From Chlorella sorokiniana (lineage: Eukaryota; Chlorophyta; Trebouxiophyceae; Chlorellales; Chlorellaceae): a DNA stretch of 64,000 bases. The DNA lies in the NCBI GenBank assembly GCA_025917655.1, contig CP084609.1, positions 1 through 64,000 of the forward strand, given 5' to 3'. Of this stretch, positions 1 to 64,000 are shown in pieces. Below the pieces are notes generated by a model. It was given only the letters and a program-made list of their open reading frames with translations. It did not search any database and had not been told where the DNA came from. Position 1 is the first letter of the stretch, and the number at the start of each line of letters is the position of its first letter. The translations under genes were made by a program, and so were the position numbers.

Positions 1-280
1 AACCCTAAACCCTAAACCCTAAACCCTAAACCCTAAACCCTAAACCCTAAACCCTAAACCCTAAACCCTAAACCCTAAACCCTAAACCCTAAACCCTAAA
101 CCCTAAACCCTAAACCCTAAACCCTAAACCCTAAACCCTAAACCCTAAACCCTAAACCCTAAACCCTAAACCCTAAACCCTAAACCCTAAACCCTAAACC
201 CTAAACCCTAAACCCTAAACCCTAAACCCTAAACCCTAAACCCTAAACCCTAAACCCTAAACCCTAAACCCTAAACCCTA
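1..280. repeat. Telomere, (CCCTAAA)n array
   Basis: An uninterrupted array of the heptamer CCCTAAA, about 40 copies. The C-rich strand runs 5' to 3' away from the end, which is the orientation expected at a true left chromosome end. The heptamer is the plant/Chlorella-type telomere and differs from the octamer of Chlamydomonas. This is seen directly; the group assignment rests on known telomere types. Confidence 0.98.
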
Positions 281-372
281 AAACCTACCTAAAAAAAAAA
301 AAAAAAAAACCCTAAAACCCTAAACCCTAAACCTAAACCCTAAAACCCTAAAAACCCCAAAAAAAAAACCAC
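281..372. repeat. Degenerate telomere-subtelomere junction
   Basis: The repeat breaks up into variant units (CCTAAA, CCCTAAAA, AACCCC) and contains a run of 19 A residues at 291-309 and a shorter A run near 360-368. The units on both sides of the A run are telomeric, so it is more likely slippage or a telomerase or assembly variant than the tail of an inserted element. Confidence 0.8.
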
Positions 373-816
373 TGTGGTTGTTCAAACTCTCATGCCCCCG
401 GAATTGCAGGGCCACAGAGTCTGCCTCCGAAATACCCACCACTCTTGCGGCTTGCATGAAGGCCTGGTGTAACAAGTTTAAAAACCAGTATGCACAGTAT
501 AATAAAAAAGCATGACACCTAAGTGTGAAAAGAATACATATAGGTGTCAAAGTCAATATTGCATGGGCGCGAAGACATGTAGCATAAACACAATGCGGCG
601 AACCCGACTTTGAACTTGCGGCCAGATGGATACATCACAATGAAGGAGCCACCCTTATCGTTACGGAGGTAGGTTGTCATTTGGGTAATTGCCCTTGCGT
701 CAACAAGCCCCGAGTTTCGTGCTTAAGGTGTTTGGACGGCCAAGAGCCCCGCTCCGATCAAGCGACTCAACGTCGGTGGCACATACATGGTGTGCAACAT
801 TTCTGCAAAGAAGGAG
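373..816. other. Subtelomeric spacer without a recognisable gene
   Basis: Visibly more AT-rich than the interior. The minus strand has a short open stretch (about 53 codons, roughly 527-690) that resembles nothing I can name. Part of this spacer must hold the 3' UTR of the permease gene to its right. No tRNA, TGTAA signal on the minus strand or repeat family was recognised. Confidence 0.5.
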
Positions 817-3800
817 TTAGAGCAAGGAGCTAGGCGTTCTTTGAACCATTAGTCGGCAAGCGGGTGCCCAATCCCGGCGCAAGCCGGCTGGAACTTGGAT
901 TGGAGGTGCGACCTTGAACTCGGATGGGGTTGTCTTCTCAAAGCGTAACCAGCCACGCCGCCGCATAGCCTTCATTGCAAACAGGCAACACACATGCATG
1001 TTATCGGCGGCGCACAACGGCCAAGGCCCAAGCATGGATGCAATTAGACACACTGCGGTGAAGGATGCGGCACCGCTCCAAGTGCGACCGTGGCAAAAGT
1101 GAAAAGATGACGGCGAGATCGCCCTACAAGGGGAGACGGAACGTTGACACGACATTCATTTGATGCTCATGCCATATCTGAGCAACCTTAGCATTGCAAG
1201 CAACAAAAGCAAAAAGCGCGTGGCAAGGTTCCGAGCCTCACCCGCACCTGGGCACAACCGGCAACCCCGCTAGCAAAGCGCACGCAGCGCCAAAGATCAC
1301 AATGCGGCCCCACGTAGAGAGCGGAATGCGGTAGGGACGGTGCAAAGTGGGGTACCTGCGACAGATAATGACACAAGACAAAGATGAAAAACACACGCAG
1401 GCACAATTTGCTAAGCCGCACTTTCTCAAACTCACTTGATACGCAACCACACGAAGGCCACGAACTCTAGCATTTGTCCCATGCAATACACACAGTTCGG
1501 CAGCTCTACAATCTCTAAAAAGTTGAAGCCGCACGGGGATTGGTTGGAAGCAAGGTACACCACGGCTGTCAAGCCAAGCAAAGCTGTGAAAATAAACTTG
1601 GCAAAACAACGATTTCGTGTCGTACAAGGAAATTCAAGAGGACTTGATTCCAGCATGCATAGCCTTGCGCGTCGCACCTGGCCATGCCCATGATGCCGAC
1701 CGAGGAAGCGAGGATGGCATACACAGGTGTCCCGTACTTGCCGCGCATGGGAGAGACATCGAACAGCATCATAACCAAGCTAATCCACCATTCAGAAAAT
1801 CGTAGGCAGCCGTGCAACAAAGCAACGGTGGCCTCGCAAACTGATGATGTACATCTGGCTTGCCAAGCACGCACGAAGCATGACGGCCGCACCTGCGCTG
1901 GTTGAACAAAGAGGGCAGAAAGCCACGCTCGCTCATGCCTTGCAGCTGGAATGAGTCAGAGCTCATCTCGGCCGCAACGGTACAAGGCAACAGAACGCAC
2001 ACAGTTGACAAACTCAGATGTTAAATGTAATCCACATGTTGCTAGCTTGCTACCTCACCTCAAACTGGCCGACTTGGCTGACTGCCGCAGCTGCCACAAT
2101 CCACCAGCCCAGCCACTTGCCGCCAACCTGAACAGCATGGGCAAACAACAAGTGCAGGCTCCCGCCATTGTTGATCTATACCATCAACCCAGGAAGCGGC
2201 TGTTGTCTTCATGTCGCCCTTGCAAGCTGCAAGATGATATATGATGCTGTCGACAACCAGGAAACCACACCTTGAGTCCAACTGCCGCAAAGTATCCCAG
2301 CTCCCAGTCGTCTGTCTTGCTCGTGACGCCCAGGCCAACCAGCAACGGCGGCAAGTATGTGACGATGACCAGCACCACAGCACCTGTGACAGAATGCGGG
2401 GGCATGCAAACCCAAAGTCGGTTTGCAGAGAGGGGTAGCATGCAGGCAAATGCCAGATGAGGCGCTGTGTTGACCTGCCAGAGCACGGGGGAAGGTCTTG
2501 CTGGGGTTACGCACTTCGCCCGCCAAACACGACACAGAATCCCAGTAGTTGAGGTTCTGCGGTGAAATGGTCATAGATGAAGGTTGACGGTGCAAATTTG
2601 CAGCAACCATCAGCTTGTCAATGGCAGCAGCATAACACACTGCGCACCAGAACATGACGTTCAAAAACGGCAGCCACTCCACGGTGCCCCAGTCCACCAC
2701 GAGCCAGTTTGAGGGCTTCACGTGGGGCAGGCCTGACAGTGAAAGGAGATCCTCACGCAGAAAGGTGAGGCCGACTGGTGAGGCTCCGACTTTCTCCCAA
2801 GAGCTTGGCTCCACGGCATGAACGCAAGCAGCATGGCAGTTGGGCTCACCCAGGAGGCACAGCGCAGCAAAGGGCAGCAGCGTGAAGATGGTCATGCCCA
2901 CCGCCACCTCGCCCACGACATGCAGTCCCCCGCGCGACAACGGCGGGCGCTCAAGGGCAGCTGTAAGGGCAGCTTAAGTATGGGTGTGTGGAGACAGGCC
3001 AAGAAAGTGAACAAAAACATAGAAAGCATACTGATGGAGCTTCGCATGGACTGCACCGGCACAGATTGCTGGGCGACGGCAACAAAGCAAAGCAAGCATG
3101 CAGCCATATCACCTGTAGTTGAGATAAGTGAGGGCCAGGTTAAAGGCCAGCAGGAAGGTGCTGCAACGACAGAATAGCAAGGGGAAGGTAAGGGAGGTCC
3201 CCAAGCGAGCAGCTAACGAGGCAGCAACCATACATTGCGCTATGCAACCTGGAAGGGCGGCAAACAGGCAACTGTCCAAAGAGTGGTCTATTTGTTCATA
3301 GTGCGGACAAGGCACACATGCAGGTGTCAGTAAGTGCAGCAAACCCACAGGCGTGGCCAGTAGCTCTCCAGGACTGGCCATACTTCCTACAGCACGGCAG
3401 GGGCAAGGCGGGAGGATCAACTTTCAAGCAGCCTGCATGTCGTCAGCAGCCTGTGACGCTGCGGTTTTCTGAGAACTTGTTTAAGAGGAGACGCCACCAG
3501 TGCATAAGGCCTGCATCGCTAGCTAACATGCACAGACTGCTTGCCGTATCCTCCTGAACCAAAACACCACCCTTTCCCCCACACCTGGACCCACCTGCAG
3601 GTAGTTAAGAAAGAGGACGGGGTAGACGGCGTTGTCGGTGACGCCAGAGACCCATGCGTACAGTCCCTTCTGCGGCAGCCACAGGCAGACATGAATGTAT
3701 GCAGCAGCTTCGCAGGCAATGGGGAGCAACGGGGGCAGCAATTGTAAAAGTTGCTGCAGCGCATAAAAAGAAGCAGATCAACGGCAAGCACCATATAACC

Positions 3801-5030
3801 ACCCCCTCCCACCTGGAAGCCCCAGAAAGGCCCAAAAGCGGCAGTGACCCAAGCCACATAGCCGCTGTTCTCGGGGAAGGTGGTGGCGAGCTCTGCAGTT
3901 AGTTACGGGGGACAATAATTTTGTGCGGGCTGAATCAAACGAATGTGAAGCACTTGATGCATTGGTACGTCGCAGAAATGATGTGGAGCAGAGGCGCCCA
4001 GGAGGACAGGGCATGCAGTAACAGCCGCGCCGCCCTTGCGAAGGGACAAATCGGGTTGCGCCAGCATTCGCAGCAGCAGCACTGCAGCCAACACACTAGG
4101 AAAGCACCTGCGGTGACGAGCGCCTCTGGCACCGACCAGATGAGGGGCAGAATGATGAACCCGAGCACTGCCAGCAGTGGAGCGCCCTTGCTGACCGCAT
4201 CCTGCGTCCAGGCGAGGGCGTGCGGAGGCATGGTGGGGGCAGCCTATGCAGGCTGGCATGCGACAGGGAGAGCCATAGGCCGTAGAACCAGCAAATCATG
4301 CGAGCAATGGAGGTTGAGGCAGCAGCGCAGTACGTGGTCGCCTCTACGGAGCTTGACTCGCAGCTGTTACACAGCTGCTGTTCGGCAGCCGCGCATTGAA
4401 CGGTAGCGTGTGACCCTGCCAACAAGACCAGGCTGCACGGCTGCATTCAAGGCATGATGCTGCGCGCACCTCGATCCCAAAGGGCCCTCCAGACACGTCG
4501 TAAAATATGAGGGCGATCAGCGGCAGCAGGGACAGCGGCTTGGCGCGCTCCGCCATGCTCTGCGAGGGACGCATGGGGGAGGGGGGTTGGGGGCTCAGAG
4601 GACAGGGTTCAGACGCCTGCCACACAGCGCTATTGGTGCTTGTTAAAGGGCTTGAGTCAGTGCGACATCACCGGTGACAGCAGGGCAAAGCATGAAGTTG
4701 TTGCAGACCACACAGGTGCGGCTTCTAGTGCACCCACCGGCGATGACTTCGGGCTGCCGCGAGGCGAGCCCGTCCAGCTGCGACCCGCCAACCTCTCGAC
4801 CTCCTCTTCGATCGTTGCAAAGCCAGGCACTTTGGAGCTGCTGCGCCGCGGGCTCTGGCCGTGCGGCAGGCCGTCCCCTGCTGCCGTAGCAAACGGCGCA
4901 GCTGCTTTGGTGCGGGCGACGACCCGGCTAGCGGCGACGCCGCATCGCTGAGCTCAATCTCGCTGCTGGCTGAGACGCTATCAAAAGTGTTGAGCAGGAT
5001 GGGCTCCTCCGCAGAGGTCCTGCGGCTGCA
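817..5030 (-). CDS. PUT/LAT-family amino acid or polyamine permease
   Basis: Multi-pass plasma-membrane or endomembrane carrier of the APC superfamily, closest to plant polyamine uptake transporters (PUT/RMV1). Exons on the minus strand, in coding order: an acidic N-terminal exon (about 4722-5020), then 4470-4559 ([17 protein letters not shown]), 4108-4201, 3813-3892 ([20 protein letters not shown]), 3595-3669, 3113-3160, about 2642-2938, 2475-2556 ([20 protein letters not shown]), 2271-2383, 2059-2127, 1893-1969 ([16 protein letters not shown]), about 1678-1780 ([12 protein letters not shown]), about 1435-1520 ([16 protein letters not shown]), about 1240-1362 and 817-1052. Motif order and spacing match the family. 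The 5' exon is not found and the acidic exon changes frame once near a CCCC run (4875-4878). Several 3' junctions do not close in phase, so the distal part may be eroding or mis-sequenced. The substrate cannot be told from sequence. It is the gene nearest the telomere. Confidence 0.85.
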
Positions 5031-6609
5031 GGTGACAAAGGACAGGCATTGGAATGTGGCTCACAGAGGTCGGCGGCAGGGCGGGCGGCGGGGGCGGCGG
5101 CAAGCCGCGCCAAGGAGCAGGGATGGGGGTGCGGATGGCTTGTCGACCGGGAGGCATGGGTGTGATGCAAACATGCCAATAGAATGTAATGGGCGGTTTT
5201 CGGGACGCTCAGTAGGGCGGAGGAACACCCTGGATGGCACGTCGCTGCACGCTGCTCACTAAAGGTCGCGAAGCAACAATTACTTAAGAAAAATGGTGTA
5301 CGCACCCGGGCGTTATGAATGCGCCAGTGGCACGCAGCGTTTAGCACGCTGTGAGCTTTGGCGGGCAGCAAGGCGCATTAAGCGCAAAAGAAAGGTGCAA
5401 CCACAGAGAAGCAAGTCAAAGTGTGCAGCGACGCAAGACCGACACCCAAGCTATGGACTGGCAACAAGGCGCCGGCGCCGCGACTGGTGGCTGAAGTCAG
5501 AGTGCAAGGACGCAGAACAGAGAACATGGACGTGCATCACCCAACAATATTCGGGAGGCAAACGAATGCATACATGATGCAGCGGCAGGACGGGAACAGC
5601 CGGCAACGGCGGCCACATCCCCAGCAGCGCAAGCAAGAGGCTCACCTATGGTGCAGGCTGGAGCCCGCCATGCTTCAGAAGCCTGGTCGGAGCCAGCTGC
5701 AGAGCTCGCACAGCTGTCTGCAGCCTTCCGGCTGCCGCCACGCCACGTGGAAGTAGCCGCACAGCAGACGGAAAGACGGACGTGTGTCGTTGCGTGATGA
5801 ACAGCCGGGACAGGAGCCCCGACTTTCACGCGTGCCAGCTCTCAACTGACAGTGAGCCTGCGTTGCAAACAGATGACAACATGGCTGGCCTTTATCAACG
5901 CAGGAACACGCTGCAGTCTGAGGAGGGCAGCGGCAAATAGCGGCGCGCTGCCAAGACCGGCAGCAAGACGCGATGCAGCTAGAGAGGGATGTCGATGGCA
6001 TTACGCCAGCCCTGGCGCAACAGCATTCACGCATGCAACGATTGTTTTTTGGGCAGCAGGCAGCAGCGAAGTCAGCCGAAACGCGCAGGACATAAGGCGG
6101 AGCATGCGGATGCGTGCATCGATATAGACTGCAAGTGGGTAACGACAATAGCATTGAGGAAACTCACCTGAAAAGCTCCGGGAGCGAAACGGCAGTAAAA
6201 CGCAGCCCGTTGTGAGCAAAACGCCGGATCGGCTGAATCACAAGGTTGTTAATACGGAGTACAGTGATCAGCGACTGGGCAATCCCCATGCGCTCCCTTG
6301 ATCATTCATGTACAGCATGTATTGAAAACAGCCCCTGCTCCCCGGGTTTACAGCGCACTCTGCCCCGTGAGTCCATCGTGATCGAAGTGCATTCAACATT
6401 CCAAGGCCTGCGAGCGTTAAACATTGTGCAACAACGGAGCAATTGTCTAGTTCGCAGAACCGCGGCCTGATGTCTCGTTGCAGAGCTGCAGCGCCTTTAA
6501 TCAGGCTGCTCGCAAGCTCCGGGATGACGGCGCTCTGCGGTGAGGCCCGAGCCACTGACTGACAGCAACCCGCTGCGGCGGGAGGCGTCAGGCAGGGAGT
6601 TCCGCTGTT
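5031..6609. other. Intergenic, no supported gene
   Basis: Lies between the divergently transcribed permease (-) and TIM21 (+). It should hold both promoters and the missing 5' exon of the permease. Open frames here are short, lack conserved motifs and look like chance frames. Confidence 0.5.
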
Positions 6610-9239
6610 ATGCTGTCCATCGAGCCCGTCCATCGCTTCCCTTCACCTTTTGCGTGTCACGCTTGCTTCCAAGGTGTTACAACATACTTGGGCCCGGCTC
6701 CTAGCTCGAGCTGTTCCCGACCATCCCGTGCTGGCTGCAGAGTCGGGGCTGCCGTCGGGTGCGGCGCAGCAGCAGCAGCAGCCCCTCCTAGCAGCCTTGC
6801 AACGCTGCGCAAGGGAAAGCAGCAGGTTGGCCGGTGCCGGTGCAACACGCAGCACGCTGCATCCGTGGAACCGTCCCACGATACAGCCGCTGTCGACCGC
6901 CGCGGGTGGCGAGCAGCAAGCGGCGCCACGGGCTGGGCGCGCGGCTCGCCGAGCAGCGGCAGCAGCGGAGAAGGAGGTGTGTGCAAAAGTCTTGCCTGCA
7001 TTCTTGGCTGCGCAAGAGTCTTGTGTGCCCTGCTTTAAGGTCACTGCACTTCCAGAGTGGTTGGCCTCAGGCCAGCACCTTGGCACCTCCCAGCTCGGCA
7101 ACCCCACCCCCTGTCCCTGCGCCTCCCGCCCCCTCTGCTCAACTCCCAGGGCTTGGTTGCGGCGGAGGAGGAGTTCTCGGCCATCACCGACAAGATCCCA
7201 CAGCGCCCTGTCACCGCCACCGAGGCCGGCGGCTACTCGCTCGTCATCCTGGCAGCGCTGGGGGTGCGCTGCGCCGCTGCACGGGTCGTATGCTGCGGGC
7301 AGCTGCATGGTCCTTGCTGACGAGCGCTGCGCCGCGGTGCATCTGGGGCTGAGGCGGTGGCCTGCGCATAAGAGGATGTGTGCCATTGCGCTGCGTAAGC
7401 TGCGCGTGGTGGGGGCAGCAGGAAGGACGCTGCACGCAACCATGCGGCTGCCAGCACCGGTCAGCAGCACCGCCGCAATAGACCCATGCGCCGCTCGAGG
7501 CGGGCGGCGGGGCTCGGGCGTGGTGGGCGCCTCAATTTCACATGCAGCACCGTTGGCTTCAGCTACAAATGCGGCCCGCCTTTTATGCGGCACTGAGCGC
7601 CGCAAGCTTTGCCATACCTGCCGCTCCGTTTCCAGCGCTGCAGCTTTTATCGCCCGGCGCTTCCCACAGCAGTCCTTTGCAGCTGGCTGACACCCCCACC
7701 GCCTGGCCCGCCAGCCATCCACCCTCCCCAACTCGCTCTCCGCCGCAGTTTGCGGGCGCCGTTGGCTACGCCGCCTTCTCCGAGCTGCTGCTTTCTCCCA
7801 AGGAATACCAGGTGATTGTGGCGCTCACGTGCAACAGCCAGCTGCTCGCCTGTGCATGCACCAGCTGAACCCGCCTGACGAGCACGGGCCGCCGGCTGCA
7901 CAGCCGCCCCTCGCTGGCTGCCGGCCTGCTGCGCTGCACAGCCTGTTCCCCAGGGCCGCTCTTGTCCTGCTGCACTGCCTTGTCCTTCACGCCGTGCATG
8001 CATGCTGGTGTGCATTTTATTCCCTTGGATTCTGCCCTTACTGCCCCACCGTCCCCGCCGCCTCCCCTGGCAGTGCTACAACCACACCCTGACCCGCATC
8101 AAAGATGACCCAAGGGTGACAGTGCGCCTCGGTGAGCGGCACAGCTTTGCTTGTCTGCGCCATTCAAGCTGTGGTGCCTGGCATACGGCCGAGGCATATG
8201 CTGGGGCTGTCCTGGTGCGGCAGATGTGGGTTGCTGGGCGCAGCTGCGGTCCACCTCCCCTTGCATTCGGGACATCTGCCGGATAACGCTGGCGCGGTCG
8301 GCCGGCCCAGCAGAACCCCATGCACCGTACCCATGTGCAATCAGCTGCCAGCGCAGGCATGTGCGGCTGCTGCATTCGTATGCATGCGCTTGGCACGCCT
8401 CCCCCTGCGCAGGCACCCCCATTTCTGCGTACGGCACAGAGAGCCACAACCGGGCGGCGCGGCAGCGCATCCCACACAGGTGCGGCGTGCTTGTGCAGTA
8501 CGCAGCCGAGACGCCGCTCACTCTGGCTCCCTCATCCAGCTCTCTCTTTCAGGGAGCTGAAGGCGCCCTTGCTGGGTTGGGCGCCCAGCATCCGCACCTT
8601 TCTGTCTTGCTCCATCGCATGCGACCTGGGGTCTGCAATGCTGACCTGGGGTCACCGCCACCCCAAGCCGTGCTTTGGGCAGCCCGCTGAAGCACGCGCC
8701 CTGCCCTCCATGCAAGGCAGGCTGTACAATGATGCCGAGGACGCGAACATGTGCAGCTGCAGTTCCAGCTGCGGGGCCCCTCGGGCCGCGCCACGGTCAA
8801 CGCAGGTGCGCACAGCGCCCGTGGCACGCTGGTGCTGTCCTGCTGCTGTTGCGGGCGGCATTGGCCCTTCTCCTATTGGCTGCGAGCATCCGCCTGGTGC
8901 ATCTTTGACCATCCAGACGTTGGCCTGTCCCTCACAACACCCTGCACCGTTTGTTCCCCTCTTCCCCCTGCGCGTGCTGCAGACATGCACCAGGACGGCG
9001 GGTCCTGGCGGTACAACTTTCTGTACCTCGATGTTGAGGCTCCCATACCGCAGCAGGTGAGCAGCAGAGCGCCGGCAAGGTAGTGGGTGCATGGATGCAG
9101 ATGCACTGCGGGCGTAAGAGAACCAAGCGGGCTGGCGATATGTGTTCATAGGCTCTGCTGCGTCCTCATTGCCACCCTCCCCTTCGGTTCCCGACAGGTG
9201 GTGCTTGTCCGCCCAGGGCAAGCAGACACCGATTACTGA
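6610..9239 (+). CDS. TIM21: TIM21-like mitochondrial inner-membrane import subunit
   Basis: TIM21 links the presequence translocase TIM23 to the outer-membrane TOM complex and to respiratory complexes. Exons read: 6610-6673, 6741-6976 (basic, Arg/Ala/Ser-rich, fits an import presequence), 7150-7263 (EEFSAITDKIPQRPVTATEA then a membrane segment GGYSLVILAALG), 7749-7811 (AVGYAAFSELLLSPKEYQ), 8074-8131 (YNHTLTRIKDDPRVTVRLG), 8413-8479 (ISAYGTESHNRAARQRIP), 8721-8805 (VQLQFQLRGPSGRATVNA), 8983-9056 (WRYNFLYLDVEAPIPQQ) and 9198-9239. The order (one TM helix, then an intermembrane-space domain ending in a VDVE-like strand) is that of the family. Phases join cleanly except inside 8721-8805, where one base is missing near 8744. 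The start exon is an inference from splice phase; a different first ATG is possible. Confidence 0.88.
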
Positions 9240-9421
9240 ACAGCTTGCCAGTGACACGTGCTCCAGCTTCCGGCTGCCCTTTTTGTGTTGTGCACGTGCC
9301 TCCTTTTCTATGTGCATGCACTCGCACTCCTGATGCTCTGCTAGATGCTGCCCAGCTCCCAACATTCCACCTCGCCAGTTTTTCGGCTGCAGCAAGGTGC
9401 TGCTCAAGCGCTGCACTGCGA

Positions 9422-9426
9422 TGTAA
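9422..9426 (+). terminator. TGTAA poly(A) signal of TIM21
   Basis: TGTAA, the standard chlorophyte polyadenylation signal, lies about 180 bases after the TIM21 stop codon. Confidence 0.55.
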
Positions 9427-9800
9427 TTCATCTAACGGCATGCCCAGCAGCTCCCCTTCTGCCAGGCAGAGGTGGGCCTACTTTTTAACTACGAGCTGTT
9501 ACGACTACCATCCTTAGCAAGTCAGGATTTGGCGACAAGCATGATAGATGAGTTGCCGCTAAACTATGCAGGCTCGGCTGAGGCGGATGCCGACGACGTC
9601 AAAAGGTTCGTGAAACCAATGTGCTTGTCTGCTGGTAAGCGCTAAGCAGTTGAGTTGGGCTCAGACACAGTCCCGAATCTGTCGCTCAGAACATGTCCTT
9701 GGGCGGGGAGAATGCCTGCAAGGTCAGCAGCAATAGGGCACACAGGTATTCTGCAGATGTAGCAGACAGCATGCACCTGTGCGCCTGCAGGTACCAAAAA

Positions 9801-11286
9801 TCAGCTTTCAATTTCCTGAATCTTCAGACTAGCCGACCTTTTAATCTTGCGCCAGAAGCCCTTCTTTTTCTTCTTCGGTGCTTGCTTGTTGAGCTGCATC
9901 ATATGGGGGCAGTTGCGCAGGGTTTTAGATGCACGGTGTCTAATGCAATCCTTAAGCACGATTCGCAACCACGCTGGAAGCTAAACTGCGCAATGCGCTG
10001 CGCACCTCTGCAGCTGGGAAGGTGGGGGTGACTGGCTCCACGGGCTTGGTGGTTGGCGGTGCAGGTGTCGGGATGGGTGTTGGAGCTGCCACAGACTTGA
10101 TCTCTGGTGAGGCCGCTGGGGCTCCCTCATCAGCGGGGCGGGCCGTGGGAGTTGCAGGAGGTGGTGGCACTTCTGCCTCGCCAAGCTTCCTTGGCACGGT
10201 GCCCACCTCAGCTTCCGGGGCAGGCTCAGCCTGGAATGTGGCAGCAGCAAACACACAGGTTGGACAAGAGTCTGGCAGGGTGATGTCGGCTGCAGGATGC
10301 ACACATGCAAAGCCCTGTGCCGAACATGCTCAACAAAAGCAGTGCAGACGCACCGCTGCAGCAGGCTCGCCCTCCTCCTCAGCTGTCCCAACGAAAGGCT
10401 CGGCCGCGGTTGCCTCGCCAGCCGTGACAGGCTGCCCCTTTTCCTCCGCGGCTGCCACACCACTGGCAAGAGGAATCTCGCGTTCCTCTGTGCCGGCAGC
10501 GCTCGGCGCAACCATGGGCAACAGCAAAGCGGCCTCCTCGCCAGTGCCTTCGGCTGGCGCGGTCAGAGGGGCAGGCACTGACGCAGCTTCTTCGGTGGCA
10601 GTTGGGGCGGGCACAGCTGGCTCCTGTTCCACAGCGGGGGCTGCAACCTGCAAATAGCACCAACAACTTGTTTGAGCAAGGAGTCTTTCAATGGCCATTC
10701 CACTACAGCACACAAATCCACTGTTACACTGCAACAACACAACACCACAACAAAAGAAGCTTGTTTCACACAATGTCCCGCTTCTTGCTTCTCTCCTGCG
10801 TTTCCGGGAGGCGTGCGGCTTCCCGCACCCACACCAAGCCAGTCCCCACTGCCGCTGCTGCTTCCTTGGCCAGCACCACGAGCACCATGGCAACAACCAC
10901 CAGCAGCAGAGCCACAGCAGCCAGGCTAGCCAGCGCACGAGACTGGACCATGGCCACAGCCGCCAGCCCAAGCAGCCATTGCTTAAGCGTGGATGTGGCC
11001 GCTCTGCCCCCAGTTTCAGGACTAGGAAGAGAACCTGCCAACTGGCCTGCGGCTGCGCTGAGCCGGCGCAGCAGCTGACGCTGCCTTAAAGAGGTGACAT
11101 CGGCGGAGGTCACGCTCGGCAGGGCGCCGACGCAGGCCTTTGGCCCTGCCGCATATGTATGGGGGGACCTACCACCGCCTCTGCTGCCACACCTGCAGCA
11201 GCTGTTGTAAGCTCCCTCGCAGCTGCGACTGCTGAAGCAACATCACCCTGCCGACGGCCAGACGGCGCTGCCTCCTCCTGCGCCAT
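9801..11286 (-). CDS. Unrecognised Ala/Pro/Glu-rich membrane protein
   Basis: Read from exon-like minus-strand pieces. A first piece near 11190-11286 may start at an ATG at 11284-11286 (MAQEEAAPSGRRQGD). A second at about 10790-11110 holds two hydrophobic stretches (WLLGLAAVAMV and SLAAVALLLVVVAMVLVVLA), suggesting a membrane hairpin. The third, about 10360-10650 after a TTTGCAG acceptor, is strongly acidic and Ala/Pro/Glu-rich. The fourth, about 10020-10245, is Pro/Ala-rich with many PTP repeats. The last, ending at the TGA at 9801-9803, is a Lys/Arg tail with KKKKKGFWRKIKRSASL. No family is recognised. The ATG also sits in a perfect acceptor context, so this may be the 3' half of the gene to its right rather than a separate gene. 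Confidence 0.4.
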
Positions 11287-11488
11287 AATTGGGCGCGGAG
11301 GAGAGTGAGAGTTTTGTCTCGACAGCACTAGCGTCCTTGAGATGCACATGCTTCACTCAAGAAGCCTTTTACACCCCGTGTCGACGTCTACGACCAGGAC
11401 CAATTGCACGGCGCCACTGCGGCCAGCGATTGATCGAAGATTTATTCTTTGCCCAAAATGGTATATGTCTTTAACGAAGAATTTATTA

Positions 11489-11521
11489 GCCAATCAGCAG
11501 CATTTTCTGAAGCTGATTGGC
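11489..11521. promoter_or_regulatory. Perfect CCAAT/ATTGG inverted repeat in an AT-rich island
   Basis: The arms GCCAATCAGC (11489-11498) and GCTGATTGGC (11512-11521) are exact reverse complements around a 13-base loop. The island 11440-11700 is markedly AT-rich against its surroundings, holds a second small palindrome (GACCAAAATGGTC) and a repeated GCCCGCTTTTC. It could be a promoter with paired CCAAT boxes for the minus-strand gene ending at 9801, or the remnant of a small element. Confidence 0.35.
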
Positions 11522-11707
11522 ACCCCGTCGCATCAGTAGAAACAACAACAGAGCCAGTATCAGGTTGGATTTTGCTCCTCATTCATACAGATCACCCCAA
11601 AACGACCAAAATGGTCTTTAGATATTTTGCACAATGCCCGCTTTTCAAAAATTTCAAAAATAGAAAGAGAGGCCCGCTTTTCCCTCTGTGGGTTGTGCAC
11701 AACTCCG

Positions 11708-14700
11708 CTACTGCAAAGTGAGGGTGTTGCACGACGCATGGAGAGAGCAAAAGCAGCTTGGAATCCCTTTCCTTGTCACACCCAGCTTGGATCGTACCTT
11801 CATTGGGACTGCATATGCAGTTGTTGATGGCTCCATCTCGCCAATCATGTGGAATGCCCCGCCGCCCTCCAAGCGCTGCACATGGAAGTGCACGCGACGG
11901 TCACTTTGGGGAAACAGACAGACGCAAGCTGCGCACACAAGCCTTCTTTCAAGCATACGCCCTTTCTTCCTACCTCAACAGCCACGCGCTTGCCCTGCAC
12001 CCCGCCCAGGAGCTCCTTGCTGCCCGGTTTGCCAAGGTGCTCTCGTACAGGCATGTGCGCAACTACAGGCGCTGCAGCTGTTGCATAGCCTGGGGAGGTG
12101 GCGAAAAGACCCTTCAGGCGCGCCTCCGCAGCCTCCACACTGCCCTCGGCCACCCCTGGGGCCTGCAATGCAAAACTTGCGCACGAGACGGGAATGTCTC
12201 TGAAGTGCGCCCAGAGTTTTGGTAGTAGAAACGACGGTAAGCAAAAATGCAGGACGCATTACAAGCATGGCGCTGGCCACTTGCAACAGCATGAAAGCCC
12301 ACCTTGGCCTCGCCTGTAGGTGCGCTTGCCGACAGCGCAACCCCAGCAGCGGTGGGCATTGCGATGCGACGGCGGCTGCCCTCGTGGGCAGACCCCTGGA
12401 ATGCAGGATTGTACAACAAGAGCTAACATGCAGAAATAGCATGTCGCCTGTATGGCCATATTTACATACATATTCAAATACATATACCCATATGTATCAG
12501 CTTACCTCTGAAACCTCTTCGTTGGCCTCGGGCAGTGCTTCCAATCCCGGCGCCAGGGGCCGCCCCTGCTTGGTGCAGAAAAACGGAACAAGCCATGATT
12601 GCACATCTTTCGTAGCACTGTTGCATCTGCCACAAAGATCACTCTTGTGTTCGACCAGCACTCTCACACTCACCTCCTGTCCACTGATATCTGCAGGCAT
12701 TGGCTCGTTTGCTGCAGATGGAGGCGTCGTCGAGCGGCGCTGCATGGGCAGGAAACATTGATGTTAGCATGGTGCTTACAGTAGCGGCAAGCATTGCTGA
12801 CCATTTTGCTCTAGAACGAGCCTGATCAAAATGGGCAGCCCATCGCGGGAACATACTAAAAATGAAGCTGCCGGAAAGCAGAGATGGGCACCTGCATGGC
12901 CTCGTCCTCCTTCCTGCCTGGAACACGCTCAGCTTCTTGCAACTTTGCGGCTGTGCGCCTGCGCAGCTCCTGCACAGCAAAATCGCCAGGGAGACAACAG
13001 TTCCGTCAGTGCTCGGCTGATGAACAGAGTTGTTGAAGGAAAATGTGTGCAGCCAGTGCGAGGGCCGACCACCGCCATCACCTGCGTCTCCAGCAGGATT
13101 GCATCCAAGCGACGGCGCCGCTCAGGCACCTCGCCGACGTCGCGTTCTGCACTGCAGACAGCAAACAGCAAACAGGGCAGCTGGGTAAGTATGGGCTTGT
13201 GTGCATGCTGAAGACCATAGTCATCCTTACTTATTCTGAGGCTCAGAGAGGTGCATTTCAATGGCTCATCTCGTAGGTAATCAAATTCACTTACCTATGC
13301 ACGCGACGCTCAGTTTCGGCATATGGCGCCATGGCTGCGGCATATCCTGCCACAGTCACCCTGCAACAGTGCACCAAAGGAAATCTCAAGCCATGCTGCA
13401 AAACCCACTTGTCTACAAAGCCCACTGGCAGCAAAAAGCGTCTATGCACATCGCACCTGCGCCTGGGCTCGTCTGCAGCCACCATTTCCCCGTCGCGAGC
13501 CTCCAATTCATGACCTGGGCATGGGTGCAGCGTAAAGTCTTGTTGACATAACTGTTAGCCACACGCTGGAGCACCCCAGCTTCCGAACAGCAAGGGTATA
13601 GCAGATGATTGAACCAGCAACCTACCGACATACCGCTCGCCATAGGCATGTGGAGATTCGGTTGTGCCGGGCCGCTCTGCAATGTATCATTATTGAAACA
13701 ATGTTGCTCACATCAAGAGGTAAACAAACATAAACAAACACAGGTAACACAGCCCTGTCTCGCTTTCTAAGCAAGCATGTCAAATGAGCATTATACAGGC
13801 AGCGTGCCTGGCGACAGCCCAAATGAGGGTGGAGCGGCACTGAAGCCCGCTGCATGCAACAGTTCTGGACAATATGATGAGCTGCTGATGGAAGACATTT
13901 CAATAAATGTCAAGGCTGCAAGCGTTAGTGTTCAAGTGCCCACCAGGTGTTTGAGGTGAATACGGTGCGGCTTCGCCAATGCCTGCAGCATGCAAAGGAA
14001 AGGTAATCATGGTGCTGGTTATGGCGTGCAGCAAAAAGGGAAAGTTTGCATCACAGCAGCAGCATGGAAAAGCAAAGGCGCATTCTTGGAAAAGTTCCAA
14101 AACATTTGCCCACACACCCGCACCCACCAGGCTCTGCACGCTTGGTGACTTCTCCCTCAGGCACCAATTCCTCGTGGCCATGCTTGCGGGGCGTATACTG
14201 TAACGCGGAAAACTAATATCAATGATATCAATGGAGTAAGAAGCAGGCTAAGTGTTTGCATTTCAGCACTTTCAGCCAAGCAATCACTTGCATGGTTGAT
14301 ACTGCGCTCAGCGGCTGCAGAGATTAGCCAGGATGCACCACCTGCGGCGAGGGTGGCTGAGGGATGGCCTCCACGGAAGCCAGATTCAGTGCGAAGCCTC
14401 CGCCAAGGCCCACCACCTGCAGTGCAGAGCGAACGGCTGCGTTGCAAAAGCTTCCAGAGGTGGTAGGGCAAACTCGGTTGCAAGCATCCCCTCTCGCAAT
14501 TCACAATTCTCCAATGCAGCACATGTCCGATTAACTTGTAAAAGTTAAGCATCCTACCTGCACATCCTGCTCATCCCTGGTATCGCGCTCCACGCCTGCG
14601 CCGCTGCCGCCACCACCGGTCAGCAGCGGCAGCGGCAGGTGCGGCAGATAGCGGCGCAGTGCGCCCACACTGCTGTCCAGAAGGCCCTTGGAAATCGCAT

Positions 14701-15179
14701 AGGAACCCTGAAGGGCCATACGGATGGCAGGATGGAGCAATGTAAACTATCAGACTCAGGCTTGCATTGCAGGCATGATGCTGCAGCAACAAGCAGTCGA
14801 GATCGGTGGGTGGGAAGAGCTGAAGCGGGGCGCCGCCGCTGCGTTCCCCAAACCCTGGCCTTGGACACTTGTACTGCGCGACTACAAGTTTCCAAAACGC
14901 GCCACATCTAATACCAGGGACTGCAAAGCTTACCTCTACTGGCCGCAGCAGCAGGCTGACAAACGTGAAAGCGAGGTGCTCGGCGTGTGCAGCCGCGTCA
15001 ACAACGCCGCTCAGCAACGACCTGGCAAGCTCCGAGACGCGTTGGGTGGCGCTGCGGGCCAGCTGCAGCGGTGACAGGGAAAGTGAGCTGTCTGGCGCGG
15101 TTTGGGTGGATTCTGATATCATTTTGCGGCTCCCTGGTCCATTCATGATTGTGAGATGTCGCTTTGAGCGTCTCTCCAA
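11708..15179 (-). CDS. Unrecognised multi-exon protein with a charged coiled-coil segment
   Basis: The probable start exon runs from about 15145-15179 down to about 14960 and contains PLQLARSATQRVSELARSLL. Later exons include about 14590-14720 (SKGLLDSSVGALRRYLPHL), about 14345-14420 (LGGGFALNLASVEAIPQPP), about 14131-14200 (KHGHEELVPEGEVTKRAE), about 13457-13520, about 13300-13360, about 13085-13158 (ERDVGEVPERRRRLDAILL), about 12893-12970 (ELRRRTAAKLQEAERVPGRK), about 12690-12740, about 12510-12560, 11970-12164 (VEAAEARLKGLFATSPGY) and 11799-11915 (RRVHFHVQRLEGGGAFHMIG). Donor and acceptor consensus flank most of them. The RRRRLDAILLETQ plus ELRRRTAAKLQEAE part is heptad-rich. No family recognised. 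It may continue into the gene ending at 9801. Confidence 0.45.
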
Positions 15180-15281
15180 CCCAAGCAGCTCCTACAGGCC
15201 ACGTCAGCAAGGCGCCGGTGCCCATAATGCCGCCGCCACGCCAGCTACAGCAGCAAAGTCGCCGGGTTATTTCTGAGGCTG
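15180..15281. promoter_or_regulatory. Short divergent promoter region
   Basis: About 100 bases separate the candidate start of the minus-strand gene (15179) from the candidate ATG of the plus-strand gene (15282). If both starts are right, the two genes share one compact bidirectional promoter. No recognised box inside. Confidence 0.3.
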
Positions 15282-17770
15282 ATGGAATTTTTAGGTGAGA
15301 ACCACCAGTACAAGGTGCTGTGGGCTAACTTCAAACACAGGCACCCCTGATCCAGCACTGGCATGAGTTGACGGTGCTCACCCTTTCCAGCCCATCGCCG
15401 CTGTAGCTGCACCCCTTCTGGCATTCCTGGTCCCCAACCCTCTGGTGTCTTGCTTATCTGCAGCATCACTATGCAACCAGTTCCAAGGCAATCGCCGCCC
15501 GAGTGAGTTTCGCCCCAACCCCGGAAGAGGAGCAACTGAGGGCGCTGGCTGCCACCCTGCGCAGCCTGCTGCTCCTGCTCATCTTCTGGCCCCTGGTCAT
15601 CCCATGGCGCCTGCTGCTGCTGGGGAGCGCCTGACTGCCAAGGCACTGGGTGTCTACCTCGGCCTGCTCCAGGCAAGCAGTCTGCATTCATGTGGAGCGC
15701 TCGACGCTGGTATCGGGTGCATGATTGGTCCGCCAGACGGCTAAATCCTGTGCAGCGCGGCAGGCGGCAGCGACGGTTCCAATGCTGCCTCTCTTGATAG
15801 CTTCTGGGTGCCAGGAAAGTGTTACAACAATGTGTCACGCACACACAACCATGCTCTCACTGTTTGCCCAGGGCGGAGTTTGCGCAGCAGCCGCCATTGC
15901 GCACTTGCTGCACAGCCGAGGCGGCGTGCGCAGGCTGATCTGGGGCTCAGGTGGGGCTGTGCTGCTTTCAGAGCGTAAATCGCACACATCATCTCTCAAA
16001 TAATGTGTATGCAAGGTTGCAGATTCGCGCATGCTGAGGGCTGCAAGCGTGCCCGTTCCCGGAACGCCGCCCCATGTTGACGCAACGACAGGCAAGGGGT
16101 GCCACTGCCTGCCCGCCGTGCATGCATGTCGTCAACCATGCCGCTCCGCTCTCTCGGACACAGCTTCACCATGCATCTCAATGTTCAACGCATGCATTCC
16201 AGCTACGTCTTAATCGCCCGGACCACCTTGCTGCAGAGCGCGTGCCGTCCGACGCTCTCAACGCGGCCATCGAAGCTGTTGCGGCCGCCACCGCTGCCCG
16301 CGCCGTGGGCCTCGCCGTGGAGCCGGCGGTCCCGCAGCCCATCACGCCGCCCGTTGTGGCCTCTGCGCCCTCCCTGGAGTCTGCCTCCCACCTGCCCCCA
16401 GCGGGGGCCTGGCCCGCCTCGGCTGGCGGCAAGGAAGCTTCGCCGCTCGTCTCTGCTGGCCCAGGTCGCCCCACTCTGGCGGCCGCCTACGCCAGCGCAC
16501 TGGCCAGCTCCGACCACCCCGCTGGCCCAGCCTCGCTTGGGGGCGGTGGAGGAGTGGCAGGGTGCGCTGGACGCTGCCGCGTCGACGCCTGCAGCGGCGG
16601 AGCAGGCAGGTGCCGCCCCTCGACAGCTGACCCGTCGTGAGCTGCAAGCAAGGATGGAGCGGCTGCGTGCCCTGAGGGTGGGTCAAGCATCCGGTCCTTG
16701 TTACGCTATCTTGGGCAGTGCTGCGGTGGAGGTTATCCACAACACAAGGTTAGCAGAGTGCCTGGTGCCAACAGCAAAAAGCCTGCTCCCCCACCTTCTT
16801 GCAACTTCAGGAGCGGGAGGAGCGGCTGCTGGCTGCATTCGAGCCAGCAGGTGAGCGTTGAGTCAGGGCTGGCATGACCTGCTGGCTGCCTTTCCTCTCC
16901 TGACGGCAGAATATCGGTTCCGTCGTTTGTGTGCATCATGATGTGGGACTTGCTGTGTATTTGGGTGCTGCCTCCTCGCCCCTCTCGCAGGCCCTGAGGC
17001 TCAGGAGGCTGCCGCCGCATGGCTGCAAGCCAGCGAACCCATCATGGCCACCGCCAGCAGCATTGAAGGGGGCATGGCGAGGTCGGCACTCCCATCAGCG
17101 CAACCGGCAGCCCAGCGGGCACGCTGGGCACTGGTGGCGGCGAAGGGGCAGTTGGAGAGAAGCTGACGCAGGTCAAATCTGCCCGCTGCCCGCCTCGGTC
17201 AGCCTCAGCCTCCAGCCTGCGAAGCGCCGCTTCAGCTGGCAGGCCTCTGCCGCCAGGGCTGCCTGCGGGGGCGGTGCGCGTGGGCCGTGCTGCCCCTGCT
17301 GCCAGCATGAGCACTGCGGGTGGCAGCAGAGAAGTGCCTGCCCAGCAGGTCCCAGCTCGAGGCAGTCGCCCGGGTCTGCCAGCAGTGCCAGCGTTGCTGC
17401 CTCGGGCGGGCAGGCCGAGCGCGTCAGCTCCTACCCCCTCCCAGACCTGGGCGTTTCAGGCGAGTCCAGCTCCGGCAGCGAGGGCACAACTCCAACTGCG
17501 GCGGGAAGCGGCAGCAACGCCCCCACTGCCAGCCCCCTGGCCTCTGCTGTGGGTGGCAGCCGCCGCATGGCGGGCCTGCAAACCGCGGCCGCAGAGGCGG
17601 CGGCCCATGCTGTGCACGATGCGCTGCCCGGGGGCCAAGGCGGAGCGTCTGCAGCAGACTTGGCAGTGACGCCGGTCAGCGCAGCTGAGCTGGCGCCAGC
17701 AGGCAGCGCTGAGCTGGACCGCGACGACTCGTTTGACATCACGCGCCACACAAAGCACGAAAAGAGGTGA
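15282..17770 (+). CDS. Unrecognised Ala/Ser/Pro-rich protein with short coiled coil
   Basis: The candidate first exon is tiny (15282-15294, MEFL then a GTGAGA donor). The next exon, about 15462, is open in two frames; one gives a charged segment (FAPTPEEEQLRALAATLRSL) and then a hydrophobic helix (LLLLLIFWPLVIPWRLLLL). Further exon-like parts are 15871-15950, 16203-16677 (Ala/Pro-rich, ending in RRELQARMERLRALR), about 16817-16851 (EERLLAAFEPA) and 16990 to the TGA at 17768-17770, which ends in a Ser/Gly/Ala-rich tail with LDRDDSFDITRHTKHEKR. At least two frame changes occur inside exons near G runs (about 16543 and 17150). No family recognised; the exon set is tentative. Confidence 0.4.
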
Positions 17771-17917
17771 AAGAATGTGAGCCGCAATCATGTATAGTCC
17801 CTGCTTGCTTTCACGGCAACGCAATTTTATGTGCCGCGTTTGCTGTACTGCAACCCCTGCATCCAGCGCACACTGAACCTTGGCCAACTAGCACATGGAA
17901 ATTCTGCTGTTGCTACA

Positions 17918-17922
17918 TGTAA
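17918..17922 (+). terminator. TGTAA poly(A) signal
   Basis: TGTAA about 150 bases after the stop at 17770, on the same strand. It supports a plus-strand gene ending there. Confidence 0.5.
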
Positions 17923-18043
17923 AAATGGTTGTAGTAGCAGCGCATTTGTGGCATCAGCACAGCAGAAATCAACGCGCAGGGTCGGAACAAAGTGCGAAAT
18001 GCTGGCATCACCAGAGGCTGCTGCCAGATGCAGCGGTGGCCTG

Positions 18044-22827
<4,784 letters not shown>

Positions 22828-24516
22828 GCCGCCTGCGCAGCCTGCAGCGGCGGAGTGGGCGCGGGGCGGCGCAGCAAGACTTGGCGCGGCGGCTTGGCAG
22901 AGCGGTAAGTCGCTCTGCAGGGATCCCGCCATACATGGTCGGAGGTCAGCCTGACGGCCAGGAGCTCTGGCAGCGAGAGCCGCTAGCTAAGGAGTCTGCC
23001 GACGACTGCAATGCTCTTTGGGCGGTGACTAAGACGACACATCATACTGTTGCATGAATAAATAAGCGGCAAGGATAGGCGCCGCGAACCGTGCTCACTC
23101 ACCTGCGTGGCGCCGGGTCTGCTGTTCGCTGCTTGTCAGGGTGACCCAAGATGTAGCTCTAAGGTAGGTGCATCAAACAAGCACTGCAGGAGCCAGCATG
23201 CATGCAGCACATGATCCGTCGATGATGCGCTGGCGGCAGCCGCCGCTGGTGGACGCCTGTGGACGCTGTGCTCTTGTTGTTTGCAAGACCTGTTCGTGGC
23301 AGTTTGCCTTTCAAACGCATGTAAGACACATCATTCCAGCATGACCATTCCTCTGCAACGTTGCTGTACTCAGGCATGCTCTGCCTTGAGGCATTTTAAG
23401 CTGGCGCACGGAAGCTGAAGCACTGCCGGCAGAGCATGCCCTGTCTCGGGGCCACAGCATTGCAGTGAAGCAATGGTCCTTTTGCAGTGCAGCACCTCTG
23501 CATGCAGCTCCTGCCTCCTTTGAAAGTGGTCTATCCTGCCCTCTGTCAGTCAGCAGTGTTGCCGCCAGTGGAAGCCTCTCTGCAGCTGCCCTTGAGGGCA
23601 CATTGGTGAAACCGAGTCGGGCCCTGATGGGACACCGCCTGGGTGCTGGGGAGCCAGGAGACAGAAATTGCCCAGAGAAGGCCTCCCCCCCCCCCCCCCC
23701 CTCCCCCGCCCCCTCTTCCCCCTCCCCCGGCCCCTCCCAGCTCTCCCACCCCTCCCACCCCTCCCAATCCCTCCCAACCCCTCCTGCCCCTCCCAGCTCT
23801 CCCACCCCTCCCTACCCCTCCCGCCCCTCCCAGCTCTCCCACCCCTCCCAACCCCTCCCAACCCCTCCCGCCCCTCCCACCCCCACCCCCACCCCTCCCA
23901 ACCATCCCACCTTTAGGGACCGTCTCCACCCATCATTACAGCATGACCGGCAAGCGGGGCGCGTGCTTTGAGGACGCAATCGTGCCAGGTGGACAGCCGG
24001 AGGAGCAGCCACGAGGCAAACCGGAGTACCACTTTGTTACTTGAAGGTCTGGCTCCACAGGTAAGTCGTGCATTCTTTGCTTTAGTCAGTGGCATTATCT
24101 TTTTTACAACAGCGACGAGCATGCCGGCTTGTTAGCAAGTATCCCGACAGCCCCTGGGCGCATTAACAGGCGTCAAGCATCGGCGCGGCGTTTGTTCTGT
24201 TCCCTCGGGCCGTAGACCGTTTCGGATAGCTTGCGGGTGAAGCGGGTGCCACCACCGGAGGTAAGCCAGATGCCATGTCGCCAATAGCGGCCCGCGCTTC
24301 TCTGCAAAGGCCGCCAACAGCCATGCATGGGATGTCTTAAGTCTAATCCGTGCGGCGGCCAACAAAAGCGCAGCGCCCACCCTCCGGGCAGGCGGCTCAG
24401 GCGCCGGTAAGTTTACCTGGCGTTTACGCTGTTGCCCAACAGGCCCGTGAAGTTGTCCATGCGCAGAGTGCCAAAAGCACGAGTGGTCGGCAGTTTTGAC
24501 GGGCTCAGGGCCCACA
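22828..24516. other. Intergenic region with a pyrimidine-rich minisatellite
   Basis: No gene recognised. 23685-23912 is almost pure C/T on the plus strand, built from degenerate CCCCTCCCA-type units of about 9-14 bases. Open frames across it are artefacts of that composition. Several short frames near 24130-24610 have no conserved motif. Confidence 0.6.
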
Positions 24517-27500
24517 ATGTCGCGACTGAGCCCCTTGGAAGCGGCCGCCACGTGCCTGCTGCTCGCTTGCGCCTCCGCTGCGAGCCTGCCAGGTGGGCGC
24601 CTGTGCAGCATGTGCTCTTGCTGCTGCTGTTACATCTGCTTTGCCTCAGCGGGTGCAGCATGTGCATCCAACCACTCTCTGCTGGTCCCATCATGCAACA
24701 ACTTACCCGCTCTTCCTTTCCTCGGTGCAGGCACCGCCGCCGCCCCCGCCCCGTCAGCCCGGGCCCCAAGTGGATTGCGCTGGTTGGCCGCGCCGGCTGC
24801 TCCAGCCGCGGCTGGCTGGGGACCGAGTACTGCCGGTGGGGCGGCTGCCGCCCAGCTCCTTTCCAGCTGTTGCTTGCGTGCACAAATGGCTGCTTCAGGC
24901 GGTTCTGCTGCCGCAGGCACCGCAGCTTCAACGCAACACATTTTCATCGCAGCATCTGGCTGCTAGTGGCAGCTGTGCATGCGGTCCTCTGGCCTGCCGG
25001 TCAGCAGGGAGCATGACTCACTTCCGCCACCACGACACATGCATACACCCACCCATATCCCCACCACCACCACCACCACCACCCACGTGTGCACCACGAT
25101 TTCAGTGACGGCGACGAGCTGCGCCGGTGGACGGTGGGCGGCAGCCTGCGCACCACCTGGACTATGAGGGCTGCGGGCGGCGGTGCCCCTGCCGACCTCG
25201 TGGGCGTGCCCTCCACCTTCCAGGTGTCAGGGGGTACCCCAACAGGGTCAGGTGTCAGGTGTCAGGTGTCAGGGGGTACCCCACCGGTGTGAAACGCCAC
25301 CCTTGAAAAGATGGTGCAACATGACTGTGCCTGGGTGTCTGGCATGGGGGACAGAGGGGCTCTTCCTGGCAGTTTGCCTTGCTCCTGTTGGCTACATGCG
25401 CGGAAGCACCAGAAGCAGCGCCTGATCTCAGCCTGCCCCAACCACGCCGTGCACGGCGGCTTCCCTCTTCTTCCTTTCTTCCACTCCCGTCCTGTAGATG
25501 ACGGGCCGCGCTACGAATTGCACCGCCAGCAGCTTCCTAGCGGCTTCTGCCACCTGCCGCGACACCTCTGCTTCCCTATCGAGCGGCGGCCAGTGGGTGG
25601 TGGAGCGCGCGCCCGCCGTGCCTGGGGAGCCCGACGGTCTCCAGTTCTACATCAGAGCAAACGTGAGCCACGGCGCTTGGGAGTCGAGACTTTCGCACCT
25701 TGTTTGTCCATGGAGGCTGTGGCCCTTGAAGAGAAGCCAGCACCTGCTCCGAAGCTGCTGCTAGGCGAGGGCATCCAATGTGCGCGCAGGCATACCAGCC
25801 GCCTCCGCCTCACCTGTGAACCCATCTTCTTCTTACGCAGGTCCGGAGCGCCTGCGCCGCAAGGTACCTGGGTGTTCTGGCGCCCACTGGCCCAGCCCCT
25901 GACTGCGGCCCGCCGCAGCTGGGTCTCTACCCCAAGACCGCCAATGCCTCGGTGCTGCTGGTGTGGAACATCATTGGGCGTGACCCGCCGCCGCCGCCGC
26001 CCAGGCAAGGCGCTCTCCTCTTCTGAGCAGCAACGCTCCTGATTCGGTTGACAGTTTCACTGAAAGCCGCCTAGGCGAAAAGACGTTTACGTGGTTAATT
26101 GCATGGCTAAGCTGAAAGAAACGTGGTGCCCATCCCTGTTGCAGGCCGCGCCCTCCATCCCCCGCCTCCGCCCACCCACGCCGCGGCCGCCCAGCCCGCG
26201 CCCCCTCTCCTCGCCCCCGCCCGCCGCCGCGCGCGGCCGCCCAGGCCGCGCCCCCGCCCCTCGCCCCCGCCCGCCGTCGCCGAGGCCGCCCAGCGCACGG
26301 CCACCGTCCCCTCGCCCCCGCCCGCCATCGCCGAGGCCGCCCAAGCCTGCCGTACAGCCCCCGCCCCGTCCCAAGCCCCCAGCACCGCGCCCCCCCGCCG
26401 CCTAGGCCCCGGCCGCCATCACCCGCAATGAAGCCCCCTCCCCCCGCCCAGCAGCGGCTGGCCCCGCAGCCGCCACCTCCAAAGCCCCCAGCGCCAAGCC
26501 CCCGCCCCCACAGCCTATCTCCCCCAAGCCCCCGCTCCACCTCCGCCACCCGCGCCTCGCCCAGCCCGCCGCCTCCTTCACCGCCACCACCCAGCCCCCT
26601 CCACCCTCCCCACCTCCACCCAGCCCCCTCCGCCTTCACCGCCACCACCCAGCCCCCTCCACCCTCCCCACCTCCACCTAGCCCCCTCCACCCTCCCCAC
26701 CTCCACGGCCCAGTCCCCCTCCGCCCTCCCCGCCGCCGCCAGCTGCCTACGTCGGTTTTGTGCTGGATAACACCAACGCCGCTGCCTGCCCCATCCTTTC
26801 CACCACTGGCGGCACCAAGCTAGGCCCCTCCCGCTGGAAGACCATCAACTTTAGGACCAGCCCCACCAGCCCCTAAACCGTGCGCAACGTCACCATCGGC
26901 CTGCAGGCACGCGACTTTTAAAGTCTGCGGCACATGCAGAACCAGCCTGCTCTTGAGATGCAGGGGCTGGAGTGCATGCAGCGTCTGCACAGCCTTGCCG
27001 GCCCCAACACGCAGGCCCCACCAACCACTGTTCCGCCCCTCTTTTGCAGGCTGATGCTATCGTCGGCGCCGGCACCTTCACCTTCAACATCTCCCTCTTC
27101 GCCGTTAACCCCACCACGAACAACCCCACCGGCTCGCCGCTGGCCACCACAGCCTCGTCCGCCTCCCTCACCAGCACCCCTTCCTACAAAACCGTCGCGC
27201 TGGACCCATCCAAGTATGTGCTGGCCGCCAACACCTCCTACAGGCTGGCTGTCACCTCCGCCAGCAGCGCATTTTGGTGGCAGGAGGTCGGCACAGGGGT
27301 CGGCTGCAGCTCTTCCAACCCCACCGGGACCAACGTCACGTTTCTCAGCACCTCTCTCACCACCAACAGCGGCTCCAGCTGGTGAGGAGGGGAAGCTTGT
27401 GCCCGCCGCGCAGCGTGCATGCACGGCATCCCCTGCCCTGGCCGGTTGCCCTGGCCGCGCGCTGCTGCTGGCATCTGCCCCTTGTTCGCCACTCACGCCA

Positions 27501-27562
27501 CCTGCGCGCATCCCCACAGGAGTTTCTCCTCCGTGCCCAACTCCATCTACCTCCTGGGATGA
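24517..27562 (+). CDS. Secreted proline-rich matrix or wall protein
   Basis: Exon 24517-24592 encodes a clear signal peptide (MSRLSPLEAAATCLLLACAS). Later exons (24731 on, about 25088-25222, 25497-25661, 25841-26004) give a Cys/Trp-containing globular part (RWTVGGSLRTTWTMRAAGG, GLQFYIRAN, LGLYPKTANASVLLVW). A rod of PPSP/PPPP repeats covers about 26004-26740. The C-terminal domain (from YVGFVLDNTNAAACPILS to SSVPNSIYLLG, exons about 26745-26908, 27050-27381 and 27520-27562) has the layout of choice-of-anchor R-like beta domains: TFTFNISLFAVN, then LAANTSYRLAV. Two globular parts joined by a proline rod is the architecture of algal pherophorin-type wall proteins. Oddities: an in-frame TAA at 26874-26876, a GC donor at about 26908, and ambiguous frames in the rod. 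It could be two adjacent genes. Confidence 0.6.
25221..25288. repeat. Short tandem repeat with GGGGGTACCCC palindromes
   Basis: Intronic. GGGGGTACCCCA occurs twice, separated by a run of GGTGTCA-type units (CAGGTGTCAGGTGTCAGGTG). Each GGGGTACCCC is self-complementary. It looks like replication slippage within an intron of the secreted protein gene. Confidence 0.75.
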
Positions 27563-28081
27563 GAGGCTGTTTTCAATGAAATGCCGCTCAGCGGTTCTTG
27601 CACTGTAGCTTGGAAACAAGAGCCTCCCCTCACCGCCATCAAGAGAACGACATCACCGTGAGGAAACCAGAATGCCTGGCATTGGTTCCGAGAGACAGCA
27701 CTGCGCATTCACAGCCCTCCCATGCATAGCTTTTCCAATTCCATTCAACAAGAGCCTTTGATTGCTCTAGCATTGTTGCCTTTAATGACATGCCACGTTT
27801 CATACCCCCCCCTGCCAGTGCCCCCTTCCACCTTTCGTACACCCTTCATGCCCTGCCTGCCCATGTCCCATGCCCCCTTCATACCTCTGGCTGCATCTGC
27901 CGTCCACCCACCTGAAGCTGGCACACCATCTGCACCACTCCCAGCCCGGGCTGTGGGCCCACGTTTGCAATGCATACTTTGATGTCCGCAAGCCACTGCC
28001 AGGCGCTTTCAACTGCTACCAGCAAACCAAAATGATGAATTGCAAGCGGCTGACACATTCAACCAAGCGAGCACTGCAGCG
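27563..28081. other. Convergent intergenic region
   Basis: Between two convergent genes; expected to hold both 3' UTRs. It contains a C/T-rich stretch near 27805-27880. No gene or RNA recognised. Confidence 0.5.
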
Positions 28082-29773
28082 TCAGCCCGCCGCCGCCGGT
28101 TGCTGTTGCGCTCCCTGCCGTTCACGGTACAGCACGTGCGCATGCCAGATGGATGGCACCGACTGGACCGACGGCGGGTTGACAAACCAGGTCACATCGC
28201 AGCAGGGCGGCACCTGTGGGGGCATGTGGGCGTCAAGGCGTTAGGGTCATCAATGCAGCTTCAAAGCATTTGCGCAGCCAGAGGCAGGTCAGCCGACTTG
28301 GGAGTGGTGGTCGCTGCGACTCTGCCGCATCAACCCAGCAGCAAGCAGCGCTGCTTGCCTTGGCCGCGACATGCGCCTCCACCTCTTCTCTGCTCAGCGG
28401 ACGGTTGGCCCACAAGTTCCAGTGGCGGATGCCGGGCTCCAGATGATACGGGAAGTCCTGGGGGCACCATGCTGGCAATGTCTGAATGCAGCCCTTAGCC
28501 ACCAAAACCGACAACAACAGAAAGCACAGGTCCGAGCCAGGAATGCCGCACCGTCAATGGGCAACCGATACCACAGGGAAGGGGGTCAAACAGCAGGTAG
28601 GAGGCAGCGGCGGGACGAGTGCGGGGCAGCGACCGCGCTCACATTCTCGCGCCACTTAGTGACCAGCATGAAGCCTGGGGGATGGCCCCTGCCGCTGCCG
28701 CTCGGCATGCTGCCGTTCCCGCTGCTGCTGTCGTCGCCGCCTCTTTGGCCGTCGCCGCCTTCCCCGTTCCAAAAGAAGCCCTCGGGCACCACTGCTCTCT
28801 TCCTGCCGTCTGGGCACAGCTCGTGCTGAAAGCCGAATATGTCGAGCTGCAGGTAGTCGGCCACTGGGATGCAGGGTGCGGCAGGCAGGCATGAACATAA
28901 GAGCGATGAAGCAGGATGCGCAGGTTTTGGTGAGCACGCTACTGCCCGCTGGACGAAGTACTGCTGGCAAGCAGCGCACATTCTGCAGGTTGGTGTGCAC
29001 TGTGGGGCGCAAGTACAACCAGCTGCATGTCAGGTAGCTGCAACAACACAACATGCACAACAAGCTGCTACACCCGGCCTTTGCACCACCACCCCAAACC
29101 CCAAACCCCAAACCGACACACGCGCAGGCCGCACCGCACCCGAGGCGTACTGTCGCAGCAGTACGGCATCGCGGTGGTGCCAGTACCGCCTGATGCCCGC
29201 CGGGTGCCGCCCCAGCGTGCCCAGAGCACGCTCCGACCCCTCAGCCACCAATCTCACCAGCTGCTCCCAGGACATTGGCTCCAGGACCACGCCTGAAGCG
29301 GGGCACAGCGATGCAGGGGCTTGGGTGAACCCAACGTTGTGGAAGTGCATATGGTAAGGAAGGGCATGCGGACAGGAAACAGAGCGTGTGCGCTGCAGTA
29401 ACCAAGGATGAGAGAGCTTGGCAGTGCATGGCAGACAAATGGCATGGCAAACCATGTGCAATGCCAGAGGAGCGCAAGCCGCATCGTGCAGCATGCCGCG
29501 GGCAGCACTTGCTGCTTGGACCAGCGTGCATACAGCGGCCTCACCCGGCAAGCCCCGTAGGCTCTCGAATTCAGGTTGTTCTTCATTGTCCATGGCGGCA
29601 AACACAGCTCGCAATCGGCTCAACCCCGCCTGCACCTCGTCCTTGAAGCTGGCAAAGTGCCCCCGCTGCGGCGCCGCAGCAAGCTGTGCCTGGCTTGCGG
29701 CAGCAGGCTGGGGCTGCTCCTGGGCGTCAGGCCCATGGGCAGCGTCGTCATTCGGCATGGGGATGGAATCCAT
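28082..29773 (-). CDS. DUF3605 domain protein
   Basis: Small conserved eukaryotic protein of unknown function. Exon 29545-29773 starts at ATG 29771-29773 (MDSIPMPNDDAAHG) and contains FASFKDEVQAGLSRLRAVFA. Exon about 29140-29293 has LEPMSWEQLVRLVAEGSERA and IRRYWHHRDAVLLRQYAS. Exon about 28600-28872 has YLQLDIFGFQHELCPDGRKR and GFMLVTKWRENVSAV. Next comes PQDFPYHLEPGIRHWNLWAN (about 28420-28465), then VTWFVNPPSVQSVPSIWHAH in the last exon; the stop is at 28082. The FPYHLEPGIRHWNLW and WFVNPP..S.P..WHAHV motifs mark the family. Frame is lost by one base three times in the third exon (about 28612, 28576-28585, 28540). The intron before the last exon uses a GC donor (AAG then GCAAGC, near 28347). 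Confidence 0.78.
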
Positions 29774-30408
29774 TTGTGTCAAGGCGGTGCTTTCAACCAA
29801 GGGAAACGGGAGTCCCAATAGAGTGTTCAAAACTGCAACGAGATGCGAAAATAGGGCCGGACGCTTGCTTAAGAGTGCGAAAGAGCGATGCCGAGGTTGG
29901 GAAAGCATGCAGATCGCCCGTGTTGCAACGGAACAAGCCGCAATGTTCCTTGTACTGCGTTTTATGTCAGAGTGTACCTCGATGATGCAGGCCCCAGAAC
30001 AGGCCGGACAAGCGCTGCCACTTTCGCCATTTCCATCGAACGCGTGCATCGATCACGGTTACAGGCTGCAGGTTGGGGCCTGGCAGCCGCATACCACACA
30101 CTTGATCGCGTGGGGCGTTCATGTCCAAGAGAGGAACCATTGAGCTCGAGCAGGTGCGGCAAGCGCCTGTTCAAGTCCGATTCATACCACGCAGATCACT
30201 CTGGCTGTCCAGCGGCCTTTGGGCACTAGTGATCACTGCTTGACTCTGGCCATGCGCCGGAGAAGCGCGTCGCGGCGTTGCTGCATTTGCCTAGGGCGTC
30301 CCTCTGGGTCACGGCTGGGCGCCCAACAGCCGCCATGCCGGCTGCGGGCCTGCCTCCCCCGCCCGACATGCTGCTGCCACCGCACTCGCTTTTTTGACTC
30401 CATCGTTT
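29774..30408. promoter_or_regulatory. Divergent intergenic region, DUF3605 / UBA1
   Basis: About 630 bases between two divergent start codons, so it should contain both promoters. I see no named box. An open minus-strand frame extends upstream from the DUF3605 ATG but has no conserved content. Confidence 0.4.
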
Positions 30409-33400
30409 ATGCACATTGCCCAACTGCAGGATCTCCCCGACGCTAAGAAGAGCAAGATGACCATGAGCGAGGACGGTGAGGCACTGCGAGGGCTGGCAAT
30501 TCGGCAGCGGCCGAGCGAGGCAGCGATGGTGGCCCCTGCTGCCACCCCAGCGCTGCGCTGCCAAGGGCGCCAGTGGCGGCCGCCCCGAACGCTGCGCTTC
30601 ATCAGCTGTTGCCATAACCACCGCTTCCCTGGCTCCCTGCTGTGCTGATGTTCGTCCCCCTTCGTTCCGTAAGGGCCCCTCACTTTTTGTCCCCTCCCCC
30701 GGCTGGCAGGGGCTGCAAACGGGGCGCCTGCAGTGGACATCGACGAAGATCTGCACTCCCGCCAGGTGTGAGGGTTTGGCAGCGTGGGTGGGGCCCTGAG
30801 TGTTTGGATCTGGTGGGTGACTGCAATACCTCAGGCCCTGTAGCCCAAGATGGCGCCATGCACATTAACACACACACACTCTCACACACACACACACACA
30901 CACACACATGCGCAGCTGGCTGTGTATGGCAAGGAGTCGATGCGGCGCATGGCCACCGCCTCCGTGCTGGTCTGTGGCCTCGGCGGCCTTGGTGTGGAGA
31001 TAGGTGGGGCGGGGCGAGGCCGGGCAGTGGGTTGGCTGTTGTTCTTCGAAGGGTGGATGTGCAGGCACATGGCTGGCGTACTGCAAGGTATCGGGCCGGA
31101 TGGCCTGCGGCACTTTGTTGCAGCCAGCCCCTCCTCACACACCGGCCCCTTTTCCACCAAAGCTGCCACTGTCCCGCCATTCTGGTGCCCCCTCCTGGCC
31201 GCAGCCAAAAACGTGGTGCTGGCCGGGGTCAAGTCTCTGACGCTGCACGACCGCGCTGAGGTGGCGCTGCGCGACCTGGGCGCCCAGTTCTACCTGACAC
31301 CGGCAGACGTGGGGCGCAACCGCGCTGAGGCGTGCAGGTGGGGCCGGGCCGGCGGCGGCTGCCTGCGGGCTCCCTTGCGCTGCCCCCTCTTGCCCCTGTC
31401 TACCCGCCTGCCGCGCTGCTTGCGTACATGTTGCTTCTGCGGCAGTCGCCATCCGTTCCGCACACATCGCCGAATGCATGCACCGCGGCATGCGGTCAGG
31501 CCCTCTGGATCCTCTCTGTTCTGCCCGTCAGCTGGCTGCCGCGGGCACGCCTTCCCACCTGCACCGAGTCCCACTCTCACCTTTGTGCCCCCACCCCGCC
31601 CCGATCCAACCCCGCATCTTTGTGCAGGGAGGCTGTGCAGGAGCTCAACACGAGCGTGCCGGTGGCGGCCTCCGCCGCTGAGCTGGACGACGCTTTCCTC
31701 TCCCAGTTCCAGGTTGGTTGGGCGTGGTGTGGTGTGGGGTGGGGTGGTGTTGCATGGGGTGCGTGGTGGAGGGGATGGGGTGGCTCGGCCAACGTCCCCC
31801 GCGGTTTTGCGCCTTCGCTGCCCCACCCGTCAACCCTTCACTTCGCCGCCATCAGACCACCCCGTTTCGATATTTGTGCTCTCCTCTCCCTTACCACTAG
31901 TCCCCACCCCCACCCCCACCCGCCCACCTAACCCGGCAGGTGGTCGTGCTCACAGAGGCCCCGCTGGCAGAGGCGATCAAGGTGGACGAGTACTGCCACG
32001 CACACGGCATCGCCTTCATCAAGGTGCTGAAGGCAATGGGTGCACCGCTGGGCGCACTGCGCTGGTTGCACCGCAGCTGGTTCTGGCAGCGCGGCCCTGC
32101 GTTGCAGCGCCCAGCAGCTGCCCGCTGGGAGGCTTTGAGGGCCAAGAAGCAAATCGCACAGTGGCCGAATGCAGAAGCTGCTGACAGCCTTGCAAAGTAG
32201 CTCTCTGTCCCACCACATACCCACCCCTACTCCCTCACACACACACACCCACCCACACCCACTCACACACACACACACACCGTGCTGCAGGCCGACGTGC
32301 GCGGCGTGTTTGCCCAGGTCTTCTGCGACTTTGGCCCCGCCTTCGAGGTGCTGGATGTCGACGGTGGGTGGCTGCCGTGCTGCAGGCTGCTACCTCTCCC
32401 CAAACTTATCTTCCAGCAGTTTGATTCTGGTCTGATCTGTAGAGGGTGACGCCTGGTCTGCTGCCCGTGGCCGCCTCTGAAGCCGCTGTGCCCCCCTCCT
32501 GCAGGTGAGGAGCCCCACACCGGCATTGTGGCGGGCATCACCCCGGCAACCCCACCCTGGTCACCACGGTGGAAGACGAGCGGCTGGAGTTCCAGGATGG
32601 TGCGCTCGTGCTGGATTCCGCCGCGCCGCCGCCGATGCATGGCTGATGTGGCGCTGCAGCAACAATGATGCGCCGCTGCCGTGCCGCTGCCCGGCTCGCG
32701 CAAGCTCCGCTGTGTTGGCGGCATCGAGTTTGAGCTGCCTGTTGTTTGCAAAGCTGCTGCCACTCCCGCATCCGCCCCTGGTCTTGCTGGCTGCCCAACC
32801 TCAGCCACCTGCTCCTGCCGCAGGCGAGGAGGTGGTGTTCTCGGAGATCGTTGGCATGACGGAGCTGAACGGGCGGGCGCCGCTGCGTGTGAAGAACTGC
32901 AAGGCGCACTCTTTCACCCTTGAGATCGACTCCACGGACTTCGGGTGGGTCTGGGGGAGGCCGTGTGTCTGTTATGCAATGTGGTTGCTGCCAGGCTGCT
33001 GGGGCGCTGCTGGCAGGCTGCGCACAAGGCCGCTTCAGGGTCTTCGTGCGCGCGCAGCTCCTGCGATAGCATGTCCCAGCTCCCATCCTCCTCCTATCTC
33101 TCCCTCCCTGACCCTCCGCCCAACTCGCAGCTCGTACCAGCGCGGCGGCATCGTCACGCAGCACAAGGCTGGCAAGACGCTGGCCTTCAAGACGCTTGCG
33201 CAGGTGTGCATGGGTGGTGGGTGGGTGGTGCGGAGAGGGGCAGCAGGTTTTGCGTTGGCTGTTACATCATTGTTCAAGGAGGCCTGCACAGAGGACAGCT
33301 TTGCTGGTCATGCTTGACTGCGGCCCTCTGAGATGCCTGCTGGCAGCTGTGAACCCACACGATCCCATTTCACCTGTTACGCAATACATTAATCCCGCAC

Positions 33401-36400
33401 CCATTTCTTTGCCTGCTGCCCTGCAGGCCCTCTCCGAGCCCGGCGAGTTCCTGCTGTCAGACTTCAGCAAGGTGGGCTCAGCACCCCGCTGCATCTTAAG
33501 TTCAGCTGGCCGCAGCCACAAAACAAGGGCAAACCAGGCTTCTGCAGCGCAACAACGCGCATGGCAGGCAGCCGCCCACAAGCACCCGGGCCCTGTTTGC
33601 TGCCAGATTGCAAGCCGCCTGCCCCTTTACCCTGCACCGCCCGTGCCCTGCCCCCTTCAGCTGGAGCGCTCGCCGCTGCTGCACGTTGGCTTCCAGGCGC
33701 TCGACGCTTTCCAGGCCGAACATGTGAGGGCCTGCCGCAGCCGGGTTGAACATGTTGTGTTTGTCGCACCACGGCTGCCCTGCTGTGGGTCCTGGCCTGC
33801 CCTGACTGCCCCCCCGGCAGCAGCCTGCTGTGCAGCGTGTCGTGGGCAGCTGTGGCAGCTCCGCCTGCCCCGGCCCTGGGCCGCCTTGGGCAGTCGTGTT
33901 TCCCCTGCACCTTGCGCTGCCGCCCCACTCCCGGGGCTCAGTGTCGTCGGCGCGTTCGTCCACCGACAGCCTTTTCTGGACAGCGCCCTGCTCCCTCCTT
34001 GTCCGTCTTATCCTGCGGGCGCCCCTCCCACCCCGCTCCTGCAGGGCCGCCTGCCCGAGCCCGGCTCGGAGGCGGACGCCGCAGATCTGGTGGCGCGTGC
34101 CAAGGCGGTGAACGAGGCGGCGGCTGAAAAGGTGCGGGGCTCTTGCTGCCACACACTACAGGCGGAACAGTGGCCGGACTGGGCTGGGGAGGGGTGATAC
34201 CCTCCTTTGCCGCTTCCGTCACCTCGGCCTCCCCTTGCTCCGTTCCCCACAAGCAGGCAGAGGTGGACGAGGGCGTGCTGCGCAAGCTGGCGGCAACCGC
34301 GCGCGCCTGCCTCAACCCCATGGCCGCCATGTTTGGGGGCGTGGTGGGCCAGGAGGTGAGGCTGCCCGGGTTCTGTGGGGAAGCCTGCATCAAGGAGGCG
34401 GAGCTGCCTGCTGGATGCCGCCGCAGCTGCCGCCACTGCAGCTCCCCAGCGGCACCTCTGCCTCATCAGCGTCCGCCTTCCCCACACTTTCCAGCAGCCA
34501 GCCTGGTGTTCCGCTGTGCCGTCTCCTCCCTCCCTGAAAACCACCCACCAGGCCGCTCCCTCCCTCCCTCAAAACCACCCACCAGGCCGCCACCTCAAAA
34601 CCTTTCCATTTCGCACCCCGCAGGTGGTCAAGGCTGCCTCCGGCAAGTTCCACCCCCTCCACCAGTGGCTCTACTTCGACTCCATCGAGTCGCTGCCCGA
34701 CGAGTCCCTGCCGGCGGAGGAGGTGGCGTCGCAGGTGCGGCTTGCTAGCTGCGCTGCTTCTCGACTCTTCCGCCTCGACTCGACCGCTGCTGGGCCCTGC
34801 TATGCTCCCTCTGTGCCTGCTGCTTTCTTGCCCATCTTGACGGCACATGAGGCAGGGCGGCTGCAGACAGATGCCAACCGCCGTGCCTGATCCCAGGACA
34901 GGCGATTGCCATTTGCCGCTGTACCCATCATCCATTCCCACATGTTTCTTTCCCACATGCCTGCTCGCCTTCCCTGCCACAGGGCTCCCGCTACGACGAC
35001 AACATTGCTGTGTTTGGGCGCAGCCTGCAGGCCAAGATCGAGTCGCTGAAAATCTTCCTGGTGGGCGGCGCCCCCTCTTTCATGCTGTGTTCATTTCACT
35101 CTGCTGCCTTTCATCCCACTCACCAATAATTGAGATAGTTAGCATGTGGCTTCATTGGCCCCATTCCAAGCGGCAGCGCCCGCGTCCTGGGAGCTCACCG
35201 CCGCGCCCCCCTCCCCCCTCCCCACCCTCCATTCCGCACGCAGGTGGGCGCCGGCGCCCTCGGCTGCGAGTTCCTCAAGAACTTTGCGCTCATGGGGGTG
35301 GCCTGCGGTGAGTGAGCGGCACAGGGCTTTGCCCCTGTTGCTGCGGCTCTTAGAAAACCTCAAGGAAAGAGCACTGCGTGGCATCAAACCCGCTGCTGGA
35401 TATCTTCACGCGGATGCCGGGCGCTGCGTCCTTTGGAGCCGCTGCACAGCCCCGTGGCCCCCACCCACCCTGCTGCTGCTCACCCGGGTCCCAACTGCAG
35501 GCGAGGCCGGCCTGCTGACGGTCACCGACGATGACGTCATCGAGAAGAGCAACCTCTCCCGCCAGTTCCTCTTCCGGTGCGGCACAGCTGCGCTGCGGGC
35601 GGTCGCCAGCAGCGGCCAGCGGCGGCGTGCAGCTTGCACCCTGCAGCGCGCCGCCGCTGAGCCTGCCTCACGTGTCCTCCTCAAGCCGCCCGAAACGACT
35701 GCTTTTTGCGCCATTGCTTTGTTGCACTGGCTGCCCCCAGCCATCTTGCCCTCCTCCTTCTTCTCCCACATCCTCCCTTCTTCCACTCACTCTCCTTCTC
35801 CCTTCTTCCCCCGCCTCACCGCAGCGACTGGAACATTGGCTCCTCCAAGTCCACCTGCTCCGCTGAGGCCGCCGCCCGCATCAACCCCGCAATTCGCATC
35901 AAGGCGCTGCAGAACCGCGTTTCCCCTGAGACAGGTGGGCTGCTTGCAGGACTGTATGCGCAGGGCGGCGCTGCTGCGCGCTGGCCGGCCAGCGGGGTGC
36001 TGTGCTCTTCAGAACAGGGGCGCTGCACTAGCCCTGCTGCTGGCTGGCAGCTGCTGCGGCCTCACGACGTGCCCCGAGCTCGCGGTTGCTGCCAGGCCCT
36101 CGCCATCCCTGGTCTGCCCCACAACTTCGCTTCCATGTCCTGCTCCCCCGACAAACAAACAGAGGATGTGTTTGACGACTCCTTCTGGGAGGGGTTGGAC
36201 GTTGTGGTGAATGCGCTGGACAACGTCAATGCCAGGTGCGGCGTACCGCTGTACAGCTCGACGAACCGCTGAACGCACCGTGTTCGCCACTCCATCGGCT
36301 TGGCTGCCGCCCTTTCAGCTGGGTGATGCTGCCGAGACAGACCCTCTCCTGCTCAGCCAGCAGCAAGGCAGCGAGGCCCGCTTGCGCCCACTCTTGTACC

Positions 36401-37767
36401 GCGCCCTCCTTGCACCCGTACCGCAGGCTGTACGTGGATTCGCGCTGCGTGTACTTTGGCAAGCCGCTGCTGGAGAGCGGCACCCTGGGACCCAAGTGCA
36501 ACACGCAGATGGTCATCCCGCGCTTGACAGAAAACTACGGTGCGCCGGGTTTTGCGTTCGGGAGGGCTGCTCGGTTGTGCTCCTCGCAGTTGTGCAGCTC
36601 AAGAGCCAGCCCAGCCATGCTGTGGCTGGGCCTGCGCAAGCCGTCACCACGTTGAACCCTTACCTCTGCCTATTGCGCGGGAACCTCGGCTGCGTGATCA
36701 GCAGTCGGTCAGCGCATATGCTCGACTTGGAACTTTCGACCATGCAGGCGCGTCGCGCGATCCTCCCGAGAAGCAGGCCCCCATGTGCACCCTGCACTCC
36801 TTCCCCCACAACATCCACCACTGCCTCACCTACGCGCGGTGAGGCGTGCAGGGCGGTGCAGGCGGTACAGGGGCACAGCCAGGGTGCAGGGCACGCAACC
36901 CGCCCATCCCTGCTGCCTGCACAGCACCATCCGAGCCGCCTAACCTTGAACGCTCCCGTGCGACTGCAACGATGGCGACTTGGCCGACAAGCTCACTGCA
37001 GCCACCGCACTGTACCCCTTCAGCCGAACATGTACCGTTCATTTACTCTGTGCCGCCTGTCCTGTGCCGTGTGTTTCGCAGGAGCGAGTTTGAGGGCATT
37101 TTGGAGAAGACCCGGCGGAGGCCAACGCTTTTCTGGCCGACCCCGACAAGTACATCTCCAGTGAGTGTGCGGTACCGTTGCAGTACTGGTGTTGTACCGC
37201 TGCAGCATGCTACTGCTGTACTGCACCCAGGTGCAAGTGCTCTGCTGCCTGGGCTGCCTGCTCTGATGCGGCGCTTGAACCAGTTGGTGTGTGATCTGAG
37301 CTCCTTTCACACCTCACCTCCCGAAAGAAAAAACATACATGTAAACACACAAGTTAGTAACTGCATTCTCCATCCCCCACCCCCGCCCCCACCCCCAGGT
37401 GCCAAGGCCAGCAGCGATGCAGCGGCGCGGGAGCAGCTGGAGAAGGTGGTGGAGGTGCTGGTCACGGGTGGGTGGCTGGGGGCGGGGGTGGCTGTGGTGA
37501 TGTGAGGGTGGGCTGCGGCACCTCCCCCGTCTGCGGCTGCCCCCGCGGCTGGGTGACACTCTTTGTGAGTGGCAGCAGTCCTGTTGGCGGGCGCAATGGC
37601 CTGAGCCCCTCGTACCTCCTGCCTGCCGCGCTAACTGTCACAGTGTTATAGTCTTTACCTGCCCTGTCTGCTGTTGTTGTTGCCCCCAGAGCGCTGCACA
37701 TCTTTTGAGGACTGCATCTCGTGGGCCCGCCGCAAGTTCCAGGAACAGTTCCACGACCGCATCGCGC

Positions 37768-37806
<39 letters not shown>

Positions 37807-40800
37807 GGCCCTCGACGGTAGGCAGGCAGGCAGCAGACCGACTGCAGCGTGCAAGTTGTGTGGAGGCTGCCTAGCCGCTGCGCATCATTGTGTGTGGGCC
37901 TGCAGTTGCCCATGTTGCGGGCATCTACTTTCCTCAGCAGTAAATCACACCCGCCTCCGCTTGTACCGCCCGTACCGCAGCTGGTGTTCACCTTCCCGAG
38001 GACGCCAAGACCTCCACCGGCTCCCTCTTCTGGTCGCCGCCCAAGCGGTGGGTTGCGAGTGCGCTTCTGTCTTCTGAAGAAGCATCGGCCCTCCCTCTCT
38101 CCCCCGCCTTCACACCTTCTCAGTCGCCCTGCCCACATTCACCCATACCGCTCACATAGGCACTCATCTTCAAACAACCCAACCCACCAACCCCGCCCGC
38201 AGGTTCCCCACGCCGCTCATCTTTGACGCAGCAGACCCGCCCACGCCGCCTTTGTGCAGGCGGCGGCCATCCTCAAGGCGCAGGTGGGTGCACTGCACTG
38301 AAAGCTGGGGCATTATGGGGGCAGTGATGTTTGTGTGCGCTGCTTTTTGCGGTGGCAGCGCTACATCTGCGGCCACTCTGGCCAACCCAGCTGCCAATGG
38401 CCCGGGCGCACACAAACCTGCACCCCACCCCGTAAGCCACGCATCCCCTTCCGCTGCTTTCCTGGGCGCCAGGTGTACGGCCTGCCGGTGCCAGACTGGG
38501 CGGCAGACGCATCGCGCGTGGTCGCAGTGGCGGCGGGCGTGGCGGTGACGGGCTTTGTGCCAAGAGAGAACGTGAAGATCGAGACGGGTGGGCAGCCAGG
38601 AAGGCGGTGGCGGGTGGGGAGGTTGCGTTTATGTCGGCACGCTGGCACCCACCGCTGGCACCTGGTCACTCCCACCCCACCCTCCACCCCACCCCACCCA
38701 TTCATCTCATGCAGACCCCAAGGCGTCGGCGCCTGCCAGCGACGGCCCCGCGCACGAGGATGCGGTGAGGCCCCGTTGCTGGGACCTTACTTGGCCAGCC
38801 TGACGCCTGCTGCTGCTGTCGCCTGCTGCCAGCAGCTGCTGGGATACTGCTTGATGCTCTTGTCTGGCTGATGCCTGGGCTCGGCGCGTGTGCTGGCAGA
38901 CTGTGCTGCACACGCCGCAGATTCCTGCCTCAGGCTTCTGCCCCAGCCTGCCGTGCTGTCCGGCTTTGCGGGCAGCCACCAGCGCGGCGCTCTCTCCTGC
39001 TGTTCCGCGCGTCTGCACCCAACTGGTATGCTCGCACCCACCAAAGCTGAATAAATCACCCCCTGCCCCCCTCACCCTCAATCAGGTCATCGACGACCTC
39101 ATCGGCAAGCTGCGCGGCGCCCAGCAGGGCCTCCCGGCCGGCACGCAGGTGGGAGTGGCTGCAGCCTGGCACACGCCAGCTCTGATGCGAAAACTGGATT
39201 CCGGGGGCGGCGGACCTGGGACACCCTGCCACTTTGTCGTGCTGCGCTTTATGTTGCCCGCCCTTATTGTCTTTCTTGGTGCTCTGCTGAGACAACCCTC
39301 CCCCGTTTGCACTGCTGCAGCTGTCCGCCATCTCTTTTGAAAAGGATGACGACGCCAACTACCACATGCAGGTGCAGGGCTTGCAGCACGCATGCTGAAC
39401 CCGGCATGCGCTATAATTAGTTGCAAGTGGTGCAGCAGCGATGCAGCTGCCTCACAGCCATGGCCGCAGCTGTATGGTGTGAGCTGCAAGGGGCTCAGCC
39501 CTGTCTTACTTCGCCCGCACAGCCCGCTGCACCTGCTCAGCCTGAACACCTCTGCCTTCCCCGCCTCTGCTGCCCCTGCAGTTCATCGCCGGCTTTGCCA
39601 ACATGCGTGCCCGCAACTACGCCATCCCCGAGGTGGACAAGCTGCAGGTGGGCTGCAGAAGCTAGGGGGCAGTTGGCTGGGTGTGAGCCCTGCCTGCACG
39701 CCAGCATGGGAGTGAGGACAAGCGGTTCTGTGTATGCCGGTATGGTGGAGCCAGCGTCCTCGCTGTTTTTGGTTCTTGGCAGCAGGCCCGTCGCTGCTTG
39801 TGCGCGGTGGGGGCAACTGCGGCAGTCAATGAGGCTGCTGCTTTGCCGGCAACAGCGCTCGCCAGGCTCCCGCTCTGCTCACCACTCACCCCCTCCCCCC
39901 CGCCGGCCTGCCTGCCTGCAGGCCAAGCTGATTGCTGGACGCATCATTCCCGCCATCGCAACCACAACCGCCATGGCCACAGGTGGGTTGCATGGGGCTT
40001 GTGCTGCCCCTGCCTTCATACTTTTGTGCTTTGACATCAACGCAACTTGCCGTGAGGCGTGTGGGGTGCTTGAGGTTGACCGGCAGCCGCTCATGTTTGC
40101 ACGCCCTGCTGCTGGGCCTGAGCGCTTCCTCTGCCATCGTCCGTCACCGTTCAATGTACTATATTCCCCCTCAACCGCTCTCTACTACTTTCGTCCTGCA
40201 GGCCTGGTGTGCCTGGAGCTGTACAAGGTCCTGCAGGTGAGGGGGCGCGCAGAAAAGCGGCAGGCACACAAACTAAAACCGTTGGCAGAAAACTGCGAAA
40301 GGAGAGAGGACAGGCTGCGGTCGGCTGTCGCCTCAGGGCTGCCGCAGCAAAGATGCTCGCTGCCTGCTCAAACTGCGCCTCTGCCGCCGTCGAGCCCCTC
40401 GTTCAATACACGCCAACCTTCCTCACTCACTAAATGGCCCCCACACTTGTGCCGCAGGACAAGCCGGTGGAGGCGTACCGCAACACGTTTGCCAACCTGG
40501 CGCTGCCGCTGTTTGCCATGGCAGAGCCGATCCCGCCAAAGGTGAGGGAGTTCATCGCCAACGCTGCAACATTGCCAACGACTGTGTTAGGCATTCAGCC
40601 GCTCTTCCCCATCCCGCTCCTTTCTGCAACAGACCTTTGAGTTCCAAGACCTGAAGTGGTCGCTGTGGGACCGCTGGGTGCTGGAGGGAGACCTGACGGT
40701 GCAGCAGGTGGGGCAGCAGCTGCCGGGCAGCTTCCTCTTTGCCAGCTCGCGAACGGCTGCGTGCAGCAGCGAAACGCACCAAGCCTTCAGTCTTGTTGCA

Positions 40801-41660
40801 TGATTGCCTTCTGTGTATGTATGATTTTACATAATTGAATAGCTATGCAGACTGTTGCATTTATCGCCCACTTTCCACCGTACCCCTTGTGCTGCAGGTG
40901 CTCGACTGGTTCCGGGCCAAGGGGCTGGAGGCCTACTCCATCTCCTGCGGGCAGTCGCTGCTCTACAACAACATCTTCCCCAAGCACAAGGTGGGTCGGC
41001 CTGGCTGACAAGAAAGATTGAAAACCTGGCTTGCAACAGCGCAGATTTATGGGTAGTGCTGGACAGCTGAAGCCCCACAATGTGAAGCCCCACAATGTAG
41101 TCGGTGTACCGTGGCAGCAGTACACCTGGCAGCTTACCTCTCCAAAGCGGCCGCCAGTTCAATCTTCCTGAGTTTTTAGTTGCCACTGGCTCGACAGCCT
41201 TGCCCACCACGAAATGTGCCGCTGCCGCAGTGCGCCTGGACAAACGCAAAAATTGTGCCGCTTGTGTACTGCAGGAGCGCCTGGACAAACGCATGAGTGA
41301 GCTGGTGGGCAGCGTCGCCAAGATGGAGATCCCAGCCAACAGGTATGTGTGTGCGGTGTGTGTGTAAGCACGCGTGTGGGTGGTGAGGGTGGGGTTGGGG
41401 GGCTGGATCTAGACACACCAATTGTCCTGGAAGGAGCAAGCAGAAAACCACATGTTGGCATTCCGGCCGCAGGAACCACTTTGATGTTGTTGTGGCATGC
41501 GAAGATGAAGAAGGAGGTGCGTTCTGCTGCTGTGTGACATGTGGCGGTCCTGGCACAAGCCTGGATGGGTCTTTGTGCCTCTGCAGCTGTTGTGAATTAG
41601 TTGTTTGGCCTTCTTGCAGAGGACCTGGATGTGCCGCTGGTCAGCATCAAGTTCCGCTGA
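30409..41660 (+). CDS. UBA1: Ubiquitin-activating enzyme E1
   Basis: Activates ubiquitin with ATP and passes it to E2 enzymes; cytosol and nucleus. About 40 small exons give an essentially complete E1: IDEDLHSRQ (30745) and [20 protein letters not shown] (30916), first adenylation half with GLGGLGVEI; then the first catalytic half-domain and the 4-helix bundle; the active adenylation domain with [18 protein letters not shown] (35244) and [20 protein letters not shown] (35515); [12 protein letters not shown] (36205); the catalytic cysteine in [15 protein letters not shown] (TGC at 36786-36788); and [20 protein letters not shown] (39616-39950). The C-terminal ubiquitin-fold domain ends in [13 protein letters not shown] (stop 41658-41660), which would recruit E2. 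The start ATG 30409 is the best in-frame choice. Four exons lack one base at C/G runs (32541-32546, 37111-37113, 37995-37997, 38240-38242). No catalytic residue is lost. Confidence 0.95.
30870..30908. repeat. (CA)n before a UBA1 acceptor
   Basis: CA-rich microsatellite ending about 8 bases before the CAG acceptor of the third exon. A similar CA tract at about 32235-32281 ends about 10 bases before another acceptor. Confidence 0.9.
34525..34595. repeat. Imperfect direct repeat in a UBA1 intron
   Basis: Two copies of a unit of about 30 bases containing AAAACCACCCACCAGGCCGC, each preceded by CCCTCCCT. Intronic, no coding consequence. Confidence 0.75.
37769..37805. repeat. (GT)n directly at a UBA1 donor
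   Basis: The exon ends in CGCAG and the donor GT is itself the first unit of an uninterrupted GT tract of about 18 units. Confidence 0.9.
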
Positions 41661-41800
41661 GACGTGCCAATAGCTGCGAGTGGCCTCACCTGATCACGCA
41701 CAGCCTGCTGTTGCGAAACGACCTTGTCACTATTTACCAGGCAGCCTGCGTGTAGCCCATCCCGCTGGGTCTGTCACAGTATGGGATAATTTTGACAGGG

Positions 41801-41805
41801 TGTAA
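41801..41805 (+). terminator. TGTAA poly(A) signal of UBA1
   Basis: TGTAA 141 bases after the UBA1 stop, same strand. The rest of 41661-42426 shows no gene. Confidence 0.55.
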
Positions 41806-42426
41806 GCAACCCATACAGGACGTACCACCACTGCAGAGGCCAAGCACATCATACAAGGGATTGTTGCAGCTGGTGCAGGCTGAGCGCAACATAGAAGTGT
41901 GCGCCATTTGGTTGCTTGATCCCACTGCGGGTGTACGGCGGTGCGGCAAGGGGAAAGGCGGGCCACCGCCCACATGACGTGCAGCATGTGCCGGCAGCAG
42001 GCCACGTCTGCTGTCTTGTATGTGGCTCCGCATGTTAATTGTCAATACTCGCGAGGCACCGTGGCTGGAACGTCATAGCAAGGCACAGGGCATGGACAGC
42101 CTGCAGCGCAGAAGCACGTTGGCGGCAGCTAGCTCGCCGCCGTTTGGGCGCTGCAGCGTTTTGAAGGTTGCTTACCGCTGCCACCCCCTTTCGTTTCAGT
42201 GTGCATCTGAACTACTTCTGCATCCCGCCTTGAGCCTGCATCTGGCCATCCGAGCAAGCCGCACGGCGCTTGCACTTTCCGACCCTCCAGCCACCACGCG
42301 GGCTTGAAAGAAAGTCCCCCTTCGCAGCCACCAGGCGGACAAAGCACAGCGACCCCCGCCCCGGTCCTGTTTTGCTCCTGGGGGATCGTGTACAGCGCCA
42401 CCCCGTCCCGCCGCCGCTGCTGTCAT

Positions 42427-43165
42427 ATGAACTCCAAACGCGGCTGTTTGGCGCACTTCCGCCTCCGTCGCTTGCGGCCTCTTCGCCCCCTTGTGGCCAA
42501 TATGTTTCTGGACCGCTTCTTCGCCTCCAAGGCGAGCAGCCGCACGCAGGTGCGCGGGAGTGGCGGGTGATTTGATGCGGCCGTGAAGGGCGGACTCTCC
42601 GCCTTCTCGTGGCCGCGAGAGCAATCTGAGCTACCGGCAGCCAGCCTTGCTGCCCTGGGACCCGCGGTTGTTGAAGGCGGGCCTGAGGGTCTCCAACTCC
42701 CATGCGCCGGTCGCCGCGTTTACGTTGACGGTGGCGCCTCTGCGCGCGTGTTGCCATCAAGAAGCCCTCACTGCCGTTTGTGTGCCCCGCCCGCAGGTGA
42801 CGGCTGCTCCGCAGGCATCCACCGCCGCGGCGACGTCTACCCCCGTCGCCGCTGCTTCGCCTGCCACCCCCACGCGCCGCCTCAGCTCCGATGCGGTGCG
42901 TTGCACGCCCATCATGTTGTGCTAAGCTCTCCTGCACTTGTTGCATCACTAGTATCAGCACCATTGCTTGCTGCACCCTGCTATTTTGGCTGCAACTGAG
43001 CAGCTGACATTTTTTCATTGCTGCTCCCTCCCAACTGCCCATCCCCTGCAGGCCACCGCTGTGCGCAGCGCCGCCAGCACCGCCCTTGCGCACTGGGGCA
43101 TGGAGTTTGACGGGCTGGACTTCTTCGAAACGCTCGTCCCGGGGCCCATGCACTCCTCGCATTGA
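42427..43165 (+). CDS. Small basic protein of unknown function
   Basis: Three exons join in phase: 42427-42549, 42797-42895 and 43052-43165. The product is about 111 residues. It starts MNSKRGCLAHFRLRRLRPLR, a strongly Arg-rich amphipathic start that could target an organelle. The middle is Ala/Pro/Ser/Thr-rich, and the end is ALAHWGMEFDGLDFFETLV followed by a short tail. The compact end motif (EFDGLDFFETLV) is reminiscent of short C-terminal motifs in small plant proteins of unknown function, but I cannot name the family. Splice sites are canonical at both introns. A long minus-strand frame over this locus is a composition shadow. Confidence 0.6.
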
Positions 43166-44411
43166 GAGGAGCAGCTGTGGCGTTGTGCAGCCCCTGCCAG
43201 CCCCCGCCCACCGCTCGCATGCCCAAGAACAGCCCGCCAACCCACCCAGGAACAACTGGCGCAGCACCCAGCGCCACCATGCATGGGACGAGCCCACCCC
43301 TGCGCTTCCCGCCAAGCTGGGTCCAGCGTCGACGCATTCCCTGCCCAATTCCCGAACCTTCCTCCTCCCCGTTCCCGCACTGTGTCGCCTGACCGATGCC
43401 CTCCGGCCCTCGCCTGCCTGGCCCTGACCCGAGCGAGCACTGCTTTTCCTTCCTGTATTGGTCCCCACTGGCCCGCTTCGCGCCGTGCTGCCTCGCCGCA
43501 GCCTTCGCATGTCCAGCGCCCCCGCCCCAACCTCCCAACAAGACACTCAACAACCATACACCTGCCCCTTCCGGCTAGCTGCCAGCCCTGCCGCAGGCTC
43601 CTCGATTCGTGCGTCCCTGCCGCGAAATTCTTTGCCGCCCACTCATGCAGCTGGCCATGCTGTAGGGGCCCGCCCGCACCACCTGCCACTGTACCTTCAG
43701 CCTGTGCCCATCCCCTCTTCTGCCTTGCGCACCACTTGTCTTCCCTCTTTCATTATACGATGCCTGACTGTCTCCTTCTTGAACCCAAACCCGCCCTATA
43801 TGTTTCGATTCGCCTGCCTGTTTTGCGACGCGAAGCGGCGTGCCAGTTTCTCCCCACCCGCCACCCCATATAGGCGCCGCCATGCCCCCAAATGCGTGGG
43901 CCGGCCTGTGCACCCGCTGCCTGGTGCCAGCTGTGCGCAATGTTCGATACTGCCGCAACCTGGTCTTGGGCCTCCTGCCGCCCTTTGCGGCCTTTTTGGC
44001 TTGCGGCCAGGCCTGTAGCGCTGCCTGCCCTGTTTCCGCCTTTGTACTCCATTCTTGATCATGCTTGATACGATACCGCTGTGCCATGCCTGCTTGCATG
44101 CAGCTCGCCTTTTCTGTAAATATCCGCTGCGCTTTGTGCTTCTGCATGGGAAGCAAGTGGCTGTGACAGGGTAAACCGACAAGTGACGGGCAGCAAGTGT
44201 GCGAGGCGGCGGTGCAGGACAAGACGGTGCATGCATGTCAAACTTGGTTGCTTGCTAGCTTTGACGAAGAACGTAACGTTATTATCAATCACTACGGCCG
44301 CTTTCAAAACACTGCTTGGGCGCATGCTCCATTTGCGGGAGCAGCGTGTGACGCCCAGGACTCAACCAGTCACGCTCATACCCGCACCATTGTCCTAGAG
44401 ACACGTTGCAT
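43166..44411. other. Long 3' UTR / intergenic
   Basis: No gene seen. A TGTAA at 44115-44119 could end the transcript of the small gene to the left, implying a 3' UTR of about 950 bases, a length common in green algae. The promoter of the next gene lies at the right end. Confidence 0.45.
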
Positions 44412-47400
44412 ATGCCAGCGGACGCCGCCAGCGAGCCCGGGCCGCCGCCGCTTGCCGCCGCTCGACCGGAGTCGCCCTCCGCCTCTTCAGTGGCCAGCGG
44501 CAACCTGCCGGCATTGGACTTGGAGTACGATGCCAAGGTACCGCTGGGGCTGGCCGACGCGGCAGTGATCGATAACGGCGCCGCAGCGCAGCACCCAGCT
44601 TTGACCGCTGGACGCAAGCGGTACCTGTGCTACTTCCTCCACCGCCACTTAGAGTTTAGGCTGCCAGAGATTACGTCCCTTGCTGAAGCTCTGCTGGGCG
44701 ATCGGTCAAACGGCGAAAGCAGCATCGGCAGCAGCAGCGACAGCAGCGGCGGCACAGAGGCACTACCAGCAGCGCCGCCCGCCGTCGTTTGGGAGCGCCC
44801 CTTTGGCAACCGGGTGCGCTGCCTGCCGCCAGCTGCGTGTGCCGCCGCCTTTGCTGGTATCTTTCTGCTGCTTGCAGATGCGTGTACACCTCCAAGCGCT
44901 GCTGCCGTCAGCCCCGTTGCGTTCAGCACCTTCAGCACCCTTCTGGGTTGAGCTGGCGTGCAGGCCCTGCTTCCATCCACCCCGTTGCCCCCTGTTCCCT
45001 TGCAGACAGAGTCACCGTTCTGGTACGCACACCTGCCTGGCGGCGACAGCCTGGCAGCTGAGGTGGCGCGACGCAGCATGCTGTGCAAGGTGGGCGACAA
45101 GGGGCTTGCGTTCATGTTGCTTCACTGCAGCACACGTGCTTCTCTGTTTTGTGGCCAGTGGCAGGCTCAGAGGCTGCGTGCTTTGCAGTGTGCGCTGGCG
45201 CCGCTGTTCCCCCTCCGCCCTGACCCCGCACCCAGCCTGGGCTGACCACCTTTATACTTCCCTGAAAATTCATGAAATATCAAGTTGCCCTTCATTGCAG
45301 GCCATGCTTGAGGTGTGGGCCGAGGCGACGACGCTGGAGGGGCTGCGGGTGAGGCCTGATGTTTTCTGCTCTGTTTTTAGTTCCGGCACAAGCCTGCCAG
45401 TGCGGGTGATCCCTTTGGCCGCCGCTGCTGCTTACCAGCTGCATGCATGGCGGGGCAGCGGCGTGACAGGAAGCCACGGCGGGGCGGAAGCAACGCCCAC
45501 CACCCGCTCACTGGCTGCAGGCGGCGATTGCGGCCTACCCAGCAGCGGAGAAGGAGCTGTGGGGGGCCCGAGCAGGTGTGGCGGCAGAGGGCAGCCGTAG
45601 GCACCCTGTGTGCCTGCAAGGGGGCGGTGCTGTGGAGGGGCCGCAGCTTCAACCGCTGCTTCAACACGCGCAGCGGGGGTGGGCCAGCAGCAGGGTCAAA
45701 AGCACTGCAGAGGGCTGGGCCCGGGCGAGGGCAGCAGCGCGCGCATCAAGCGCCGGCGCTGCCTGCCGTCGCCGTGCGGTTGCCCCCCCGCGCCGTCCCT
45801 CAGAAGCCGTGCTGCTACCAGCTGCAAAGAGGACTGCAACGGTATCGCGCCGCCCCTGCTGCAACGGTACCGCGCCGTCCCCGCTTGTACCGCAGTCCTT
45901 CAAGGTTGTGGTGGAGACCTGGGGCACCACCTGGACCATGGCGCAGCAGGTGGGGAGGAAGAAAGGGGGAGGAGAAAGTTAAGGGCAGGAGGAAAGAAGG
46001 AGGGAGGGAGTGCAGTTCAGGCTTCCGCAAGAGTGCGACCGCCAGCCGGGCCGCGGGTGCCGCCAGCTGCACCTCGGGGCGGACAGGGCTGCCGTTGCTT
46101 TGCTCTGCCGCCCCTGCCTGGGCGCAGCACCCCTCTCGGGCCCTCGTGGCAGCCATCACCGCCCTCTAACTCAACCGCGTTTTGTGTTTCAGTTTTTATC
46201 ATTTGCTCTTTCAGTTTGCCTTGATCAATTTCTTCCTCCTTGCAGATCGAGCTGATTGACAGCCTGGAGCACTGCACAGGCTTCAAGGTAGGGCCCGCTG
46301 CCTTCACCTCCGATACGAAATCAGCCTCTTCTAGTATGCCACTGCCATGCGCAGCGGCGCCACCGCCCCTGTTTGTATGCCATCGGCATGAGCGCTGCCC
46401 CGCTGCGTTGCCGCCACGCCACTGCGACCAACCAAAGCCACTGCTTCCCCGTTCAGCTCGCCCGTTTGAATCCCACACCCACGCAATGTCGCCCCGCACC
46501 CAACCCCCTTCTCGCACACATTCACACACCGCCTCCCCCTCCTGCCTGGCAGGGCCCCATCAACCTGCGCAACCCCTCCCAGCGCTTCTGGATCATCGCT
46601 GCGCAGAGCTCGGGCGCGGGCTGCCGCCGCTGCCGCACCGGTGCGCTGCGCTCTGTGGAGGAGGGGGCGGGGCAGGGCGGGGGAGAGGCCCGGGGGAAGG
46701 GCTGTTCGGCGGGTTGGGCGCTTGCCAACGCGGGAAGCCCCAGGCCGCTCACTTGGCGGTACGCCGTGATCTTGTGCCTGCGCAAGCCTCGCAACCGACC
46801 GGTTCTCTTTCCCCCCCCACCCTGCAGCTTCTACTTTGGGCGGCAGGTGGGCGTGGGCGACCGCGCCCCCTGGTTGCTTACGACCTGCGGCGGCGGCGCT
46901 ACCTGGGCCCCACATCCATGGACACCGAGATGGCCTTCCTGATGTGCCACATGGCAAAGGCGAGCGCCGCCGCCGCTGCCGTCCCTCGCTCTGCTGGGCC
47001 CTGGCCGCTGCTAAACTCCCCCGTCCGGGCGCGTCCTCCCCCCTCCTCCTCCCCTGCACTTCCCATCTCGCCACCCGTCCCATTGTGATTGTTGGGTGGG
47101 TGGGGCCCACCCACAACCATTGCCTCACACACACACGCTCATACACAGCCACACACACTCCCCCACACACAAGCGTGCACCCTGCCGCAGGTGCGGCGGC
47201 GCAGCCTGGTGCTTGACCCGTTTGTGGGCACCGGGTCCATCCTGGTGCCCGCCGCCCACCTGGGCGCCCTCACCCTGGGCTGGGACATCGACGTACGCGT
47301 CATCAAGCTGGGTGAGCTCTGCACATGGGCAGCAAGTGGAGTGGTTGGTTCATTTACATGTCTAAGAATGGCGCACACGTCTGTGCTGCTCGCGGGTTGA

Positions 47401-47420
47401 GAGGGGGCGAGGGGTGGGTG

Positions 47421-47476
<56 letters not shown>

Positions 47477-49916
47477 GTGGGTGGGTGGGTGGGTGGGTGG
47501 GTGGGGGTGGGGGTGGGGGTGGGGGGGGACCGTGAGAAGCTGCGGCGCCGCTGGCAGCCATTGTCAATCTGTCTGTCTTCCACTTCTATCTTGACGGAAG
47601 TGGAGCCCTCCTGTGCACACACCGCGGCCGCTGCCCTTGCCCACCCTCACCCCCGCAGGCAAGAAGGACAAGGCGGGGCGGCCGGTCAACGTGTGGACCA
47701 ACTTTGCCGACTACTCGCTGCCGGCCCCGCTGGGCCTGCTGCGCTGCGACCTCCACACGGCGCCGCTCAGGTGGGTGCACTGATGCCGCGCGGACTCGTG
47801 CCGGGCTGGCAGTAGGCTTGGCAAGGTGTGCGATGCACCAGGGGCGCCAGCAGATCCACGCGCGTTGGGTGCACGATACACCGCGGTTGTGTTGTGTGTG
47901 CTTGCGCAATCGAGGAGGCTGGCGCGGCCGCTGCCGTGTCATGGATTGTGGGTGGTGTCTTTGCTGTGAGTACTCACTCAGGCTCAGGCTGGCAGGCGGG
48001 TGGGTGCAGGCCTCAAGAAAGCCTCAAGAAAGCGGAAAACACTGACTTTCCACTCGCCCCCGGAAGCGCAGGCCCGGGCTGGAAGGGGTGCTGGACGCCA
48101 TAGTGTGCGACCCTCCCTACGGGGTGAGCCCCCCTTTTGGGGGTTGAACCACGCATCGGGCTGCCTTTGAGCTTGGGGTGTTGATGATTTGGGCGTTTGT
48201 GTGGGCGGACCGCTGGCAGGGCGGGCAGGAAAACGGGCGAGGAGTCTGGAGGGCACCGCTTGCCTGCTGCTGCTGGGTGGCTGTGTCGCCCCAGCCCAGT
48301 CTTGGGCTGCCTGCCTGGTGGCCGCCATTCAAATACCCCTTCTTTGCCTGCCCCGGCAGGTGCGGGCGGGCGGGCGCAAGAGCGTGCCCAAGGAGCGTGA
48401 GATCCGCAACCGCGACAGCTACGTGCCCTCCACCGACCCCTACACGGTGGCAGGTGGGTGCGCACCTGCATGCAGGGCGGCGGGGGTGGGGAGGGGCTGC
48501 CGAAGGCGCTGCGCACTTGATGAGGAAGTGTACCTGCAGCCTCTCCTGCCACCCAGCGCCTGTGCCAGCGGGGCCACCGGTATCAGCTGCGGCTGCGTTG
48601 GGCTTGGGCCTATGCCGTGAAACAAGGCGGCTGTGGCCAAGCGGCGTGTCGCAAGGAAACTGCGACTTGTGTGCTGCTGTGCCCCTCACCTCTGCACTCC
48701 TAAAGGCCTGACTAACCTGCAGCAGGCCCTTGCCTGCTGGCTCCGCGCCCACCCAAGCACAATTCCACACACCGCTGGTTTTCACACCGCCTCCTCCCAC
48801 CCCCCAAACCGCCCGCAGAGTGCCTGCACGACCTGCTGGAAGCTGCCGCGCGCCTGCTGGCACGCGGCGGCCGCCTCGCCTACTTCCTGCCGGCTGCCCC
48901 GGGGTACTACTTTGAGGAGGAACTGCCGCGGCACCCGGCGCTGGAGGTGGGCGGGCATGAGGGTGGTTGGCAGCAGGGTTTTGTGTGGATCAGCCCAGCC
49001 GTCAGGGCGTCGCCAAGCACGCAGCAGCCCCAGCCTTCCTTGCCGCTGTGGGTCATGGGAAGGGGCAGCTGCGGGGCCATGCAGCTGAGCCGCATAGCAG
49101 CCGCGTAGCTGCACCGGGCCCGTGCCCCCACTGCTCTGCTGCCTCTGAGCCTGGTGGTCAAAAGAGCGGCTGCAGCGTCCTGCTGCGAGTGGCTGCCGCC
49201 TTCCCCGCCGCCGCTGCCGCAGATTGTGGCCAACTGCGAGCAGCTTCTGACCACGCGGTACAGCCGGCGCCTGATAGTGATGGAGGTGCGCGATGCTGCA
49301 GTACACGCCCCAACACTGCAGACGCAGTTTGCAGGCCAGCCTGCCGAGCGCCACCTGGGTGCTGCCTGTAGTTGGCTTCCCCTTGTATGCGCTGCGGCCG
49401 GGCTGTTCTGCAGTGATGGGCTGGGGCGGACAGTGCAGGGCTGCTGCCAGCCCCGCTGCCAGCGTGGACACTCAGTGTGCAGGCTGTGCACGGCCAGCCC
49501 GCACCTGCAGCCGCCAGCTGGCCACACATCACCCTCCGAGCACCTCAGCACAGCCCCCAGTAATTCCATCGTCCCCCTCCCCACTGTTTTGTGCAGAAAG
49601 TGCGACGGTACGACGCGGCGGCGGCAGCGGCGTACTTCGATCAGCGCGGCCCGCCCAGGCATGCCCAGCCTGCCGCTTTTTGCTAAAAAACTCACAATTT
49701 CCTCTTCGCTTAGTTGTCGCCAGCCACTTGTGTCCCTGCTGATAGCATGTACCGCTTCCTCTTCGCCACCCGTACCGCAGGATGTCGGTGGACGACATGC
49801 ACGAGTACGTGTACAAGACCCCCGCCCAGCTGGCGGCCGAGGCCGGGCTGTCGCTGGAAGAGCACCGCGCGGCGCAGGCCGCCCGCCTGCCGCGTCACCG
49901 CGGCAAGAACATCTGA
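44412..49916 (+). CDS. TRM11: TRM11-like tRNA (guanine-10-N2) methyltransferase
   Basis: With TRM112, makes m2G10 in tRNA in the cytosol. The start ATG at 44412 gives MPADAASEPGPPP, then the family N-terminus RKRYLCYFLHRHLEFRLPEI. Later exons: PFWYAHLPGGDSLAAEVARR (45012), SFKVVVETWGTTWTMAQQ (45899), IELIDSLEHCTGFK (46246), LRNPSQRFWIIAA (about 46565), RRYLGPTSMDTEMAFLM (46895), SLVLDPFVGTGSILVPAAHL (47205, SAM-binding loop), WTNFADYSLPAPLGLLRCDL (47696), LDAIVCDPPYG (48092, catalytic DPPY motif), VPKEREIRNRDSYVPSTDPY (48388), LLARGGRLAYFLPAAPGYYF (48855) and YVYKTPAQLAAEAGLSLEEH (49808). The stop is at 49914-49916. One C is missing in the run 46866-46870. Gene model in roughly 16 exons; the N-terminal part between 44840 and 45900 is the least certain. 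Confidence 0.92.
47120..47175. repeat. CA-rich tract before a TRM11 acceptor
   Basis: CACACA and CACTCC units in the intron just upstream of the acceptor at 47190, coding-strand orientation. Confidence 0.8.
47424..47525. repeat. (GT)n(GGGT)n tract in a TRM11 intron
   Basis: About 22 GT units, then GGGT and GGGGGT units. It lies in the donor-proximal half of the intron between the exons ending near 47311 and starting at 47660. Confidence 0.95.
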
Positions 49917-50312
49917 AGCTCTTTCCCCCGGCGATCTCCGCAGCGCCAGCCCTGCATGCTGTATGGCTGTTGGGCGGCTGAAGAGACCATGCCGCTGCGC
50001 TTCAGAGCCACAGCCAGTCAGGAGCACGCAAGCTTGCTAAGCGAACGCGTGCACGGTGACAGCAGGCGCTGCAGCATGGTGGGAGAAGGCTTGCTGGGAT
50101 GAGCGAGCCTGGGCGCAGGCGCCCAGTGCCGCCTGCCAGCTCAGCCTGCATGGAAAGTCTTGTGTGTACCGAGGCACGTGCACCCTCGATGTCTGCTTAT
50201 TCACACGTTTCAAGTACTCATTCGCATTCAATATTGCGGTCCAAACCCCTGAAACAAGCCCCGCGTAGTGGTGTGCGAGCTCTCGAGAGTGGCAGCAGAG
50301 TTTCACGGCTCC
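49917..50312. other. Intergenic, TRM11 3' UTR
   Basis: No gene or clear TGTAA signal found. Confidence 0.4.
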
Positions 50313-51917
50313 ATGTCGATCCAAGACCTGCCCGATGACTTGATCTTGATGATATTGCGAGACTCAGAGCCAGAGCAATGGTGAGCTGCACAAGCGCTGC
50401 CTTGAAGTTCGAGCGCGGCTGTCCTATCGCTCTGATATCAACGATGCTCGTGATGTGGAACGTTAAGGGCATTGAGTGCCTCTCTGGCGGCCGTTTTGTT
50501 GATGCCACCCTGGCGCCGGGTGCCGCCTGCCTGAACGCATGCAGGGCGGCTTTGCCGCTTGTTTGTCGTCGTTGGTGGCGCCTGGTGCAGCGCACATCTG
50601 AATTGGGGGTTATGACTGCCACAATCGAGGCAGACCGAAGTTTACAGCACTTGCCGTGGGACTCCTGGGCGGCTGCTCCGCTGGCAAGCCTGAGGATGCA
50701 CAGAAAGCGGTACACGGCGGCCAGCCTTGAAAGCGGTACACGGCGGCCAGCCTTGACCTGGGCTGCATTCCGCAATGGCAGCACAGTCGAAGCTGCGACT
50801 TCATCGAAGATGTGCTGCATCTGCTGTCGCCCCCAACAGCATCCCTCACGCGGCTGGTACTAAAACGGGGCAGACTCTCTGCGGCAGTTTGCTCCCAGCT
50901 GGCCGCTTTCACCCCGCTGCGCCATCTCGAACTGACTGCTCTTGGCGGGGGTTGGATGCAGATGTTGTCGGAACGCTCAGCCGCCTGACCAGCTTGAGCC
51001 TCAGCGGCGTGGAGCCGGGCCCTTCTCCGCTAGCGCTAACCCGCCTGACATGCATCTGTCACCTGACTTTGCAAGGTAATGACGGAGCTACGTTCCCGGC
51101 GCCAGCGGCCTTTCCGCTTCTGCATTCATACACCTATTCAAGCTCCCCTGCATTCCAGGTGGGTGGCTGTCCTGAGTGCAGCTGAAAGGGAGATGGCAGC
51201 CGTGGCCAGCAACGCATATATGCAGGCCACAACTGCGACCGCTGACGGCCGGCACGACATGGGCATGCAGGTTGGCAATGACGGGCTTTTCGGTGCCTCC
51301 TATGCCGACTTTCAATCGAGGTTTTATTTGCATTACACCCGGATGTCCATCTGGAGGCTTAAAGGCCCACGCGACCTGGCGGCGGCCCTCTCTGCACTGA
51401 TGCCCCCGGCTGCGCCCAAGCTAGCATCCCTTTACTTGCAGTCCCCGACTTTGATGCAACATGCGGGCCCTGGCCGCCTCTCGCGGGACTCACACGCTTG
51501 GATGTGGCATCGGAAGCCCTGCCAAGCCCAGGGTCACCTTTGATTCGCAGCCTGGCTCCACAGCTGCGGTCGTTGACTGACTTGGAGCTCAGCCTCAAGG
51601 GCGCTCACGCCTGTCAAGCACTTGCCGCAGCAGCGGAGGTGTGGGCCGCACAACCGCAGCAAGCACACAACGAGCCAGCCGGCGTGGCATCGCAGCCTGG
51701 AAGGGAGGATGTACGGCGGGCACGACTTGCAGTGGCCGAGCCCGCTGTTGCGCTGGAGCCGCCCTCACAGACCCCAGCTGCTGCAGCGACGGTGCCAGGC
51801 AATCCTCATAGCGCTAGCACGCAAACTGAGCCAGGCAAGGCATCAGCGGATGCAGCTGCATGCAGGCTCATCAGGGCAGTCTTCGGCCTTTCCTCTCTCC
51901 AACACAGCACGTCGTAA
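50313..51917 (+). CDS. F-box / leucine-rich protein
   Basis: Likely an SCF ubiquitin-ligase adaptor. Exon 50313-50380 encodes the first F-box half (MSIQDLPDDLILMILRDSEP). Exon 2 from 50545 gives the second half (AALPLVCRRWWRLVQRTSEL) in phase. Leucine-rich strands follow: VLHLLSPPTASLTRLVLKRG, FTPLRHLELTALGGG, LSRLTSLSLSGVEPGPSPLA, LTRLTCICHLTLQG. A final exon carries LTRLDVASEALPSPGSPLI and LRSLTDLELSLKG, then an Ala/Pro/Gln-rich tail ending at 51917. A 26-base tandem duplication (50705-50756) throws the frame out in exon 2, and one G is missing at 50947-50951, so as written the product would stop early at about 50863. Such F-box/LRR genes are numerous and variable in Chlorella-type algae. 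Confidence 0.65.
50705..50756. repeat. 26-base perfect tandem duplication in the F-box gene
   Basis: AAGCGGTACACGGCGGCCAG plus CCTTGA, twice head to tail (50705-50730 and 50731-50756). The unit is not a multiple of three. With one copy the frame runs straight into the leucine-rich part; with two it reaches a stop. Confidence 0.97.
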
Positions 51918-51921
51918 CTCA

Positions 51922-51926
51922 TGTAA
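51922..51926 (+). terminator. TGTAA poly(A) signal candidate of the F-box gene
   Basis: TGTAA only a few bases after the stop at 51917; a usable signal if the 3' UTR is very short, otherwise coincidental. Confidence 0.35.
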
Positions 51927-52828
51927 ATTGCTCCGTCCCACCATCGTCCCTGCAGCTCAACAATCGCCTCCAGGTTGCACACCCCACGCGGACCAGCTCA
52001 GCCTTGCTGTCGGCGGTGCCCTAGCGATGGCGGCCTTGCTGGTAGGTTGTGCACCCCCGTGGCTTGCGTCTGCTTTGCTGGTGGCAGCGGCCTGGCAGGC
52101 AACTCTGTGCTTTGGTGAAGTGCCTGTGACACTAGAACAACCGACCTCGGGGTCGTCACTCAAATATGTGGATGCACCCGAAATCTCGCTTCCGCCCTTT
52201 TGCAGGCTTGCATCATCCGGGGAAGGGGCGGCACAGACCACTGAGGCCCTGCGCTGCTGCACACACCACTCTGGCTGGGACAGACTTGCTGTTTGGACCG
52301 CAAGTATAAAACTTCAACGCTGCCACTGGTGCCCGCTGCCCTCCCAGCCAGCAGTGGCTCTTGGCACTCACCATGGATCTCTTAATTGTACCAACAGAAA
52401 CCCGGCACAACTGCTGCACACATGAAAGTCTTTATAAGCAAATGTAATCCCTCTTTATCCGGGCAAGGCCATTTCGGGCAGCTGTCGGGTTGCGCTTGCA
52501 CCGTGCCGCCGCGCCTGCCCCGGCCGCAAGTGGAATGCAAGGTCATGTGTCCACAGGGCTCGCCATTTTACAGCAACTGCAATCTCTCGCTTACCAGTTT
52601 TTACTCAACGGAGCCGGGCGAAGGGCCAGAGCGGCTTCCCGAGAAACAGTCCCGACTGCTGCTTCAGGCACCTTGTCAGCTCCCTGCTCCAGCTTCAGCT
52701 CAGGCATGGTTTCACAGGCAGCCTGCCAGCCTGCTAGGTTGTCTCCAGGATGCGGGGGAAGATGCACAAACCCCACCCACGGGCTCATCCTGCCATCCCC
52801 CTGCAGTGCATTTCAAACGACCACCCTC

Positions 52829-53437
52829 ATGGGCATCTGGCAGTGGCAGCAGAAGCCCAAGCTCCCTACAGCAGCGGCCGCCGCTGCGGTGCTGGCTGCG
52901 CTCCTGCTGGCAGGCGCTGCTGCGACCACGCTGCACAAATGGACGGCGCACCGCGATCCAGACATGCCCTGCTGCTCCAGCAATGGACCAGGCTGGAGCG
53001 GGGAAGCTTGCTGCGCTCCTCCCCTCATCCCATCATGCGAGAACTACCCCTCGGCCGTCGCAGCATGCACAAGCGAGCCTTGGGCTGAGGCTCCCCCTCA
53101 GATGGCGCCTTGCAATTGCCCACCGCCGCCTCACCTGCCACCGAAGGTACCTCTGCCCCCTGCCGGGCGATCGCGCCTGCTGCACCACCGAAAGCCCCCC
53201 GTACTGGAGGGTCAGCTGCTGCTGCACTCCAGCTCTCCGCCCTGTGTGCTACACTGCCAGGTGCTATTGCACAGTCGGGATGCCTGCCGGCGCACCACAT
53301 GGCAAAGCTCAGCCAGAGGCAGCCCTGGCGCGTTGAGCTGGGGAGGCGCTGGCCCCCTGTTGGCCCCACACCGCCCTGCAAGTTGCTCCCAATTGCTGTG
53401 TCACAACAGCGGGCTGCAGCCGGGGCCCTTATACTGA
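52829..53437 (+). CDS. Candidate signal-anchor protein, unrecognised
   Basis: Single open frame of about 202 codons. ATG, then WQWQQKPKLP, then a hydrophobic Ala/Leu segment of about 22 residues (residues 14-35), then HKWTAHRDPDM and a Cys/Pro/Ser-rich remainder with CNCPPPPHLPPKVPLPP. A TGTAA follows at 53441-53445. No family recognised, and the Cys/Pro-rich part could be a composition artefact, so this is weak. The stretch 51927-52828 shows no better candidate apart from a hydrophobic open segment near 52017-52120. Confidence 0.25.
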   Translation: MGIWQWQQKPKLPTAAAAAAVLAALLLAGAAATTLHKWTAHRDPDMPCCSSNGPGWSGEACCAPPLIPSCENYPSAVAACTSEPWAEAPPQMAPCNCPPPPHLPPKVPLPPAGRSRLLHHRKPPVLEGQLLLHSSSPPCVLHCQVLLHSRDACRRTTWQSSARGSPGALSWGGAGPLLAPHRPASCSQLLCHNSGLQPGPLY

Positions 53438-53689
53438 TGCTGTAATGTGGCCCTGATGCTGTGTGAGTGCGCTCACAGTGGGCAAAGCGCCGGCGCCCAG
53501 GGAGGCAGCTTGGTGCAGCAGTGAGCACTGGCCTAGATGGATGCTCAGTAGCTTCCTCCATCCACCCATGCTTGGCTGTCTCCCACCGATACCGATGCCC
53601 TCTCCTGCTGCCTCAGCCTGCTGCTGGCCGCTGGCTGCATGACGCGTGCTGCTGCCGCCGCTGCCAGCGTCACGCAGCCGCTCACACCC

Positions 53690-55556
53690 CCTGATGCCCG
53701 TCATGTCCTCCATGCCGCCCTCCATGCGCTCGGCGGCGGACCCCGTCTCCGCGGTACGCCTGCGGTACGGTGGGGGCAGAGGCAGCACTGCTTAGGGATG
53801 CCATGCAGCAACAAAAGGTAGTGCAGCAAAGTGCAGGGCAGGGGCGGGGCGGGGCTCTGTGGCCACAGAGTGCCAAAGGACGCGACAGCGCACAGCGGCG
53901 CTTGGAAGCATCCCAGCACGCAACTGCCATCTGCGATCCAACAATCGTTCCGCCCCAGGCACGCCTCCTGACCACCGACATGAGCAACTAAACGCTGCTG
54001 CCGCCGCACTCACACGCGCACGATGTCGGCCACCGGGTGCACAAAGATCTTGCCGTCGCCAATCTCCCGGTGTGCGCCGCCGCCGCCACGATGCGCACCA
54101 CAGAGTCCACCTGGCCCCTGCATGGGCGTGGGGGTGCCGTGGAAAGCTGGGGAGGTGTGTGAAACGGAGCCATTCAGGGTGTGGTGGCTTGGAGGGTAGA
54201 GGTGGGTGAGCGGGTCCAACCCACTTTTGCCCCCCCCCCCCCCCCGCCCCGCGCATCATCCGTCTAGCAGCAACGAGGCGATGCAAGGAAGTTGGTGCAT
54301 CGTTGCCAGCCCCAGGTATTGCCAGCCCCCGCCCTAATCTGTCTTTTCAAACAAGAGGCCGATGCAGGAAATCTAGTGCTATCTTCAACCCACCGCGCCA
54401 CCACGATGTCGATGCGCGACTTGTCCACCAGCACCGCGCCCGCGCCCGCGCCATACTCGGTGCCGCCGTACCGCTCCTTCTGGCCTGCGGTACATGACGG
54501 GTCAAAGAGTGGGAATGTTTGCGTCAGCGGGCGTGTGCGGTCTGGGGGCTTGGGGGTGGGCATGCGTCGGAGTGCATTAAAGACTGGATCGATGCTGCAG
54601 TGCTGCCTCTGGCAGGCCGCAGCAAAGGATCCTTGCACGGGGTGCACAGCGCCACGAACAGCATTGGGCTGCAGACGAGCTCGTGAGGGGGCAGCACAAG
54701 GACAGCAGCGCAGCTGGCGGCTGGCGGCAGCAGCGGGTGCCTGCAGGCCCTCCCCTCCCGGCCCCTCTGTCAGCGCTCTTCCCTGCCCATCCACGGCTGG
54801 CTGCTCACCGCCCTGCATGCCGGCGCCCCTGGCCTCGGTGACGGTCATGCCGCGGATGCCGCTGGCGTTGAGCTGGGCCACCACCTTTGCAGGCGCCAGG
54901 GGCGAATGAGGGCCTGATGGGCACAAGAGCATTGAATGGGGGGCGGGGTTTGTGTTGGCCCAACGAGGCAGAAAGGGCCAGCAAAGCGGCCTCCAGCAGC
55001 CACTAGAGGGAGCAACACACACACCCAGCGTGGTGGTAGACAAGGAAACCTAGCTATGTAAAACCAAAGATCAGAAAGAGAAGATTGTTCTGTGGGGCGG
55101 CGCCGCACCTCCACCCGGAAGAAGTTGCAGCCCGGGAAGGCCGACAGGTCAACCGTGATGGACTCCAGGGCCTTGTAGGGGCCAGCCGGTTGGTTGCCGT
55201 TGCCCTCTGCAGCGCGGGAGGCAGGGAGGGCAGAAGAGCGCGGTCTAAGGGCCTGCCACTGGCGGCAGCGGCAGCGGCAGCGGCGGCACTGCCCTGACGC
55301 TGCACTCTGTGCAGCCCCCGGCGCACCTGCGTTGCAAACGTGCAGCGCAAGTCGTCTTTCGCTACAGCGGGGTGCCGGGCAGGCCCGGGGGCCGCTCCTA
55401 GGGCTTGGGCCCGCCTGCGATAGCGGACATGTGCGGGAGGTGAGCTCCCAGGGTGGTCATCAGCTTGAGATAGCGTTTGTGCACTAACCGATGCCCGCCG
55501 CGCTGCACGCTGCAAGCCGCTCCTGCCACCAAGCTGCTGCCAACTGCACAGGCCAT
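53690..55556 (-). CDS. GLNB: Plastid PII nitrogen/carbon sensor
   Basis: Trimeric chloroplast protein that senses ATP/ADP, 2-oxoglutarate and, in plants and green algae, glutamine, and activates N-acetylglutamate kinase. Exon 55489-55556 starts MACAVGSSLVAGAACSVQ, a good transit peptide. It joins in phase to exon 2 (about 55334-55370, ending LHVCNA) and exon 3 (GNGNQPAGPYKALESITVDL, then FPGCNFFRVE). Later exons: ALIRPWRLQ with VVAQLNASGIRGMTVTEARG; the T-loop ERYGGTEYGAGAGAVLVDKS; QVDSVVRIVAAAAHTG; and GDGKIFVHPVADIVR ending at a strong GTGAGT donor (54012). A further exon from 53746 gives TGSAAERMEGGMEDM, a plant-type C-terminal Q-loop. One A is missing at 54886-54888 and one G at 54066-54068. 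The 3' end is unresolved: the frame stays open to 53429 unless a G is missing near 53690. Confidence 0.88.
54232..54250. repeat. Poly-C tract in a PII intron
   Basis: A run of C with one G, length probably unreliable in the assembly. Confidence 0.8.
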
Positions 55557-55742
55557 ATCGACTGTATCAGGCGGGTGTACTCGACAATCGAACGGACGAT
55601 GATGGTGGTAGATGTCAGCACAGATCGGAGCCAGGAGCCCCGCACTGGCAAGAATTGGCCTGTGATGGAAGCATAGCAGGCCACAGCAGGGCAGGAGGGA
55701 GACATTCGCCTTGGCGCGGGCTTAATCGATCACATCCGAAGC
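55557..55742. promoter_or_regulatory. Compact divergent promoter, PII / glutaredoxin-like
   Basis: 186 bases separate the two divergent ATGs. An arrangement this tight implies a shared bidirectional promoter. No specific binding site is claimed. Confidence 0.5.
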
Positions 55743-56820
55743 ATGGTCGTTATGACAGCAGTGAGCTTACAGCGTTGGGCCGCCCACTTGGCGAGCCGTC
55801 CGCCGCATTGGCAGCTGGGCGCCCTGCCCTCGCTGCGCTGCTTCTCACCTTTCACTGCGGTCCCCTCACGACCAGGCGGCGACGCCAGAAGCGCGGGTGC
55901 AGGCCTGAACGGCAGCCCCCGCAGCTTGGGCGCGGCACCCCGCCGCCCGCGGCACGCCCTCCGCCCCCGCAGCCTCCTACAGCATCGTCACTGGGGCCCC
56001 CGGCTCCAGCGACGGCAGCGGCGGCGGCAGCGGGCAGCTGAAGCTGATAGTGTACAGCAAAGAGGGGTGCCACCTGTGCGAGGGGCTCAAGGAGAAGCTG
56101 GAGGCGCTGCTGGACCGAGCCGCCTTCCTGCCCAGCGCTCTCAGGTGCAGCCGCCAGCCCCTCCCCCTGCCGCCCTGCTGACATTGATGGGGTGCAGGTG
56201 GTTCAGTCTACTCGACAACATCCTGCTCCCGTGGCTTGGGCTGGCTGTTTCCCATCGCTGCTGTACCTGCAGACTCTTTTGGCGACCTGTCACGCCGCTC
56301 TCACCAAACCTTTTCTTCTTCTGAACCTGATCCCCCTCCCCTCTCTTGTCCCCCTACATGCAGCGGCGCAGAAATCGAGGTGCGAGACATCACCAGCAGG
56401 CCGGAGTGGGAGGCCGCCTACGCTCTCAGCATCCCCGTGCTGGCGGCGGCGGCGCCCGATGGCAGCGGCGAGGTAAAACTGGGTGCTGGGGCCCATTTCC
56501 TTTGGCTTCCATTGCGCATTGGTGGGGGAGGATGCTGCGGTGCAGGGCGGAAGTTGCGTGGCCAGGCAGCGCTGTCCTTCTCGCATGCACCCTGACAGTC
56601 GACTCGTCCAACGCTCGCAGCCGCCGCCCTGCCCGGCATGCGCCCCTTGCACCATCTTCTCTTGGACTGCATCGGAAACTGAATCGCCAGTCCCGCTCCC
56701 CTGCCCCTTGCACAGGTGGAGGTGCCCCGCCCCTCGCCCCGCCTGTCGGCAGACGCGCTGCAGAGACACATTGAAAAGTTCTTGGCTGCGCACGGCCCGC
56801 TGGGCGGCGGCGCGCGGTAG
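55743..56820 (+). CDS. Glutaredoxin-like (DUF836) protein
   Basis: Thioredoxin-fold protein with a CxxC site, probably organellar. ATG 55743 opens an Arg/Ser/Pro-rich leader (MVVMTAVSLQRWAAHLASRP). The folded domain starts with QLKLIVYSKEGCHLCEGLKE (CHLC redox motif, about 56034-56100) and continues to FLPSALR at a donor at 56144. Exon 56364-56472 gives EVRDITSRPEWEAAYALSIP and VLAAAAPDGSGE. Exon 56716-56820 gives PRLSADALQRHIEKFLAAHG and stops at 56818-56820. Strand order, the cis-Pro after SI and the length fit PF05768-type glutaredoxin-like proteins. The leader and domain are in different frames, joined near 55950-55980, which is either a small unseen intron or one more missing base. Confidence 0.78.
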
Positions 56821-57002
56821 CAGGGCGACGCGGTGAGGGGAGAGCCGTGCCAGCCAGCTGGCGACCTGTTGTGGCACGGCGTGCTGTGTGGCGAAAGAGG
56901 GAAGCGTACCATGCCGTGAGCTGCGGCCCGTGCTGGTTTCCAGCGCTACGTTCTGTGACTGATGGCAGGGAGCACTGCGACGTCTATGTCTAGAATTGAG
57001 AG

Positions 57003-57576
57003 GCACTTGACATTGACATTGAAGAGGAGGAGGATGCTGCAGCTACTGCTGCACCTGTTGAGAGTGTGGAGGAGGAGGCGTCGACCGCAGCAGATCCTCC
57101 CATGGGTGCAGCAGAGGCAACTGTGGCCGTGGCGGCTGAGGAAGGGGCGGTGGCTGTGGAGCCAGCAGTGGAGGATTGCTCCGTTACTGCAAAGTTAGCT
57201 ACGGCGATTGACGAGGCTGCAACACTTGCAGCTTCCAAGAAGCCACAGGCCGCCGAGACAGCGCATGCGCTGGCGGCCAGTGCTATTGCAGAGGAGACCG
57301 GAGGGAGCGGCAGCAGAACAGGCTCTGGCAGTGTGGGCAGCTGAGGCCGCAGAAGATGGCGCTGTGGTGCAGCATCTGGCAGGGCCTACAGCTGTCGCCG
57401 ACAGCGCAGCGGGTGAGCCTCTGGCTTCTGGGGCAGGAGAGGAGGCGGGGCCGGAAATCGCCTCGGCGGAGGACCCAGCTGAGGTGTTGAGTGCGATCGA
57501 GGAGAAGGAGAAGGACAGTGATGGCAGCTTCATGCTTGTTTCGGAGTACAACTCATCCTTGGATGATCTCTGGTAG
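57003..57576 (+). CDS. Acidic Ala/Glu-rich protein, 3' part only
   Basis: Opens after a possible acceptor near 57003 with ALDIDIEEEEDAAATAAPVE and stays acidic and Ala-rich. It changes frame once near 57300-57310 and then runs to a TAG at 57574-57576 with AIEEKEKDSDGSFMLVSEYN and SSLDDLW. No upstream exon or ATG is obvious between 56820 and 57003, so the 5' end is missing or this is a fragment. The C-terminal SDGSFMLVSEYNSSLDDLW looks like a real conserved tail, but I cannot name it. Confidence 0.35.
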
Positions 57577-58856
57577 AGCTGCAGGCGCAGGGCCGGGCCT
57601 CGCCGCAGAGGAGCGGCTGCCCTTGAAGGCTGCCGCCGGAGCGGGGCGGCGGCGGAAGACCAGCGGGCACTGCGGCGCCTGAAACCCGGCACAATTCAGA
57701 TTGACGAGGCCTTTCTGCGCATACAACATGGCTTTCAAGTTTGCTAGTGCTGAGTTGGTGCTTGTGACAGGATTGGCTGTAGGTCACTAGGAGTTTATGC
57801 TGCATGGGGTTCATGCATTGACGCACAGCGTGCACGACATAATCGCGAGGCAGGCTTGCCTCGGGGCGCACGACGGCCCAGCTTCCCAGTCTGGTCGCCT
57901 CAAAGTGCTGTCGCCTGCACACACCACCTGTTATTGAAAGCCTCTTCTGCGTGCTTCTCACTGTGGGCTTCTCCTGTGAAAGCACGGCCTGCCGGGCAGC
58001 ATGTCCCTCCTGCTGCCCATCCCACACCGCATCTCGCTTCTTGTGGCTGCAGGTGACATGAGTGTGTCCAACAAGAATCGCCCGGCCTTGTGTGACAGAA
58101 AATGCCACTATTCCTGAGCCAAAAATGCTCCAGTCCCTGCTGCAGTGATGGTGTTGCCAGTAATGGTGTTGCCTCGGGCCAGCCGCGTGACTGCAGCAGG
58201 AGCAGCACACGCGCAAGAGCAGTTACCCAGCCCCGGCTCGCAGCAGCCGCGGAACGACATCAATAACTTGCATGATAATCATGGTTGGAGGGTGCAGTTC
58301 TCGGACGAAGACTAAAGCTTGATATATGAAGGCCAGCGACGGCAGCGAGGCACGAGGGAACGGTGGGGCGTGGGGCGTGCGGCAGTGGGGTGCCTCAAAC
58401 GGATAGACAGGGCTGCAGCTAATGAACCAATGATAATTCTGCATTTTTACGTCCTTATGAAAGTCCAATATCGCCGTAGAAACCAGTGAAACAACAAAAC
58501 GTAAATGGCCAGCGCAAAGGTGGCTGTCAATAGAGTCCCGTGCATCCCATCGTATATACATCTCAGATGGTTGATCAGTAATGATGAAGCCGGAGGTTGG
58601 GAGGAAGAGAGGGCAGCACAGAAGTACAGAATGCCGAGCAAAGGGTCTTCTGAAACCTTGAAATCCTAGAACGTCGTATACTGCATTGTGAGCTTCCCGC
58701 ACGGCATTGGCGCTTGCAACAATTCGGGACATGTGATCCAGCGATGGGGCTGGTGACCCACTCTGGGCAGTGCCACTGCGGAGCTGTCAAGTAAGGGATG
58801 TGCGCATGTCGACTGTAGGGCTGCAGCCCGCCCGATGTTTGGTTGGCCGCCGCCGC
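57577..58856. other. Mostly empty spacer with an AT-richer core
   Basis: 58230-58800 is visibly less GC-rich than its surroundings. It holds a minus-strand open frame (58223-58732, 169 codons, starting MSRIVASANAVREAHNAVYD) with no recognisable motif. Lower GC makes long chance frames less likely to be composition shadows, but there is no other support. Confidence 0.3.
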
Positions 58857-59893
58857 TGCCCGCCGCCGCCGTTGGCTGCTGTCGCTGCCACAGGGCCGTG
58901 CTCCTGCTCCTGCTTGTAATCTCTGCAGGTTCGAGTTTGATGCAGAGCCGGATCTGGTGGCCTGGGACTGCGACTGTGAGCGCTGTGCTGCGCTTCAAAC
59001 TCTCCAATCGCTGCTGTGCATGGCTATGCCTGCCTCCCTACACTTTCTGGCCGATGTGGGTGCTGCTCATGCCCTTCCACGTTTGAACCGCCCAAGTTCC
59101 CACCCGCCCCGGCAGGCAGCATCTGCTCCATGAAGTGCAACACGCATGCCGTCGTGCCAGAGCCCCGCTTCCGCCTGCTACAAGGGGAGGGCAGCCTGAG
59201 CTGCTACCAGGTGCGCTGTGGCTGCCGGCCGCTTGCAGTTCCTGCAATTCTGATCTGGGAGCATGAGTCTGTTCTTGCGATGGGGTTGCTCATAATCTGT
59301 GTGGACAGCATGAGAGACTCTGCAGCTGCTTGCACTGCCCGTCTCCGCTGCTTTCGCTGAAGCTGCCTGCCGCTGGACGGGCGAAACTGCACTCCGCCCA
59401 GTTGCCGCTGGCCAGCGCCTGCTGTGCCGGACATCTATATGCCCAGCCAGCCTGGGGCCAAATTTTTGTCTCTTCAAGCTGCCAGCACGTCCCTGCCACC
59501 TGCAGTTCAACACCCAGACAGCGAAGCACCTGTTCTGCAAGACCTGCGGCATCTGCCCCTTCTATCGCCCGCGCAGCAACCCGGATGGCTATGCGGGTGG
59601 GGCAAAGGGCGGCGGCGAGGCAGCGCCTTGGGAATTGCTGCAAGCAGTGGCAGGGCTGCATCCCCAGCCTGCCACACGCGCCGCCTCAGCGCTGCCCTGC
59701 GATGCCTCTGCCCACAACACCCAGCCCAGCTGACAATCGCCTTTTCGCCCTCTGCTTCTACCTGCCCCATCCAGTCACCGTGCACTGCATCACGTCGCCC
59801 ACGGTCAAGACGCTCACCATCAAATCGATCCGCGGCAGCGACTGGGAGGCGTCTGTGGCGGCGAGCGGCATCCAGGGCCTCAGCAAGGTGTGA
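58857..59893 (+). CDS. GFA/CENP-V domain zinc-fold protein
   Basis: Members bind zinc through Cys clusters; some act on S-hydroxymethylglutathione, and CENP-V itself has a chromatin role. Here: VGCCRCHRAV (about 58870-58900, first Cys pair), then RFEFDAEPDLVAWDCDC in the exon from about 58930, then exon 59116-59210 with SICSMKCNTHAVVPEPRFRL and LQGEGSLSCYQ, exon 59505-59596 with FNTQTAKHLFCKTCGICPFY and RPRSNPDGYA, and exon 59774-59893 with VTVHCITSPTVKTLTIKSIR and GSDWEASVAASGIQGLSK, stop at 59891-59893. Phases 59116 to 59893 close cleanly and the whole matches a CENP-V-like small protein. The join between the CHRAV segment and RFEF is unresolved; the first ATG is uncertain. Confidence 0.82.
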
Positions 59894-60149
59894 CTTTACA
59901 GGCGTCGGCTTCCTTGCATTGCTCACTCCTCCGCGGCATCCCTGGCGTGCGCATGTCGTGTGTCGGTTACTGTGTCGGCAAACGCGTATCCACTCAGCAA
60001 GCAAACGAAAATGACTTGATGCAGCACGAAATGAAAGAGCAGCTCAACAAGCAACCAGGAAAATTGACCGCACAGCGGCAGCGTGCAGAACCGATGCAAA
60101 ACACATGCATCGTAAATAGTGGTCCCACGTGAGCGGGGTACATTAGCTA

Positions 60150-60280
60150 GCTTTGGAACCCTGCCAGCAGGCCCCGTGGTGGCCGATCTGCAGCTGCAGG
60201 CGTCGGGCCTGGAGGAGCGCAGGCAGCTCTACACGCTGGAGTTCACGGTGCCGCCGCTTGTCAGGCAGGCAGCGCCTCCC
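60150..60280 (+). other. Orphan exon-like stretch
   Basis: Between the GFA gene and the coiled-coil gene, one plus-strand frame reads PVVADLQLQASGLEERRQLY and then TLEFTVPPLVRQA, which looks like real protein, and it is preceded by an AG at a plausible acceptor. I cannot link it to another exon or name it. It may be a 3' exon of an alternative transcript or a gene fragment. The rest of 59894-60796 shows nothing supported. Confidence 0.25.
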
Positions 60281-60796
60281 TGGGAGGCGCTGCAGCAGCG
60301 TGCAGGGCGCCGCTGCTGCTGCCAACGTCCCACTCAACTTCTGTGCCAAGCTCAAGCAGCGGCCGCGCCGATGCCGCGCTGGCGTCAGACGCCGCGGGGC
60401 GCTGACCCTCAGCTGCATATGGCGCAGCCCCAGAGGCGGCGGCAGCTGCTGCGGGGTGCGGCGACAGCGACGACCCCTGAGCGCCTGCAGCGGTTGGGTG
60501 AGGGGGAGGGTACAGTGAGCAGGCAGCGGCTGTCAGAACCTGACGTTCGCAGTGATGGCGAGCGCCGCTGGACTGTCGGGAGCCAAGCACTGCAGCAGGC
60601 CGCCGCATGCGCTCCCTGCACCCTTCCATTTGGTGCGGCAGCCAGGCAAGGGCCCGCGCTGCGATGGGGCCACCACTCCACACGCTTGCTTTGCCGCCCA
60701 TGTGGCCCGGAACTGATGCAACAGCCAGCTCAGACCACCCTTGGACAGCCAGGCCCTTCAGGCTGCCCACAGCCATCCCCCTCAGGCAGCCAATGT

Positions 60797-63776
60797 TCAG
60801 TCCCCCAGGGCCCCACCCGGGCTGCAAGCGTTGAGGCTGGCGCGATACTTGGCTTCAGCCCGGGTCAGCGCAGCTCGAAGGCGGTCCATCTGCCCCTCCC
60901 GCTGCCGCAGCTGGCCCTGCAGGGAGGAGCGGCGGTGGGGGGCGGAAGGGGTGTGAAGGCTGGTGAGCAAGTACGAGATGACTACCGAGGGCAAGAGGCT
61001 GGCTGGCTGCGCAGGGCAAAGGCAAGGGCAAGGGCACGGGCCGCCTGCTGGCTGGCTCGCCGCCCAGCGGAAAGGCAGCGATCGCGGCGCGCGGCAGGCA
61101 GCCGTGTTCGGAGCGCTTGCGCGCTGGCAGCCGCCGATGCCCCGCTTCGCTCTGGCTTCCCGCCGCAATGTTTCAGTACACACCGCAACATACCGTACCG
61201 TACCGCACCGCCCTGACCCCCACCTGCAGCTCCAACACCCTGAACTCCAGCTGTGCCGCTTCCACACGCGCTTGTGCCAGCGCCTGCAGCGGGGTGGAAA
61301 GCACACGATGGCTCGGTGAGTAGGTGACCGGGGGGGGGGGACTACTCCGAGACTGGCTACGGCGCAGGGCTGTGCTACCTAGTAAGCCGGCCACATTTGA
61401 GTAGAGTAGTTGGCCGGCCCCCACCCAAACCGCCACTCCCACCGGCCTGCCATCCCTTCAAGCGCACCATCCGGCCACAGGCGAAGCCCCACGACCGAGT
61501 GGCCCACCTGGATCAAATCTGCCGCCGCCTCGTCGCGGTAGGTGGCCAGCAGCTGCCCCTCCGCCACCTGCAGCGGGCACATCGGGACAGTACAGAGCGG
61601 TACGCTGGTTTGACAGGCTGACCCGCTCATGAGGGGTTGATCACCGCCCCACACTCACAACGACCAGCTGGCAACCCCCTTTTCCCAAACCACAATTCTC
61701 CTTGCTTCACAGCAAGCCTTGTCGTTGCGATAATGAGAGCTGGGACCCCCAAGCAGCCCACCTGCAGGCGAGCCAGCAGCATGTCCTTGGCGCGGCCTGC
61801 AGCATTGGCGGGTAACAACATGAAGATGAAGAATGAAGGGGGAAGTCGATGACAGACAGACCCGTGTCACGTGTGCTGGACGTATAGCGTCGCCAAGGCG
61901 GAGAGACTCGCCCAATTTTCCCGGTCTGTACATGTCATCTCCCCTTTCTCTACTGCGTCCAACCCCCAACCTCACTTCCATCCAAATGCCAAAGTAAAAC
62001 CCCAACCTCACTTCCATCCAAATGCCAAAGTAAAAAAATACTAAAGAACTCACGCAGGCGGTCGATCTCTATGCCTTGCTCCACCGCCAGCGCAGCCTCC
62101 GCATAGCCCTGCGCCCGGGCCTCATCTCGCTCCGCCAGCAGCCGCTTGCACCTGCGGCGGACCAGGCACGGCATGCATCGTTTGGCTGGCTGCTTTCCGG
62201 CTGGCTCCTTTCCGGCCAAAAAATAGTGGGCGAGGTCTGTCGGCGCACCTGCGGCGTAGGGCAGAGGCGCTGCCCTCTCGGTCGAGAGAGGCCACCTCGG
62301 CGGGGTCAGGGGCCACCTTGGGAGGCGAGGGGGCTGGTGTACTGCAAGAAGGGGAGTAGGTACAGCAAGCTTAGGGGCGGAGGCGGCGCCATCTTGGGAA
62401 AGGGGATGAAGCCAAGGGGAGAACACACTCGCAGGATGCGGCGGCAGTCGGGCGCTCTCGACGGCCACAGCAATAGTCGCAGCGGCGCCGCTGGCAGCCT
62501 GCTCCTTGTCTCCCCCAGACCCTCCATCAAACTGAGTCCCCCTCGCTCCACCACAAACACCCCCTTCCTCCCCAAGAAAGGAAAGAAACACACCACCACC
62601 ACCGCACCACCCCACCCACCCAAACGTCTCGTGCAGCTGTCGCGCGGTGGTGCCCGGCGGCAGCGGCGGCGTCGCATTGCGGGCTGCACCAGACAGCGGC
62701 GGGCAGGCGGGGAGAAGGGCGGCACATCAGCTGGAGCCTTGGGGGTCGGGGCGGGGTTGCCCGTCAGACAGAGGTTGGTGCAGGCAGGCAGGGAGGCAGA
62801 GCGGCAGCAGGACACAGGCACCGCAGCCAGGCAGACCGCCTTCAAACCACCGCGGGCTACACGCGCATGAGAGCAGCCCTTTCGAAGGCCTCGACAAAAC
62901 AAACACAGAGCACAGGGGCCTGCCCCGTCCCAACACCCCAGAGGGGTGCAGCTGCGCGGCGGCGCACCCGGCCAAACATGCGGCGCACGGTTCCCAGCAC
63001 CGAGGCCCGAGGGGTGGGCTCCTCCTCGGAGTCGTACAGCCGCTCCACAGCCTGCGGTACAGCATGCAGTACGGTAAAAAAAATGGCGGTACAGCGCAAC
63101 ACGAAAATGGGCAGCACCAGCGGCAGCAACGAAAAGGGCAGCAACAGAGGCCGCACCGTGCCATGGCGACATGCTGGCGGCACACACACACGCGCGTGTA
63201 CAAACATGTGTTCAAACGCAAACAAAACTACAAACACACCTCCTTCAGGTTAATGGGGCTCCAGCACTCGGGAGGCAGCCCCGCCGCCGGCGCCGCGCCC
63301 TGCTGCTGCGCGGCGGCAGCGCGCCGCCGCCACCCGCCCGCGTGGCAATCACCAGCTTTGGAGTGGCTGCCTCGGCGGCTGCTGGCCCTTGCAGGGAAGT
63401 GCCCGGCAGGAGCAAGGGGAGGCGCCGGGGGCGCCGGCCGGCGGCTGCTGCGCCGCCATCAGCGGGCGCAAACTGGAAGCCCCCGCTGCCGCCGCCTGCT
63501 GCTGCTGCGGTTGCTGCTGCTGAGCTGCTTGCTGCGGCGCCGTCAGCGCCAGCTGCTCCTTCTCCCCCCCGCCGGGAGCCCAGTCGCAACACAGAGGGGC
63601 GGCGCTTGGCGGGCGTGGCACCGGCAGCTGCTGGCGCAGCGGCGGGGCCATACGCCGCTCGGATCCCCCTGGGCCCCAGCTGCCGCCGCCGCCGCCGCCG
63701 AGCCGTCAAAGCCAGAAAGATCTTGCTCCCCCTCTGTTTGGGGCCCCAGGCCGCTGCCGCCCACCGCGCTCGTCAT
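60797..63776 (-). CDS. Unrecognised coiled-coil protein
   Basis: Starts MTSAVGGSGLGPQTEGEQDL (ATG 63774-63776). A long Ala/Gly/Arg-rich region with one frame change follows, ending in GLPPECWSPINLKE (exon end near 63242). Later exons: AVERLYDSEEEPTPRASVLG with TVRRMFGRVRRRAAA (about 62970-63055), about 62625-62690 (ATPPLPPGTTARQLHETF), about 62247-62340 (VAPDPAEVASLDREGSASAL), about 62052-62152 (CKRLLAERDEARAQGYAEAA and LAVEQGIEIDRL), about 61762-61798 (GRAKDMLLARLQ), about 61507-61569 (VAEGQLLATYRDEAAADLIQ), about 61226-61290 (LAQARVEAAQLEFRVLELQ) and 60797-60925 (LRQREGQMDRLRAALTRAEA). From LLAERDE onward it is heptad-patterned, predicting a long parallel coiled coil. Fit with golgin or tether-like proteins is speculative. 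Confidence 0.6.
61964..62035. repeat. 36-base perfect tandem duplication, intronic
   Basis: Two exact copies (61964-61999 and 62000-62035) of a unit beginning CCCCAACCTCACTTCCATCC and ending AAAGTAAAA, in an intron of the coiled-coil gene. No coding effect. Confidence 0.97.
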
Positions 63777-63810
63777 GGCTGCAAGGGAGCCAGAGAGGCA
63801 CAGCGTGTGG

Positions 63811-63857
<47 letters not shown>

Positions 63858-64000
63858 GGGGGACGGGGGGTTGAGGGCACCCGCGTTGGGGGCACGCTGC
63901 ATCGAGACCGACAAGCAGGTGGCTGCAACATGTGGTGAGAGGGCAAAGGCTGCGACCCTTCACCGCATGTCCAACACCCTCTTCTTGACACAAACACACC
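63777..64000. repeat. Upstream region with (GT)n microsatellite
   Basis: A GT tract at about 63814-63854 in the probable promoter or 5' UTR of the minus-strand coiled-coil gene. The window ends before another gene is evident. Confidence 0.7.

Follow-up and report, generated by a model that had tools for sequence, protein, structure and literature searches.

Several conserved genes near the end of a Chlorella sorokiniana contig lose one base of reading frame part-way through their exons, which raises the question of whether these genes are dead or whether the sequence as assembled is wrong. The window, that is, the whole stretch of DNA analysed here, spans positions 1 to 64,000 of contig C8, in an assembly of 38.8 Mb and 15 contigs. 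In this window the original prediction listed 18 sites of one-base loss, nearly all in C/G runs, and attributed them to homopolymer under-calling rather than to gene death. The contig starts at a chromosome end: positions 1..275 (no strand assigned) are a telomere made of perfect CCCTAAA units, the first non-canonical unit starting at 276, and 41 of the 48 units in positions 1-354 are canonical (plant-type telomere). GC content is 53-67% per 4 kb step over the window and 67.8% in its exons, and an Rfam scan of the window at gathering scores gave zero matches. The closest named UBA1 proteins are those of Micractinium and Chlorella (83-85% identity).

Frame-aware alignment and error rates

Genes were aligned with the proteins of intact relatives using a purpose-written spliced, frameshift-aware protein-to-DNA aligner. 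Its moves are codon matches, gaps, GT-AG introns in three phases (at least 30 bases) and frame steps in which one residue is read from one, two, four or five bases. For the window count, one reference per gene was used at the working penalty, on UBA1, NOP9, TRM11 and PII (2,278 codons); TRM11 was counted up to 49000, the full-length gene adding no events. The codon-usage phase in 45-base flanks served as a weak second opinion.

Error rates were obtained from simulated intron-bearing genes, in which spurious frame calls numbered 0 in 110,381 codons for UBA1-like genes (n = 108) and 10 in 37,499 codons for NOP9/TRM11-like genes (n = 60). When 92 losses and 88 gains were planted, the aligner returned 61 FS-1, 65 FS+1, 4 FS+2 and 2 FS-2 calls (totals, unmatched by position). 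Planted losses and gains were thus called about equally, and the aligner does not lean towards losses. With 180 events planted and 132 calls returned, the aligner overlooks between about one quarter and one third of them. An aligner artefact as the source of the frame calls was ruled out by the simulated genes.

Frame losses in the window genes

Of the 18 listed sites, 10 are genuine frame losses of the written sequence (four in UBA1, three in NOP9, one in TRM11 and two in PII). Three further robust losses, beyond the original list, are found in NOP9 (near 21685-21712 and at 19882) and in TRM11 (near 46610). In all, 13 robust events were called in the 2,278 codons of the four genes, each of them net -1, or about one frame loss per 525 exon bases, which exceeds the chance expectation given by the simulated UBA1-like (0/110,381 codons) and NOP9/TRM11-like (10/37,499 codons) genes. 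The remaining listed sites fared less well: the three in the DUF3605 gene are intronic, NOP9 18433 does not fit one lost base, permease 4875 is unsupported, and F-box 50947, NOP9 18376 and TIM21 8744 are weakly supported as one-base losses. The codon-usage phase, applied to 12 of the 13 robust events, moved as expected in 8; the shift was absent from the 45-base flanks of NOP9 19882, UBA1 37996, TRM11 46610 and PII 54887.

The UBA1 gene (ubiquitin-activating enzyme E1; 30706..41657, plus strand) carries four net -1 losses, three of them at C runs (32540..32546, 37110..37113 and 37995..37999) and one beside C runs (38237..38242), each supported by all three references, so that the sites listed at 32541, 37111, 37995 and 38240 all stand. 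If the gene were a pseudogene, or part of a telomere-proximal copy in decay with its intact counterpart elsewhere, several breaks per gene would be expected, as is indeed observed. Against this, UBA1 is single copy: of the 26 matches of an assembly search, 24 fall in the window and two are isolated, exon-sized ones outside it (44% and 56% identity), and no second UBA1 copy was found. Protein sequence is also conserved on either side of each break, here and in the other genes with confirmed losses. The window gene is identical to P0001 (JGI protein, 893 aa) at 873/873 aligned codons, without gaps. P0001 comes from a contig of 3,492 bases, and the same codons span 9.7 kb with 34 introns in the window; P0001 must therefore derive from spliced RNA. 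Transcripts carrying the same deletions had been named as evidence that would count against assembly error; P0001 comes near to this check, and in this transcript-like sequence the deletions are absent and the frame is unbroken at all four UBA1 sites. UBA1 is the only gene here with such a same-protein transcript-like sequence.

The NOP9 / pumilio-23 gene (18047..22836, minus strand), for which a second copy was searched in the assembly and not found, carries five robust losses and an uncertain tail. Following the coding strand, the first is a net -1 event whose exact place is uncertain (22078..22101, placed at 22092-22101; 5/5 references). The second, also uncertain in place (21685..21712), is read as -1 with three of the five references and as the frame-equivalent +2 with the other two. 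At 21083..21090 a C run (coding strand) has lost a base according to four references, the fifth giving the frame-equivalent +2. The loss at 19878..19886, in a G run (coding strand), is called with three of the five references at the working penalty and with a fourth at a lowered one, and the loss at 19534..19546, in a C/G run, with all five. Three of the five listed NOP9 sites (19536, 21083 and about 22078) are thereby borne out. The other two lie in the tail (18376..18448, minus strand), judged by lowered-penalty alignment and codon usage. At 18376 a weak -1 is called solely at the lowered penalty (3/5 references), and codon usage shifts -1. At 18433, where one lost base had been proposed, both alignment and codon usage give a net change of +1 or -2; at the lowered penalty, 3/5 references turn this into a pair of nearby losses.

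The TRM11 gene (tRNA guanine-10-N2 methyltransferase; 44412..49913, plus strand), again with no second copy found in the assembly, carries two net -1 losses, each with 4/4 references: one listed, at a C run (46865..46870), and one unlisted (46598..46613). At the lowered penalty, three further calls appear with reference P0164 in the variable N-terminal region and were left uncounted; a PDB search gave a single match, weak and distant. Confirmed losses in UBA1, NOP9 and TRM11 also bear out the claim that essential genes are hit.

The PII gene (GlnB-type; 53702..55168, minus strand) shows two net -1 losses against one reference, at a G run (54065..54068, coding strand) and at an A run (54886..54888, coding strand), as proposed at 54066 and 54886; the latter is the sole robust site of the window away from C/G runs.

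Introns and weakly supported sites

Some apparent frame losses could be mistaken introns, and this is what was found for the DUF3605 gene (minus strand). The sites proposed at 28540, 28576 and 28612 all fall in an ordinary intron of 185 bases (28458..28642, GTGAGC...CCCAG) with no frame loss. When the flanks of this interval are joined, the Pfam DUF3605 match reaches 25.3 bits (cut-off 23.6); the downstream exon alone gives 20.8 bits, and the read-through originally proposed gives zero match. The sites were read as intronic because the joined flanks pass the Pfam cut-off and the read-through does not. An intron could also be involved at the weakly supported TIM21 site (8744..8744, plus strand), where the AG could mark an intron end. 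There, a Pfam TIM21 match lies immediately downstream and codon usage shifts -1; a PDB search gave no match. No gap separates the two frames at any of the 13 robust sites, and introns of at least 30 bases were permitted by the aligner and none was used, the shortest of the 132 introns used in window and control genes measuring 91 bases. Mistaken introns are thus an extremely improbable account of these 13 losses.

At the weakly supported F-box/leucine-rich repeat site (50947..50951, plus strand), the repeat spacing runs on across the site (by eye) and codon usage shifts -1; the Pfam matches of the joined peptide are all under cut-off. The permease loss proposed at 4875 found no support: the best codon-usage frame is constant on the permease strand, and the permease domain match sits elsewhere in the gene, away from this position.

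Run context and direction

The claim that the losses lie nearly all in C/G runs is upheld, since 12 of the 13 robust window sites touch a C/G run of at least 3. Considering all genes counted, a C/G run of at least 3 was present in the 8-base window at 16/20 sites, vs 27.0% of 5,944 background codon windows (P 1.2e-6), and a run of at least 4 at 7/20 sites vs 7.6% of the background (P 4.8e-4). As window exons are 67.8% GC, part of this C/G dominance reflects composition. Furthermore, the 7,112 exon bases of the window still contain 67 intact C/G runs of at least 4, so under-calling is partial, and short runs of C or A were not found when the telomere (positions 1-275) was inspected. Losses far exceed gains: 18 of the 20 events are net -1, one is net -2 and one is net +1. 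Decay of a pseudogene would yield gains besides losses. Taken with the single-copy status of UBA1, NOP9 and TRM11, this leaves pseudogenes, or a decaying copy, a very unlikely explanation.

The unbroken transcript-like UBA1 is also what would be predicted if the bases were absent from nuclear DNA and restored in RNA by insertional editing; alternatively, they might be bypassed by ribosomal slippage at C/G runs. In Physarum mitochondria, transcripts hold bases, often C, that are lacking in the DNA. That system is one of slime-mould mitochondria, whereas nuclear genes of a green alga are concerned here, and we know of no insertional editing of green algal nuclear genes. In programmed ribosomal frameshifting, the two reading frames of a gene meet at a short run; here there are many sites per gene with no shared signal beyond the run, and in relatives a single frame codes for these residues. 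Three UBA1, five NOP9 and four TRM11 relatives were found to align in a single frame across the sites, and no conserved frame change was found among them. The relatives' gene models being in frame at the same codons, no motif being evident beyond the C/G run and most such runs being untouched, restoration in RNA or bypass by ribosomes is exceedingly unlikely. It is hardly credible that this alga inserts RNA bases, or that its ribosomes slip back one base, at C/G runs, with essential genes such as UBA1 held in several frames.

Control genes in the rest of the genome

Comparing the direction of indels genome-wide had been suggested as a check on assembly error, and was carried out on control genes (HSP70 paralogues, BiP, CCT subunits and PRP8) located on C1, C2, C3, C4, C5, C6 and C10. 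The rate count took 9 of 20 fetched loci (L050, L051, L054, L056, L061, L062, L063, L065 and L066) plus L070. Three loci (L064, L067 and L068) were dropped as too divergent, as was the first half of L062 (38-44% identity), and L052, L053, L055, L057, L058, L059, L060 and L069 stayed outside the alignment for lack of a reference.

The 4,058 control codons gave seven calls (net -1 in five cases, net -2 in one and net +1 in one), about one spurious call being expected at the rate of the NOP9/TRM11-like simulation. Losses therefore predominate in these control genes as well (6/7: five -1 and one -2), in agreement with the original prediction. Those of PRP8 and HSP70A (contig C2) are clear against the PDB chains 8xi2_A and 7n6g_6K, and an HSP70 paralogue on C10 is also affected; the events thus occur outside one locus. 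The calls in CCT1 and L065, which raise the score by 9 and 6, are weak, and the +1 call in L063 is doubtful. Of the dropped stretches, L064 gave 0 calls, L067 2, L068 4 and the L062 half 2; one of these calls is a gain, and the other seven are net losses of one or two bases.

The rate of frame calls is 1.90 per kb in the window vs 0.57 per kb in the controls (about three times, P 0.008), the window having been chosen because it was conspicuous. Poorer read depth near the contig end is a possible cause of the higher rate in the window.

Origin of the frame losses

The one-base frame losses are almost certainly residual base-level assembly errors, the genes being intact in the living alga. Assembly error is preferred over gene death because all 13 robust window events are net -1 and 12 of them lie at C/G runs, because UBA1, NOP9 and TRM11 are single copy, because losses are found on other contigs, and because the frame of the transcript-like UBA1 holds across all four sites. 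The original reading of homopolymer under-calling is thus supported for the confirmed sites. In such a scenario, the consensus of a GC-rich algal genome would have set some C/G homopolymers one base short, polishing would have left these short homopolymers uncorrected, and each of them would shift the reading frame inside an exon, the gene itself being whole in the alga. We infer that the runs are longer in the DNA that was sequenced and that the draft was made from long reads, the platform being read from the type of error, which fits published long-read profiles.

In these profiles (PMC8812927, PMC12007338), long-read errors are mostly indels, mostly homopolymeric, and deletions are commonest after four to five equal bases. 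The likeness to the present case extends to frame-breaking single-base losses genome-wide, to the excess of deletions over insertions and to runs of about four to five bases. The two cases differ in that, in the bacterium treated in PMC12007338, A/T runs erred more than G/C runs, whereas C/G runs dominate here, in GC-rich exons and with a platform deduced from the errors themselves.

The feature is an artefact and is biologically ordinary. Its weight is a practical one for annotators: until the assembly is re-polished, its gene models, gene-loss calls and frame-dependent searches are unreliable.

In a NOP9 intron (window 20888-20970), a run of about 18 G adjoins a long (GT)n tract, and the assembly therefore does contain long G runs. 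Four frame changes of mixed types were placed within 327 codons by the spliced, frameshift-aware protein-to-DNA aligner in locus L068 (contig C3, 1270454-1272595), a divergent HSP70-like gene aligned at 44% identity; either the gene is a pseudogene, its bases were poorly called, or the changes are noise of the alignment.

PII and NOP9 are combined in a single protein in P0126, a gene model from another alga, whereas in the window PII (53702-55168) and NOP9 (18047-22836), both on the minus strand, are separated by about 31 kb. UBA1 (30706-41657) and TRM11 (44412-49913) adjoin each other in the window, and their locus numbers, as read from the names of the matches, are near-adjacent in Chlorella vulgaris, Nannochloris and Prototheca; the UBA1-TRM11 order thus looks conserved.
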